Source: Phytopythium helicoides
Lineage: Eukaryota > Oomycota > Peronosporomycetes > Pythiales > Pythiaceae
Direction of reading: 5' to 3'
DNA: 64,000 nt
NCBI GenBank assembly: GCA_024867545.1
Contig: JANFNE010000050.1
Coordinates: 186,001-250,000, forward strand
The position numbers and the translations under genes were made by a program. The notes below the pieces were generated by a model. That model had not been told where the DNA came from. It searched no databases and saw only the letters and a list, made by a program, of their open reading frames with translations. This document shows positions 1 to 64,000 of this stretch, piece by piece; positions within the stretch are counted from its first letter, which is position 1; each line of letters opens with the position of its first letter.

Positions 1-540
1 TTCCATCTCCAGCCGCTCCAAGCGTCAGCACCAGGCTTGAGTACTGCGGATAAGTGGCAAATAACCGACTGTGGGGGAGAATTGGATGCGACTCGCGTGG
101 CCAGCCTTCCTTCCTAGGAAGCTCCTTCTAACCGGCAAGCCCTCTAAGGGACCGAGGACTCCGGCAGCGCCTTTGAGTCGCCTAGGCTGCCCTCATGGTT
201 TCTTGCTGGGCGCCTGGCACTCCATGCTAATGAGAAACAAGCGTGTCATGCAGAGACAATCGCTCTCAGTTCATGTGCTTATATCGTAAGATACGACGTT
301 GGAAACCAAGGGGTTATCGGTCGATGCAAGATCTGTCCCGGTACATACAAGAAATCCAAAATTACGCTAGCGGTCTTGAAAATTATAATTTTCTGCATAT
401 GTATACTAAATCACAAGTCGCAGAGCGGTTGGATGACGGTTGCTTTTACTCATGTTTCATCAAGGTTCCTTCTCTCTGACCTTTCGACTGCAACTATACG
501 AGACTTCCAGCTTACACTACAGTGTAGGGTGATTGTCACG
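1..540. other. No recognised gene
   Basis: I see no convincing coding region, tRNA or repeat here. The short open frames have no recognisable motif. The right edge (about 541) is where sequence shared with a second Fanzor fragment near 54.9 kb begins. Confidence 0.5.
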
Positions 541-1495
541 CGTGGTGTTCTCTCACCACCACGAGAAATTTGCTACAATGAATACTTCCAGGAGCTGAAT
601 GCTGGAGAACTACTGTTCTCATGTGAAGGCTGTCATGAGACGCTATGCTCCAGCTCGAACTTGAGCATGTTCACAATCTTGATGGCTGTATTGACATCGC
701 AGTTCCAGTAATTCGCAGTACATGGATGGTGCAGGCATCGAAGGACAGGATAGCACTGCTCCGTCACCAGTGGGATGTAGCGCCTACGCCGTATTGGCTT
801 CTTCTCGTGCTTGTGCTGCTTTAGATATCCAAAATTCGCGTCGTAGGCAACACACGACAGCTTGTTGTGGCAGGGCGAGTAGAGCTTGCTCGTTCTAAGC
901 TCATCCATGATAATGAGCTTCCCACGCTTTGCCAGGGCTCGATCCAACTCTTTCACCAGAACGGACACATGACCTCAGATTCCGTCGTGCTAGCACCAGT
1001 TTCCGTGAGCAACACAGATCTATTGGCTGGGTACTTGCACACACGCGGCAATTGATTGCGTCGATAGCTGTGCGAGCACAACGCATGCGGAAGAATCGCC
1101 ATTTTCGGAACGGCTTCTTCCAGAAGAAGCCCATCATAAATCTCGCGTGCCTCCAGAAGTACATCAATCGCTTCCGGGATCCCTCATAGCGGGATTTCTC
1201 GAAGGAAGACATTTCAGTGGTGACAGCAGCGTACTCAGAATGCGTCCTTGGCTAACCCGATACTTGAAAAATCAGCAAAGTGTTGGTATTCACTGATGTG
1301 CACTTCAATGAAGTCTCGATCGACATTTCTTGCACCAGGGAGCTTGGTCCGCCAAACCCATGAGCACCTCTTCTACCTGACCGAACGCTGGCAAGCACAT
1401 TGAATAGGTGCACGAGCACGACCGTACGGCTCACTGACAGCAATACACAGATACCACGTGCCTGGGACGATACCAATCACTGTGAAGAAGCGCGT
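541..1495 (-). pseudogene. Fanzor (eukaryotic TnpB-like) nuclease remnant
   Basis: Decayed 3' half of a Fanzor protein, the eukaryotic relatives of TnpB that are RNA-guided DNA nucleases carried by transposons. On the minus strand three parts can be read in order but in different frames. A RuvC-I-like segment near 1450-1490 reads IGIVPGTWYLCIAV, where the family has IGxDPG, so the catalytic Asp is Val. A basic middle segment at about 1040-1190 includes KPFRKWRFFRMRC. A C-terminal block at 633-968 carries MDELRTSKLYSPC (RuvC-II Glu followed by the first zinc-ribbon Cys), a second Cys pair, and WNCDVNTAIKIVN (RuvC-III Asp; the usual Arg is Cys). Frameshifts and stops lie between the parts, so it is dead. 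The sequence past its stop, to about 541, is shared with the fragment at 54.77-54.93 kb. Confidence 0.72.
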
Positions 1496-1905
1496 GTCTG
1501 GAATCACTAGAATACGTAGCCAATCTCTCTCGCGCGCGTGTTTGCCGACTGACAGAGGGGTTACCCCAATGTCGATGTAGTGTTCACGTTGTGTACCCGT
1601 CGGCGCAGGTGACGCTCGGCCACGATCTGGATGGACAGTGCCCATGCTGATAAAGGAAGAAGGAGGCTGCGGCGTGAAAGTCTTGTGGTAGGATGAGGTG
1701 AAAAATTACCACGCTGAGCGACAGGACCACCGAGAGAACGTGCGACATGTTTGGAAGGCCAGAACTGGCACAACGGCGGCCTGATCGCGAAGATCATCAT
1801 CGGGAAATCCAAGATCGAGAACAATCTGGCAGTTGATCGTTGTACAAGAGTGAACACAGACAGCATTAACAAAACGGAAGCAGCGAACAGCCACAGCTGA
1901 TCGCA
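1496..1905. other. Unassigned, possibly Fanzor N-terminal remains
   Basis: Minus-strand frames are open in short pieces and continue upstream of the Fanzor remnant, but no domain can be recognised. Confidence 0.3.
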
Positions 1906-2370
1906 AACAACCTCAGATCTTTAATTCGACGCCTCGATCTCAGATTCTGCGCACGGATCTTCGGTTTTGATTCCCGATCCTCGATGTTATGCGAAGATCT
2001 TCGACGACAAGAAGACACACGCCCACGGATAGACAACACAAGGTGCAGAGAAACTCAGCAGCTTGGATGAAGCGACAACATGGCACGGGATGCCGCGCGC
2101 GAAGTCCGATCTCAGATATATGGCTCCGATCTTCGGTTTGAAGGCCCTGACCCTGGGTTCAATCGCCCGATCTTAGCTTCTACGCTCAGATTATCGCCCC
2201 CAAGTACACGTCAAGCATCGGCGACGGGTGACGAGCGCTGAAGATCGACTATGGCTGACCGATCTTAGATCTGACGCTCGGATCCTAGATCCTTGATGCC
2301 GGATCTTAGATTTTTGACATCTGATCTTAGATCACAGGCCTGATTTTAGATCTTGGGCTCGGATCTCAGG
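1906..2370. repeat. GATC/TTAGATC-rich degenerate repeat cluster
   Basis: A dense run of the words GATCTTAG, AGATCTT and TTAGATC spaced roughly 15-30 bases apart, tightest at 2255-2370, where GATCTTAGATC-like palindromic units recur after about 20 nt. The reverse complement, CTAAGATC, is scattered through element D further right. This is probably a non-coding part (leader or LTR) of D or a related copy. I see no ORF of note. Confidence 0.55.
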
Positions 2371-3633
2371 CACCACAAGCAAATCCTTGAAGATGAGCAA
2401 GCGAGAATCGGTTAGGTCGACCGATCGTAGGTAAAGGAGAGGCAGGAGAGGCAGAGAATCCAGTAGGCATACATATCGTAGGACAGAGGTTAACCACTCC
2501 GGAACTTCCCTTCTACCCCACAAGTCGTGTGCCAACAGTAGCCTAACAGCGTAGCAAGCCCGTGCAGACAACCCCTCAATCCCGCCACCAATAGGAGGTG
2601 ATGTTAAACCGACCCGACCAATCTCCCGGCCTGTTGGGAAAAAGTCCTGCTGTTGGGAAGCAGGACTTGCACCTTAGAAGGTAAAACCACGACTGCATTG
2701 ACTTTATCGCTTTCACTCAAGCGCCCAGACCGAGGCCGCCAGGCACGCACTCGTCCTCTTTCGAGTGCGTACGGTGGTACCGTGGCACTAGGCTCCCTCC
2801 AGCTCTTCGAACCAACTACCACATACACCGTCACTTGTTGACCGCCACGGCAGACCATTCTGACCGTGACATTCTCCCCGACCTAGCGTTCGCCGTCCCT
2901 GGTGGACGCCTGTGTAGCCATATAGGAGGTTTTAGTAGTCAGATGCGCTCCAGTCCTGGTGGAAAAGAGTCCGCAAAGGAGCTGGACGTTCGTAGTAAGG
3001 CGTAAGCGGGGGTTCGAAGAATTGCACTTGACGGTGCCGTACACACGGGCGTAACGTGGGACGCAACGGGCTGAAAGCACCTGGGAAAGGTGCTGCTTGG
3101 GCTGATTCACCAGTCGACGGAGCGCCTACAGTCTCCGTGCGGAGGCGCTGCTCGCTCGGACTAGCAGTCTCAGGGCAGGATTGTCGTTCATTTCGGATAG
3201 CGTTGCCGGGGTCAAGCCGATGGACAGGAGACCTCACCATGTTGCAGGGGAATCAGCCCACGGAGAAGGTGGAGCAGCATCTTGGAGTCCATAAAGTATC
3301 AAGTAGGCGATCCCTTTGCTCGCATAACCCAACGCTAGCCAAATCGTCCAGGTTGTGAATTCGAAGTAGGAGTCCACGGAGGTGACGAGAACTGCTTCGC
3401 CCACGGACACACCCGTGGCAACCGCGTGCTGCTTGCGTCCTAATCGTCGGCGCACACACGTGTCAAAGGCAGAGGCGTCAGATTCACGACCTGACGCCGA
3501 GACGATCTCCGATTTCAGAGTGTTCACGGTTTTCGCGGACACGGACACTGATCGGAGGAGCCTTCTTCTGGGCACTTCTGCGACAGGTTTGGCTGGGCAA
3601 ACGCGTTGCTCCGTTCGTCTGTGGGATCTAAGA
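2371..3633. other. Unassigned; may hold the 5' LTR or leader of element D
   Basis: No protein family is recognisable. The position directly before the D gag start at 3634 suggests a 5' LTR and leader. I could not define LTR ends because the matching 3' LTR is not present to the right. Confidence 0.3.
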
Positions 3634-5450
3634 TGTCGACGGACCCTCAACTGATTAAGATCAAGTTGGTGACGTGGAAGAACAAGAAAAGGAAGAAGAG
3701 GAAGGTGGCTCTCTGCCACACGATATCGAAGATCATGACTCAAACGAGGTTCACGACGCTAAGATCGGAGACACCGAAGGTGTTGAAAGTGATGAGGCTA
3801 AGATCAAGAGGGAGGTAGAAGACGGTGATCTTGACGAGTTTTCCATTGCGTTGAACAACCTTCTATCTGAGATCCACGATGAGAAGATGCCTCTCGCGAT
3901 CCACGGACTTGGGATTTAGACTGGGGCTGATGAGGCCGTGGACGCATTCCGCGCATCACGCTTCGTTCGGTTGAACGGTGCCCAGATTACTCTTGATACT
4001 CTCGCTGATCTTGAGGTTGAGTTTGCTCGCTTGATACAGTTCAACGAGTTCCTCAAGCTGTTAAACCTGCAACATTTCTCCGCGACCAATTGGGTCTATG
4101 ATCCGTAGGTTCACAACCTCCCCCAAGGTCTGTGATCAACGCGTTGGTCAAGATGTTCCTCTCTGCGGGTTTTGTGCCGAGGATCAGAAGTTATCCACGC
4201 TTGGAAACCTTCGATGTGACGGAAATGGTGAATGTCGGTGCGGCATCCTATCTTTTACTCTGTGAAATCCTCGACAAACGACGGATCTCAAAGATCAGCG
4301 TCAAGTACCCAAGATCAGCACGACCAAGCACTGGAATCGATCGTTGTTGGTACTCAATACCGACAGAAAGCCGAAAAATCACGTGCCCGGGTTCGAGAAC
4401 TCAAAAATCAGCTGAGATCGGCTCCCACAGTTGTGGATGCCGCAATCACGCGAGCTCTTTTTGGAAGAATTCCAGTCGAAATTCTGCGGTAATGCCATAT
4501 CGCCACTACATAAGTACTACGAGATGCGTCGTATGCCGACGGAGGACTTTGTGGACTATTTGTACCGCCTAAATGCCCAGGCTCGGCGCGCCACCGCGAC
4601 TATGATCACGGTGTCCAAGCCAGAGAGCACGCACAACAATACCTAAATTCTGTCAAAGATCGCGACCTCGTCAAGACGCTGACGTCACTCTATTCATGAT
4701 GTAGATACCTTTAATGAAGTGCTTGTAGCAATCCGACGTGCTGAAGAACGGAAGAAAATCAACGGCGACGAAGATCGAAAGACGAAGAACGTAAAGCGCA
4801 TCGAGGATCGACGCTCAGATCTAAGATCGGAAAAGCCGGCGACCACAGACCGTCAACACTATCAAAAACCATGAGTATAAGCATTGTTGATGAAGTCAAG
4901 GCGCGATCAGGACGACGATCACCACAGATCATCGAATAGCAAGGCCAATATTCGTTCTACAAGACGTGATCATGCTGTTGGATGACTCGTCGAGTGACGA
5001 AAATCTGAGATTAGACTTCTCATTGTATGATCAGAGCTCATCTGACGAAGATCAGACATCGGATATCGAGGATCAGAGCGAAGAGGTATCGTATCATCCG
5101 GCGAAGATCAGGGTCAAATCTATCTAGGAATCAGTGATCAGAGATCAAGTACCTCCTGCGCGCATTCGTTGCGACGAACTACTCTAAGATCGGAGACAAT
5201 AAGGGTGCTAGCCTCAAAGATCGAAACAACCGCAAAGATAGAGAAGAGCCCTGCACCCACTGTGGGTCGCAGAAATATCGTGATTTCCACTATTCACGTC
5301 GTCTCACATGTGAACACTGCGGTCATCGTGGCCACCCATCGCATAAGTGCTTCCGGATCTTGCACCGCATGTGGTGAGATCCATGATCTGGGAAAATGTG
5401 ACGTCGAAGACATGATCAACCGCATTCGGATCTAATACGAGCCAAGCCAA
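3634..5450 (+). pseudogene. Element D gag remnant (Ty3/gypsy)
   Basis: Broken gag of an old Ty3/gypsy element. After an ATG at 3634 comes a very acidic stretch (3674-3919). About 4420-4600 encodes a capsid-like block (ALFGRIPVEILR, then EEFQSKFCGN, HKYYEMRRMPTEDFVDYLYR) that aligns with the gag of E3 at 38.0-38.2 kb. Two zinc-binding motifs follow in shifted frames at 5290-5410: a CCHC knuckle CEHCGHRGHPSHKC and a CxxC-H-C motif (CTACGEIHDLGKC). Many stops and frameshifts interrupt it. The word CTAAGATC occurs at 3759, 3798, 4821 and 5184. The copy is cut at 5503 by the copia element. Confidence 0.75.
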
Positions 5451-5503
5451 CACGCTGGGATACTACCACTAGACGTGAAGAAATCGGTAAATGAGGTCGA
5501 CTG

Positions 5504-5870
5504 TGTTGGAGGTAGTGAGGTCTTGGACACGAAGCTTGGGCGGAGCGGAGGGAGTTCTTCACTTGGACAGAAGACCGGAGCGAAGACCACTTGAGGGGTA
5601 GAAGGAAGATTCGAAAGTGATTCGATTGAGGTCCTTAGTTCGCAACTACTTGCTACCTCTAAGCCTGCCTGTCCTTTACTGGGTTCACTCTACTTGATCT
5701 TTTCCTGGATACTGATTCACGGCAGCCAATCAGAGGGCGCCACGTGGATCCCATCTTGTACCCACAATCTCGTACCCACGAGTTGACGTAATCGATGAGC
5801 GTAATCAACGTGGGATCGCATTGGACTGCCTCGGGCTAGTCGGTCCAGGTCAAACCGGCTGCCCTCAACA
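5504..5870 (-). repeat. copia 3' LTR
   Basis: 367 bp, beginning TGTTGGAGG and ending CCCTCAACA on the plus strand; same length and sequence by eye as 9920-10286. Confidence 0.95.
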
Positions 5871-5877
5871 CGCCCCC

Positions 5878-8800
5878 TCAATGCGAAGTCCCATGGATGC
5901 CGAGAGCCGCCGTGAGTTCCGTGTGGCGAGGTCCCGGGAGCGCCTTGGTCATGATGTCGGCCAGCATCGTTGCAGTCTCGCAGTACTCGAGCTTGACTTC
6001 ACCACGCTTGACTTCATCGCGGATGTGATGGTACTTGATGTCGATGTGCTTGGCGCGACCGTGGTTGACTGGGTTCTTGGTCATCTTGATGCACGACTGG
6101 TTGTCTTCGCGGATCATGAGCTCTGGTCCCGACTTGTTCGCAGCCGCAAGGATCTCGCAAACCACGCGATGAATCCACTTGCCTTCTTGGATGGCCAGGC
6201 TGAGCGCGATATACTCTGCTTCGCTTGTCGACAGAGACACACTTGACTGCTTCTTGCTTCCCCAACTGACCGGTGCGCCCATCAATATGAAGGTGTAGCC
6301 GGATGTCGACTTGCGATCAGCGAGGTCACCAGCCCAGTCGGCGTCGGAGTAGCCGCGGAAGTCGATGACGTTGCCGGGCTTGAAGCAGATTCCGTGGTCC
6401 TTGGTGCCTTGCAAGTAGCGAAAGATACGCTTGACCGCAACCCAGTGCTCCTCTTGCGGGTTCTCCATGAAGCGCGATACGTAGCCCACGGCATACGCGA
6501 TGTCCGGTCGAGTCGCTGTCATCAGATGCATCAAGGCGCCGACCGCTTCCCGAAACGGAGCGTTCACCTTGGTAGATGCGTCGCTTGAAACCAGACGCGA
6601 ACTCATGTCGACCGGACTCACCACAGCCTTGCACTGGAGCATGTTGAACCGTGTGAGGATGTCGTTGATGTAGCGTCGCTGGCACAGTGTGACGCTTCCA
6701 TCGGGTCCATAGATCAACTCGATCCCGAGCACGAACGCACACTTGCCGCTGTCGGTCATCTCGAAGCGCATCTTCAGGTCATACTTGGTGCGCGCAATCA
6801 GCTCGATCGAGCTTCCCGTCACCAGAACATCGTCGACATAGACCAAGATGAGCACGCAGTGATTGTTGACGATCTTGATGTAGAGGCACGGGTCGAACGC
6901 TGACACTTGGAAGCCGATGGAGCACACGAACTCATCGAAGGTCTCGTTCCACACACGCGAAGCTTGCTTGAGGCCGTAGATCGCCTTCACGAGCTCAAGG
7001 CAGTCAAAGCCGCCGTCCAACTCGACGCCTTCAGGAACCACACAGTACACGACCTCCTTCATCACGCCGTATAAGAATGCCGTCACCACGTCCAGTTGAT
7101 CGAGTTGCCAACCGAAGAAGACGATGAGCGCGATCACGATGCGCAGCGTTGCGTACTTGACCACGGGCGAGAATGTCTCCGTGTAGTCGATGCCGTACTT
7201 CTGCTTGAATCCCTTGGCCACGAGGCGTGCCTTGTACTTCTCGATGGACCCATCGGCCTTTCGCTTGATCTTGAAAACCCACTTGGTGCCGATGGCGCGT
7301 TGTCCCGTTGGAAGCTTGGCCGCACGAAACACGCCTCGAAGTCGCATCGATTCCAGCTCCGCGCGAATCGCTTTGCGCCAGTGAGCTTGATCCGGACCGT
7401 TCACTGCTTCTTCGAATGTAGTTGGCTCGGAGAGGTCGGAGGCTTCAACAGCGTTGGCGCTTGCTCGCCAAAACACAGGAGGAGTCGAAGGGTCCGAGCC
7501 GTCGTGTTGGCCGCCAGATTTTTCTTCTTCGTCTTCTTGGCGCGAGGGAGAACTGCGCGGCGCACTTGCTTCTTCCAATCCAACTCGGTGTCGAACAGCC
7601 CGCGATCTTCCAGTAGTGTCATCTTCAGTCGCCGATCGACTCTTGCGCTTCCCCGCCTGCGTGTAGTCCGTTTGTCCTGGTCCATCTTCAGCGATTTCGA
7701 GAGAGTCGAAGGCGAGATCTTCCACGTCTTCATCGGAGGCCGCTGACGAGAAGCCGAAAGTCGATTCGTCGAAGGTGACATCGCGAGTGATAACCACCTG
7801 CCCCGCCTCGATGTCATAAACCCGATAGGCCTTTGACGCTTCCTCGTATCCGACGAACAACCCAGCACGAGACTTCGGGTCCCACTTGAGCCGCTTCTCT
7901 TTCGGAGTCAGCACATAAGCACGACAACCGAACACACGCATGTGCTTCACACTTGGCTTGGACTTGTACAGAATCTCGAACGGAGTCTTGTGCTGGAACT
8001 TGGGAGACGGTAGACGATTCTTGACGTAGATGGCTGTCATCGCTGCCTCAGCCCAGAAGATCTTGTCCATCTTGGCGTGGTGAAGCATGCTGCGGCCGAT
8101 CGTGACGATTGTCCGGATGGCTCGTTCTGCCGTGCCGTTGGTCTGGTGCGCGTAGGGAACCGTCGTTTGCTGCTCGATGCCTTCGTCTTCGTAGAACACC
8201 TTGAGCGAGTTGGTGGCAAACTCACGCGCTCCATCATGACGCACGAACTTGACCTTCTTGCCGAATTGGTTCTGGACCTTGGTGATGTACGTCTTGATGC
8301 AGTCTTCGCTTTCCGACTTGGCACGCAGACAGAATCCCTTCATGCATCCGCTGGCTTCGTCGACGATCAGCAGCAGATACTTGCTTCCACCCAGAGAGTC
8401 TTCTTCCATGGGTCCGCAGATGTCGAAGTGGAGCAACTCGAACGTGTCGTAGTGGCGCTTGTCACGGTTGCTTGGAAACGGCCTCTGGACCATCTTTCCT
8501 TGTTGACAGCCGCGGCACACGCTTGGTCCACTCGAGCTGGAGGGTAGCTTCGCGTCCTTGATCATGTCGTTGTCGACCATCTTGCGAAGCACCTCGACTG
8601 GAGCGTGACCCATGCGCGCGTGCAGGTCAATCGTTCTTCCGCTGGTTGCCGCGTTAGCCGATCGCTGAGGCGTGCGAAGCCAGTAGAGTCCGTCAACGAG
8701 GTCTGCCGTCGCCACCACTTGCTTCGAAGCCTTGCGCGCAACATGCATCTTGGTGCCGTCGAAGATCACTTGGAACTGGCCACTCTTGTTGATTTGCGGC

Positions 8801-9900
8801 ACCGATAGAAGATTCTTGCTCATGTCGGGAACATACAGCGCGTCCTTGATCTCGATCTCGCGCTCTTCACCGTTGGGCAGAAGCACTCGCTCGAAGATGC
8901 TTCCCACACCCTTGATAGCCGCCTTGTTGCCGTTGGCCACCGATAGTTCGCCGTCGTCTCGCTCAATCAGGCTGGCGAACTTGGTCTTGTCGTTGCAGAT
9001 GTGGTGCGTTGCGCCGCTGTCGACCGCCCACATCCCGGGCATCTTCTCGCCCGTCGAAACTCCACACTCGAGGGAAACCGCAAACGCAACTCGCTGGTTG
9101 TCGTAGTCGTAGTCGTCGTTCCTCCACTGAGCGCTGTTGGCCCCGCGTCCACGGCCATTGCCGCCGCGTCTCGGACCTCCTCGGTTCTCGTCCTTCTGCT
9201 TGGTCCAGCACTTGTCAACCAAATGCCCCATCTTGCCGCAGTAAGTGCACTGGCGAGGCTCTCGGTCGACACTGAACGCCTTGGTCGCGTCTTCAGTCTT
9301 CATCGCCGGAGTCTTCTCGCCTTGCCGCTTGATATGCTCATTCGTGAGCACCTTCACAACGTCTCGCGTCCGCAGCTCTGCGTTGCTCATCTCCAAGTTG
9401 AGCACGACGTTCTCGAAGCTCTTGGGGAGACTGCGCAACAAGCAGATCGCCACATCTTCGTCCTCCATCTTGGCGCCGATGCTGCTGAGCTTGGAGCTGA
9501 TGTTGAGGACCTCATTGCAATGATGCAACACATTGCCGCCTTCCGCCATCTCCATGCTGAAGAGCTGTCGCTTCAAGTAGATGCGACCAGCCTTCTGCGA
9601 TCCACCGTAGAGGGTCTTCAAGCGCTCCCACGCCACCCAGGCTTCCTCACAGTCGTCGACCACGTGGTGGTAGTCCGCGTCCATGTGGAGCAGCATCAAG
9701 CCGAACGCGATGCTGCTTGCCTTGACGTAGTCGTCCTTGGCCCGCGGATCCGTGAAGCTCGGAGTCGTCTCGCGGTTCACGACATGCCACGTCGACTTGG
9801 TCAGGAACACGCCACGCATGTAGCGGCTCCAAGTCGCGTAGTTGTCTCCGTTGAACTTGTCGATGGAGACCTTGGTCGAGGCGTCTTGCGCAGAGGACAT
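5878..9900 (-). CDS. copia Gag-Pol polyprotein
   Basis: Single intact ORF of about 1340 aa from the ATG at 9900; an in-frame ATG at 9915 lies inside the primer-binding site. Order is typical of Ty1/copia. Gag is followed by a zinc knuckle ([14 protein letters not shown]) and an aspartic protease ([11 protein letters not shown]). The integrase has its HHCC region (HARMGH...CRGCQQGKM) and core ([24 protein letters not shown]). The reverse transcriptase has [10 protein letters not shown] and YVDDVLVTG. The C-terminal RNase H has YSDADWAGD and [10 protein letters not shown]. Integrase before RT separates it from the gypsy elements nearby. No stop or frameshift is present, so it is probably competent. 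Gag and Pol are in one frame, so no frameshift site is expected. Confidence 0.96.
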
Positions 9901-9907
9901 GGTGCTT

Positions 9908-9919
9908 GGGCTCATAACC
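9908..9919 (-). promoter_or_regulatory. copia primer-binding site (half-tRNA type)
   Basis: Immediately inside the 5' LTR the minus strand reads GGTTATGAGCCC. This is complementary to GGGCTCATAACC, which looks like the anticodon arm of a Met tRNA (CAT anticodon), not a tRNA 3' end. Drosophila copia is primed in this way by a half tRNA-iMet. Confidence 0.75.
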
Positions 9920-10286
9920 TGTTGGAGGTAGTGAGGTCTTGGACACGAAGCTTGGGCGGAGCGGAGGGAGTTCTTCACTTGGACAGAAGACCGGAGCGAA
10001 GACCACTTGAGGGGTAGAAGGAAGATTCGAAAGTGATTCGATTGAGGTCCTTAGTTCGCAACTACTTGCTACCTCTAAGCCTGCCTGTCCTTTACTGGGT
10101 TCACTCTACTTGATCTTTTCCTGGATACTGATTCACGGCAGCCAATCAGAGGGCGCCACGTGGATCCCATCTTGTACCCACAATCTCGTACCCACGAGTT
10201 GACGTAATCGATGAGCGTAATCAACGTGGGATCGCATTGGACTGCCTCGGGCTAGTCGGTCCAGGTCAAACCGGCTGCCCTCAACA
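9920..10286 (-). repeat. copia 5' LTR
   Basis: 367 bp partner of 5504-5870, TG...CA ends, followed by GACTG, the right copy of the target-site duplication. Confidence 0.95.
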
Positions 10287-11249
10287 GACTGCTAGCTAGG
10301 GAGCTAGTACGCGCCTAGCGATCTCCCGTTTGCGTTTATGCATATGTTGCCAAGAAGGATCCAGCAACGACTAAGGTTTCGCCCAAGATCAGCGCTGTTT
10401 AAGTCTCTTCAATACATGTTTTGGTCCGATTGTCAAGAAGGTGTCCCGTGTTTGCTCGATCTATGATCGGACGCTCGCTTCGCAGCATTTAGTCCTAAGA
10501 TAGGGTGAAAGGCGCGGTTACTGGAACTAAACCAAGCGAGTACCTCGACAAACTATCGTAAAGGGGCTGATCAACGGCGACAAGGCAAGGATCCTCATGG
10601 ATTCTGGTGCGGACATGTCGATCTTAGATTCTATATTTCCGCGTGAGATAGGAGCTGAGATTGACACGTCGGAAGTCACAAGTGCTGTTGTTGTCAATGG
10701 TTTCACGTACCATGTCGATGGAAAAGCTACGTTCAAGATCAACATTGCAGGACACTTAGTATATTTCTATATGGTGTGGATTGGCAAGCTCAACACTACT
10801 CGGGACCGATTTCATGGGACCGCCCGGAGTACGCCTCGATGTCGCTGATGAATCTCTCTGTTTGCCGGACGAGATCGCATCGACACTCCCACCAAGGTGG
10901 ATGCTGATGGTGAAACTTTGAGTGCGATGGTGTCGCAGGTCCTGCAGTTGGCTACCGTGGAAGGCCTTGGGGTTCAACACTTCAGAGGAGATCGAGAAAA
11001 TGAAAGACATCGTGTGGGCCAAGCGACATCTTTGCATCGGCGAAGAAAATGTTTTTCCGCCTCCTGCCAAAGGGGCGATCAGCGATATCGACGTCGGCAA
11101 TGCTAAGCCCATTGCATAAAGGGTCCGCAAGCTCCCACCTAAGATCCTCGAGACGCACTTCGAGCTGATCAAAGACTTGCTCAACTCTACTAAGATCATT
11201 AGACCTCGCAACTGGTTAGCATGCGCTAACCGAGCTTTGGACCACGATT
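10287..11249 (+). pseudogene. Element D protease and start of RT
   Basis: Continuation of D to the right of the copia insertion. At about 10597-10790 an aspartic protease reads LMDSGADMSILDS, equivalent to LLDTGANVSMI in E3. At 11060-11215 the linker and RT start (PPAKGAISDIDVG, ILETHFELIKDLL) align with PPAYGVVCDIDVG and LYELLKGLL of E3. Stops and frameshifts are frequent. CTAAGATC lies at 11139 and 11190. Cut at about 11250 by the Harbinger-like transposon. Confidence 0.75.
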
Positions 11250-12880
11250 AGTACACAAACAATGAGATCAGATTGTGCAGTGCACGGGTTGACGTAATAG
11301 TCATTCACAGGGTTGATGTGCAATCAATTGGCTCTGTTATCCATCATTTTTTACAGCGCACAACTCCTTGTGCCTCTCATTGCACGCGCTCCGCACATTT
11401 TCACAGAGCAACAGCGCCATTTCGGATTTTACTGTGTATCTAAGCGATTGCTATGGCACCGACTCAAAAACGCAAAGAGAGAACGACAACCATTCCATCG
11501 GAGGCGGACTTCCGTGCTGCTGCTGCTGACGTCTTCTTGCTCGAGACGGCGAGGAAGGCCAAAATCGCTCGGGTAACTCCGCGCGATTTATTAAGCGAAT
11601 CCGAGGACGAGGTGAGCGCCGCCTGCCCCTTGTATGAGCTATCGTTGCGGGCCGAAGGCCCTGAGGGAATCCTGGAGTTCACCAACTTCACGCCCGCCGA
11701 GTTTGACCGCATGTGGGAACGCATCAAGAAGTTTGTCCTCACCTCCTGGAATGTTGGCCGCGGCCAAAAGTGCCAGCACACGGGGAAGGACGTGTTCTTT
11801 ATGACTGTCACCGCGCTGAAGCATTGTGGGCGATGGGACACAGTGGCAGCTGTATTTCGTATAGCGCCAGCCACCTTCCAGAAGATGGTGCGGACGTTCC
11901 TGGCGGTGGTGACACCACACTTCTACAGTCTGTTTGTTGATGTGACATGGACAATGGCAGCACTGGTGAAGGCGGGAAAGACGTTTGACAACTTTCCGTG
12001 TGCTAGGTACGCGTGTGACGTCACCTTCCAGCACTCAAACAAGCCCTCAGGCAACCTACACGAGACGAAGCTGTACTACAGCGGCAAACATCACCTCTAC
12101 GGGTACAAGGTGGAGGTGTCGGTCTTGCCGGTGGGGCTCGCGATCAATTGCACTGAGCGAGCCCCATGAGGCGAGTCCGACATTGGCATCTTCAGAGCCA
12201 ACGCAGCATTTCATGCGTTAGCCATGAAGAAGCTCCCAAGTGAGAGCGAGCTGGCCGACAATGGGCCAATGATCGACAAGTACCAAGGCTCATGGGCAGT
12301 GCTGGTAGACAAGGGCTACCAAGGGCTCGCAGAAGAGGTCCGTGCTATCCATCCCAAGAAAAACAGACGCCTCCACCCACTTAGTGTCGATGACGTGCGC
12401 AAGAACGATCGCATCTCTCACGATCGTGTTATCGTTGAGAACTACTTTGGGCGCATGCGCTCGCTGTGGGGCGTATGCGCGGACAAGTGGCGCTGGGACA
12501 AGAACCATTATGACTTGTTCTTCCGCTCGTGCCTCGCGCTCATGAATGCTCACATCCGCCTGTATCCACTTCGTGCGGAAGACGGTCGCAATTTCGACCG
12601 CTACGAGACGCGATTAGTGGAGGCTGGGTTGCAGATTGAGGCAGACACAGCAACCAAGCGCCTGCAGTACCGTCAGAATCGCGAGAACAGAATCAGCACG
12701 TCCACACGCTCGAGAAACAGCCTCTCTCCCAGCCACTCCTACGACTTTCGTGGTGACGACGATGACGAGGAAACCCACATGTAGTGACTAGTTTGACCTA
12801 GAGGAGAGAAAGCTCAACAATCAAGCGTTCGACGTCTAATGTCGGTGGTAACCTTGTTTGTGATTTGACAACTGTGTACT
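11250..12880 (+). mobile_element. PIF/Harbinger-like DNA transposon
   Basis: About 1.6 kb inserted in element D RT sequence. Short terminal inverted repeats AGTACACA at 11250-11257 and TGTGTACT at 12873-12880 are the best candidates for its ends. The flanking bases do not form a clean 3 bp duplication, so the ends are approximate. It holds one transposase gene with a premature stop. Confidence 0.6.
11453..12784 (+). pseudogene. PIF/Harbinger-like DDE transposase with internal TGA
   Basis: Transposase of the DDE_Tnp_4 type, about 443 codons from ATG 11453 to the TAG at 12782. A single in-frame TGA at 12167-12169 splits it into 238 and 186 aa parts; the frame is the same on both sides. Catalytic residues look present: first Asp in YACDVTFQHS, second Asp in VLVDKGYQG, Glu in VENYFGRMRSLWG. 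The N-terminal part has a helix-turn-helix-like block (FTPAEFDRMWERIKKF, then TALKHCGRWDTVAAVF). The C-terminus is acidic (DDDDEE). No Myb-like partner gene is seen. The otherwise clean frame suggests recent inactivation or readthrough. Confidence 0.8.
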
Positions 12881-14915
12881 ATAGAATATTGTGTAGCAAT
12901 GCGGATACGGCACAGAAAATTCGAGAATAGTCTACACAAGTCGATTTGTACACAAGAATCAACCATTTGGGGTCCAAATTCCGGAATGGGCTGGAACTGA
13001 TTGTGAGTTCTATTGAATTTTTGGAGTCTCCCTCGGCATCACTGATCGTTGTCGTCATGAAGAAAAACGGCGTTTACATCCGGTTGTGCATCGACTATCG
13101 CGCAGTCAACAATCTGACTCGCCTAATGGTGTACAATGCCGCCTTTCAACGATCTACACGAGAATCTGGACGCTATGATGTGGTTTTACTCGTTGGATAT
13201 GGCAAGTGGATTCTGGGTTGTACGTACGTACGACTAAGCATGCCAAACTAATCTCAGCTTTCATCACTCCACTTGGCTTGTACCAGTGGACTCGTATGCT
13301 ATTTGGTCTTAAGAACGCACCACAAATCTACTAGCACTTGATAGACAACGCACTCTACGGTGTTCTTCGACTCAAGCGTGAAGAAAATCTAGGATCGGAT
13401 GCGAATGTCTTCACTGAAGGCGTTCTTGCACCCGTTTATCAAAGATTGGTGCTACAGCGAAGATTATACATCGATGATATACTCATGGGAGCTGCCACGT
13501 GGGATGATCTTTTGAGATGGTCGAGAAACTGCTGGAGGCCTGTGATCAGTGGGGATTGTCGTCGTCGAAGACTCAAGATTTGTCTTACAACTGCGACGTT
13601 TTGGCAAGGTTTGGCTCGTTCACGTAAATCGTGATTTCAATGCAACCGCAGATCATATCACTAGAAACCGTGAAAGTCTAAGATAGCAGCAGTAATGACA
13701 CGTCGAGCACAGGAGACCGAAGATCTGCTGGCTACACAACATATTCGCGTTGATTGTATCTGCTAAGCTCAAGACGATGAGTAGTGAATCAAAGTTCTGT
13801 AGTGGTTCATCCTCGGCAAGATCAGAGATCTGACGGCTGAAGATGTTGACGCTTGTTCTAAGATCGCAGATCGGTATGACGTTGGTGAAGACGATCTACT
13901 CTATTTCCTGGGAAAGCGACAGCGCAAGAGAGTTGAAGGCCATGATCTGCAGTTTCGGCTGGTTGCACCAACCACCCTGCACCGTGAGATCTTACATCAC
14001 TACCATTCCAGTTTGGTCAGAGGTCATCAAGGTGTGTCAAGAACGTATGAGAAGGTGTCCCAGTACTTCCACTGGAGCGGTATGCATAGATCCGTTCAAT
14101 AGTTCGTGGGATCTTGCTCCGATTGCTCGACAGGCAAGGGCTAATTAATCTCCGGGTAACATCGTCGCAAGCTACCCATTCCAAGTGATCGGCATGGATC
14201 ACATACCGTCGTTGCCGAAATCTCACCTGGGGAATACGGAGCTTCTGCTATGGATTGGATTGATCAGCACTCGAGCTATGTGGTCGTGTCGGCAAACTCC
14301 AATCGCGAAGCTCAAATGGCCGCCGAAGCCTACGAACGCTGTGTTTTCCGTCGTTTTTGGCGCGAGTGGAATCATTCGACACAACCGTGAGCCCAGTTTC
14401 ATGTTTGAAGTCTTACGAGCCTTTAACCGGCTAGTTGGACAGCAAAGCAGAGCTACACTGGTCTACCGACCTCAAGCAAACGGCATGACAGAGAGTATGG
14501 TGGGTACGATCACGAGAGCAATCAAGATGTACGTCCAAGACAAAGATCAGCGTGATTGGGATGAATACGCAGAACGACTGGTGTTCGCACTCAATACAGC
14601 CTACGATCGGACACAACAAGAGACCCCATACTACTTGGTTCACGGGTGGGATCCTCTATCTACGCTCGAGACTATGATTCCAAGGGGCGACTGTGGTCTG
14701 GCAAGCACGAACCCTAAGATCTGGCGGAACAAGGTATACCTACGCACATGCGGTGGAGAACAAGTTGCTACGTGAAGCTAGATCGACGCGATGATACCAA
14801 CGAAGAAGCGGCCACCGATCCCGAAATCGAGATCGGGTCTCAGGTATGGCTATACTTCGATCGCACCAAGCCAGGCTACGCGAAAAAGCTCGCACACCTT
14901 TGGCATGGCCCATTC
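12881..14915 (+). pseudogene. Element D RT-integrase remnant
   Basis: Right part of D pol. RT pieces read IVVVMKKNG, IRLCIDYRAVN (13040-13115), MIDNALYGVL (13340) and YIDDILMGA (13467). Soon after, sequence equivalent to the pre-integrase linker of E3 appears (ILGKIRDLT, CSKIADRY, 13810-13880), so both RNase H domains are deleted. Integrase follows: an HHCC-type region (VRGHQGVSRTYEKV, CSDCSTGKG, 14020-14140), YRPQANGMTES (14465) and YLVHGWDP (14630). The last part, KKLAHLWHGPF (14883-14915), continues at 23386 on the far side of G1a. Stops and shifts are many. CTAAGATC lies at 13858 and 14714. Confidence 0.82.
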
Positions 14916-15232
14916 TGTGACGGGGCACACAGCACTTCGCGCACGAGGAAGCGTGCAATGCAAGTTTGACTTGCTTTTAGTATAGGTTAAAACTAACCAA
15001 ATACACGTATGCCTTTCAGGGCAAATTGGAGACTGTATTAATGTATGCATTAGAGTGTTCATGAAATGGGTGGTTCCTACAACACACAATGCAAAACTAC
15101 TTGACTAAAGTATGCAAGGCTCATGAGAGCCACTCAACCTCCGGCTCGTACTTAGCCGGAGGGCAATGGGTACACAACCCAGTGTAGCCATGGGCCGTAC
15201 CCATGGGTACGTACCCGTGTAACCCCGTTACA
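14916..15232 (-). repeat. G1a 3' LTR
   Basis: 317 bp. On the coding strand it starts TGTAACGGGGTTACA, itself a small palindrome, and ends GTCACA. It lies only 37 bp from the first ATG of the antisense ORF, so antisense transcription probably starts in this LTR. Confidence 0.93.
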
Positions 15233-15269
15233 CTCTCCCCCACTCAAATTAGAGACACCCCGCACAGGA

Positions 15270-17750
15270 GTGACTCTCGTTCCAATTTGGAACCGCCCGA
15301 CCAAACTGGGCCAGGGCCTGAACAGTCGTTCCAAAATGGGCACTCTCAAAATAGAGGCGCCGGGAACGAACGTTCCAGAGCCGCCCGTCAAAACACGACG
15401 GCGCGGCGGGGAGCGAGCGCTGCATCAGCGCTTCCGCTCAGCACTCACAGTGCACACGCTTGGGCCAGCGATGGCCAAGCAGACCTCCATGGTCACGCGC
15501 GCCGCGCGAGCGGCAGCGCTAGCATCCGGTGATGCGCGCGCCTCGCCTGCGAGCGAGGGCGCTTCGACAGCGACAGCGACCGCGGCTGCGGACAACGTCG
15601 ACGAGCGACCGGCGCGCACGCGCGACGCCGCTCGGGAGTCCGGCTCCAACACGCCGACGACTCCGACGACGGGCACACGTGCCCGTCGAGCACAGGGGAG
15701 GACTTCCCTTCGTCCAAACGTGGACAGCACCGACACCACGTCGGTGGGGACAGCGCGCGAAAGCGCAGCAGTCACGCGGACGACTCTCAACGAGTTGCCG
15801 CAAGGCTCCGCAGTGGCGGAAGCAGTTGCGAGCCTTGGCTCTGGCCACGACAGTGGCCCGGTTCATTCGCTCATGAACCCAAGGGACTTCCATCCCTTGC
15901 GCGACGCGCCTCCATTGCCGTCGCGGGACGCAGACGTCGACGACGATGCTGCGTCCTTCAGACGTGACAGCCCGTCACGTCGTGAGACTCTGTTCTCCGA
16001 CTCGGAGACCGAGGAGGGTGAGGTAGCAGAGCAACGCTACCTCACGCATGACACTAGTCATGCGAGCATTGATGCTCAGCGTCGTCCGACCGACGACGCA
16101 GGCGGTGAGCGACAGACCGCCGCCGCCTCGGCTCCGTTGGTCACCAACGACCTCGACGAGCAGCAAGAGGACACTCTTGCTCGTCGTGAGGAAGCACTCT
16201 TCGAGGCTTCCGAGGAATTTAGGACGCCTAGCGTCTTCTTTATTCCAGACCAGAGCGACCCACCGGGTGCTCTCGTCTCCGAGATCGGTCGACCGGCGGC
16301 GACGCCTGACCAGATCCATCAGCGTGATGTGAACCATCAGCTGGTGCTGGGCCGACCAGCTCGCTGGTCGTTCGAAGAGTACGGAAAGTACCTTCGCTAT
16401 ATGCTCAGCAAGCGTGAGCGTGGCCCCGGCGGCCTGCGCACGCCGATCAGCCACGAGGTCGTGGTTGTTTGCCATCCGGAGGAGACCCTCCGGATGGGCA
16501 TAGAGCAGTTCTATGCTTGGTGTCGTCGGTACAACCGACCGATTCGAGCATACATGCTCAGCTTCCGCAAGGAAGACGCGAAGGCAGTGCGCACACTGGC
16601 CTTCGAGTTCGCCAAGCTGCGCGTCAGGCGCTTGGCGAACAAGGTCGTGGAGCAAACCCACGAGGTCCCCACTCGGGCGGACCGGGGCTACGTGGCTCGA
16701 CGCAAGCCCGCGCCCCTTGCTCTTCCCGCCTCTAGGCGGAATGAGCGTGCGTCCGCTCCGCGCGGTGACGCTCAGCCTCGGCGCGGTCAAAAGCGCGCAC
16801 GAGGTCCGGGCAGTCCTCTCGCAGAGGTGCCTCGAACTCCCAGGAGTTCTGTGAGTGTGGGTAGCCACGCCACTTCACGAGGATCTGTCGTTGACCACGA
16901 CGGATCCGGCTCCGAAGGAGCGCCTCCACTACATAGTGGGTTCGACCAAGGTGGTCAAGAAGTGGCGGGGGCGGACGCGAGTCCGCCGCGCGCGAGGGTC
17001 GAGCGTCGCTCGCCGTCTGCGCCGGTGACACGGAGTTCCCGTTCACCTGCTCCTGCTCGGAGCCGCGATGATCCACCGCAGGATCTCGTTGATCGGTATT
17101 TCGATCTGACAAAGGATTATGATATCCTAGATCAGAAGTATCGTCGTGCTTCCGATCTTGCTCGCGAGCGCCGTGAGGTGCTCCGAGCGCTCCGAAAGGA
17201 GCAGGAGGAGTTGAAGCAGCAGTGCTCCTACCTCCGTGGTCAAGTTGACCTGCTGCGCGCTGCGCAGTCGACAGCCGTTGCTGTCTCACAGCCGTATCAG
17301 GCTGCTGCAGCCGCGCCGCTGTCGTATTACTCGACGGCGCCGGCTGCCTCGGCGTCGCGGTACCACGCTGGGTACCGAGAGGCTCGTCCTCGTGACGAGT
17401 GGATCCCTCACCATGAGGATCGCTACGGGCCGTACCGTAGCCACGTCGATGCGTCTGGCGAGTATCGCCAGTACCATCAGCATGGTCCGTGGTACGACGG
17501 GTACGGCTATGCGTACGATGATCTCGGTCGTCGGATCGACCGTCATCGAAGTCCTTCTCGGGACTCTGGTGCAGAGCGATCTCGCTATCGCTATGAGCCC
17601 TATGGCTCGCAGGTACCTGCACCTGCACAGGCGGTTGCTGCGAGGGCAACCCCTGTTGATGCTTCGCAGGAGACGAAGCAGGAGGCGCCGCCAGCGGCTG
17701 CCTCCAATCCTCCGGCATCTCAGCCAGTTGAGGATCGTGGTACGGCTTGA
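15270..17750 (+). CDS. G1a antisense ORF, 826 aa, unknown function
   Basis: Intact ORF on the strand opposite gag-pol; its last 1019 bp overlap the 3' part of pol. First ATG 15270; a second candidate is 15470 (MAKQTSMVTRAARAA). The N-terminal 300 residues are low-complexity and charged. A compact middle region (about 350-470) has EEYGKYLRYMLSKRERG, IEQFYAWCRRYN and SFRKEDAKAVR. A Pro/Arg/Ser-rich stretch containing KRARGPG follows, then a predicted coiled coil (DLTKDYDILDQKYRRASDLA through EEL..., about 610-660) and a Tyr/Arg/Pro-rich tail. G1b encodes a diverged protein with the same order (772 aa), so this is a conserved gene and not a chance frame. I recognise no family. A nucleic-acid-binding or coiled-coil accessory protein is only a guess. 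Confidence 0.75.
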   Translation: MTLVPIWNRPTKLGQGLNSRSKMGTLKIEAPGTNVPEPPVKTRRRGGERALHQRFRSALTVHTLGPAMAKQTSMVTRAARAAALASGDARASPASEGASTATATAAADNVDERPARTRDAARESGSNTPTTPTTGTRARRAQGRTSLRPNVDSTDTTSVGTARESAAVTRTTLNELPQGSAVAEAVASLGSGHDSGPVHSLMNPRDFHPLRDAPPLPSRDADVDDDAASFRRDSPSRRETLFSDSETEEGEVAEQRYLTHDTSHASIDAQRRPTDDAGGERQTAAASAPLVTNDLDEQQEDTLARREEALFEASEEFRTPSVFFIPDQSDPPGALVSEIGRPAATPDQIHQRDVNHQLVLGRPARWSFEEYGKYLRYMLSKRERGPGGLRTPISHEVVVVCHPEETLRMGIEQFYAWCRRYNRPIRAYMLSFRKEDAKAVRTLAFEFAKLRVRRLANKVVEQTHEVPTRADRGYVARRKPAPLALPASRRNERASAPRGDAQPRRGQKRARGPGSPLAEVPRTPRSSVSVGSHATSRGSVVDHDGSGSEGAPPLHSGFDQGGQEVAGADASPPRARVERRSPSAPVTRSSRSPAPARSRDDPPQDLVDRYFDLTKDYDILDQKYRRASDLARERREVLRALRKEQEELKQQCSYLRGQVDLLRAAQSTAVAVSQPYQAAAAAPLSYYSTAPAASASRYHAGYREARPRDEWIPHHEDRYGPYRSHVDASGEYRQYHQHGPWYDGYGYAYDDLGRRIDRHRSPSRDSGAERSRYRYEPYGSQVPAPAQAVAARATPVDASQETKQEAPPAAASNPPASQPVEDRGTA

Positions 17751-20700
17751 GTAGCCCCACGTAGAAGACCGGATGGGTCTTCATCCTCGATGGGATGTTG
17801 AGCCTGTACGCGTTGCCGTGTACGGCTTGGACCGTGAATGGTCCGATGAAGCGAGGCCTCAGCTTCGTCTTCGTGACCGCGGTGACCGCGTTCATCGGTA
17901 GGTTCTTTGCATTTAGCATAACCAAGCCACCGACTTTGAATACATGTGTATTCTTTCGACCAGACTTATCGCTTTGCTCTTTTTGTCGGTCTTGCGATGC
18001 TGCCATGGCATCTCTCACGCGTCCAATGACGCCGAGACGGTTCTCGACGAACTCGTCTAGTTGCTTTCGCAACGCGGCTGGCTTGACAGCCGCCAAACGG
18101 GAGGCGTACTCCGCCTCTGCCTCAGCATGTGGGCGGAGAAGCCGAGCCTCTCCCCCACTCGAACCAGAGCCCCCGGGTCCCACCGGTGAAAGGCTCAGCG
18201 GCACTCGCGGGTGCCGCAAGTGGTTCACGAAGAACGGCGTGCAGCCCGTCGAGGCATGCACGGCGTTGTTCATAGCGAACTCCACTAGCGGGAGCTTCGC
18301 GCTCCATGACTTTGGAGCAGCAGCACATGTGCTGCGGAGGATATCCTCCAGAACGCGGTTCGCGCGTTCGGTCTGACCATCCGTCTCAGGGTGGTCTGCA
18401 GTCGACATCATCAGTCGACTGCCGAGCAGCTGGAACAGCTCTCGCCAGAACGAGGCATTGAACCTCGGGTCTCGGTCCGAGACGATGGACTCAGGCAGTC
18501 CATGAGCACAAAACACGTGCTTGATGAACAAAGCGGCCGCCCCGGGGCCGTCGATGTTCTCTGAGCATGGTGCCAGATGCACCATCTTGCTCAGACGGTC
18601 CACGAACACCAACACGCCTGTGTTGCCGTGGCCGTCCTTCGGTAAACCGAAGACAAAGTCCAAACTAACGGACCTCCAGCAATCCGCTGGGACTGGCAGA
18701 CTGGCCAGTGGCGCGGCGGCTGATGGAGCCGCCTTGACGCGCTGACATGTTTCACATGTCTTGATGTACGTGGCCACCCACTTGTACATGTGGGGCCCCC
18801 AGTACCTGCTGCTTACCGCAGCGTAGGTCTTCTCACGACCGAGATGACCACTTACGAGCGCATCATGCGCCTCGTAAAGGATTTGATACCGCAGATCCTC
18901 TGCCAAGGGTATCGCAATCCGAGGGGGATCCGATGGATCCACGCTGTAATACAGCAGTCCATCCGCGTACGTGTACCGGTGGACTCGGGCGCGTAGTCGC
19001 GCCGACAAGCTGTCCTTGCCTGCTGTGCGCAGGTGCTCGATCAGTGCTGTGCACTGATCGTCGTCGGCGTACGCCGCACGAATCCGATCGATCAGATCGA
19101 TCGTGAGCGTCGCGATGTGTGACAGCTCATAGTCTGGTCGACGCGACAGAGCGTCTGCAAGCACATTCTGCTTGCCTGGCTTGTACTCGACGCGGAAATT
19201 ATATTCCGCGAAGAATGACAGCCAGCGCGCCATCCTCTGCGAGAGGTGTGGCGACTGCGTCGCTGTCCGCAGCGACGCATGGTCTGTGTAGACCACGAAC
19301 TCACGTTCGCCGAGCAAGTGCACTCGGAACTTGACAAGAGCGTACTTCATCGCAAGTAGCTCCTTGTCATGAACTGGATAGTTCTTCTCGGCGGCCTTGA
19401 GCTGCCGAGACTCGAACGCTATAACGCGTTCGTGACCGTCCTCATCGGTCTGCAGCAATGCACAACCGATTGCAAAATCGGAAGCGTCGCACACGACGCT
19501 GAACGGCTTCTCGTCGTTCGGGAGCGCCAGGATTGGTGCTCGGAGAAGACTCTCCTTGATGCGTTCGAATGCATCCTGCTCGGTCGATGACCAGCGCCAC
19601 TCTGCATCCTTCTTGAGGAGCAGTGACAGCGGACGTGCCATTTCGGCGTAGTTCTCGCTGTGCTTGTGCAAGTAGTTGGACAAGCCCAACCACTTGCGCA
19701 AGTCCTTCTGGTTCAGTGGAACCGGCCATTCGACAATGGCTTTGACCTTCGCGGGGTCCGCACGCACTCCGTGCTTGCCTAGGAAGCTCCCCAGGAATGG
19801 GATCTCTTCCGCGCCAATGACACACTTGTCAATGTTGGCGAAGAGCTTGTTAGCTCTCATGCACTCGAACACCGTTCGCAAGTGCTCGACGTGCATCTCG
19901 ACGTCCGTCCTGCCATCCTTGGCGCGACTATGGACGAAGATGTCGTCGAAGTACGTTTGCACGTACTCACGCATAGGCCGGAACAAGTTCACGACCAGAC
20001 GATTAAACGTCGCTGGGGCATTCGAAAGCCCCTGTGGCATCACAAGCCACTCCCACAGCATGCCGCTCGGCGTGCTGACGGCTGTCAGTGGCACTGACGC
20101 CGGGTCCATGAGGACCTGATAGTACCCGTCAGTCAGGTCTATCGCACTACGGATAGTGCTGCCCGCCATGTTGTTCAACATGACCTCCTTGCGAGGTATG
20201 GGCGTCTGGGCCGGGATCGTAGCAGCGTTCAACTTGTTGAACGCATGCACGATGCGCCATTTGCCGTTCGGTTTGCGAACGCAAAACGTTGGCGACGAGT
20301 GAGGGGATTTCGACTCCCTCACTAGGCCAGCTTCATGCTTGGCCTTAAAGAACGCGTCGATTACATCGCACTGTTCTTTCGGCAGCGGCCACTGCCTCGT
20401 GACACAATACTTTGTGCCCGGCATGAGGTCAATCTCATGCAGAACTCCACGATCTGGTGGCAGTTCAGACGGCGGGTCTTGCGACACCACGTCTTCGTAC
20501 TCCTTGAGTACCGCGTAGAAGGGATCCTTTGGATCCTTCAGGATCTCGGAGCCGCGGCGGGCATTCACCTTGCCGCGGACCTCCACTAGGACGTCTTCGT
20601 CCATGACAGACGAGCTGTTGAGCTCGGCTGTCGCCACTGTTGGTCTTAGCACGACCACTTCAGCGACTTCACCGCCCTGCAAGGCGTCTGTGAAGTCCTG

Positions 20701-21996
20701 GAAGGACATCTCGTCCAGCTCCACCAGAGCATTTAGCTCTGGGAGCGGGTGCAGTGGCACCGCTGGGGCAATCTCTCTGCCCGAAACTCCGTCAAGGAGT
20801 TTGTACTCCGTCCATTGATGGACTGGACGCGTCGCTTGGAAGCGACCGTCTTGCACTGCGGTTAGTGCTGGGGTGTTCGTCGACACCACGCTCGACGCAT
20901 CATCGTCGGCACGCTGCATCCGTGCAGCAAGAGGTTTCACCACCTCTGCGGGACTCTGCGGTCCGTCGGCACTCGACCCGTAGGTCGGCGCGTGTCCATT
21001 CATGGACACCTCAGGCTCACACTGCCGTTCGGCAGGAGCATCGGTGCGTTTACTTGCACCTCGAGCCATCCGTTGGCTCCGCGAGCTGTCGTCGGCGACA
21101 CTCGCTGGCTCACACCGCCTGTTGGCAGGAGCATCCGCGCGCTTTCTTGCGCTTCGAGCCACACTTTGGCTCCGCGGCCTGTCACCCTTGACAGCCGCTG
21201 GAGTGTCCTCATCACTCCGGGCATCCGTTGGCAGCGGTGCCCAAGTCACATGTGACTTCTTTGGGATCGACTTTGTCCCCAAAGCCGATCGCGCTCCACC
21301 GTGCACGACCACGGGAGCAGCATCGTTGCGATGCTCGACAGTTGCAGCTGTCGGGGGCCTGTCCACAACTTCGGACACCCCAATGAGGAATTCCTCTTTG
21401 TCAACACGACGCTCAAGTCGTTGTTGACGCGGCCATCGGCCAGGAGTGGTGACGCCAGTCGCCACTGCTCTGTCCGAGTAAGCGGGCTTACTCGCTCCGA
21501 TCGATTTGGTTTTCCAATCGATCCATGGCTCATGCTTCTCGAGCCATGGCATGCCGAGGATGAGATCGTATCTCTCATCCAGATCGAGCACCATGAAGCG
21601 CTCGACACTGTCGAAGTCTTCAAAGCGGACACGCAGGTCCGCTAAGATCAATGGGGTTTCCACGATCTTCCCCGTCGCCAGCCTCACGGCGACGGTCTCG
21701 GTGGAAGCCTCCTCGCTTCTCACCGCGGCGAAGGCCTTTGGCTCCTTCGCCAACGTGGCGCGGCGAGCGTAATTGCTCGACGCGCCCGAGTCGATGAGAA
21801 CCCTCATCGACTCCGCGTAGCCCTTCACGTCTACCTGGACCACCAACAAGGGCACGCTGTTGGCGTCCACTCCAACACGAGAGAGCTCGGCTCTCTCGGG
21901 GGCTAAGCCCCTGTCGTGATCGCCACCCCGATCACGACTGGAACTTAGTGTTCCCCCAGTAGGGCGCCCCGCGCCTACTGGGACTTGGAGTTTCCC
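16732..21996 (-). CDS. G1a Pol polyprotein with C-terminal chromodomain
   Basis: Pol in the -1 frame relative to gag, entered at the slippery site 21990-21996; the frame is open from 22158. Domains in order: aspartic protease (RVLIDSGASSNYARRA), a long Ser/Arg-rich spacer, RT (RIVHAFNKLNAATIPAQTPI, MPQGLSNAPATFNRL, YFDDIFVHSR), RNase H (FSVVCDASDFAIGCALLQ, YTDHASLRT), and integrase (SGHLGREKTYAAV...CETCQRVK; LDFVFGLPKDGHGN; SDRDPRFNASF; HPETDGQTERANRV). After integrase comes a variable, His/Arg/Ser-rich tail of about 250 residues that overlaps the antisense ORF, then a chromodomain (YVVEALLRSR, QILVKWRGYPHSQNSWE). There is no stop inside. Chromodomains of this type bind modified histones and direct integration. 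Confidence 0.93.
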   Translation of the reverse strand, partial: GKLQVPVGAGRPTGGTLSSSRDRGGDHDRGLAPERAELSRVGVDANSVPLLVVQVDVKGYAESMRVLIDSGASSNYARRATLAKEPKAFAAVRSEEASTETVAVRLATGKIVETPLILADLRVRFEDFDSVERFMVLDLDERYDLILGMPWLEKHEPWIDWKTKSIGASKPAYSDRAVATGVTTPGRWPRQQRLERRVDKEEFLIGVSEVVDRPPTAATVEHRNDAAPVVVHGGARSALGTKSIPKKSHVTWAPLPTDARSDEDTPAAVKGDRPRSQSVARSARKRADAPANRRCEPASVADDSSRSQRMARGASKRTDAPAERQCEPEVSMNGHAPTYGSSADGPQSPAEVVKPLAARMQRADDDASSVVSTNTPALTAVQDGRFQATRPVHQWTEYKLLDGVSGREIAPAVPLHPLPELNALVELDEMSFQDFTDALQGGEVAEVVVLRPTVATAELNSSSVMDEDVLVEVRGKVNARRGSEILKDPKDPFYAVLKEYEDVVSQDPPSELPPDRGVLHEIDLMPGTKYCVTRQWPLPKEQCDVIDAFFKAKHEAGLVRESKSPHSSPTFCVRKPNGKWRIVHAFNKLNAATIPAQTPIPRKEVMLNNMAGSTIRSAIDLTDGYYQVLMDPASVPLTAVSTPSGMLWEWLVMPQGLSNAPATFNRLVVNLFRPMREYVQTYFDDIFVHSRAKDGRTDVEMHVEHLRTVFECMRANKLFANIDKCVIGAEEIPFLGSFLGKHGVRADPAKVKAIVEWPVPLNQKDLRKWLGLSNYLHKHSENYAEMARPLSLLLKKDAEWRWSSTEQDAFERIKESLLRAPILALPNDEKPFSVVCDASDFAIGCALLQTDEDGHERVIAFESRQLKAAEKNYPVHDKELLAMKYALVKFRVHLLGEREFVVYTDHASLRTATQSPHLSQRMARWLSFFAEYNFRVEYKPGKQNVLADALSRRPDYELSHIATLTIDLIDRIRAAYADDDQCTALIEHLRTAGKDSLSARLRARVHRYTYADGLLYYSVDPSDPPRIAIPLAEDLRYQILYEAHDALVSGHLGREKTYAAVSSRYWGPHMYKWVATYIKTCETCQRVKAAPSAAAPLASLPVPADCWRSVSLDFVFGLPKDGHGNTGVLVFVDRLSKMVHLAPCSENIDGPGAAALFIKHVFCAHGLPESIVSDRDPRFNASFWRELFQLLGSRLMMSTADHPETDGQTERANRVLEDILRSTCAAAPKSWSAKLPLVEFAMNNAVHASTGCTPFFVNHLRHPRVPLSLSPVGPGGSGSSGGEARLLRPHAEAEAEYASRLAAVKPAALRKQLDEFVENRLGVIGRVRDAMAASQDRQKEQSDKSGRKNTHVFKVGGLVMLNAKNLPMNAVTAVTKTKLRPRFIGPFTVQAVHGNAYRLNIPSRMKTHPVFYVGLLKPYHDPQLAEMPEDWRQPLAAPPASSPAKHQQGLPSQQPPVQVQVPASHRAHSDSEIALHQSPEKDFDDGRSDDRDHRTHSRTRRTTDHADGTGDTRQTHRRGYGTARSDPHGEGSTRHEDEPLGTQRGTATPRQPAPSSNTTAARLQQPDTAVRQQRLSTAQRAAGQLDHGGRSTAASTPPAPFGALGAPHGAREQDRKHDDTSDLGYHNPLSDRNTDQRDPAVDHRGSEQEQVNGNSVSPAQTASDARPSRAADSRPPPPLLDHLGRTHYVVEALLRSRIRRGQRQILVKWRGYPHSQNSWEFEAPLREDCPDLVRAFDRAEAERHRAERTHAHSA
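21955..21996 (-). promoter_or_regulatory. G1a -1 ribosomal frameshift signal
   Basis: On the minus strand the gag frame reads CG[G GGA AAC]: the X-XXY-YYZ heptamer GGGAAAC (21996-21990). A 7 nt spacer TCCAAGT follows, then a hairpin at 21982-21955 with a 9 bp stem CCCAGTAGG/CCTACTGGG. The gag UAG stop sits in the 5' arm. A -1 slip gives GGG AAA and enters the pol frame exactly. Heptamer, spacer length and hairpin are all kept in G1b. Confidence 0.85.
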
Positions 21997-22988
21997 CGCC
22001 CACGGGTAGCCGCAAAGCGACCGGTGAGCGTGCGCGGCGGTCCGTTGAAACGACCGCGCGCAGGACGAGTGTTCTCTCGTCCAGCAGCACCGCGCATGTA
22101 GCGCAGGCGCTGCGGGCAGTTGCGCTGCATGTGGCCAACCTTGCCACATCGGAAGCACGTCACATTGGCGTGTCCTTCCGCACTGCCGAGCTCCATGGGC
22201 TCGGCCGATGACTCCGTCATCTGCGTAGCTCCCGTTCCTCGGGACTGCGCTTGGCGATGGCAGTAATCCTCCTGCATCGCGATGTGGACAGCCTCCTCGA
22301 AAGAGGACGGCTGTGCACGGAACAACTGCGTCCGTGCAGGGCCAACACGGAGGCCCTCCATGAAGATCGTGACCTTCACGATCTCGGGGAGCGGATCGCT
22401 GATCATACCAGCGATCAACGTACGCAGCTCCTGCACGTACGTCGCAAGCTCACGCTTGCCTTGGCGTGACGCCAAGAACTGCGAGCGTACCTGGTACGCC
22501 GCGTTCGGTGGCAAGAACGCCACTTGCATCTCTCTGCGGAGATATTCCCATGTTGGGAACGCACCTTCGACGGTGCTGTCGCGCGTCAGCGCCCAACTCT
22601 TGGCGCGACCTCCTAGGTGGGAGATCGCGAAAGCCACCTTCAGGTTTTCCTCTCGAATGAGAGCGGCCGACATGGCCATTTCCGCTTCGCGGAACCAGAG
22701 GAGGAGATTCTCTCCGTCCTCTCCATTGAAGGCCTTCACCTTCAGCTGCAGCGGCTTCGCTCGCAGCGTGGACGATGGTGTCGCCACCATCGTCGGCATC
22801 GCACGTTTGATGTGCTCGACGAGGGCGTTCTCGTACTCGACGAACGCCTGGATGCGGCTGGTCTGCTCAGCCACATCCTGCGACAGCAGTTGGCGCACGC
22901 CATCGGCGCCCAAGATGCTGTGCATCTTACGCAGCGTTCCCCACTGAGTCTCACTTAAGTGAGGGAACTGCGCGGGATCGAACTCCAT
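21975..22988 (-). CDS. G1a Gag
   Basis: 337 aa from ATG 22988; the start parallels G1b (MELDRAQFPHLSETQWG). An ATG at 23018 would add ten residues. It has a gypsy capsid (Retrotrans_gag-like) core with LLLWFREAEMAMSAAL, SHLGGRAKSWAL, FPTWEYLRREM, YVQELRTLIAGM and GLRVGPARTQLF. One CCHC zinc knuckle (CFRCGKVGHMQRNC) and an Arg/Gly-rich tail (RGRFNGPPRTLTGRFAATRG) follow. Ends in UAG inside the frameshift hairpin. Confidence 0.93.
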   Translation of the reverse strand: MEFDPAQFPHLSETQWGTLRKMHSILGADGVRQLLSQDVAEQTSRIQAFVEYENALVEHIKRAMPTMVATPSSTLRAKPLQLKVKAFNGEDGENLLLWFREAEMAMSAALIREENLKVAFAISHLGGRAKSWALTRDSTVEGAFPTWEYLRREMQVAFLPPNAAYQVRSQFLASRQGKRELATYVQELRTLIAGMISDPLPEIVKVTIFMEGLRVGPARTQLFRAQPSSFEEAVHIAMQEDYCHRQAQSRGTGATQMTESSAEPMELGSAEGHANVTCFRCGKVGHMQRNCPQRLRYMRGAAGRENTRPARGRFNGPPRTLTGRFAATRGRGNSKSQ

Positions 22989-23068
22989 CGTGAGTCGATC
23001 GGAACCACAGAGGTTCAAGTCCTTGACGACTCGCGGCGGTCGTGGACGGACTACTAAGTGCTACCAGG

Positions 23069-23385
23069 TGTGACGGGGCACACAGCACTTCGCGCACGAG
23101 GAAGCGTGCAATGCAAGTTTGACTTGCTTTTAGTATAGGTTAAAACTAACCAAATACACGTATGCCTTTCAGGGCAAATTGGAGACTGTATTAATGTATG
23201 CATTAGAGTGTTCATGAAATGGGTGGTTCCTACAACACACAATGCAAAACTACTTGACTAAAGTATGCAAGGCTCATGAGAGCCACTCAACCTCCGGCTC
23301 GTACTTAGCCGGAGGGCAATGGGTACACAACCCAGTGTAGCCATGGGCCGTACCCATGGGTACGTACCCGTGTAACCCCGTTACA
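23069..23385 (-). repeat. G1a 5' LTR
   Basis: 317 bp, appears identical to 14916-15232; followed on the right by the TSD CATTC. Confidence 0.93.
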
Positions 23386-23511
23386 CATTCAGGGTCGCTG
23401 ATCGTGTGGGCGACTACATGGTTCGACTCGAAGATGGAAGCCGTACTTCCCACTAGTAGACATCTCTCGAGTGAAACTTCGACGCGTGTTCGAAGATCGA
23501 CCCGCATAGTT
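23386..23511 (+). pseudogene. Element D, end of pol (integrase tail)
   Basis: Directly continues the frame cut at 14915: HGPF joined to RVADRVGDYMVRLEDGSRTSH, then in a shifted frame ISRVKLRRVFEDRP, the usual gypsy integrase tail motif (HISRLK-like). It shows that the G1a insertion went into D pol. Confidence 0.8.
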
Positions 23512-23739
23512 GGATGCAAACAACAAAGATCAACGTGTGAACGCACAGTCGCGTTGCCATTGACGCTCAATTGATGTTTGAGATCGAAGATCGAGGCACG
23601 CGGAGGACGGTGAACCTAAGATCGGCGATCAAAGGGAGAGAAACAAGTGAGAAGACTACAAGATGACGTTCAACAAAATGCGATCGTTATCGATCACTAC
23701 CACACCCATTAAACGCGAGTCCAGGGCACCGCTCACGAC

Positions 23740-24998
23740 TAGATCCTCACCTCACCTTTGCTCGTCAAACTTACCGACGATCCGCTTGCCGACAAGAGGA
23801 TGAACCGACACATGCAGTTCCGTCCATGCAAGATGACAGGTGCGCTCGGGCCAACGCTTGTCGACTTTGGTGACGTACTTCGCAATCTTCTCCACCTTAC
23901 CTCCGTCAACAAATACCGGCATCGGCATGTGCAGATAGCGCAAAAACGCCGGCTCCAGCAGCAGATCGACGTCTGCGAACCCATGACGCATCAAATCTGC
24001 GGCCAAATCCAACAGCCGAAAGTAGATCTCTTTGGCGTGGGTGTGACGCTGCTTCCGTTAGTTCGACGCCGTCGATACAACGATCAAGTGGTGGGTTCGC
24101 TCCCAAAACCACCGAATCTTCTCGCGGTTAAGCCTGGAAAGCCGATACCAGAAGGATTTGAGGTCAGGCGCACAGTCATCCAGCGAAAATGTGATCGGGG
24201 CCTTCGGAGCAAAGCACCCAGGTCCTTCCAAGGTCCGGTCGCTTGGAAAGTGTCGGCAGGTTACATGAGACCAAGATCTTCGGGTATCATTGATACGGGA
24301 GTTGTGTGTGATAGTAGAACGGGATCCGCGTGTCGATCAGCGTCCTGAGCTGCTCCGCAGTCGGAGATCGGGCAACCTTCGAGTCCTTTCGGGGGAAATG
24401 AACGGCCACTGGGTCTGGTCAGCGGGGGCGAGTTGATCTTCGATAGCAAGCACTCCGTCGTCTGGGATCGGTGGCAGATCATTGCTCGCTATGTAAGCAA
24501 TCCACAGATCGAAGATTGGGAGCACAGACAGAGTATCGGACGTCCTGAGCTGCGTGGGCGAGCTTTCGTCGTCGTAGGACTTGTTGGAAGACGCGCGCGC
24601 TTTGCGCTTGCCCGAACTGGACTTGGATCCATGCACCTTGGCACTCTTTGAGCTCGATCTTAGCCCAGAAGCCTTGCCCCTACTCCGATCTTCGATCTTG
24701 ATTTTGTTTTCGGCAGAATCAACCCCAGTCAGGTCGATCGTGGCGTTCTGGACGAAAGCAGCAGCACCAAAGAGATGTCAGTCTAAGATCGAAACGCTCC
24801 AGCAAAACAGACCCAAGATCGCGCCTCGCATGTCAACGCCGCGATGATTGCTTGTGCATTCCGAGCGGCAGGTCGAGGGTTTCGACGCGGCATGGTTGAC
24901 AGAGAGTCAGGCACACTCGACGAGGGGCGGTGCTTGGCCGCACTGACGGGAGCGCCAGAGATCTTGGACTCGCCATCCCCTGCGATAGCTGGTGGCCT
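23740..24998 (-). pseudogene. Element D antisense ORF remnant
   Basis: Broken reading frames on the minus strand, convergent with D pol. The piece at 24060-24180 reads DLKSFWYRLSRLNREKIRW followed by FWER. It aligns with GLKTLVRQWNRLRDQEFQAF and FWER in the antisense ORF of E3. Further on, HAKEIYFRLLDLAADLMRHG aligns with ADSLRFHYGRFLYEAHSLLE of E3. Upstream pieces (24337-24636, 24783-24998) are Ser/Arg/Pro-rich like the E3 N-terminal half. D thus had the same antisense gene in the same place. Cut at 24998 by G1b. Confidence 0.72.
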
Positions 24999-25313
24999 TG
25001 TAACGGGGTTACACGGGTATGTACCCATGGGGGTAGCATGGCTACACTGGGTTGTGTACCCATTGCCCTCCGGCTAAGTACGGCCGTGAGGTTGAGTGGC
25101 TCTCATGAGCCTTACATACAGTAGTCAAGTAGTTTGCGTACAGTCCTTGTAGGAACCACCCATTTCGAATGGGCTGTAACGCATACAAATACACAGTCTC
25201 TATTTTACCGCCTACCACACAGACCCTCAGGTCGTTTGGCTAGCCAGCTCGGTACTTCGTACCTACGAGCTGCAACGCTTCCTCGAAGCATAGTGCTGTG
25301 TGACTCCGTCACA
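24999..25313 (+). repeat. G1b 5' LTR
   Basis: 315 bp, TGTAACGG...CCGTCACA. A PBS-like TGGTAGCACTTTG follows at 25315, matching that of G1a. Confidence 0.9.
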
Positions 25314-25394
25314 CTTGGTAGCACTTTGTAGTCCGTCCTCGACCATCGCGGGTCAGACGAACCTGAACCTCTGTGGTGAGAGCTCTGCACAAGC

Positions 25395-26398
25395 ATGGAG
25401 CTCGATCGCGCTCAGTTCCCTCACCTCAGTGAGACTCAGTGGGGAGCATTGGGCAAGATGCAATGCATCCTTGGTCCGGAAGGGCTCCAGCACCTGCTGA
25501 CTCAGAGCCCTGACGTGCAGTTAACGCGCGTCGAGCAGCATCTCAACAACATGCTCTCGTTGACCACGTCCGAGGCGTGCTGCAAGTACCGCAGCCGGCG
25601 CCAACACCCGTCAGGGTGCCGAGCGGTGTGAAACCGCTGCACCTGAAGGTCAAGCCCTTCACAGGTGACGAAGGCGAGAACCTATTGTTGTGGTTCCGCG
25701 AGATTGAGATGGCCATGATGGCCGCGCTCCTCTCTGAGGAAAGCCTGAAGGTGGCTTTCGCGGTCTCCAACATGGGAGGCCGCGCGAAACGCTGGGCGCT
25801 AACACGCCACAACAGCGTTGCAAGCGCGTTCCCGACGTGGGAGCACCTCAAGGATGAGATCAAGGTGACGTTCTTACCGCCGAACGTCGCGTACCAAGTA
25901 CGCTCGCGCTTCTTGACGTGTCGTCAAGGGAAGCGTGAACTTGCCGAGTACGTGCAAGAGCTACGCACACTCGAAGCGGGCATGATCTTGGATCCTCTGT
26001 CCGAGCAGACGAAGGTGACTATATTCATGGAGGGTCTGCGAGTTGGGCCTGCGCGAACCCAGTTGTTCCGTGCGCAACCAGCCACGATGGAAGAAGCTTT
26101 CCGTGTGGCGATCCAAGAGGATTACTGTCATCGACAGGCTCGCGTGTCTACAAGCGCAGCGTCTTCGACGCCGGTGATCAATGAGCCGGAGCCCATGGAG
26201 CTCGGCAGTGCTGAGCAGCGTCGCACCCAAGGCGCATGCTTCACCTGTGGCCGGATGGGCCACGTGCAGCGCAACTGTCCTCGTCGTCTGCAGCAGACTG
26301 GACGCTTTGGCCCTCGCCAAGGGCGCAATTTGCGTCAGCCCGGTGGCCGGATCTTTGGTGGTCGTGGCCGCGGGCAGGGAAACGCTCAATCCCAGTAG
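25395..26398 (+). pseudogene. G1b Gag, frameshifted
   Basis: Same protein as G1a Gag (MELDRAQFPHLSETQWG at 25395; LLLWFREIEMAMMAAL; CFTCGRMGHVQRNC knuckle; RGRNLRQPGGRIFGG tail). The frame changes near 25560-25600 because bases are lost between the N-terminal segment and the capsid core. From about 25577 it is open to the UAG at 26396-26398. Confidence 0.88.
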
Positions 26399-26418
26399 GC
26401 GCGGGGCGCCCTACTGGG
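26377..26418 (+). promoter_or_regulatory. G1b -1 frameshift signal
   Basis: GGGAAAC at 26377-26383 in the gag frame (CA[G GGA AAC]), 7 nt spacer GCTCAAT, hairpin 26391-26418 with the same CCCAGTAGG/CCTACTGGG stem as G1a. The spacer sequence differs from G1a while its length, the heptamer and the stem do not. Confidence 0.85.
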
Positions 26419-29400
26419 GAAGAACTAAGTTCTTTGGTCGAACGGGGTGGCGTTCGTTCGGAGGGCTTAACCCCAGAGAGAGCAGTGCTCTCGAGTGCAA
26501 TGGACGCCAGTAACTCGCCGTTGCTGGTGGTTCACGCGAGCGTGAAGGGATACGCGGAGCCGATGCGAGTGCTCATCGACTCTGGTGCATCGAGCAATTA
26601 TGCTCGACGAGCTAGCCTCATGCGGAACATGGATATGTTCGAGGCCGCGCGAGGCGCAAGTGAGTCGTCAAGCACAATAGCGGTGCGTTTGGCGACAGGA
26701 AAGGTTGTTGAAACAACTAAGATCAACATGGATCTTCGTGTCCTCTTTGAGGGTTTCAATTCGGTCGAACGATTTGTCGTTCTGGACCTTGACGAGAAGT
26801 ATGATCTCATCCTCGGCATGCCCTGGCTCGAGAAGCATGAGCCATGGATCGATTGGCGATCAAAGTCGATCGGGGCAAGTAAGCCCGTATCCTTCGACCG
26901 CGAGACGGTGAGCAATATTGCCACGTCGTCGCGCTGGCACCGCCGAGATCGGCGTGAGTGCCGCCCTGACAAGAGGGCTGAATATCAAGTTGGGGTGTCT
27001 GAAATCATGGACACACCCTTACGAGACGATGTCTCTGCCTGCGCTGAGAGCGCCGTCGTAGCCGTGAAGGCTAGAAAAAGAAGAATGCACATGTGCATTG
27101 GGCTCCGTTGCCTCTGGACGAGGTGAGCCCGGCTCCACAAGGGAGCCGAAGGCAGTTAGTCAGCAAGACCGTGCAGAAGACTGGAACGGGACAGGATCTC
27201 GTTTTCCGACGCGAGATGAGCGTCCGACTCTTGGGTAGAGAGGGTGTCGTGAAGGCACCGGTGCTGAAGGCACCCGAGGTCGCGGTTTGTGCGGAAAATG
27301 CACACCCGACAGTGAACCACGTGGAAGTGGTCACGCCTATGGCGGTCAGGACGACCGCGGCGCCAACGGACACGAGTTGTGCCATAAGTCCCAACCATGG
27401 GCAGGAGTATCGTCTGGTTGACGGCGTGTCCGGAGCTGTGCTCGCACCTTCGGTGCAGTTGGAGCCGCTCCCCGAGCTGAATGCTCTATTGGAAATGGAC
27501 GAAATGTCTGTTCAAGACTTCACCCACGCGCTGGATGGTGGGGAAGTCGCTGAAGTAGTGGTCATTAGACCCGAGACCGAGTTGCGAGAGCTAAATAGCT
27601 CCTCGGTGATGGACGAAGCTGTCCTCGAAGAGATCCGCGAGCGAATCCATGCTCGGCGTGGATCCGAGATCCTCAAGAATCCAACGGATCCGTTGTACTC
27701 GCTGTTGAAGGAGTATGAAGATGTGGTGTCGACTGACCCACCATCTGAGCTGCCGCCCGACCGAGGGGTCCGGCATGAGATCGATTTGATCCCAGGTACT
27801 AAGTACTGTGTGTCAGTGGCCATTGCCACGCGAGCAGTGCGACGTCATTGACGCCTTCTTTCGTGCGAAGCACGAAGCTGGGTTGGTGCGTGAGAGCAAG
27901 TCTCCGCACTCGACGCCCACGTTCTGTGTTCGAAAACCGAGCGGGAAATGGCGAATCGTCCATGCGTTCAACAAGCTGAACGCCGCGACGATTCCGGCAC
28001 AGACGCCGATACCTCGAAAGGAGGTGCTGCAGAACAACATGGCAGGCAGCACGATTTTCAGCGCTTTGGATCTAGTAGATGGCTACTATCAGATCCTGAT
28101 GCGTGATGAGGACGTCCCTCTCACGGCGGTGAGCACTCCGAGCGGTATGCTCTGGGAGTGGCTAGGGATGCCGCAAGGGCTGTCGAATGCCCCCGCGACG
28201 TTTAACAGGTTGGTCACCCAACTGTTTCGTCCACTGCGTGCATTTGCACAGACGTACTTTGACGATATTTTCGTCCACAGCCGTTCGGACAACGGTCGCT
28301 CGGACATTGAAGTCCACAAAGAGCACCTGCGCGAGGTGCTCGAGTGCATGCGAGCAAACAAGCTCTTCGCCAACATCGACAAGTGTGTCTTCGGCGCGGA
28401 GGAGATACCATTCCTCGGTTGCTACATCGGTAGTCACAGAATCCGTGCTGACCCAAACAAGGTCAAGGCAATCGTAGATTGGCCGGTTCCGATGAACCAG
28501 AAGGACCTGCGCAAGTGGCTCGGTCTTGCCACTTATCTGCACAAGTACAGCAAGAACTATGCCGAGATGGCACGACCTCTGTCGCTTCTGCTGAAGCAGG
28601 ACGCAGAATGGCTCTGGGAGCAACAGCATCAAGATGCGTTTAATCGAATCAAGGAGAGCTTGCTCCAAGCTCCGATTCTGGCGTTGCCAGATGCGAACAT
28701 ACCATTTAGCGTCGTGTGTGACGCGTCTGACTTCGCTATAGGCTGTGCATTGTTGCAAGCCGACGCCGAAGGGCGTGAACGCGTGATCGCGTTTGAGTCT
28801 CGACAGCTTAAGGCTGCCGAGAATAACTATCCAGTTCATGACAAGGAGCTACTTGCGATGAAGTATGCTCTTGTCAAATTTCGAGTGCACCTGCTCGGTG
28901 AGCGTGCGTTTGTGGTCTACACTGACCATGCGTCCTTACGGACAGCGACGTCGTCGCCACATCTCTCGCAGAGAATGGCTCGGTGGCTCTCCTTCTTTGC
29001 GGAATACAACTTCCGCGTGGAGTACAAGCCCGGCAAGCAGAACGTGCTTGCAGACGCGCTTTCACGCCGTCCTGACTATGAGTTGTCTCACGTGACATCC
29101 GTCACTACGTCGCTCCTGGAACAGATACGCACAGCGTATGAGCATGACGAGTCATGCAGGACCCTCTTGCGCCACTTGGCGCCTGATGTGTTTGAGGGTG
29201 AAGGTGAGCTCACGCCTCGTTTGCGGTCGCGTATACACTGCTTCTCCGTCGTCGACGGTTTGCTGTACTACTGCACAGATCGAATGGATCCACCACGGGT
29301 TGTCGTCTCCCTGGACGATGATATTCGGTATCGCATCCTCTACGAGGCGCATGATACACCGCTTGCTGGCCATTTGGGCCGCGAGAAGACGCACAACGCG

Positions 29401-31437
29401 GTCAGTACGACGTACTGGTGGCCCCACATGTACAAGTGGGTGGCCTCTTACGTCAAGACGTGTGAGACGTGCCAGCGCGTGAAGGCTGCGCCTTCAGCTG
29501 CAGCCCCGCTACACAGCCTTCCTGTCCCACAGGACTGCTGGGAGTCCGTCAGCTTAGACTTTGTCTTTGGACTCCCCAAAAATGCTCACGGCAACACCGG
29601 TGTGTTGGTGTTTGTCTGCCGTTTGAGCAAGATGGTGCATTTGGCACAATGTTCGGAGAAGATGACGGCCAAAGGAGCGGCGCAGCTCTTTCTCGAGCAT
29701 GTGTTCCGGGCTCATGGCCTCCCCAAGACGTTGGTCTCTGACCGTGATCCACGTTTTGTGGCAACATTCTGGCGCGAACTGTTCCGGTTGATGGGAACGC
29801 GCCTCGACATGTCGACCGCTGACCATCCACAGACCGATGGTCAAACCGAACGCGCGAACCGCGTTCTCGAAGACATCCTTCGATTCGTTTGTGCCGAGGC
29901 ACCACGCTCTTGGAGCACGATGCTCCCGTTTGTTGAGTTTGCAATGAACAACTCGGTGCATGCCTCTACGGGCTGCACCCCGTTCTACGCGAACGGACTG
30001 CATCACCCACGTGTCCCGCTGACACTGACGCTTGAGCCGTCCGGGGCCTCTGCCTTGAGTGGGGGAGAGGCTCGGCCGCTTGCGGCCTCCCGTCATGTTG
30101 AAACAGTGTCGGTTCGGCTGCAAAAGCAGCTTGATGACTACTTGAGCACGAGACTCAGCGTCATTAGACGCGTGCGCGACGCAATGGCGTCTGCGCAAGA
30201 TAAGCAGAAGGAACAGAGCGACAAACATGGTCGTAAGAATACGCATGTATTCAAGGTTTGTGATTTAGTCCTACTAAATGCACGAAACCTACCACTCAAT
30301 GCAGTGAGCGCGGTCTCCAAGACCAAACTGCGGCCCCGCTACATTGGACCGTTCAAGGTCGTAGCTCGGAAAGGGAGCGCGTACACGCTCTTGTTGCCTT
30401 CGGCAATGAAAACACACCCAGTGTTTTATGCCGGGCTTCTCAAGCCGTATCTGGACCCGACGGCTTTAAGTCAGCTGTCAGATCAAGAGCCGAGGGCTCA
30501 ACTGCAGCAAGAGCCGCCGCCTGAGGCTGACGGGAGTCAGCAGACGCAACCACATCAGTCGGTCGGGCTCGAGGAGCCTCGAAGGACGAGTAGCGTGGGC
30601 GGTACGAGCTCGCACGCTCAGCCGCCTCGTCAACACGCCGCTCCTCATAACGCGCAGCGTCAGAGTACCCATAGTACTCACGCTCGTAGCGCCGATCGCG
30701 CTCACGCTCACGCTCATAGCGAGGCTCAAGCGAGCTCTGGCGTGACGGTCCCTGACCGTAGTCGTAATCGTCGTAACGATACGGCTCACGCGAAGGAATG
30801 GCACGTCCCCATGACGACGGCCGACCCATTGTCGAGTACGACATCACCTCCACCCTTCCTTGAAGGTTCGAGAGTTGACCGAGTTGGTCGCGGAGGTCAC
30901 GGTCATGACCGCCAACACGACCACGCAGATCATGGATCCGACGATCCTGTGTCTCTGACCGAGCAGCACGCTCAAACCCAGCGCGCTCAACCGCGTCGAC
31001 ACGCTGTTGCTGTCGCTCCAACTGCTCTTGGAGTGCACGAATCTGACGAACGGCCTCGTCATGATCACGACGCAGCTCCGCGAGCTGATCACGAAGCTCC
31101 TGCTCGACGTGAGCAAAGGATGACGGGCGACCGCCCACATCCCCATTCGGACTTCGAGTCCCACGACCATGCGACATCGGTCGCAAAGGAGTTGCCACTG
31201 CGCCCTCCTCCAGCTCTGCTTGACCCCCTGGGTCGTAAGCATTATCTGGTTGAAGCGCTGGTGAAGCATAGACTTCGGCGCGGACAACTCCAGTACCTTG
31301 TGAAGTGGCGGGGGTACCCGCACTCACACAACTCGTGGGAGCCAGCGAACGTCCTCCTCGAGGATTGCCCGGACCTCGTGCGCGCTTATGAGTCGAATCG
31401 GACTCAGCGCCGTGGTGGTCCCGCGCAAGGCGCTTAG
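26382..31437 (+). pseudogene. G1b Pol, two frameshifts before RT
   Basis: Protease (RVLIDSGASSNYARRA, 26566-26615) and its spacer are in one frame to about 27,078. An A-rich run (GAAAAAGAAGAA) there shifts frame. The second segment runs to about 27,812, where bases missing before QWPLPREQCDVIDAFF shift it again. From 27808 a single ORF of 1209 aa covers RT (YFDDIFVHSR), RNase H (CDASDFAIG), integrase (GHLGREKTHNAV, CETCQRVK, SDRDPRF, TDGQTERANR) and a chromodomain (YLVEALVKHR, YLVKWRGYPHSHNSWE). The last 998 bp overlap the antisense ORF. It closely resembles G1a in the RT core. Confidence 0.88.
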
Positions 31438-32758
31438 CGCCGTCGGAATGGCCACTCCGTGGTTGAGACACCTGCCCACGGATGGCCTCAATGGCAGGGG
31501 GGAACTCTGAAGGTCGACCGACCGTCCCCTTTGCCAACAACTTCGCATAGAAGAAGCGCAGTTGCCGCTCGGACATAACGTCCTCTCTGCGGAAGCTCTC
31601 GTTGAGAGTCGTGAACGGAAAACCGTTCTGCGTACACCACTGCTGGAAGCCAGCGTGATACTGCGCGACAGTCTCATCGGGTCGAAGGACCAGCGGGTAT
31701 TGCCTGTTCATGGAAGGCACCTGCCTGCGAGCAGCTTGATCATCCAAGCGTTGCTCATACTCTCGTGGAGAGAACACAAGTGGCTCGAGATAGCGAGCAC
31801 GGAGCGCATGGCGCTGAGCCACCTCATGTGAGTACCAAGCTCGGTAGCGCCGTGCTTGCAACCCAGGCGCGGTCAATGAGCCATAGCGCTCTTCGAGCTC
31901 TGCATCGGTCCGAGATTGAGGACGCGTGTCCTCAAGGTCCACATCCATGGGTTGGGGGCGCACGAACGAGTTCGTTTCCCCGAGAAGCTCCTCTTGAGCA
32001 CCATCGAGATCGTTGGTGATGATCTCTCCTTCTTCTTGATCGCTCACGGGTGAGCGTGGTGTCAGAGAAGTGTGCGATGGCGCAGCACCGACGCTGTTGC
32101 TCGGTGCCGAGGCACTTGGAGCAGGAGGCTTGTCCTCATCGGACTCGTCGTAGTCCACTTGCATGGACTCAGTGGGCGACGGGTACTCCCTGTCATGCCT
32201 CGCGCTTTCGCGCACGACGCTTGCGCTGGTGGCGCTAGCAACATGAACGTCCTCGACGTCCTGCTGCGCCACCGCGCTGTTGGCCCTTTCGGGTGCGTCT
32301 GGCACGGCGTGCCGCGACGTAGGCGGTGAGTCCTCGTCAGTTGCTTGAGGCGTCGCCGACGCCATCTTGCGCAGTCGCGCTGACTGCCGTCGGTGATACT
32401 CGCCCACCGACAAGCGCGGAGTGGTAACCTCGTTACGGGCTTGCAGGCTCGAGGAGCCTTGAGAGTTAGTACCACCGCTCGCGCGGGGTGCTGGGAGAGT
32501 CGCAGCAGCTGCAGGCGGTGCAGCGACTGCAGGGGCTTGTGCGGTTGCACTCCCCGACTGTTCGGACCGAACAGCAGCGTCCGAGGACGCGGCAGCCTCG
32601 CCGCGGGTGCGTGGCGTCTTGCCAACTGTCATGGACAGTGCATCGGAACGACCGTTCCTCCTCCGCCGCTTTTTCGCGAATGACCAGTTTGGAACGACTG
32701 TTCCCGGTCGTGAACCTATTTGGGTCAGGCGTGCCTTTTTGGAAAGTGAGTGACTCAC
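30440..32758 (-). CDS. G1b antisense ORF, 772 aa, unknown function
   Basis: Intact ORF opposite pol, starting 17 bp from the 3' LTR and overlapping pol by 998 bp. Same order as the 826 aa G1a protein: a basic start with KKRRRRNGR, disordered Ala/Pro/Ser region, EEGE and ITNDLD, and a core with FSPREYEQRL and SFRREDVMSERQLRFFYAKL (G1a SFRKEDAKAVRTLAFEFAKL). Then come KRARGPGNPRG, a coiled coil (ELRDQLAELRRDHDEAVRQI onward) and a Tyr/Arg-rich tail. It is far more diverged from the G1a protein than the pols are from each other, yet it is free of stops while gag and early pol of this copy are broken. Second possible start at 32632 (MTVGKTPRTRGEA). Confidence 0.75.
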   Translation of the reverse strand: MSHSLSKKARLTQIGSRPGTVVPNWSFAKKRRRRNGRSDALSMTVGKTPRTRGEAAASSDAAVRSEQSGSATAQAPAVAAPPAAAATLPAPRASGGTNSQGSSSLQARNEVTTPRLSVGEYHRRQSARLRKMASATPQATDEDSPPTSRHAVPDAPERANSAVAQQDVEDVHVASATSASVVRESARHDREYPSPTESMQVDYDESDEDKPPAPSASAPSNSVGAAPSHTSLTPRSPVSDQEEGEIITNDLDGAQEELLGETNSFVRPQPMDVDLEDTRPQSRTDAELEERYGSLTAPGLQARRYRAWYSHEVAQRHALRARYLEPLVFSPREYEQRLDDQAARRQVPSMNRQYPLVLRPDETVAQYHAGFQQWCTQNGFPFTTLNESFRREDVMSERQLRFFYAKLLAKGTVGRPSEFPPAIEAIRGQVSQPRSGHSDGAKRLARDHHGAESDSTHKRARGPGNPRGGRSLAPTSCVSAGTPATSQGTGVVRAEVYASPALQPDNAYDPGGQAELEEGAVATPLRPMSHGRGTRSPNGDVGGRPSSFAHVEQELRDQLAELRRDHDEAVRQIRALQEQLERQQQRVDAVERAGFERAARSETQDRRIHDLRGRVGGHDRDLRDQLGQLSNLQGRVEVMSYSTMGRPSSWGRAIPSREPYRYDDYDYGQGPSRQSSLEPRYERERERDRRYEREYYGYSDAARYEERRVDEAAERASSYRPRYSSFEAPRARPTDVVASADSRQPQAAALAAVEPSALDLTADLKPSGPDTA

Positions 32759-32775
32759 ATCTGAGTGGGGGAGAG

Positions 32776-33085
32776 TGTAACGGGGTTACACGGGTATGTA
32801 CCCATGGGGGGGGCTACACTGGGTTGTGTACCCATTGCCCTCCGGCTAAGTACGGCCGTGAGGTTGAGTGGCTCTCATGAGCCCTGCATACAGTAGTCAA
32901 GTAGTTTGCGTACAGTCCTTGTAGGAACCACCCATTTCGAATGGGCTGTAACGCATACAAATACACAGTCTCTATTTTACCGCCTACCACACAGACCCTC
33001 AGGTCGTTTGGCTAGCCAGCTCGGTACTTCGTACCTACGAGCTGCAACGCTTCCTCGAAGCATAGTGCTGTGTGACTCCGTCACA
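32776..33085 (+). repeat. G1b 3' LTR
   Basis: 310 bp, preceded by the purine tract GAGTGGGGGAGAG. It differs from the 5' LTR by a short indel near its start. Confidence 0.9.
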
Positions 33086-33358
33086 GCGATCGTATTGAGC
33101 TAGGGAGTGGGTTCAAGCTAGCTCCACCCACAAGAGCTGATATTGTTGGCTCGGTGACTGAGAGCTGGTCCGCGCTGACACGAGCGACTATAGTGAACGG
33201 ATTTTCACGCACTGGTTTGATCAATGATGCGCGTCCTACTGCAGAACTGGTTGATGTTGACACGGAAGTAACAGCCGTCATCGAGCAACTACAGCAACTA
33301 AACACGACTGGAAGTTCGTTCGGATCGGACGATGACATAGGAAGTGGTGCCGAATAAA
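33086..33358 (+). pseudogene. pogo/Tigger-like transposase C-terminal fragment
   Basis: Beginning right at the G1b LTR edge, the open frame includes ADIVGSVTESWSALTRATIV, NGFSRTGLINDARP and an acidic end (SDDDIGSG). The W-(S/x)-x-(T)-x-x-T-I-x-N-x-F-x-x-x-G pattern is typical of the region after the DDE_1 core in pogo-like transposases. The catalytic part is absent. Family assignment rests on this short motif. Confidence 0.5.
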
Positions 33359-33458
33359 TCTTTGCTATCAGGCGGCTAAAACTTAAATTTTAGTACTACG
33401 CGATCATATGTATTACCATCCCCTTGTTCATGGGGTGACGCTTACGAGTACGATTATA

Positions 33459-33664
33459 CGGTATGCCTTTCGAGGCAAAATGGAGACTGTATTAATGTAT
33501 GCATTAGAGTGTTCATGAAAAGGGTGGTTCCTACAACACACAACGCAAAACTACTTGACTAAAGTATGCAAGGTCCGGCTCGTACCTAGCCGGAGGGAAA
33601 TGGGTACACAACCCAGTGTAGCCATGTTACCCCCATGGGTACATACACGTGTAACCCCGTTACA
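33459..33664 (-). repeat. Truncated, diverged G1-type LTR
   Basis: About 205 bp closely matching the right two thirds of the G1a LTR as read on the plus strand (GTATGCCTTTCGAGGC ... CCCCGTTACA). It has small internal losses (the CTCATGAGAGCC block) and no partner. Its left part is missing or unrecognisable. Confidence 0.8.
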
Positions 33665-34536
33665 GGCGCCTTCCGTGTACCGCGAATTATTGTGAGTTCT
33701 ACTCGAAATTTCCGCGATCGATTGGATCAATCGATCCGGCCAAACCGCCCGGCAATCGACCAAACCTGTGTAAATCTATATTTTCGAGTCAAAGTCAAAA
33801 ACCACAGTTGAACTCTTTAAGCGAGGTATATATTATAGCAGTTCAATTGCCACCAAACCGAGCACGTTGACACCGTAGAAAAGACACTCGTATATGCCCA
33901 CAGCTCTGTAGCTGCGCTGACGCTTTGCTCGCACGCTTACTACAGGATGTAGATGAAAGCTTTCCTACCCCTCTACTGCCTTGCGCGCTCCTGTAGTTGT
34001 CACTGCTTCGAGCTATGAGCGGCACTCGTGTGGCCATTTCGTTGCCTTTCTACATTTGAAATCGGCCTAACTCAAATTGTATTGGCTAAAACAACTGAAT
34101 TATTGAGTTTTAGCCAATGAAATCGACACGTCGATTGGGCCGACGATTCAGGCGTCCCAGCTCAACCAACCCAAGTCGGCAAATTTGGCTGGAATTGACA
34201 ATGAACGCGGCTGGTTTTCGAGTAAGTGTCGGCTCACTATCGAGTATCCCTTCAAAATCTCTCGGTATTCGACGGATCGGCTTATCGTCGAGTGAACAGG
34301 AAACAGCTGCAGCGGAGGATTGTTCTCTGCCAGCCTCGCCTCACATAGCGAGGTTTCATGGACAACACTTGACAACATTGCCCTTGTCAGCGGTACTCAA
34401 GCGCATGCTCATGTTAGGCTATAGGTGTCCCCATTGACATTGACTCAAGCGCGAGGAAGAAAAATCAGTCGATTGCTTAGCTAGCTCCTACTTGCTCTCA
34501 CTCCCAACTGGAGCCTGTCATGGCGCACGCGCTGCC
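33665..34536. other. Non-coding interval with one perfect hairpin
   Basis: No gene recognised. At 34081-34118 a perfect 12 bp inverted repeat ATTGGCTAAAAC/GTTTTAGCCAAT encloses 14 nt. It could be part of the MULE terminal region or a small MITE end; no partner was found. Confidence 0.45.
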
Positions 34537-35753
34537 TTAAGCAGCGCCCTGGGCAACCAAAGTCGGGTTTGTCATTCCAGTGACGTCCAATCCGATGCGG
34601 CGAGACGAAACAATCAACTCAGCAATCTCTTGGCACTCGTAAAGGATCCGGTCACCGTCAGTGAAAAGAACCGGCCATTTGTAGATGCCCCTCGCTACAT
34701 CCAGGATGTGCCCACCAATTCGCCCCGTGATGAACTCGATGCTCTCGACGCCATCTTCTTCGATGGAGAAGTCCTTACCAACGCGCCAGTGGTGTGCGTA
34801 GGCTGGCTGACGCAGCAAACGTGTCATAAGCGCTGACACTGTGAAGGTGCGATTGTTCGGGTCGTCCACGTAAAGAGCACCAGGAATTTTCCTCTGCCCT
34901 CCGCTCAGCTTGCGTGTCGGTAAAATTGACAGCGCCATGTCTAGGTCAAATTGCTTCGTCAGCGCCATAGTCGCAACTACATGGGAGCAAGCCCAGCCAG
35001 TCGCCATGAATGCTTTGCAATCGCATCGATAGAGACCTCGGATTTCCTTTATCTGTAAGCCCGAGCCAGTGTCAGAAGAGCTCAAAAAATGAAAAATCCA
35101 AACCATACCTTGTCAATGGAAATGATGGGCTCCAACAGCAATTTAAACGTTGCATGACTGTCAGATTGACCGAGGATCTCCACTTCGTGCAGCGACAAGC
35201 AGCTCAATTTGATTTGCTCCACATTTTCAATGTCATGGAGGTCGCCACGCTTTGAAGCGAGGTATCTATCGGGAACACATTTCGTGAGTTTGGTAGAGAC
35301 GAGGGTGTAAGACCAGAGAGTTACTACCTGTTGACGCGATCTGCAGTGACCGGAAGGCCTAAAGGAGTTGTTGGTGATTGCATGTAGGCGGTGGAGTTAA
35401 AGAAGACCGAGCTGACGTGCCGCTTCCGGTTGACAGTGTGATACTTGGTAAAATGTGTTATACGCGCGACATGATCTTGAGCACGATGAACCATTTCACT
35501 TGGAAGCGGTCCTAGTTCACAAAACGTATGAGTAAGTCGATGCAATCCCACCATCACGCACATACCGGTGTACCTTGGCAGTAGTGGCCAAAGGGTGCTT
35601 TTGGTGCTTCAAGTGCAACCACTGCGAAGATTCCAGGGATTGAATTATTGAGAACAGTGCCGGTCTTTGACCGTTTGGCGCTCACTCCACACCTCTTGAT
35701 CACAGCATTATGGGACTCCAATGCATTCTGCGACGGCAATATGCCTGGAACCG
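34537..35753 (-). pseudogene. MULE transposase, 3' exons (downstream of E3 insertion)
   Basis: Right-hand continuation of the gene at 49194-50926. Reading the minus strand, exon 2 resumes at 35753 (VPGILPSQNALESHNAVIKR) to 35574, exon 3 is 35511-35328, exon 4 35265-35109 and exon 5 35052-34537. The inferred GT-AG introns are 62, 62 and 56 nt and keep the frame. Exon 5 encodes a SWIM zinc finger (CDCKAFMATGWACSHVVATM), a usual partner of MULE transposase cores. The protein ends VAQGAA at 34537. No stop interrupts the spliced frame. The only obvious lesion of the gene is the 13.4 kb retroelement. Confidence 0.82.
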
Positions 35754-36765
35754 TGTGGTGAAGCAAATTTCAATTCTGACCAAGGTCCTGGACAATTTAG
35801 CGGCCGGCCGGACATGCGCCCGAAGAAATTGCAATTATGACCAAGCGCCGAGGCTATCAGGCGGGCGCTCCAGCGTCGGGGGGAAACTATTTACACTTCT
35901 GGCCAAAGCACCCATGGGTTGTCCGAGTGTCGCTGGGAGGTTTGGGTACACCAGCCGGTGGCAGGTATGTACCCTCGGACGGTGACGGTCGGCAGTGCCA
36001 GCAGACGGGTACACTGGCCGGTGGCGGGTATGTACCCCGGACGGTGGCGCCTGGAAAGTGCCCGTAGCTGGGTACGCTGGACGGTGTACAAGCGTGTACA
36101 GCCGACTGTGACAAGTGGCCTGTGGCGAAAGTCTGGCCGGGTGAGCGGGCGGTGGCAGGAAGGTCGCCCAGGCTGCCCATACAAAGGCCAGTCAAACGGC
36201 CCAAGGGACAGATGAAGAGACACCGCTGCTGGTCGGACGCGACTGCTCAGCGGAAGTAGGATTTTTATACTTGCATATTGTATAGGAGACAGTAGGAAGA
36301 TGATGAAGCTATAAAGTAACAAATACAGAGCGGAATTTTCCAAGTCCGACGCAAGCATCTACGCAAGGTGAGTCGTGGGTGTGGGCTGGATATGACCGCC
36401 GGCTGCACCGACGCACATTGAGTGTCGTGGTTGCGCCCAAGGTCAGGCCAAGAGTTTGGGAGTGCTTGGTGGCCCTGTGTGTGGGCCGAGCCGCCTTTAG
36501 CGCGGCGAAAGACCCTTCAGCTGAGGGATTTCGGTCCGTCAGCTGCCGTGTAGTGCCTAGTGCACGTCGTCAGCTTTCTAGCTGAGGGCACGGAGTGCGA
36601 GTGCAGCTCGCTGGCTTGCTCGTAGCCAGCGGAGCGGTGTGTGTGCTTGTTGAACCCTGTTCATACGTGTGCAACCCGGCTTATAGGGAAAGAACCTTGC
36701 CAAAAGGGAACACAACGTGAGGAGGGTTCGATACGCCTATATTTTATTCAGTCACTATATCACAA
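35754..36765 (+). repeat. E3 5' LTR
   Basis: 1012 bp, TGTGGTGAAGC...CTATATCACA, near-identical to 48180-49193. Confidence 0.95.
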
Positions 36766-36767
36766 CT

Positions 36768-36783
36768 GGTGCGCATGCCCGGA
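36768..36783 (+). promoter_or_regulatory. E3 primer-binding site
   Basis: Two bases after the LTR the sequence TGGTGCGCATGCCCGG begins with TGG. Its complement, ending GCGCACCA, could be a tRNA 3' end with acceptor and T-stem strands. I could not name the tRNA. Confidence 0.5.
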
Positions 36784-36837
36784 TTGCGTTGTCGTGCGAA
36801 CAGGTTCAGCAAGCAACTTACGAGTGAAGAGGAGAGG

Positions 36838-39021
36838 ATGGTGAAGAGCTACTCGCGTGCGACTTCAGCCAAGTCGGCAGCTCGAGCGGTGACGACTGCG
36901 CGGGATGAAGACGAAGAGCTGGCGGAATTCGGCGATCAGGTCACTCCAGACCTGTTCGAGGAGAAGCCAGCAGCTGAAGAAGGGCGTGAGGAGCTGGAGG
37001 AGAGTGACCAAGATGAAGAAGAGGTGTTGGTGAGCAGCGGAAGGGCTGCAGGCGGCGCTAGGAGCGCTCCAGGGGCGCCAGCACGCGCTGCAGGAGGTGC
37101 TTCAGCCTCTGGGAGAATTTCCGCTGGTGCGAATTCCCCGTCGGATCCACCTGTCGACGTCCGTCTGGCGGAATTGTCGCTCGCGACCGAGTCGAAGCCG
37201 AAGGACTCGCCAGCAGCGGAAAAGACGCTGTTCCGCTTGGCGAAGCAGATGCGAAGTGCGCGGTGGATGGGCTTATTCGATCCCGAATATGCCGTGAAGC
37301 CGTCTTGGGTATCCGCCTGGGAGAGTCTGTGGGAGCCACTGACGGTGGAAAACATCAGTCTGCTCGCCCTCCAGACGGAGAGACTGCTTCTGTCGCTGGG
37401 GATGCGGTGCAACGCTCGTCCCGACGTCGAAACGCTCGCCAAGTACGACTTCAAGGAGGTCCGAGACCAAGTGAAGGAGTGGAAGCGGCGAATCGTCGAA
37501 GAACTTGGCTGGAGCGAGATGTCGGGACCCAGCGGAATCCCCCCACCGAGTGGGAAGTCCACGCACCCGTCTCGGATGCCTGGAACCGACCAACAGAAGA
37601 CTCCATCGACCGTATCGAAAAGTTCCGCCAAGAAACCAGCAAGGAAGACGCTTACCTTCTCAGATGAAGATGAATATGACGAGTTTGAAGAGAAGAAGCG
37701 AGGGAAAACACCGTTTCAGCTACCTTTCAAGGCGGAAATGGACAAGGAAGACGTTGAGATGGAGAGTATCGATGGAGACCGCGAAGATCCTTTTCAGGAA
37801 GTGCGAGAAGCCTTTTCAGCTCACCCAGGAGTCGGAACAGCGCAGACAATCCAGATACAAACGCATATTCCGCTGGACACCATCGCATTATTCTATGGTG
37901 ATCGCGACCGCGGATAGGAAGCCACGCAGTGGCTGAAGATGTTTGTCTACGCTATGAAAGGGTCGAAGCGGCCGCAAGATCAGTGGGTCGACACGTTCGA
38001 ATTGCGGCTGCGCAAAGGAGCTCTTGACTGGTTCCGCCAGCTATCGCCGAAAACGAAGAGGAAGTGGACGTTGCTGTGCGAGGCATTCCTCGAGTACTAC
38101 TGCAAAAACGCCAGACAAACTCCTGCAGCCAGATATTACCAGGCTGCTCGTCGAACGAATGAGCACGTTCTCGACTATCTACTTCGGCTGAATGGATACG
38201 CCAAAGCGGCAAAGATCCGGATCAGCTCGTCCGATGGAGGAGCGGAACATGTCCGCCAATTTCTCATGACTTGTGGAGACGACGAGCTGATGGATCGCTT
38301 TTATCCGCTCGGTATCACTCGAATTGACGATCTCGAGCGGATGATTCAAGAGAAATTACGCGGTGAGGAGCGGAAGAAAGCGCGGAGCTCAATGGGGCGT
38401 CGCCGACCAGAACGAGACAACGAACGTCGTCGCGACGAGCATCGAAACCCGCCAAGGATCAGTCTGGCGGAAGCAACTGAGAGTGAGTTAATTGACGCGC
38501 TAACAACGCGCCGAACTTCCAGCGGAAATCGCGTTTCAGCTAGTGCGAGTCGCATCCCAGACCGTGGTCGCCGAGTACAGACATACTATGATGATGAATA
38601 CGACGACGGAAGCTACTGGGACCACTGGGACCACGATGACCGACGAGCTGAAGACGAGGAGTACGATTCGGATGGATATTTCGTCGATTCCGCTGAACAG
38701 GAGCCCAACAGACAGCCGCCACCTTCATACCAGGGGCGGCATCAAGTACCAGACGGACGTCGCATGGGGTACCCGCAATATCCGCCTCGCAACCGCGAGC
38801 CGCGAGAAGACTGGAGCCAAACGACCTGTGGAGCATGTGGGAGAATGGGACATCCGACCCATCGCTGCTTCCAGCGCTGCAAAATGTGCCTGCAGGTCCA
38901 CCCAGCAGGGCAGTGCGAGAAGAACAAGCATCTCGAGCGCCTAATTAAGTTTGTCGGCACCAAATTCGACCCCAACACACTTCCCGACGACATCAAGGAG
39001 ATCCACGAGTCTTTAAACTAG
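36838..39021 (+). CDS. E3 Gag with one internal UAG
   Basis: About 727 codons from ATG 36838 (MVKSYSRATSAKSAAR). The N-terminal part is acidic and Pro/Ser-rich. An in-frame TAG at 37915-37917 falls just before the capsid-like core, which continues in the same frame (QWLKMFVYAMKGSKRPQDQW, LRKGALDWFRQL, LEYYCKNARQTPAARYYQAA, VLDYLLRLNGYA). A long Arg/Asp/Tyr-rich linker follows, then a CCHC knuckle (CGACGRMGHPTHRC) and a further Cys/His motif (CKMCLQVHPAGQC). It ends ESLN-stop, the stop adjoining the slippery site. The UAG may be a disabling mutation or a readthrough codon; the following bases GAA do not match a known strong readthrough context. The rest is undamaged. Confidence 0.85.
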
Positions 39022-39064
39022 CAGGCCCGCCAGCTGAAACTGGGCTGGGCTCAAACGGGCTGCC
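39012..39064 (+). promoter_or_regulatory. E3 -1 frameshift signal
   Basis: The gag frame ends TC[T TTA AAC] TAG: the canonical heptamer TTTAAAC at 39012-39018 abuts the UAG stop. A -1 slip reads TTT AAA CTA GCA and stays open into pol (no stop from 39012 to the pol ATG at 39162). Downstream pairing is possible: outer stem GCAG(G)CCCG/CGGGCTGC between 39021 and 39064, and inner stem CCAGC/GCTGG around 39030-39048. Confidence 0.82.
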
Positions 39065-42000
39065 ACAGTTAGCCGAACCAACGCTGGATGCGAATTACAT
39101 TTGCGCCTATGTAGGTTCGGCTGAATGGCTGCTAGCGGAAGACGAATCGGGACGAGAAGAAATGGAGACTGGTGAGCAAGATGTTGGAAGAAAGAGAGTA
39201 AGGTGGTGGGATTCGACAGCGGAAATCCCGACCAAGTGGCACGGAGCTGCATCCAGCCGTCAAGTGAGTGAGGACGACGCAGATGCGGCACAGTTGCTCC
39301 AGATGGAGCGGGTCCTGGAGCTGAAAGATGGAGAGCGCCGAGGATGGTGGGCCTCAAAGCGGTTCGACAAACGGATCAGGATGAGAGCGCTGGTTAATGG
39401 CGCGGTGGATGACACTCGGCTGAAGATTCTGTTGGACACTGGAGCAAACGTCAGCATGATCAGCAAAAAGCTAGCGGAAAGACTCAACCTGTCCAAAGCT
39501 ATGAGAAGGAATAAGGTCATCACGGTGCAAGGAATCAACGATAAGAGCGGCGTCGCTGGGGGACGCGTCCTGGTGAAGATTACCCTCGGCTGGAACACGG
39601 TGTACGTGTATGATCTGTGGGTGATGGATCACAACGCAGGAGTAGATGTGGTCCTTGGGACGGATTTCATGATTCCAGCCGGTGTACGGCTAGACATGTA
39701 CAACCTGAAGGCGAAATTGCCAGATGAAGTGGTGATTCCGCTCGTGAAATCGGCAAATGCAGCCGAAGAGCCCGAGACGGGAGAAGAAGTGTTGTGTGTG
39801 CCGACGGAGCTGTTGACTATTGAACCAAGAGGTTTTAAAGACTACCGAGCACCGAAGAATCAGCCCGGAACGACAACCCATGAGCTTTGGGTGAAGCGCA
39901 CAGAGAAGCTCGTCCCCACGGTTATTTCCGCTAGGTCAGGACGAGTGAAGAGTGTGAGATTAACGAATGTCACCGACAGCGGGGTGTGCTGTCCACCGCG
40001 AGCGGAAATGGCTGTGTGGATTCCACGGGGGCGGATGCCTCAACAGGAAGGATATGTTCGAGTTCATTCGCCAAAATATGTCGACTGGCAAGTGATAGCT
40101 TATTCAGCTGCGAAAGACAAGCAGCTATATCATGTGGAAAAGGAGATCTACGATCAATGGCTCGCTAAGCAACCACCTGTCGTCCCGAAGCCCGAGTATC
40201 CGTGGCCAAAAGCGATTCTTGGAAGGCCAACAGCTCGAGCGGAAACAGTAGACGCTCTGGCGAAGGTGCAAGATCCAGCGGAGCCTGTCTGCGCCACTGC
40301 CTTTGCTGCGAACTCACCCGTGGAAGCGTCAGAGCTTTCAGCGGAAAATGAAGGAGCACCGGTCTTCACCCCGACCAGAGAGTGCTGGCGAGTTAAAGAC
40401 TCCCTCAGCGAACTCGAAGCAACATACTGTTCAGCTACTGCCACAGCAAGTGGCGAGAAGCACCTCGATGAAGAACCAGGAGATACGTTCACCCGGGAAG
40501 GAGAGCCGATAATGATGGAGGACTATGCACACGAGCTCGCTTTCCTCCCCGAGGTAGACAATTCTGGACAGAATGAGCTGGACTTTACAGCGGAAAATGT
40601 GATCAATTCCGAGCTAACCGCAGAGCAACAAGCGCGGTTGGTAAGCTGTCTAGAGAAGCACAAAGCAATCCTAATTTCCAGCGGAAATGCGCTTCCACCG
40701 CCAGCTTATGGCGTAGTGTGCGATATAGATGTGGGGGATCACGCACCGATCAAGCAGAAGTCACGCAGGATTCCGCTGAAGCACATGAAGAAGTTGTACG
40801 AGCTGCTGAAAGGATTGTTGAGTGCTGGGCTAATTGCGTTCTCAAGTAGCGAGTGGGCATCTCCAATTGTGATCGTCATGAAGAAGAACAAGGTAGATAT
40901 CAGGTTGTGCATCGACTACAAGATGGTCAATGCGGTCACAAAGATTTTGGAGTACGCTATGCCACTCGTGGACGACCTACTCACGGAGTTGCACAGCTAT
41001 TTGTGGTTCTGCTCGCTTGATGCAGCGAGCGGATTCTGGGCTATCGTCATGTCCGCACGTGCGAGACTGATATCGGCATTTGTTTGTCCCCTCGGACACT
41101 TTGAATGGCTCCGGATGCCATTTGGGCTGAAAAATGCGCCGATGATATACCAACGGATGATTGATAATGCACTGTGGGGCTTTGTAAAGCCAGAGGAAGG
41201 TTGGGCCGAACGAGCACAACGAGTGGCTCAAGCGGAAAAGCTAGCGGAAAACCCTGCTGAAGGAAGCGAGACAGTGATCGCAGTAGCTAATGACATTTTC
41301 AGCGAAGGAGCGCCTGAAGACTCAGAGCTAGTACCAGTGTTTGGCAGAAGATCATTCGTGGACGACATTTGTTTTGGTGCGAAGACAGCGGAAGAGTGTC
41401 TGGACATTTTAGAGAGGCTGCTTGCAAGATTCGAGGAGTGCAGGATCAGTGTGAGCTTCACAAAGAGCTTATTCTGTAAGAACGAAGTCGACTTCCTGTC
41501 ACACAAGGTCAGCGGAAATGGTCTGTCCGCCGACAGGAAGAAACTGGGACAGCTGAAAGATCTGCCATTCCCCTCCACAAAAAGGGGCGTTCAAGCATTC
41601 CTGGGGGCGTTGAACTACTACAACCGGTTCATCCAGGACCTAGCAGTCTACGGAGCGGCACTCTACCAGCTGAATGACGAGGATTTCCAGTCAGAAGAGC
41701 GACTGGGACCAGCCCGAGCGGCTTTCGAAATGCTCAAAGCAAAAGCTGCAGCCGCACCTGTGCTGAAGCACTTCCAACCGGACTTGGACGTCCATATAAT
41801 GGTGTTTGCAAACAATTGGGCGCTCAGCGGAACTGTCATGCAGATGCACGATGGGGTTTTACACCCTGTGCGGTTCTGTGGTCGTGTGTTGAACGACGCA
41901 GAGACGAGATACCACCCAGCGGAAAAGGAGGTGCTGGCACTGCTTCGGGTGCTGAAAGTCTGCTACGGACAGCTCGCTGGACGACCGATCACGGTGTACA

Positions 42001-44813
42001 CGCGATTCTCCACGCTGGAATGGGTGTACAAGTCGAAGAATCTCTTTGGACGGACGGTTCAGTTTGCAGTGATGTTGGCCCCGTGGAGCCTGACGGTTAA
42101 GCGGGTGAAGGAGAAAGACACCAAGTTCGTTCAGCTGGTCCATGCATCGATTACACCGTTTATATCGCTGGAAGAATCGCTAGCGGAATTCACTCCGCCA
42201 AAGAGTTCAGCCGCGCCTGTTCCAATTGACCCGCAGCTGATGTATGCTCGACTTCCACGGTCGTATGACGGATACGTGCTGACGTTCGATGGGTCGGCAA
42301 AGCCCGAGAAGAGTGGCGGGACAGGGGCGTCCTCCTGGATCATTTGGAAGTTACCAGAGTGGGAAATTGAATCAGCTGCTTCCGCTCATCTCGACGCTGC
42401 AACTGTGAACGAAGCAGAATATATCGGTATGAATCGAGGAGTCAAAGAATGCTTATCAAGAGGAATCCAAGAGCTCGTCATTGTGGGCGACTCGCGGCTA
42501 GCAATCCAGCAAGCCATGGGTGTCATTGCTTGCCACAAGGATTCGCTGAAACTCCACCTGCAAGAGCACAAACAGCTAGTAGCGCAGCTAAAACGAGTAC
42601 GCTATCGACATGTAGCTCGCTCGTTCAACGCAGCAGCAGACTCGCTGGCTACTGAAGCGCTAACCACGCAGACCGGGTGGGAAATCGTCAGCGAGCAGCG
42701 AAAAGATGGGCTGAAAGCACTCAATAGTGCGCATAAGGAGCTATACGCTGACGAAGACGACGAAATGAAAGTGGGAGAGCATGCAGAGAAGCTCAAAGGA
42801 GCTGAACTACCAGCGGAAGAAGCGATGGCACAGCCCCAGCAACGAGATGGACCAGTGGAAGTCGAACAACCGTCTGAAATTGTCGCAGCGATAACCAGGA
42901 GCCAATCACGGATCAGCGGAAAAGGTGAAAGGAGCCACAAGTATGGTGAATATGTCGAGGAGGCACCGCATAACCCGGTGGAAAAGGCAAAGGGAGTAGC
43001 AAAGAGTCGCCTGCCGCCAGCGGAAGCACCAGACGAGCAAGAAGGAAGTAGATCCAACCCTCAGGAGCGGTCAGCGGAACAGCAGCTCAACGGCCTGACC
43101 CTTGCAGAGTCAGCGGAAACACTGCAGAATGCATTAGAGGAACGGCTAAAGCGCATAGCAGCAGCACAAGATGAGGAATCAAGGTGGAATCTGCTCAAGA
43201 AATACCTGCTGGGCAACATCAGCGAGCTGAGCTACCGTGAAGCGAAAGACTGCTCAAAACTGGCCGACAGATTTGTCGTAGATGACAAACAGTTGCTACA
43301 TTACCTTGACAAAGGGAGGAAATGGTCAGTGGAGGAAGACCCTACACCTGAGCTGAAACTAGTCGTCCCGACCACCCTGATACCTGAAATACTTCAAACG
43401 TGTCATGAGAGCTACGAAGGCGGACACCAAGGAATCACTCGAACGTACCATCGCGTTCGACAGGAGTATTATTGGGTGGGATTGTACCGAGATGTCGTTG
43501 ATCACGTGAGAGGGTGTGCTGATTGCAGCTCAAGCAAAGGAACACCACAGCTGAGTGGTTATTCCCCTGGAAACATCCTAGCGGAACGACCGTTCCAGCT
43601 CGTGTCGATGGATTTTGTGATCCCGCTGCCTGAAACCAACCGCGGAAACACTTCTCTTCTGCTCTTCCAATGCTCATTCACAGGATATGTAATTGCTAAG
43701 CCCATGAGAGACTCAGGGGCGTTAGCTGTAGCGAAGGCATTTGAGGAGAAAGTGTTCCTTCAGTTCGGAGCTCCAAGCATGATTCGGTCAGACAGAGATG
43801 GAAGATTCATTGGCGAGGTTTTCAGCCACTTTAGAGACATGCTGGGGGCGCAGGCTCGAGCAACGCTGAGCTATCGACCGCAAGCGAACGGACAGCAAGA
43901 ACGATCGGTTCAATCAGTGATCAAAACGGTTCGCATCTATGCGGAAGATCCGCTACAGCGTGACTGGGATGATATTGCTGAGAAGGTGGTGTTTGCAATC
44001 AACACGTCGATGGACGCAACACGGAAGGACACACCTTTCTTCTTGGTGCATGGCTGGGATCCCAAGAACACAATTGGTGCGATGCTATCTCTGTTCAAGG
44101 GCCGAGGTGATCAATCAGATGCAGCGAAATGGAGGCGAGAGATATGTCGACAGCACGGAGTAGCACTGATCTTAGCCAAACAGTACCAAGCCAAAGAGAA
44201 AGCACGGCGAGCGGAATTGCACAATGCACAGCTCACTGAGGCTGAAATTCCAGCGGAAAATGGCGAATCGGATCACTCTGCTTTCGCAGAAGGTCGGCTG
44301 GTATGGCTGTACATGGCAAGAGTTCGACCAGGTTTGGTCAAAAAGCTGGCACACTTGTGGCATGGTCCTTTCAAAATTCTGCGACGGGTGGATGCGTTTG
44401 CTTTCGAGTTGGAACTCCCAAACAAGAGCGGGTATAGGTTTCATCCAGTCGTCCACATTAGCCGGCTGAAATTGTACCGAGACTATCCAGAGAGACCTAC
44501 CGTTCCGCTGGTAGATGGACTGGCGGAAACTGGCCGACTTGACTTTGATGAAGAACTGCTACCCGAAGACAGCTGGGAACGAACCTGTCGAGATGGAGAA
44601 TTCGAAGTTGAAGCAATTCTGGAGGACCGGCTACCGCTTTCGACCCGAAGCGGCCGCCAACACCGTGAATTCTTGGTCAAATGGAAGGGGTACGAGGACC
44701 CGACGTGGGAACCGCTTTCGAATTTATCGTGTGGAGGTGTCTTGTACGATTACCTCCTTCAGCGGAAGCGAGACAACCGACTCCAGGTGGTGCAAGTTGC
44801 TGACGAAGAATAA
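39012..44813 (+). CDS. E3 Pol: protease, RT, degenerate RNase H, second RNase H, integrase, chromodomain
   Basis: The pol frame is entered at 39012; its first ATG is 39162 (1883 aa from there). Protease: LLDTGANVSMISKKLAERL. RT: VIVMKKNKVDIRLCIDYKMV, MPFGLKNAPMIYQRM, and FVDDICFG as the YxDD box. The usual gypsy RNase H position reads VHIMVFANNWALSGTVMQ, so the first catalytic Asp is gone. A second RNase H follows (LTFDGSAKPEKSGG, NEAEYIGMNRG, IVGDSRLAIQQ, NAAADSLATEAL) with D, E and D in place. This is the archaeal/plant-type extra RNase H known in some oomycete gypsy elements. Integrase: GGHQGITRTYHRV...CADCSSSKG, SMDFVIPLP, SDRDGRFIGEVF, YRPQANGQQERS. Chromodomain at the end: FEVEAILEDR, EFLVKWKGYEDPTWEPLSN. 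No stop inside. Confidence 0.93.
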   Translation, partial: FKLAGPPAETGLGSNGLPQLAEPTLDANYICAYVGSAEWLLAEDESGREEMETGEQDVGRKRVRWWDSTAEIPTKWHGAASSRQVSEDDADAAQLLQMERVLELKDGERRGWWASKRFDKRIRMRALVNGAVDDTRLKILLDTGANVSMISKKLAERLNLSKAMRRNKVITVQGINDKSGVAGGRVLVKITLGWNTVYVYDLWVMDHNAGVDVVLGTDFMIPAGVRLDMYNLKAKLPDEVVIPLVKSANAAEEPETGEEVLCVPTELLTIEPRGFKDYRAPKNQPGTTTHELWVKRTEKLVPTVISARSGRVKSVRLTNVTDSGVCCPPRAEMAVWIPRGRMPQQEGYVRVHSPKYVDWQVIAYSAAKDKQLYHVEKEIYDQWLAKQPPVVPKPEYPWPKAILGRPTARAETVDALAKVQDPAEPVCATAFAANSPVEASELSAENEGAPVFTPTRECWRVKDSLSELEATYCSATATASGEKHLDEEPGDTFTREGEPIMMEDYAHELAFLPEVDNSGQNELDFTAENVINSELTAEQQARLVSCLEKHKAILISSGNALPPPAYGVVCDIDVGDHAPIKQKSRRIPLKHMKKLYELLKGLLSAGLIAFSSSEWASPIVIVMKKNKVDIRLCIDYKMVNAVTKILEYAMPLVDDLLTELHSYLWFCSLDAASGFWAIVMSARARLISAFVCPLGHFEWLRMPFGLKNAPMIYQRMIDNALWGFVKPEEGWAERAQRVAQAEKLAENPAEGSETVIAVANDIFSEGAPEDSELVPVFGRRSFVDDICFGAKTAEECLDILERLLARFEECRISVSFTKSLFCKNEVDFLSHKVSGNGLSADRKKLGQLKDLPFPSTKRGVQAFLGALNYYNRFIQDLAVYGAALYQLNDEDFQSEERLGPARAAFEMLKAKAAAAPVLKHFQPDLDVHIMVFANNWALSGTVMQMHDGVLHPVRFCGRVLNDAETRYHPAEKEVLALLRVLKVCYGQLAGRPITVYTRFSTLEWVYKSKNLFGRTVQFAVMLAPWSLTVKRVKEKDTKFVQLVHASITPFISLEESLAEFTPPKSSAAPVPIDPQLMYARLPRSYDGYVLTFDGSAKPEKSGGTGASSWIIWKLPEWEIESAASAHLDAATVNEAEYIGMNRGVKECLSRGIQELVIVGDSRLAIQQAMGVIACHKDSLKLHLQEHKQLVAQLKRVRYRHVARSFNAAADSLATEALTTQTGWEIVSEQRKDGLKALNSAHKELYADEDDEMKVGEHAEKLKGAELPAEEAMAQPQQRDGPVEVEQPSEIVAAITRSQSRISGKGERSHKYGEYVEEAPHNPVEKAKGVAKSRLPPAEAPDEQEGSRSNPQERSAEQQLNGLTLAESAETLQNALEERLKRIAAAQDEESRWNLLKKYLLGNISELSYREAKDCSKLADRFVVDDKQLLHYLDKGRKWSVEEDPTPELKLVVPTTLIPEILQTCHESYEGGHQGITRTYHRVRQEYYWVGLYRDVVDHVRGCADCSSSKGTPQLSGYSPGNILAERPFQLVSMDFVIPLPETNRGNTSLLLFQCSFTGYVIAKPMRDSGALAVAKAFEEKVFLQFGAPSMIRSDRDGRFIGEVFSHFRDMLGAQARATLSYRPQANGQQERSVQSVIKTVRIYAEDPLQRDWDDIAEKVVFAINTSMDATRKDTPFFLVHGWDPKNTIGAMLSLFKGRGDQSDAAKWRREICRQHGVALILAKQYQAKEKARRAELHNAQLTEAEIPAENGESDHSAFAEGRLVWLYMARVRPGLVKKLAHLWHGPFKILRRVDAFAFELELPNKSGYRFHPVVHISRLKLYRDYPERPTVPLVDGLAETGRLDFDEELLPEDSWERTCRDGEFEVEAILEDRLPLSTRSGRQHREFLVKWKGYEDPTWEPLSNLSCGGVLYDYLLQRKRDNRLQVVQVADEE

Positions 44814-44903
44814 CAAGTGAAAGAAGAAGCACCACCAAATGTATTAACCTGCATATGCATTAACTCATCCTACGACGTACGAGCGGAAACGAAGAAACGA
44901 CCC

Positions 44904-47894
44904 TCAAATCTCAGCGATGTCTCCATCATCGTCAGACGCCTCACGAGCGCGAGGCTGGGAAGCAGGCTCTGGTTGCCGGATGATGGCCATAGTCAGTAGA
45001 TCTGGCGCGAAACGGTCACCCAGCGTTGGGCGGAAAACGGTCTGGTACGGATGGCCCCACCTCGCTGTCAGCCACGATCCTCGGTACGACTCGTCCCTAT
45101 ACAGGACATTCAATTCCGCCAGCCAGTTCGAGGTCCGGGGAGTCCATATCAAGGGAGAAGAACTGTAAAAAGGGAGAGAAGGATCAACCAAGACACGGAG
45201 ATCCAGCTTCTCCTCCTCCAGCAAAGAGTGCGCCTCGTAGAGGAATCGACCGTAATGGAAGCGGAGCGAATCAGCACGAGCTTTCCGCTGGCTGACGTAA
45301 GCCCTCCATTCACTCTTCAGACGGGGGTTCGGATGCTGGCGGAGATACTTGAGGACGGCCGCTTGCGGGATCCAGAAATCTCGCTCCCAGAATGCTTGAA
45401 ACTCTTGATCTCGCAGCCGATTCCACTGCCGAACTAACGTCTTGAGGCCAGTTTGCGTCGAGTTGAAGAAAAGTGGCTGCTGGAGCTGCAGACCTCGGAA
45501 CGATTCCCATGGCTTGGCAGAAAGGAATGAAGAGAATGAACTAGCGGAAATCGGCACAACTGCAGACCCGATGCTGGAGCTCTCATCCCCGAAATTCCGA
45601 AACAAGCGCACGTCATTCCAGTAGTGCTTGCCGGAAGGCGTCTGGAACCTCAAACCGCGCAGAACTTTGGTGATGGCATCACCAGTGAGGGTCCTCTTGT
45701 CTGTGGGTTGAGGTTCAGGCCATAGATCAAGCGTGAGCTGATCGGCCACCTCGAAACCAGCCGTCACCAGCGAACCACCCCGCTGAGGAACCGGCGTTGC
45801 AGAAGTGGCAGTTGCCGAAGCTGAACCGGTGCCACTAGAAGGAGCAGACACCACGTGCGGACCAGCGGAAGGCTGTGGAACATTGGCCGAGGCTCTTTTC
45901 TGGCTAGAAGAACTCGTCGGGGTGGTGCTGGGGGCTTTCCGCTGGCGAGTTGACGAGTTGGGTGCATCAGAAGACTTGTTTGTCGCCGGAGATTTCCCTT
46001 TCTTCTTGGCGGAAACTGCTGGAGCAGCGGGGAGAGATGGCGTGACGTCATTACCAGCGGAAGATGCCGAGGTTGCCCGTGGCTTCTTGCGAGCGGCCGG
46101 AGAACTCGGTGTTTCAGCCGGCGCAACGCGCTTCCTCTTGCCTTTAGCGGCGGAAGTTTTCTTGGGAGTACTTGTTGGTTGGGGCAGAACAGGCGGCGGT
46201 TGGTCCGTCAGCTCAAGCTGCGCGATACGAATGGCATCGTCGCGAGCCTTGCGACGAGTACCGACAACTTCAGCAGAATTCTTGCCAGAAGTCGCTGTAT
46301 GAACGGAATCACCACTCTTGTCAACATCAGCAGCATCAGCAGCGGCTTCCGTGGACGCAGTGGCACGATTTTCAGCCAAGACTTGATCAGCAGCAGCAGA
46401 GAGAGCACTCAAAGGGACCGCAGAGTCATCAGCAGAAAAAGTGCCACCTGCAACGTGGACTTGGTCGGGAGTATCTGGCTGAGTCGCGTGAGAGCTATCA
46501 TCGAAACGAAATTCTTCAGCTGCAGAGGAAGCTTGACTGCGAACGGAGTTTCCGGCAGAACCTGGTGCAGCACGGTCGACACCAACAGAAGAAGAGCTTC
46601 CTTTCCGCACATCGTTCATCGGAGAGCGCGAAGTCGACTTGTTACTGGCTGTGGAAGGTTTTCCGCTGGGTTTTCCCGCCAGACTCTGTGGTGAATCAAC
46701 GCTAAAACGTGAAACAGGGGACTGGAGATGAGATCCAGCAGCAGAAATTCGTACCTCGTCATTAGAAGAATCAGCGGAAGCGTCAGAGGCGGCTCGAAAG
46801 CTAGCTGACCGCGAAATGGGTCGCTTTCCAGCCGCAGAACTTGTGTTTGTCGACTTGCGACCAGCCTCGGAACGAACGTGGCCACCAACGAGACGTTTCT
46901 GTCTGGCGGAACTACGCGCTGGACGAGGGATCTGGTCATCGCTGTCCGAAGGATAGCTCTCAGTGGACGAGCAGCCCTGAGAATGCTCGTCGGCCGGAGG
47001 TAGATCCGATGGCGCAGGTGTGGATGAAGCTGCAAAGCTACAAGTGAGAATCAACTCGGCGGAATTCACGAAATCAGTGAAATCGGACAACTTACCGTGA
47101 TTTCCGCTGGACTGATTGCCTTTGGGAGGCAGTAGAACGGGTCGACGAGCGCTTGCCAGCTTGACGCGAGCACGTTGGAGCTGGGATTCAACCAGCCGGA
47201 GCTTGTGCGAGTCACCATTCGCAGCGGCGAGCTGAAGCTGGGTGCATTCGGCGACTTTCCGAGCAGCATACTCCTGGATATTGCGGAGCTGCTGGCCGAG
47301 AGTAGCGATGGTGGTCTGTTGCGCGTTCAATTCGGCCTGATAACGAGTGTGCAGCCTCTCGTGTGACTCCGCCAGCCTCGAGAAGTGCTCGCACTGAGCA
47401 GCTGAAGTTGCCTGGGAGGCTCGAGAGGCCGTCAGCTCACTGTTGAGCGACACCACCTTGGCGGAGAGCAGCTTGTTGTCGGAGTCCGCGGTCTTCAGCT
47501 GGACTTCGAGGGCGGAAATCCGGCGCTGCTGGACCGCCGATTGCTCCCGCAGGTCACCCACGAGCTTTTTCAGCTCGCTTGTTTCCATCCGATCCACGTC
47601 AGCAAGCGACGTGATCTCACCGGGCTTGAAGGCGTCCTTCACAACCCGGTACAGGCTGCGGAAGTCCGTCGAGCCCAGGCAAGCATTCGCCTGGCTCACC
47701 GTGAGGACATCACGGCAGGAGTGAGCTAGCGCCGCCCCAATGACTGGGGCGACCTGCGCCTCGGCGCGCTCAACCACCCGGTGGAAGAGCGCGGAAGAGA
47801 TGACGGAGTCGGGGCGCCGAGCCCCAGGGAACGAGGTCATAGCGCGCCCAACGTCGGCGGAATCCGAGCCGACGCCGCCTGGCTGCGCGAGCAA
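44904..47894 (-). CDS. E3 antisense ORF, 996 aa, unknown function
   Basis: Intact ORF opposite gag-pol, between the pol stop (44813) and the 3' LTR (48180); the two stops are 90 bp apart. Residues about 110-260 form a probable coiled coil with regular heptads (ELKKLVGDLREQSAVQQRRI). Residues 290-720 are Ser/Ala/Pro/Lys-rich and disordered. The C-terminal 250 residues look folded and aromatic: LTLDLWPEPQPTDKRTLTGD, GKHYWNDVRLFRNF, GLKTLVRQWNRLRDQEFQAF and FWERDFWIP, WTPRTSNWLAEL. This part aligns with the decayed antisense frame of element D at 23.9-24.2 kb, showing it is an inherited gene of this lineage. I recognise no known family. The short word AGCGGAAA/TTTCCGCT occurs in it in both orientations. 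Confidence 0.78.
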   Translation of the reverse strand: MLAQPGGVGSDSADVGRAMTSFPGARRPDSVISSALFHRVVERAEAQVAPVIGAALAHSCRDVLTVSQANACLGSTDFRSLYRVVKDAFKPGEITSLADVDRMETSELKKLVGDLREQSAVQQRRISALEVQLKTADSDNKLLSAKVVSLNSELTASRASQATSAAQCEHFSRLAESHERLHTRYQAELNAQQTTIATLGQQLRNIQEYAARKVAECTQLQLAAANGDSHKLRLVESQLQRARVKLASARRPVLLPPKGNQSSGNHGKLSDFTDFVNSAELILTCSFAASSTPAPSDLPPADEHSQGCSSTESYPSDSDDQIPRPARSSARQKRLVGGHVRSEAGRKSTNTSSAAGKRPISRSASFRAASDASADSSNDEVRISAAGSHLQSPVSRFSVDSPQSLAGKPSGKPSTASNKSTSRSPMNDVRKGSSSSVGVDRAAPGSAGNSVRSQASSAAEEFRFDDSSHATQPDTPDQVHVAGGTFSADDSAVPLSALSAAADQVLAENRATASTEAAADAADVDKSGDSVHTATSGKNSAEVVGTRRKARDDAIRIAQLELTDQPPPVLPQPTSTPKKTSAAKGKRKRVAPAETPSSPAARKKPRATSASSAGNDVTPSLPAAPAVSAKKKGKSPATNKSSDAPNSSTRQRKAPSTTPTSSSSQKRASANVPQPSAGPHVVSAPSSGTGSASATATSATPVPQRGGSLVTAGFEVADQLTLDLWPEPQPTDKRTLTGDAITKVLRGLRFQTPSGKHYWNDVRLFRNFGDESSSIGSAVVPISASSFSSFLSAKPWESFRGLQLQQPLFFNSTQTGLKTLVRQWNRLRDQEFQAFWERDFWIPQAAVLKYLRQHPNPRLKSEWRAYVSQRKARADSLRFHYGRFLYEAHSLLEEEKLDLRVLVDPSLPFYSSSPLIWTPRTSNWLAELNVLYRDESYRGSWLTARWGHPYQTVFRPTLGDRFAPDLLTMAIIRQPEPASQPRAREASDDDGDIAEI

Positions 47895-48179
47895 CCGACC
47901 CGAGTATTCGGCGAGGGTGAGCCGCTCAGGAGGCTATGGAACAACAACGAGACATCAGACGACGGAGCCACGTGGCGCATGGGTAGAACACACCACGGCG
48001 CACCTCGTCCTGGACGCGCTGCGGCGGAGAGCCACCAGAAGCCATGCGCGCGGAGGAGATCGAGCTTCGGCCGCGTGCGGTTGATGTGAAGAGCCGGCTG
48101 AAATTTCTGATAGAACCGTCACCGACAGAAAACTGTGCCGCGCGACTCACTGATTGGCTCGTCACGCGCCAGGGGCGGT
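47895..48179. other. E3 interval between antisense ORF start and 3' LTR
   Basis: 285 bp with no ORF of its own. It should contain the 5' leader of any antisense transcript and the E3 purine tract (AGGGGCGG just before 48180). Confidence 0.5.
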
Positions 48180-49193
48180 TGTGGTGAAGCAAATTTCAAT
48201 TCTGACCAAGGTCCTGGACAATTTAGCGGCCGGCCGGACATGCGCCCGAAGAAATTGCAATTATGACCAAGCGCCGAGGCTATCAGGCGGGCGCTCCAGC
48301 GTCGGGGGGAAACTATTTACACTTCTGGCCAAAGCACCCATGGGTTGTCCGAGTGTCGCTGGGAGGTTTGGGTACACCAGCCGGTGGCAGGTATGTACCC
48401 TCGGACGGTGACGGTCGGCAGTGCCAGCAGACGGGTACACTGGCCGGTGGCGGGTATGTACCCCGGACGGTGGCGCCTGGAAAGTGCCCGTAGCTGGGTA
48501 CGCTGGACGGTGTACAAGCGTGTACAGCCGACTGTGACAAGTGGCCTGTGGCGAAAGTCTGGCCGGGTGAGCGGGCGGTGGCAGGAAGGTCGCCCAGGCT
48601 GCCCATACAAAGGCCAGTCAAACGGCCCAAGGGACAGATGAAGAGACACCGCTGCTGGTCGGACGCGACTGCTCAGCGGAAGTAGGATTTTTATACTTGC
48701 ATATTGTATAGGAGACAGTAGGAAGATGATGAAGCTATAAAGTAACAAATACAGAGCGGAATTTTCCAAGTCCGACGCAAGCATCTACGCAAGGTGAGTC
48801 GTGGGTGTGGGCTGGATATGACCGCCGGCTGCACCGACGCACATTGAGTGTCGTGGTTGCGCCCAAGGTCAGGCCAAGAGTTTGGGAGTGCTTGGTGGCC
48901 CTGTGTGTGGGCCGAGCCGCCTTTAGCGCGGCGAAAGACCCTTCAGCTGAGGGATTTCGGTCCGTCAGCTGCCGTGTAGTGCCTAGTGCACGTCGTCAGC
49001 TTTCTAGCTGAGGGCACGGAGTGCGAGTGCAGCTCGCTGGCTTGCTCGTAGCCAGCGGAGCGGTGTGTGTGTTGCTTGTTGAACCCTGTTCATACGTGTG
49101 CAACCCGGCTTATAGGGAAAGAACCTTGCCAAAAGGGAACACAACGTGAGGAGGGTTCGATACGCCTATATTTTATTCAGTCACTATATCACA
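48180..49193 (+). repeat. E3 3' LTR
   Basis: 1014 bp, near-identical to the 5' LTR; outer border followed by CCGCG of the MULE exon. Confidence 0.95.
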
Positions 49194-50926
49194 CCGCGCT
49201 AGTTGCGTACCACCGAGACCACGTCTCGTCCAAATAAACGGACTCAAACCAATCAGCGAAAGCGTCTTGTCCATCGGCTCGCCATCGCTGTAAGCACAGC
49301 GCTGACATCGCTTGAAATTGCTCCGTGGTTCGGGAGACATGAAGCTGCTTGATATTCACCTCGATGTTTGTCTTGAAATATTCAGTGGACGTTAGCACAC
49401 CGCTCTTCTTCAGCAGGTTGATCTTCTCCCTGCACTTTCGCGCGACGTGTGGGTAACAGTCCAGCAGAGTGATACCAGGCCAAACCGCTCGGTACGCGTT
49501 TGCGATGCACGCTGCATGATCGAGACTACCGTAGCTCACCACAAGAGACTGAGAGAACAGCATCTCGCAAAAAGCGACGACTGTGCGAAACAACTGCTCA
49601 TAGGCGTATGTGTGCTCAGTGCGCACAAACATATACGCCCACGGCAAGAAATTCTTGCTGTAGATGTGGGTGGTGGTGTAGCGAGCACGGTATGTTCCGA
49701 ACACGACTAGAACCCATCCACCTGCATTCCACCACAAATATGTTAGCAAAAAGTCATGGAGCATCAAGGAACAGCATCTCACCATAGTGTAGCTTGTAAG
49801 TTCCGTCTGCGGCAGCGAATATGCCGTCGCTCTGTTGCCCTTCGACCGCATACAAAACGTTCCGAAAGACGCGTCTGTTTGTAAAGATCAAGCCGAACGA
49901 GTGCTTCTCGATCCCTTCTTCCTCGTACGTATGGTGGAAGCAGTTGAGCACAATGGTAGCATTCTTGTACGCCTCAGATTTTTTCGAGAACTCGGCTTCG
50001 TCAGTCGCACGATTGAATGCAGCTTGCTCTCCGTCGATTCCCTCTCCGAAAAACGTGTTTGCGTCGGTGCACATACGCAAGCTCGCCCATTGGCAGAGCT
50101 CTACAAAAGTTCCAATACGAGTTTGCGACTCACGGCCCGACCTCACGTAGTACAGGCGGTTCTTGATCTGGTTTACCGTCGGCAGCCGCGAGAAAAGGAT
50201 GTGCTGGGACTCGTACTTCCGATGTAGGTCTGCAAGAATTGCAGTTGGTCCCATACCTGCCAGTGCTTTTGAGTCAATCTCAAACAGGAATGAGATGTTG
50301 ATGCCACCTCTTTTTCGTCCTGAAACCACTGTTCCGTGCTGCCCAGACATTTCGAGTGCGTAGCGCAGGCCGTTGGGTGTATCAAAATCGCGGATCCGAA
50401 AGACGCGTCCGCACAACTTGTGCTCAACACACTGGTAGGCCGTGACACGTCCACCGGGGCCGTCGTTCCAGACGTACACGTAGCTATACGCATCGTAGAT
50501 CTGCATGGCAGCACGTGCTTGGAAAATAGTGTCATGCGTAGATACGAGATCATACACAACTCGTCTTGGTGTTCGAGCCAGAAAAGGAGTTGGAGAGCTC
50601 GGTGCTGTGATGGCAGTTACACCACGCGATGCATGCGAAATTGGCGACGTGCCCGGAGCCAGTGACGAACTTACAGCAGGTGATGAGCCTGCAGCTTGTG
50701 GCATCGCTGGAGTAGGTGGCGGCGTTAAAACTGTTATCAAACGTGACGATGGCGACGTGCTTGGAGCAATCAACGAGCTTGGGGCAGGCGGGGAGCTTGG
50801 CACCGTCATCGCGCTTGGAGCTGGTGCCGAGCATGGAGCTGGTGTCGAGCGCGACGCAGTAGACGAGAGTGCGGGAGTCAACGTGCTTCCAGTCAGCGGC
50901 GAGCTCGAAGGAGGCGCCACACTCAT
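49194..50926 (-). pseudogene. MULE transposase, 5' exons (upstream of E3 insertion)
   Basis: First part of a Mutator-like transposase gene cut by E3. Exon 1 runs from about 50926 to 49783, a 61 nt GT-AG intron is at 49782-49722, and exon 2 runs 49721 to 49194 before resuming at 35753. The N-terminus is Ser/Pro/Thr-rich. A FLYWCH-like zinc region follows (YVYVWNDGPGG, AYQCVEHKLCGRVFRI). The MULE catalytic core has AADGTYKLHYG spliced to GWVLVVFGTYRARYTT, the second Asp in SYGSLDHAACIANAYRAVWP, and the C/H pair CYPHVARKCREK. The frame reads ETWSRWYATSA at the break and VPGILPSQNALES after it. Without E3 the gene looks complete. Confidence 0.85.
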
Positions 50927-52146
50927 AGTAGTGGTGGACGCTCGGACGGGCGTACAGCCGGTGCTGAGCTTACGGCTGGAGGCAAGGTGGTCAAACGGCG
51001 TTGTCGGCGCGAACTGCTCGAACGCAAGGTGCGAGCCGAAGTCGATCGTGGAGGATCACGAGGCATGGTGCTCTACATGTGCGTTAGTCGTGAATTGATC
51101 AAGCTACAGGTGGGAGGGGTTACATGACTTGCTTTAGCAGGAGACGGAGGGCTCTCGAAGGCGGGAGGCGTTGCGCTTCTTGGTGTTGTCGGCAAGATTC
51201 GAAATGCTGAGAAGGGAGAGCGCTGGCGCACCAGCAAGGCAATCCCTAGAGATCCATGGCTTCAAGTCCAAGGGAAACCAAGTCTGCCGAAAGGAAAGGA
51301 AACCTTGTGAGAACGAAGCTCATGAGCAGAGGAGTGCCGTTGTAGTACTATTCCAGCAGACGAGTAGTAGAATTGCTACCGTGACAGTACTGCTAAAACC
51401 GTCCTCGCAAGTATTCATACTCGACTACAGCTGCCAACGTGCGATCGCAAAGTGTCGTCAATACCATATACAATCACTTGTCGTTTTAATACTCCCCATT
51501 TGTGCCGTCATGGAAAGTTGTGGCATCCATCATAAGTGAATTATCAATTCCCAGCTTGAGCAGATTCAACGATGCTGTGTAACGCAGAAGGTTGCTCCTA
51601 ACGGCAAATTAGCGATGGCACCTTGTGTTGTATGTCCACGTTGTGTACATCGCATATGCAGCAAACGAATCCATCAAGAAGAATTGAGCGAGAGGTAGTC
51701 CTCACCGAGCGCCCGACCGAAGCGTGAGTCTAACCTGTGAACATATATCATGCAACTGGACTTGCTACACACAATTCTCAAGGAAGAATAGAACGGCAAC
51801 GCAAGCCCGATCAACAACATCGAGTGCCATTTCCATCGATATGAGTTCGATAATCGTGGTAGTGAAGGTGTCGATCAAGGTGACTCTGCTAGCAGTAATG
51901 ATGATCTTGAAGATTTTGCATGCGATGACAACGACGAAGACATCGAGTATGTATGACAAGGTGAGAGAAAAAGAGGATCCGAAGGGCTAAAGCTGGAGAT
52001 AGTGACCTCTGCAGCGCATTCTCGTTGGACAGGATTACGTGACCATGTTTGGGCATTCGTCCATGATCTTCCTGCTCCTCATCGGCATACTGGTGGTGAT
52101 TATCTCAGCATTTACTGACTGTGAGTCAATAAAGCATGTTGGGCAT
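50927..52146. other. Unassigned interval upstream of the MULE gene
   Basis: Short ORFs only. 51724-51990 (+) encodes a Ser/Thr/Ile-rich peptide without a recognisable family. The region probably holds the MULE 5' end and terminal repeat and remains of other elements. The interval up to 52146 continues at 53238 once the solo LTR is removed. Confidence 0.35.
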
Positions 52147-53233
52147 TGTGATAAAGCGCTTGCGCTCCAAACTCACCAACCGATACCCACGCACACACAG
52201 ATCTCTACACGCACGCACCAGACCGGTGGTGGTGGAGCCGACAGGCGCACGCGGGGAGCTCCCGAAGGAACTCGGACCCGCAGCGCGCTAGAGAGGGCTC
52301 GCGAAAGCCACTCCCTAGGCAGTACCTCGGAGCGTTGTGATCCCCGTTGAGCGGCTCGGGATCAGGAGATCTAAACGGGCGGCTCAAGGACCGTCCCGAG
52401 ACTTGTGGCAGTCGGGTCTGTCACAGACCAACACACACAAACGTTAAAATGCAAAGGTTCCTTCAGGAGCGTTGTCCGCTTCCTGAGGAACCAACCAGCG
52501 GATAGATAACTACACCTCAGAGCTCCGCAGGACTCTGAGGCACACACAGATACCGCCTAAACACGCACCACTTACCCACGGGTGCGCTGGCGTCGAATGG
52601 GCCCTTTGCCCGGCTTTCACTTGTTTCTTCACTTGTTTCTTCACTTGTTTTCAATGTCCTGTATCACAATATGGAATGGAGGAGCTCGGGACGTGGCGCA
52701 CACAACCGCACACGTCCAGCACTCGACCAAATATGGAATCAACAGCAATGCGCACTGGGAGCGCGCACTTACCGTCGAATGGGGCTGAATGGGGGTGAGA
52801 CTCGCTGGACTTCCTCACGACGTGTCCCCGACCTTGGAAGAGGTTGGGGAGGACGCGTGGCACGCGGGCGGGTCTCGGGCTCGCGGCAAATTGGGAAGTC
52901 TGTATTGATTCTTTACCCTGGGAGGGAAACCTCCGAGACCTAATACCTACTGTATAGTTGATACAGGTTTTCAGGTAACTATCGCCCGTGAGTATACCGA
53001 CCCAACTGGCTCTGGGGATCGTTGAATCGAGGTTGGGGCGCGTCTTTAGCACCCTCGGGGAGTAATCCCGACCGGGTGCTTGCGCATTCCGTAAAGGCGC
53101 GAGAACCACGCCGTCCCCAAGGGGGAGAACGCAGGCCCCGAGGGAAAAGTCCCTCGGGCAAGGTGTCCCGTATATTAAACCTACTGGGGACACTGTCCCT
53201 AGTGTCCCCAAAGACCGGAGCCACTTTATCACA
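52147..53233. repeat. Solo LTR, 1087 bp
   Basis: Begins TGTGATAAAG and ends CTTTATCACA, a perfect 10 bp inverted terminal pair. It is flanked by GCAT on both sides (52143-52146 and 53234-53237), a 4 bp duplication. Length and TGTG...CACA ends resemble the E3 LTR class, but the sequence is different. No coding partner or second LTR lies in the window. Orientation cannot be set with confidence. Confidence 0.82.
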
Positions 53234-54490
53234 GCATCATCAATATCTAAATATTCATGGTTGAAGGGTCCTTGTAATGTGATACATGCTTCCAAAGCAA
53301 AGCTGCGCATAAGACGGATTAACAGGAATCATGTCTATGCTAAGCAACTAATAGATGAGTCAACCGCTGGGGCAGCAAACAAGATGAAAGGCAAGCGCAA
53401 CGGTAAAGATAGCAAAACTGGCTCTGCATCCACCTCCACATCAATTGTAGTGACCACAGCTGAAAGTAACCGAAGCTCCAATGAGCCAAGTGAGCCAACA
53501 CAGTATCAAGCAACTTCAAAACAACAATCAGTCAGAGGTCCATGATCTAACGGAAAGCTATATCAGCATTTAAAACATACCATCGTAGCACGGTCATCAC
53601 CCAGTTTCTAAATGGATGATGAATGATGGTATACTATACTTTATCGTATCAACGCCAGCTTTCTGCAACATGATTCGCGCCGTGACTGCAAAACCTTGGA
53701 CTTCAGTGCTCACATAAGATACCTACAATTATATAGTGAAGGGGCGATTTAAAAACTTCTGTGGTAATGTGGGCAATCTGCTTGCTTACCAGCACAATCG
53801 TGTACATGACTTGCGATACCTTATTCTAATTCGCAACGCGTAGGCCAGCAACTAGAGCATCGGGATCTTTGGCGCATCAGTCGCGTTCATCGACCATCAG
53901 CGTCGTTTCGCCATAGTGCACTCGTCACAGAATGCAAAGATGATGGACAGAGCAGTGGGACAGTCTCGGAGCTGATCGATAACTAGTTGGGTATGCATTA
54001 TGGACTGGATGTTCGTGCATTCGCAAGGTGGACCGTGTCTGACGCAACCTCGTCTACTCGTTTTGTTGCTCCATAATTTGAGGAAATTGAATAGGAAGAG
54101 TGCAAGTTCAGAACCTCTGCATCAGATCTACATTGCTCAGTGTAAGACTCAAGTACTCATACTGGACCCTGAAACCAAAAACTGTGCTGATAATGTGATT
54201 CGAGAAGCCAAGAACACCACCCTGAGCAGCTATTCCGTAAATGCCTCCCTTCCTGGGTCTATTCTAATGGTTGTGGCTCCAGTACCACCAAGAACGAGGA
54301 GGGATATTGTTTCATCTGCGCTTCGCCGGTGTGGATGTGCCCCCATGAAGGCTGGGTGAAGTGGTACGACGTAATGGCAGCAGAGCACTCTTTCTGATGG
54401 GACAAAGAGATGTGCTGAAACATTGTAGCTTTGAGCAAAATTGATTTGCGGCGCCGGCAAGGAGAAGTTCCCTGTCCTCTAGTGAGTACT
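53234..54490. other. Unassigned interval
   Basis: Small ORFs at 53261-53545 (+; Lys-, Ser- and Thr-rich) and 54000-54359 (+) show no recognised motif. AT-rich compared with the host genes to the right. Likely transposon debris. Confidence 0.35.
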
Positions 54491-54576
54491 ACTAATACCT
54501 CTCACATCTACTACACTACTAACTACTAATACCTCTCACATCTACTACACTACTAACTACTAATACCTCTCACATC
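54491..54576 (+). repeat. 34 bp tandem repeat, about 2.5 copies
   Basis: Unit beginning ACTAATACCTCTCACATCTA, starting at 54491, 54525 and 54559; the third copy is partial. The copies read the same where they overlap. Confidence 0.9.
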
Positions 54577-54765
54577 GCATATACTAATGGCCTGGTTCAC
54601 GGTACAATTTGCCTCTGCTCGGAATCCAGATGGACGATACTCGATCGGGTAAGCCGGTATGTACCGGTAATCGTTCTTTATTGGGAGTTCTCTCAATTAT
54701 TGATTTAGTCACTCGATAGTTAGCCGATCCCACTCGAAATCCATCTCTTCTCATTGACAATACTG

Positions 54766-54925
54766 GAACCGCGATGTCAATACAGTCATCAAGATTGTGA
54801 ACATGCTCAAGGTCGAGCTGGAGCATAGCGTCGCATGCCAGCTTTGACACGAGGACAGCAGCTCCTGGAGGTATTCAATGCAGCAAAGTTCTCGTGGTGG
54901 TGAGGGAACACCGCCGCACGTCCAA
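54766..54925 (+). pseudogene. Fanzor C-terminal fragment, second copy
   Basis: On the plus strand 54766-54848 encodes YWNRDVNTVIKIVNMLKVEL then EHSVACQL-stop, matching the end of the Fanzor remnant at 633-968. Here the RuvC-III motif is the canonical WNRDVN. Similarity continues past the stop to about 54900 (AGCTCCTGGAGGTATTCA and CTCGTGGTGGTGAG). Nothing upstream of 54766 matches, so only the last 30 or so codons are present. It ends about 100 bp before the LpxK start codon. Confidence 0.75.
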
Positions 54926-55016
54926 GTTCCGTCAAGGTGACGGAGAGCAAGCGTTAAAGCCTCCTATTGGCCATAAATGCCTCGAGCCTTCAACTCTCCC
55001 AATTCCTGTGCCACTC

Positions 55017-56275
55017 ATGGACATGACGTCGCTGGGCCGCTGCTGGCGCGCCTGGCGCCGCCGCTGGCACCGGCGCTCGCTCGCTGCGCTGCGCTCTCCC
55101 CGCCCTGCGGCACCAGCAGCTGCGGCCGAATCGCCCGAGGGCCGAGAGCCGCTGGCCTGCGCCATCTACGCGCGGCTCGTGGCCCTCCGGCGGCGGCGCG
55201 AGCTGGCGCTGGGGCTGCGCGTGGCCGCGCGCGTGCCGGTACTGAGCGTGGGCAACGTCACGTTCGGCGCGACGGGCAAGACGCCGATGGTGCAGCTGCT
55301 GGTGGGGCTGGCGCTGCGCTCGGACGCTGCGCGCGTGCCGTTGCTGCTCTCCAGGGTGCGTGCCGACCTGCCGCGGGTCCAGGCGAGTCTCTGACGGCCG
55401 CGCAGGGCTACGGGGACGACGAGTGGCGCATGCTGGCGCGCAAGTTCACGGCGCTCGTCGTGGCGCTGGGCGCGGATCGCGTGCGCGCAGGCGTCGCGCG
55501 CGTGCACGAGCTGGAGCAGGCGCACGGCCGGCGGGCCAGCGAGCTGCTGAGCTGCGTCGTGCTGGACGACGGACTGCAGCAGTGGCGCCTCGCCAAGGAC
55601 TTGGAGCTCGTCATGGTGGACGCGCTCCACCCGTTCGGCAACGGCCGACTGCTGCCGCTCGGTAGCCTGCGTGAGCACCCGCGCGATGCGCTGGCGCGGG
55701 CGGACGTGGCCGTCCTGCACCACGCCGACCTGATGGGCAGCATCGACGAGAAGCGGGCGCTGATGGACACGCTCAGAAGCTACATGGACCCGTCGCGGTC
55801 TCCAATTATTGCCACTTCGCGCATGCAGGTGACGGCGCTGGTGCCGGCATTGAGGCTGCTAGAGTCGCCTGACGCATCCGAGGTGAGCGCCGGCGATCTT
55901 GAAGACTGCGTCGCGCTTGTTTGGTGCGGCGTCGGGAACCCAGAGTCCGTCCGTCTCGTCGTCGAGCGATGGGGAGCACGGACTGCTAGGGGCATCAGCA
56001 TATGGCACCGAGTGGAGATGGAGGACTTCCCGGATCACCACGCATTCTCAGCCGAGGACGTGGACGACGTGCTTACTCGGTGTCGCGAGCTCCGAGAGCA
56101 GTTCGGAGGCCGCCGCGTGGTGCTTGTGACCACCGAGAAGGACCTGTTCCGCAATGAGGAACCCATGAGGCGCGTCGCCAAGCAGGAGGAGCTGCTTGTG
56201 CTGCAGTGCGAGCTCCAGCTCATGGACAATCGAGAGCTGGTGGAGGCCAGGCTGAAGGCGCTACTAGCGCCTTGA
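55017..56275 (+). CDS. Tetraacyldisaccharide 4'-kinase (LpxK-like)
   Basis: Lipid A 4'-kinase family: phosphorylates the 4' position of the lipid A disaccharide precursor using ATP. Two exons: 55017-55355 and 55406-56275, about 402 aa. The 50 nt intron (GTGCGT...GCGCAG, with CTGAC before the acceptor) joins LLLSR to GYGDDEWRML, the family SRGYG motif. Walker A: SVGNVTFGATGKTP (about residues 77-90). Further signatures are LDDGLQQWRLAKDLELVMVD, PFGNGRLLPLGSLRE, FPDHHAFSAED and VTTEKD. The N-terminus is Arg/Ala-rich without acidic residues (RCWRAWRRRWHRRSLAALRS) and could be an organelle targeting sequence or membrane anchor. Plants carry mitochondrial Lpx enzymes. The gene is GC-rich like its neighbours, so recent bacterial transfer is unlikely. 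The nearest upstream feature is a Fanzor fragment. Confidence 0.9.
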
Positions 56276-56351
56276 ATCGCATGCGCTCGCGCAGTACCAT
56301 GACGTAGAGCAGTTCCAATCAGAAGACAACATCCACACGTTCCGCTAGCGT

Positions 56352-56365
56352 ATCATTCTGTTCGG
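56352..56365 (+). promoter_or_regulatory. Probable oomycete Inr/FPR-type start element of ELP4
   Basis: ATCATTCTGTTCGG, about 70 bp before the ELP4 ATG, resembles the oomycete initiator (TCAYTYY) followed by a flanking promoter region. Known consensus; assignment here is inference. An ATG at 56373, out of frame with ELP4, would be first on such a transcript. Confidence 0.45.
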
Positions 56366-56421
56366 CAGGGGCATGCCGCTCGTCGGTGTCTTTCAGACTC
56401 GCCACCCGCCACCACCTCGCC

Positions 56422-57561
56422 ATGTCGAGCTTCCGACGGAAGGCCCGCGACAGCGGCCCCGCGCCGCTGCAGGCGCCCGCCCGACACGCGAGCAGCGGCA
56501 CGAAGCCTTTCGTGAATGGCCAGACGCTCGTGAGCTCGGGGCTGAGCCAGCTGGACGCGTTCGTGGGCGGCGGGCTGCTGCTCGGCTCGCTGTCGCTGCT
56601 CGAGGCTCCGAGCGGCTCGAGCGGCGGCGCGGCGGCCTCGGCGGCCGCGGGGGCGTCCAGGGCGCTGGTGGACGACCTGCACCGCTACTTTGTGGCCGAG
56701 GGCGTCGCGGCGGGGCAGAGCGGCGTGCTGGTGGCCGAGGACGCGGACGTGTTCGTGCAGCTGCAGCTGCCGCTCGAGCTCAGCCTCGCGCAGTCGCGCG
56801 TCAAGCAGCAGCAGCAGGCCAAGGCGGAGGACAAGGAGCCGCTGACCATCGCGTGGCAGTATGGCAAGTATGACGGCGCGCAGGACGCGGGCAGAGTCGA
56901 GCGCTTCTGCCACAGCTTCGACCTGGCCAAGCCCATGCAGCGCGAGCTGCTGGCAGACGGGCGTGCCCCCGCTGCCATCGACCTGCTCGACGCCGCTTTC
57001 TCGGCCCCCAGGGACGTCAAGAGCGCCTACGCCGCGCTCTTCAGCCGCATCAAAGCAGCCGCAGACGCCGCGGGCTATGGCGCCGTGGTGCGTGTGTGCG
57101 TTCGAGAGCTAGGGTCGCCGCTGCTTGGGCCGCCGACGGCCGACCACATGGCTGCAGTGCTGTGGTTTGTGCGCAGGCTGCGCGCGCTGGCTGCCGGCAG
57201 CAGCAAGGACGGAAGTGGGCGGGTGGTGTGTCAGCTGAGCGGTCCGGCGCTGGCCAGCGCGTTCCCGGCGGCGTTCCAGAACGAGCTCCGCCACGCGTGC
57301 GACTACGTGCTGCAGCTGCGCGCGTTCGCGGGCGCTCGCGACCTGCTGCCGGCCGAGCTCGGCGAGTTCCACGGCCTGCTGGAGCTGCGAAAGCTGGCGC
57401 GGATGCACTCCCTGGCGTCGTTCGCGGCGCCCGCGGCGCGGCTTGGCGTCAAGCGCGAGCCCCGCAAGCTTCGCGTCGAGAAGTTCCACCTCGTGCCCGA
57501 GGCGTCGAGGTCGTCGTCGTCCAAGGGGAGGAGCAAGCCCGTCGACCCGCTGGCCTTCTGA
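56422..57561 (+). CDS. ELP4: Elongator complex protein 4
   Basis: 379 aa, no intron. Elp4 (PAXNEB family) is part of the Elp456 ring, a RecA-like subcomplex that helps Elongator modify wobble uridines of tRNA. The start at 56422 (GCCATGTCG, MSSFRRKARDSG) is the first in-frame ATG. Family landmarks: STKPF-like lead (SSGTKPFVNGQTLVSSGLSQ), LDAFVGGGLLLGSLSLLEAP (degenerate nucleotide-binding loop), LVDDLHRYFVAEGVAAGQ, LTIAWQYGKYD, HSFDLAKPM, and near the C-terminus GLLELRKLARMHSL and KLRVEKFHLVPE. The length matches the family. The stop is only 20 bp from the stop of the convergent gene. The C-terminal Ser/Lys-rich tail is unremarkable. Confidence 0.93.
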   Translation: MSSFRRKARDSGPAPLQAPARHASSGTKPFVNGQTLVSSGLSQLDAFVGGGLLLGSLSLLEAPSGSSGGAAASAAAGASRALVDDLHRYFVAEGVAAGQSGVLVAEDADVFVQLQLPLELSLAQSRVKQQQQAKAEDKEPLTIAWQYGKYDGAQDAGRVERFCHSFDLAKPMQRELLADGRAPAAIDLLDAAFSAPRDVKSAYAALFSRIKAAADAAGYGAVVRVCVRELGSPLLGPPTADHMAAVLWFVRRLRALAAGSSKDGSGRVVCQLSGPALASAFPAAFQNELRHACDYVLQLRAFAGARDLLPAELGEFHGLLELRKLARMHSLASFAAPAARLGVKREPRKLRVEKFHLVPEASRSSSSKGRSKPVDPLAF

Positions 57562-57581
57562 TGCGAAGCGAACACGACGCT

Positions 57582-58211
57582 CTATTGGCTGCGCTCGCCC
57601 TGCTCCTCGTCGTCCTCGTCGTCCACGTCCTCGTCGTCGTCCTCGTCGTCGCTGTCGACCCCCTCGGCCTCCGCCCTCGGCGCGTACTTGTCCTTGGCGC
57701 GCGCGCGCCGGCCGCGCTTCTTCTTGCGCAGGCGGTCGATCTTGGCGCTGCGCGCGCTCAGCTCGCCGTTGACGAGGTCGTCGAGCTTCTGCAGCAGCAG
57801 CTTGCGCGCCACGCGGCGGTTGTCGTCGAGCGAGCGCGTCTTCTGGCAGCGCACGAGCAGCCCCGACGGCCGGTGCTTGAGCAGCACGCAGTTGCGCACC
57901 TTGTTGATCTTCTGCCCGCCCTTTCCTGCCACCGCCACCTTGTCAGCGCTCGCAGAGCGCTGCTCACCACCGCCGCGCGTAACCGGTTACGCACCTGAAC
58001 CCTTCACGAAGCTCTCCTCCAGGTCCTCCTCACGCAGCGCCACCGCCTGGCGCTCCCCCGCGCGCCGCGAGCCGAACCAGCGCGCGCCCAGAGCCTCAGG
58101 TGCCAGCGGACGCCCAGCACCAGCGCCCGGAGCCGCGAAAAGCGCCGCGGAGCGCGCGGAGACCGCGGGGAGCGCCGCGGGGAGCGCGTAACCCAGCAGG
58201 CGCGGCAGCAT
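57582..58211 (-). CDS. Mitochondrial GGQ release factor, MTRFR/C12orf65-like
   Basis: Two exons (58211-57995 and 57925-57582), 186 aa. A 69 nt GT-AG intron (57994-57926) joins VKGSG to KGGQKINKV. The result is the class I release factor GGQ domain: SFVKGSGKGGQKINKVRNCV, LLVRCQKTRSLDDNRRVARK. This catalyses peptidyl-tRNA hydrolysis, and stand-alone GGQ proteins of this size rescue stalled mitoribosomes. The ATG at 58211 starts a good mitochondrial presequence (MLPRLLGYALPAALPAVSAR); an ATG at 58277 would extend it. The basic stretch (LRKKKRGRRARAKDKY) is typical of the ribosome-binding tail, but it is followed by an unusual 30-residue acidic end (DDEDDDEDVDDEDDEEQ). Confidence 0.9.
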
Positions 58212-58255
58212 GCGGGCGCTTGCAATCCGGACAGGAGTCGCTGAATTTCGAGGAC

Positions 58256-58321
58256 GATTGGCTGAAAAAAGGCGCACGCTGCCGCGTGACGTCGGCGTTG
58301 CTGGCGACGTTATTGGCCAAT
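58256..58321 (-). promoter_or_regulatory. Promoter region of the GGQ factor gene with CCAAT boxes
   Basis: ATTGGCCAAT (58312-58321, CCAAT on both strands), GATTGG (58256-58261, CCAAT on the gene strand) and a TGACGTCG CRE-like word (58287-58294) lie 45-110 bp upstream of the ATG at 58211. Functional role is inferred. Confidence 0.45.
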
Positions 58322-58413
58322 GGACGCGGTGCTTCCAATCGGGATGGTTAAAAAACCGTCATTTATTTTTGTGACGCCACGTTGAGTTTTTTTGCCACAC
58401 TCTTCAAGGTGTT

Positions 58414-58532
58414 TTTATAAAACCTCATGTGCAACGGAAAACTTGAGGTTTTATGAAGGAATTCGAATCGGAACGGCGACTAGCAAAATCCCAAAACCTC
58501 GATTTGGTATACCAAAACCTCATTTGGTATGA
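58414..58532. repeat. AAAACCTCA hairpin and tandem repeat in an intergenic region
   Basis: ATAAAACCTCA (58417-58427) and its exact reverse complement TGAGGTTTTAT (58444-58454) form an 11 bp stem. Then CCAAAACCTCGATTTGGTAT is repeated with one base less (58491-58511, 58512-58531), and the junction makes the palindrome TTTGGTATACCAAA. It sits between the divergent GGQ-factor and bZIP genes. Confidence 0.75.
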
Positions 58533-58594
58533 CCACAGGACAAGGTAGTTGGACACAATATCAGAGGGCGGTTATTTTTCAAGTTTAGATCCGG

Positions 58595-59746
58595 ATGACT
58601 CAAGTTGGGTCGGTGCAGAAACGGTCCCCGCCTTCCAGGACTTTCGGCTTGTTCTCGGGCGGCCCACACCCCGACCGCCCGCCTGACCGCCCGCCCGCCC
58701 ACCGGCCGCCGCCTTCGCCACACATGATGGGCGTCTCGCGCCGCGCCGTAGGCCTCGCGCCGCCGCCGCCGCCGCCACAGGAAGCGGCCGTGGAGCCCAA
58801 GCCGCCGCTCAGTGACGCGCGCGCGGCCGCTGAGGCCCCGCGGGAGCCGCCGGCCGCCGCGGCCCAAGCGCCGCCAAAGTCGCGGCGCGGGCGCAAGCGG
58901 CTGCTGCACGACGAGGAGCAGCGCAAGACGCGCCGCAAGATGCAGTGCAAGCTCAACCAGCGCCGTTACCGCGCGCGCCAGAGAGACATGATCTCCACGC
59001 TCTCGCTCGAGACGGAGGCGCTGCAGGCGCGCATGCAGGAGCTCGAGGCCTACGCCGCCTTCCTGCGCGCCTACCGCGGCGCCGGCGCACCGGCCGAGCG
59101 CGCGCACGCGGTCGTCGCGCACTTCTTCCGCGCCTTCCGTCACGGCTTCGCGCTCCACTCGGTAGAGGGCAGCGACCTGCAGGAGCAGTTCCTCAAGCAT
59201 GTCGCCGCGCCGCGCATGGACGCGCCGGGCCCAGACGGCGCCGCCAGCGAGCGCGACGCCCTGCTGCTGCAGCTCAAGCGATACTCGTCCTACCACTCGA
59301 CCTTCGAGCTGCGGCTCGACGCGGCCCCGGTCGTCTTCGACGCCGACGCGCTACACGACGACGACGACGTGGCCGTCGTCATCGAGGGCCGCGGCTCGCT
59401 GCGCCTGCGCGTCTCGCGAGACACGGCCATGCTCGTGTACCCGCACATCCTCTCGGACGACGCGCTCAGCGCGCGCGTTGTGGGCTGCGAGCTCACGCCG
59501 GCGTTCGCGGCCGCCTTCCACTTCGACGCGCGCGCGCGCCTCGTTCGGCTAGAGCTGCGCGTCGACTTCTGCGCGGCCTTCCTGCAGCTGCTAGGCTCGC
59601 CCGAGGCCGCGGCCGCCGTGCTCGACCGCGCGCTCATCACGCGCGACTGCGAGCTCGGCATGGACCCGCTGGACGCCGTCGCGCAGGAGTCGGCGCTCAC
59701 GCGCGGGGGCAGCAAGCAGCTCAGCCTCCGTTATATTTTGCTGTAG
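58595..59746 (+). CDS. bZIP transcription factor, oomycete type
   Basis: 383 aa from ATG 58595; ATGs at 58724 and 58727 (MMGVSRRAV) are alternatives that would drop a Pro/His-rich leader. A basic region (about residues 108-131) reads RKTRRKMQCKLNQRRYRARQ with the Asn and Arg nine residues apart as in bZIPs. A short zipper (about 132-157, MISTLSLETEALQARMQELE) follows. After it comes a 200-residue domain seen in oomycete bZIPs (HAVVAHFFRAFRHGFALHSV, LLLQLKRYSSYHSTFELRLD, FHFDARARLVRLELRVDF), perhaps NTF2/SnoaL-like; I cannot name it with confidence. Nuclear DNA-binding regulator; target unknown. No intron. Confidence 0.88.
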   Translation: MTQVGSVQKRSPPSRTFGLFSGGPHPDRPPDRPPAHRPPPSPHMMGVSRRAVGLAPPPPPPQEAAVEPKPPLSDARAAAEAPREPPAAAAQAPPKSRRGRKRLLHDEEQRKTRRKMQCKLNQRRYRARQRDMISTLSLETEALQARMQELEAYAAFLRAYRGAGAPAERAHAVVAHFFRAFRHGFALHSVEGSDLQEQFLKHVAAPRMDAPGPDGAASERDALLLQLKRYSSYHSTFELRLDAAPVVFDADALHDDDDVAVVIEGRGSLRLRVSRDTAMLVYPHILSDDALSARVVGCELTPAFAAAFHFDARARLVRLELRVDFCAAFLQLLGSPEAAAAVLDRALITRDCELGMDPLDAVAQESALTRGGSKQLSLRYILL

Positions 59747-59915
59747 GCGGCACGATGATATTCACGCAAGTAGTACAAGTAGGAATCGCTTCATTCGCCA
59801 TGGGATTATCATCGGACCACTGCGCGGCGCCAGGCAGGCGGAGCGAGCGAGGAGGTGAGGTGTCCGCCACCGCGTTCCGGTCGCTTGGACCTGGCCTGGT
59901 ACCCGGCCAGCCAAC

Positions 59916-61248
59916 CTACTCCATCTTGAAGTAGCGCGCCGGCACGAACGGCATCTTGGCGATGGTCACGGCCTGCGTCTTGCCGCGCGCCTTGACGCGC
60001 AGCGACGTGCCAATCTTGGACACGCCCTTGTCGACGTAGGCCATGCCAATGGCGCGCTTGAGCGTCGGGCTGAAGGTGCCGCTGGTCACGACGCCCACCA
60101 CGCGGTCCTCCTCGCCGTGCAGCAGCTCGGCGCCCTCGCGCGCGGCGGCGCCCTCGACCACGAAGCCCACGCGCTTGCGCGAGAACTTCTTGTTGGTCAA
60201 CTGGTCCATGATGATGGCGTGGCCCGGGAAGCCGCCCTCCTCGCGGCGGCGCTTGCCGATGGTCCAGGCCAGCGTGGCCTCGATGGGCGTCGTGTCGGGC
60301 GAAATGTCGTGGCCGTGCAGGCACAGCCCGGCCTCGAGGCGCAGGCTGTCGCGCGCGCCGAGACCCGCCTCGAGCACGCGCTCGTCCTGCAGCAGCGTGT
60401 TGCAGAGCGCCTCGGCGTCCGCGGCGGGCACCGAGATCTCGAAGCCGTCCTCGCCCGTGTAGCCACAGCGCGTGACGATGGCGTCGCTCAGGCCCTGGGC
60501 GCCCAGCGTCGTGTACGCGCCGTTCATGAAGCCGAAGGTGGCGATGTCGATGCCGGCGGGGGCCAGCACCTGCTCGAGCACCTCAGCGGCGCCAGTGCCC
60601 TGCAGCGCCACGAGCGCGCGGTCCTCGAGGCGCTCGATGGCCGCGTCGCCCTTGAAGTCGGCGAGAAGTGCGCGCAGATGTGCGAGGTCAACGTCCTGGT
60701 TGCCTGCGTTGACGACGACGTAGAGGTGGTCGGGGTACTTGGTGATGACGCAGTCGTCGATGATGCCGCCGCGGTCGTTGGTGATGAGGCTGAGCTTGGC
60801 CTCTCCGTCAGCCAGCGCGGCCAGGTCCGCTACCACCGCGCGCTCCAGGAAGGCCACGCGGTCGGCGCCCGTGATGCGCAGCTGGCCCATGTGCGAGACG
60901 TCGAAGAGCGACGCCTTGCCCTGTTCGCGCGTGTGGTTGTGCGACTTGAGCACGGGCGCGTTCGCGTACTGCACGGGCATGGCGTAGCCCGCGAACTCGA
61001 CCATCTGCCGGCCGCAAAGTCAGCTCCAGCGTCAACTCCAGCCAGCTACAGCGTCGCCGCGCACCTTTCCGCCGCGGGCCACGTGGAAGTCGAACAGCGG
61101 CGTCTTCTTGAGCTGCGCGGGCCACACGGACGCGTCAGCAGCCGCAGAAAGACGCAGGCGAGCGGCGAGAGCGCGCGCGTACGCCGGCGACGGTCGAGAG
61201 GCGGCGCGCGGGCGCGGCCGAGCGCAGCAGCGAGCGCAGCGCGAGCAT
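59916..61248 (-). CDS. GCST: Glycine cleavage system T-protein (aminomethyltransferase)
   Basis: Mitochondrial aminomethyltransferase of the glycine cleavage system: moves the methylene group from the aminomethyl-lipoyl H-protein to tetrahydrofolate and releases ammonia. Three exons give 400 aa: 61248-61183, 61112-61065 and 61004-59916. The GT-AG introns are 70 and 60 nt. Exon 1 is a presequence (MLALRSLLRSAAPARRLSTV). Exon 2 encodes LKKTPLFDFHVARGGK, joined to MVEFAGYAMPVQY, the family start. Further motifs: LFDVSHMGQLRITG, LITNDRGGIIDDCVITKY, LALQG-like VALQGTGAAEVL, RCGYTGEDGFEI, DSLRLEAGLCLHGHDI and GVVTSGTFSPTLKRAIGMAY. Full length. The stop is 170 bp from the convergent bZIP stop. Confidence 0.95.
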
Positions 61249-61321
61249 CGTGGGGAGCGGGCGAGCGGGTGGCGAGGTGAGGAATGGGCGGAGGCAGGAG
61301 GATCCAGCGTTGCTCGTCAAA

Positions 61322-61342
61322 TCCGCGGAATGGACGAACGCA
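61322..61342 (-). promoter_or_regulatory. Candidate oomycete start element of the T-protein gene
   Basis: The minus strand reads GTCCATTCCGCGGATTTGACG about 75-95 bp upstream of the ATG at 61248. CCATTCC and ATTTGAC resemble the initiator and flanking promoter region. Weak support. Confidence 0.3.
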
Positions 61343-61437
61343 CGGAGACTTGGACTCAGTATAGGCAGCCCCAGGACAGTATAGGCGGCGGGGCCACTCC
61401 TTGTGTAGCCATCCCACTTCAACGTCAGGCAGCAGAC

Positions 61438-64000
61438 CTACTTGAGGCGCTTGGCCTTGCGGATGATGTCGTCGATCACGACCCAGTCGGCGCCCTCCAT
61501 GCGGGCCGCGATGTTGACGATGGAGCGGAAGCGCGACTCGCCGGACTTGAGCACCGTGCTCACAATGACCCACTCGCGCCGGTTCTTCTCGCGGTACTCG
61601 GGGAAGTCGGCCAGCAGCTTCTCGTACGTCTCCCACTCGAGCACGTACAGCAACGACACGCCAAGCGAAGAGCACGTGGCCGACCGCGGGATGCCGTACA
61701 GCAGCGACAGCTCCCCGAAAAAGTCTCCTTCCTCCTTGACCAGCTCGAACCCGATGCCCTTGACCAGCACCTTGCCGCGCGCGATAAAGTACATGCTGCG
61801 ATCTACGTCACCTTTGCGCACCACGGCTTCATTGGCCGAGCAGATGACGTGCTTGAGCCTCGTCAGCAGTGAGCGCAGGAAGCTCTCATCGCAGCTCTTG
61901 AGGATCGACACCTTAGTTGCAAAGTGACGCATCGTGTACTGCGCAATGTCCTCGATCAGCAGCGTCGACAAGCCCTCGACGCCGTCCAAATCGTCCTCGC
62001 CGTGGTATTTGAGCCACGTGTTGGTGTAGTACAATCGCAACCGGTGGCGCACGGGCCGAGGTACGTCGTTGCTCTTAAGGAAATGGTACAGCGACGTGAG
62101 GTTCTGCTCAAACATCATGCGCCGCTTATACTTGGCCTCGATGCGCTGACCTTGGGCACCAACCAGTGCGCCGAAGAGGAAGATGCACACGAGGATAATG
62201 TTGATTTCCACAACAAGTTCCAGGACGTTCAGCGACGCAATGTCTCCGTAGAAAGTCGTCGACGTCGACTGTACGCTAAAGTAAAGCGAGCGCAAGTACT
62301 TCCTCATGACAGGCACTTCCCCGACCGAACTAAACCCACCAAGTGACAGCATCCCAGCCGTAGAAATCCATGATGCATCATAATGAGCCTCTGCGTACAA
62401 ACTGACGCGAAACCAAATGCACCCGATCCAGTGACTCGCAAGGACGTATGTGCCAATAGATCGCACAAATCGCAGCAGGCTGTCGCCAACAGAGAGCTTG
62501 AGGTCGTTCGCAAGAAGCTGCGCAAGGCGCTCACTGGCTTGGATGGCGTCGTAGATTCTCGTAATCTTGTTGAGCTGCAAAATGGACAAATAATACCACT
62601 CGTACTTGCGTAGCGAGTGCATTCCTGGCAAAAACACGATAAAGTCGAGCGGAATAGCCGCGAATACTTCTCCTAGAGTATGCATCGAGATTCCTCCAAG
62701 GAAAAGCCCGTGTCGAGAACGATGGTGCTCACCGTGTTTACTGTTGGTCACTACGTCGTTGTGCTCGTCATATTTTCCTTCCTGAAGTTGCAGTACGCCT
62801 TGGAACGCAGTGTACTTTAGAATCAAATCCACGACACAAAAGAGGTCCATGAAGATAATTGTGCCGATCCAGCGGCGCATTGCGGGTGTCGTTACAGTTG
62901 TCTCCATGTCGTGCATGAAGCAGATGAGAAATGGGAGCGCAATAGCATAGAACATTGCGACGATGACGACGATGCCCTCCCACACACGGTAGTATCGAGT
63001 TAACAGCGTCAGGAATGCCTCCGCCTTACTTGTGGTACCACTTTCGCTCGAAGATTTCTTCTGCACCTTTCTCTCATTTTCCTCATCCTCAGAAGGTCGA
63101 GCAACATTGGCAGTTTGCAGTGGAGTTAAATCACGCATGCTCTTGGCACCTGGCCGAACGGAGGATGCTCGACCTGTTTTTCCAAACAGCCACGCTAGGA
63201 GGCGATGCTCACCCCATTGGCGCTTTCTGCGTAGCCATCCCAGATAAAGCTGGAAAAGAAACGAAAACTCAGGTTGCCGACAGCGCTGTAGTAATTCAAA
63301 CCCAAGATTGAGCTTGCTCTCATGATCTTTGACGCTTGATTCTTGTAGCTCAGCATGAATAATGCTAGTGAAATGTCTGTCAAAGATGGGCAACGACTGG
63401 CTCCGCTTCAACACTCGACCGCCTGGCGGACGAAAAGGAGCTGGGGACCTAGCGGGGACTGCCTCTGTGTCACGGGCTTTCCGAATGAACGATCGACAGC
63501 GGTCACTAGAGTTCCGGATTTCAGCTGACCCAAAGCCACTTCGATCTCGTGTTTCATAATTTGCAAGCCATCGCATGCCATCATTTGTCACCGAGTTGCG
63601 AATTGAACGCTGAAAACTGTCGGTCGGAGACATAGCACCGCAGAACGTTTTACGAGCCTCCCTGATTCGTTTACCACCAGGCTTGATAGTTTCAATTGTA
63701 CTGCTGACATGGTCATCAGCTTCATCTTCGTCGTCAGCATCTGCATCATTTGACGCATCACGAGTCGGAGTGCTAATTTTCGCACTTTCCCGGCCAGCCA
63801 TAACAATGCTTTGCGCATTCAGCTGGGTTTCTATCTGCTGCTGGCGATCAATATAAGATTCAGCAAGGAAAAGCGACACCTTGTATCGTCGCCAGCACTC
63901 GTCTTCCATCTCGGCAAGCTGACCCTCGCCGTAATACTCGCGCATGCTCGTGCTCACTGGATTCAGCTGCATGGTGGATCTCCCAAACTTGCTGTTGAAC
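61438..64000 (-). CDS. Cyclic-nucleotide-gated / voltage-gated cation channel, 5' end cut by window edge
   Basis: At least 844 aa from ATG 63972; the frame is open to the window end (GRST before MQL), so the true start may lie outside. The N-terminus is cytosolic, Ser/Arg-rich. Six helices can be seen: S1 YRVWEGIVVIVAMFYAIALP (about 328-350), S2 WIGTIIFMDLFCVVDLILKY, S3 LGEVFAAIPLDFIVFLPG, S4 LSILQLNKITRIYDAIQASE with few positive charges, S5 IGTYVLASHWIGCIWFRV, and S6 LELVVEINIILVCIFLFGAL. The pore filter reads STTFYGDI (residues 571-578), not TxGYGD. A C-linker is followed by a CNBD (about 690-790) with the phosphate cassette FFGELSLLYGIPRSAT including the conserved Arg 763. No intron in this part. 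Ion preference cannot be told from sequence. Confidence 0.9.
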   Translation of the reverse strand, partial: FNSKFGRSTMQLNPVSTSMREYYGEGQLAEMEDECWRRYKVSLFLAESYIDRQQQIETQLNAQSIVMAGRESAKISTPTRDASNDADADDEDEADDHVSSTIETIKPGGKRIREARKTFCGAMSPTDSFQRSIRNSVTNDGMRWLANYETRDRSGFGSAEIRNSSDRCRSFIRKARDTEAVPARSPAPFRPPGGRVLKRSQSLPIFDRHFTSIIHAELQESSVKDHESKLNLGFELLQRCRQPEFSFLFQLYLGWLRRKRQWGEHRLLAWLFGKTGRASSVRPGAKSMRDLTPLQTANVARPSEDEENERKVQKKSSSESGTTSKAEAFLTLLTRYYRVWEGIVVIVAMFYAIALPFLICFMHDMETTVTTPAMRRWIGTIIFMDLFCVVDLILKYTAFQGVLQLQEGKYDEHNDVVTNSKHGEHHRSRHGLFLGGISMHTLGEVFAAIPLDFIVFLPGMHSLRKYEWYYLSILQLNKITRIYDAIQASERLAQLLANDLKLSVGDSLLRFVRSIGTYVLASHWIGCIWFRVSLYAEAHYDASWISTAGMLSLGGFSSVGEVPVMRKYLRSLYFSVQSTSTTFYGDIASLNVLELVVEINIILVCIFLFGALVGAQGQRIEAKYKRRMMFEQNLTSLYHFLKSNDVPRPVRHRLRLYYTNTWLKYHGEDDLDGVEGLSTLLIEDIAQYTMRHFATKVSILKSCDESFLRSLLTRLKHVICSANEAVVRKGDVDRSMYFIARGKVLVKGIGFELVKEEGDFFGELSLLYGIPRSATCSSLGVSLLYVLEWETYEKLLADFPEYREKNRREWVIVSTVLKSGESRFRSIVNIAARMEGADWVVIDDIIRKAKRLK

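What the first reader, a model, noticed from the sequence alone, without database searches (positions are those of the whole stretch)
14916..33085. Long antisense ORFs overlapping pol by about 1 kb in two diverged copies of gypsy family G1
G1a (15270-17750, + strand, 826 aa) and G1b (30440-32758, - strand, 772 aa) both carry an uninterrupted ORF opposite pol. Each starts 17-37 bp from the 3' LTR and overlaps the pol tail and chromodomain for 998-1019 bp. The two proteins share order and local motifs (SFRKED/SFRRED, KRARGPG, EEGE, coiled coil, Tyr/Arg tail) but are far more diverged than the pols. In G1b the antisense ORF is intact although gag and early pol have at least three frameshifts. A chance frame would not keep this order in two copies. 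It implies an antisense promoter in the LTR and a protein of unknown role.
Basis: partly seen in the sequence, partly recalled or inferred. Interest (0 to 1): 0.9.

Follow-up and report, generated by a model that had tools for sequence, protein, structure and literature searches.

The report
Antisense gene inside oomycete gypsy retrotransposons
Jumping DNA elements in an oomycete (water mould) carry a second gene on the opposite strand, running back over the end of the polymerase gene, and evolution is keeping that hidden protein working.

Summary
Both ORFs lie where stated. They are not chance frames. Six families of one reverse-transcriptase clade of chromodomain Ty3/gypsy elements in this oomycete genome carry a 350-826 aa antisense ORF at the same place and in one phase against pol. 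Copies diverge as a protein gene does: in the C11/C16 pair dN/dS is 0.35 outside the overlap and 0.20 in the conserved domain. Inside the overlap the strands split the constraint: the antisense frame rules opposite pol's linker (0.23; pol 1.40), pol rules in its chromodomain (0.16; antisense 2.46). Pol relatives outside this genome avoid linker dipeptides that would put stops in this frame (0 seen, 9.2 expected, 24 proteins). A stand-alone gene elsewhere in the genome carries a related domain. Antisense accessory genes are known in plant and fungal LTR elements; my searches found none reported for oomycetes. Transcript, promoter and function are untested. Best reading: an HBZ/GENE23-like accessory protein made from antisense RNA. 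New variant of a known kind.

The parts
14916..15232 (-). 3' LTR of element G1a (minus-strand element); the 5' LTR is 23069-23385
   Evidence: no mismatch between the two LTRs (317 of 318 columns, the gap being one flanking base in my slice); TG..CA ends and GAATG target duplication
15233..15245 (-). polypurine tract next to the 3' LTR, between LTR and antisense ORF
   Evidence: read from the sequence; assignment inferred
15270..17750 (+). antisense ORF of G1a, 826 aa from GTG; first ATG at 15336, next at 15471 (likelier start, inferred)
   Evidence: open in 8 of 8 full-length matches
16011..16025 (+). EEGE[LIV] motif of the antisense protein, outside the pol overlap
16410..16730 (+). conserved domain of the G1a antisense protein (aa 381-487), outside the pol overlap; possibly helical
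   Evidence: low-confidence model
16732..22158 (-). G1a pol; chromodomain about 16786-16935, variable linker about 16954-17747 opposite the antisense C-terminal part
21975..23018 (-). G1a gag
   Evidence: named by order and by the CCHC-like end, read from the translation
24999..25313 (+). 5' LTR of element G1b
25383..27815 (+). G1b gag and early pol, broken by three frame changes
27808..31437 (+). G1b main pol frame; chromodomain about 31243-31395
30440..32758 (-). antisense ORF of G1b, 772 aa from GTG; first ATG at 32632
   Evidence: open in 3 of 4 full-length matches
31439..31711 (-). conserved domain of the G1b antisense protein (aa 350-440), outside the pol overlap
32776..33085 (+). 3' LTR of G1b; presumed seat of antisense transcription start
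   Evidence: promoter role inferred

Best explanation
The ORFs are copies of an old antisense accessory gene that belongs to one clade of oomycete chromodomain Ty3/gypsy elements. It begins just inside the 3' LTR, runs backwards through the pol-LTR spacer, crosses the chromodomain and ends in or at the variable linker behind the integrase SH3-like module. SHOWN by computation: it behaves as a protein-coding gene under purifying selection, in a fixed phase against pol, and the overlap is tolerated because much of it falls on a fast-changing pol linker where the antisense protein sets the constraint. INFERRED: an antisense RNA starting in or beside the 3' LTR is translated into a basic, low-complexity protein with a small domain and, in several families, a coiled-coil-like or RS-rich tail. 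It probably acts in the nucleus as an element-encoded regulator of its own element's transcription, RNA or integration, as HBZ does for HTLV-1 and as is proposed for Grande GENE23 and Retand proteins. Confidence in the gene about 0.93; in the regulator role about 0.4.
For: Match outside the overlap. Open in 8 of 8 full-length G1a matches, 3 of 4 G1b, and in the L042 family 19 of 21 matches have the full 350-aa frame, with no stop in any of the 21. Six families in one RT clade; one shared phase. dN/dS and codon-position pattern with a switch at the chromodomain: summed over five families, antisense third positions take 223 of 469 changes outside the overlap (P=1e-10) and 89 of 158 opposite the linker (P=3e-9), while opposite the chromodomain 45 of 68 changes fall on pol third positions (P=3e-8; P values; the short stretch behind the chromodomain is not in these sums). 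Avoidance of stop-forcing dipeptides in the linker of 24 relatives whose pol tails are at most 75% identical to any family here. Motif hits only in antisense ORFs. Stand-alone gene with a related domain.
Against: No transcript, peptide or promoter evidence. The seven closest G1a copies alone show no third-position excess outside the overlap (17 of 48). Broken copies exist: C21, C81, C18, C51 for G1a, C8 and both C1 copies for G1b, C70 (one stop) for L044, and C21 and C28, split in two frames, for L043. G1b pairs have few changes and dN/dS of 0.47-0.78 outside the overlap. The G1 domain shows no profile similarity to that of the other families (hhalign probability 0.1-0.2%); they are linked by position, phase and short motifs. 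Three stop-forcing dipeptides do occur in the chromodomain of 2 of 24 relatives. Structure models were poor (pLDDT 46 and 55) and matched nothing, so the role rests on analogy.
Confidence: 0.85

Rival explanations
1. A chance open frame, kept long by high GC and by codon usage of pol on the other strand.
For: GC of the non-overlapping parts is 0.61-0.65, and the longest frame in random sequences of that make-up has a median of 169-206 codons.
Against: 487 and 440 codons open outside pol in 0 of 2000 random sequences each; dN/dS outside the overlap 0.33-0.46 for G1a copies against L016 and 0.35 for L044/L050; pol itself is relaxed opposite the antisense C-terminal part.
Confidence: 0.03
2. The conserved thing is antisense RNA (for example a trigger of small-RNA silencing), not a protein.
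For: Small RNAs of both strands map to abundant gypsy elements in Phytophthora infestans (PMC3522703, passages).
Against: RNA function does not explain the codon-position-3 excess, the frame-specific constraint, or avoidance of stop-forcing dipeptides in relatives. An added RNA role is not excluded.
Confidence: 0.05
3. The antisense protein has a structural or replication role (nucleocapsid-like RNA binding, nuclear import) and is not a regulator.
For: Basic, RS-containing tails and a C-x7-C-x2-C pattern in L043, L044/L050 and L046.
Against: No profile match to the G1 elements' own Gag and no capsid, nucleocapsid or envelope family in Pfam. Not excluded.
Confidence: 0.35
4. A captured host gene in antisense orientation, of no use to the element.
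For: A stand-alone gene with a related domain exists.
Against: Presence in all six families of the clade that I read, in one phase, with purifying selection within families, means the elements keep it.
Confidence: 0.07

Closest known systems
Antisense aORFs of plant Tat-lineage gypsy elements (Grande GENE23, RIRE2, Retand)
   Same: Antisense ORF between pol and 3' LTR, kept in most copies; nuclear protein and own promoter reported for Grande (PMC7264820, parts 1 and 2 of 3 read; PMC11963269, passages).
   Different: Retand is a non-chromovirus plant lineage (PMC11963269, passages). Its Transposase_28 domain was not found here. Here about 1 kb lies over pol and its chromodomain; the text I read does not describe such an overlap.
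Antisense gene brtn of Boty-like elements in Botrytis
   Same: Antisense additional gene in a gypsy element of a filamentous microbe (PMC8365987, passages; PMC7264820, parts read).
   Different: Fungal; sequence not compared here; overlap with pol unknown to me.
HBZ of HTLV-1 and ASP of HIV-1
   Same: Antisense gene read from the 3' LTR side (recalled; HBZ also in PMC11963269 passages and the 3' LTR promoter of HTLV in PMC7264820).
   Different: HBZ is a bZIP protein (recalled); no bZIP match here. ASP lies opposite env (recalled).
Antisense ORF of mussel Steamer-like element MchSLE-1
   Same: 3' LTR proposed as promoter of an antisense mRNA with an ORF (PMC10974842, passages).
   Different: 67 aa only.
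Chronos elements of oomycetes
   Same: Oomycete gypsy elements with a chromodomain (PMC5348765, passages).
   Different: Chronos carries an additional RNase H; none was found in G1 pol. The word antisense does not occur in that paper's main text.

Membership tests
Antisense aORF between pol and 3' LTR (aORF-3R, general kind) | ORF antisense to gag-pol, between pol and 3' LTR | tested here: met
   for G1a and G1b (with overlap into pol); for the others, where the LTR was not mapped
Antisense aORF between pol and 3' LTR (aORF-3R, general kind) | Present in most copies and conserved as a protein | tested here: met
Antisense aORF between pol and 3' LTR (aORF-3R, general kind) | Transcribed antisense from its own promoter | not testable with these tools
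   no RNA data
Retand/Grande (plant Tat lineage) | Transposase_28 domain (PF04195), the mark of Retand antisense proteins | tested here: not met
   Pfam scan of 7 antisense proteins up to E=10, no match
Retand/Grande (plant Tat lineage) | Non-chromovirus, no chromodomain | tested here: not met
   chromodomain PF00385 in both G1 pols
Boty-like elements with brtn | Sequence homology of the antisense protein to brtn | not tested
   brtn sequence not at hand
HBZ-type retroviral antisense protein | bZIP domain | tested here: not met
   no bZIP family among Pfam matches up to E=10; feature recalled
HBZ-type retroviral antisense protein | Transcription from the 3' LTR | not testable with these tools
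   ORF starts 17-37 bp from the LTR, suggestive only
Chronos (oomycete) | Additional archaeal/plant-type RNase H domain | tested here: not met
   only the RT-associated RNase H families match G1a and G1b pol
Retroviral env-like gene | Sense orientation after pol | tested here: not met
   ORF is antisense

The most novel reading that the evidence does not exclude
An old antisense gene family was passed between oomycete retroelements and their hosts: the gene at C82:90266-91225, with a relative 50% identical in an unnamed database contig, is either a domesticated antisense protein now used by the host against the elements, or the host gene from which the elements built their antisense regulator. 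In the elements it owns the pol linker, so that sense and antisense proteins share one kilobase by dividing it into segments.
Probability: 0.33. Interest if true: 0.85.

Novelty: new variant of a known kind. Interest (0 to 1): 0.72.

Why it matters
Antisense genes of LTR elements have mostly been argued from open frames and copy conservation (PMC7264820, PMC11963269, parts read). Here selection, phase and a clean switch of constraint between strands show that a kilobase-scale antisense overlap with pol is a real gene, in a eukaryotic group for which my searches (listings) showed no report. It makes the old question of what such proteins do testable in several related families at once, with a stand-alone gene as a second handle. 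Gene callers that forbid long opposite-strand overlaps would hide it (inference), which may be why a database rich in the pols (614 matches) gave no match to the antisense protein (a weak search).

Tried and rejected
Protein search with the whole G1a antisense ORF found nothing. The query is low-complexity and only the 7996 candidates sharing most words were scored, so this is weak evidence of absence; a control with pol residues 600-1000 found 614 relatives, and the 120 listed include many Phytophthora and Globisporangium entries. Searches of solved-structure sequences gave nothing below E=0.33. AlphaFold2 of the G1a domain alone and with G1b gave pLDDT 46 and 55; Foldseek found nothing at E<=0.001, so I make no fold claim. 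Viral contigs gave no relative. Gag origin of the domain: no profile match. G1 domain against the other families' domain: no profile match, so I do not claim domain homology there; the link is by position, phase and short motifs found by eye and then counted. BLAST of the two pols left out the strongly similar RT region for a reason I did not find; identities are taken from a global alignment. In one search the rows with copy L031 are wrong, because the aligner dropped its stop codons; they are not used, and one search replaces them at the DNA level. The L043/L051 value there (0.53) is inflated by a frame-shifted N part; one search leaves that part out. L046 has one copy and gave no selection test. 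Only 24 of the 120 listed pol relatives (of 614) could be used in the dipeptide test: 83 lacked the linker motif and 13 a chromodomain pattern. Over linker plus chromodomain: 3 seen, 18.4 expected. A first, stricter version used 11: 3 seen, 10.2 expected. An expectation of one third per codon position ignores composition; the reversal at the chromodomain argues against a composition cause.
Full report
WHAT IS THERE. The window lies in a 49 Mb genome with 64 matches to the elicitin family, which gives no match in the 14 control genomes; elicitins are an oomycete family (recalled). G1a is a minus-strand Ty3/gypsy element (LTRs 14916-15232 and 23069-23385, target duplication GAATG) and G1b a plus-strand one (LTRs 24999-25313 and 32776-33085). 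Both pols hold RT, RNase H, integrase, an SH3-like module and a C-terminal chromodomain. On the opposite strand each carries the reported ORF, with overlaps of 1019 and 998 bp and gaps of 37 and 17 bp to the LTR.

WHICH SIMILARITY COUNTS. The pol stop divides each antisense ORF into a part free of pol (aa 1-487 in G1a, 1-440 in G1b) and a part opposite the chromodomain and the linker before it. Restricted to the free parts, the two proteins still match (32% over 87 aa, E=2.8e-8), and the motifs EEGE[LIV] and TNDLD lie there. KRARGPG is opposite the chromodomain and therefore not independent. RT-RNaseH is 84% identical between G1a and G1b and the antisense domain 33%, so the antisense protein evolves fast, but as a protein.

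COPIES. In this genome 8 of 8 full-length G1a matches are open without a stop; four further loci (C21, C81, C18, C51) are broken or mosaic, plus one 60-residue fragment. For G1b 3 of 4 full-length matches are open, one has three stops, and two copies on C1 are split by frame changes. In the L042 family 19 of 21 matches have the full 350-aa frame, one has an altered end, one is partial, and none of 21 has a stop. In the L043 family two copies are whole and two are split; in the L044 family C11 is whole, C70 has one stop, and C16 is the 67% relative L050; L046 has one copy.

A TRAIT OF A CLADE. I read the 3' region of 16 further gypsy copies. With G1a and G1b, six families carry a long antisense ORF at this place: L042 (350 aa), L043/L051 (623 and 586), L044/L050 (675 and 650), L046 (518) (these lengths are stop to stop). 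In an RT tree these form one group, split from the rest with support 0.999; by midpoint rooting its sister group is C26, C68_107 and C57_611. Of the copies outside the group I read the 3' region of five (L052, L053, L054, L055, L057). None has an antisense ORF over 250 aa; the longest seen in L053 (250), L057 (247) and L054 (213) lie beyond the pol end. L054/L055 have a chromodomain-like pol end and still lack it. The 3' regions of C57_611 and several other tree members were not read. In all six families the phase is the same: antisense position 1 faces pol position 1, 2 faces 3, 3 faces 2.

SELECTION. For L044 against L050, outside the overlap: dN/dS 0.35, changes by antisense codon position 74/57/124; in the conserved domain 0.20 (22/15/51, P=2e-6). 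In the overlap, opposite the linker: antisense 0.23, pol 1.40. Chromodomain: antisense 2.46, pol 0.16. Behind the chromodomain: antisense 0.26, pol 1.35. Upstream of the antisense ORF, pol is 0.10. So each segment has one owner. G1a copies against L016 give 0.33-0.46 outside the overlap. Position counts in G1a, G1b, L042 and L043/L051 lean the same way outside the overlap and opposite the linker, with fewer changes; the chromodomain counts are tiny there (19 changes in all). Summed over the five families: antisense third positions take 223 of 469 changes outside the overlap and 89 of 158 opposite the linker; opposite the chromodomain 45 of 68 fall on pol third positions (sums; P values). Against this: the seven closest G1a copies alone give 17 of 48 outside the overlap, no excess.

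OTHER GENOMES. DNA of relatives was not available, but in this phase pol Phe (both codons) and Ile (two of three codons) followed by a codon starting with A force an antisense stop. In 24 pol relatives (4 named Globisporangium splendens, 20 database entries without an organism name; tails at most 75% identical to any family here), Phe/Ile followed by Lys/Asn/Thr/Ile/Met occurs 0 times in the linker against 9.2 expected from shuffles (1 of 2000 as low). A control signature for another phase is not depleted (2 against 2.6). In 13 relatives without a recognised chromodomain the tail is not clearly depleted (7 against 10.2). In the chromodomain 3 occur against 9.1, all in 2 Globisporangium proteins; chromodomain counts are not independent between relatives. 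In G1a and G1b the antisense stop falls on the conserved LLK of the SH3-like module; in L042, L044 and L050 about 10 residues behind LK, in L043 about 15, in L046 much further.

WHAT THE PROTEIN LOOKS LIKE. It has an Ala/Ser/Pro/Thr-rich N part (except L042), a small domain, and a charged C part: coiled-coil-like in L042 and G1 (weak sub-threshold matches), RS-rich in L044/L050. The domains of L043, L044/L050 and L046 match each other (E=4e-18 to 7e-5) and share a C-x7-C-x2-C pattern that G1a, G1b and L042 lack. L042 joins by profile (probability 69%, E=4.5e-5 for one comparison). G1 does not join by profile. It does share two short motifs with L043, in the same order in G1b and L043: all 11 hits of one and all 23 of the other in 328,148 residues of six-frame ORFs lie in antisense ORFs. 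Those hits are copies of three families each, the motifs were chosen after seeing the sequences, and the loci searched were fetched for these ORFs. No Pfam family fits above its cut-off.

A STAND-ALONE GENE. C82:90266-91225 is an open 320-aa frame with the L043-type domain (E=3e-9), the same C-x7-C-x2-C pattern and a coiled-coil-like end. Four pols of this clade found no match in the 2.9 kb read, 1.9 kb of it on the side where a pol would lie but only 75 bp on the other. The stretch read also holds transposase-like frames (read from the translation), so membership of another kind of element is not excluded. It is the only full match in the genome; five weaker ones are C50 and L043-family ORFs. 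It has one database relative, 50% identical. Profile comparison of the pair with the element domain: probability 95.5%. Whether the element gene came from it or the reverse is open.

MECHANISM. Shown: a protein-coding antisense gene kept by the elements. Inferred: transcription from the 3' LTR side, nuclear action, regulation of the element. The closest described cases are plant Grande/RIRE2/Retand and fungal Boty elements (PMC7264820, parts 1 and 2 of 3 read; PMC11963269 and PMC8365987, passages), retroviral HBZ (recalled, and passages) and a 67-aa antisense ORF in a mussel element (PMC10974842, passages). The listings of searches of the open library showed no report of an antisense gene in oomycete gypsy elements; listings are capped, most listed papers were not opened, and subscription journals are mostly missing.

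Noticed in passing
L088:364-1326 (G000:C82:90266-91225): Stand-alone gene sharing the antisense-ORF domain, with a coiled-coil-like C-terminus; one database relative (P0122).
   Followed up: partly
G000:C50:412051-412461: A second weak match to the same stand-alone gene, with one stop; could not be fetched.
   Followed up: no
L021 (G000:C51:1-4100): Mosaic G1-like copy: antisense aa 648-826 98% identical to G1a, the rest only 50-61%, suggesting recombination between subfamilies.
   Followed up: no
window 24982-24999: G1b has 12 extra bases between a GCGAT copy and the TG start of its 5' LTR, while GCGAT follows the 3' LTR directly.
   Followed up: no
window 33461-33664: Third LTR-like fragment, 93-96% like parts of the G1a LTR.
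   Followed up: no
window 11453-12784: Two neighbouring ORFs in one frame; the second matches DDE_Tnp_4 (E=3.6e-10), the first only weakly (E=0.085). A transposase gene interrupted by a stop or an intron.
   Followed up: partly
L044:1977-2339 (minus strand) and L050: Pol frame continues about 120 codons past the chromodomain but is unconstrained (dN/dS 1.35), so this sense tail may be a passenger of the antisense gene.
   Followed up: partly
L056:412-1143 (G000:C87): 244-aa ORF ending GGSFTLQ with a GGGIYGG stretch, reminiscent (from memory) of polinton or adenovirus-type minor capsid proteins; no Pfam match up to E=0.1.
   Followed up: partly
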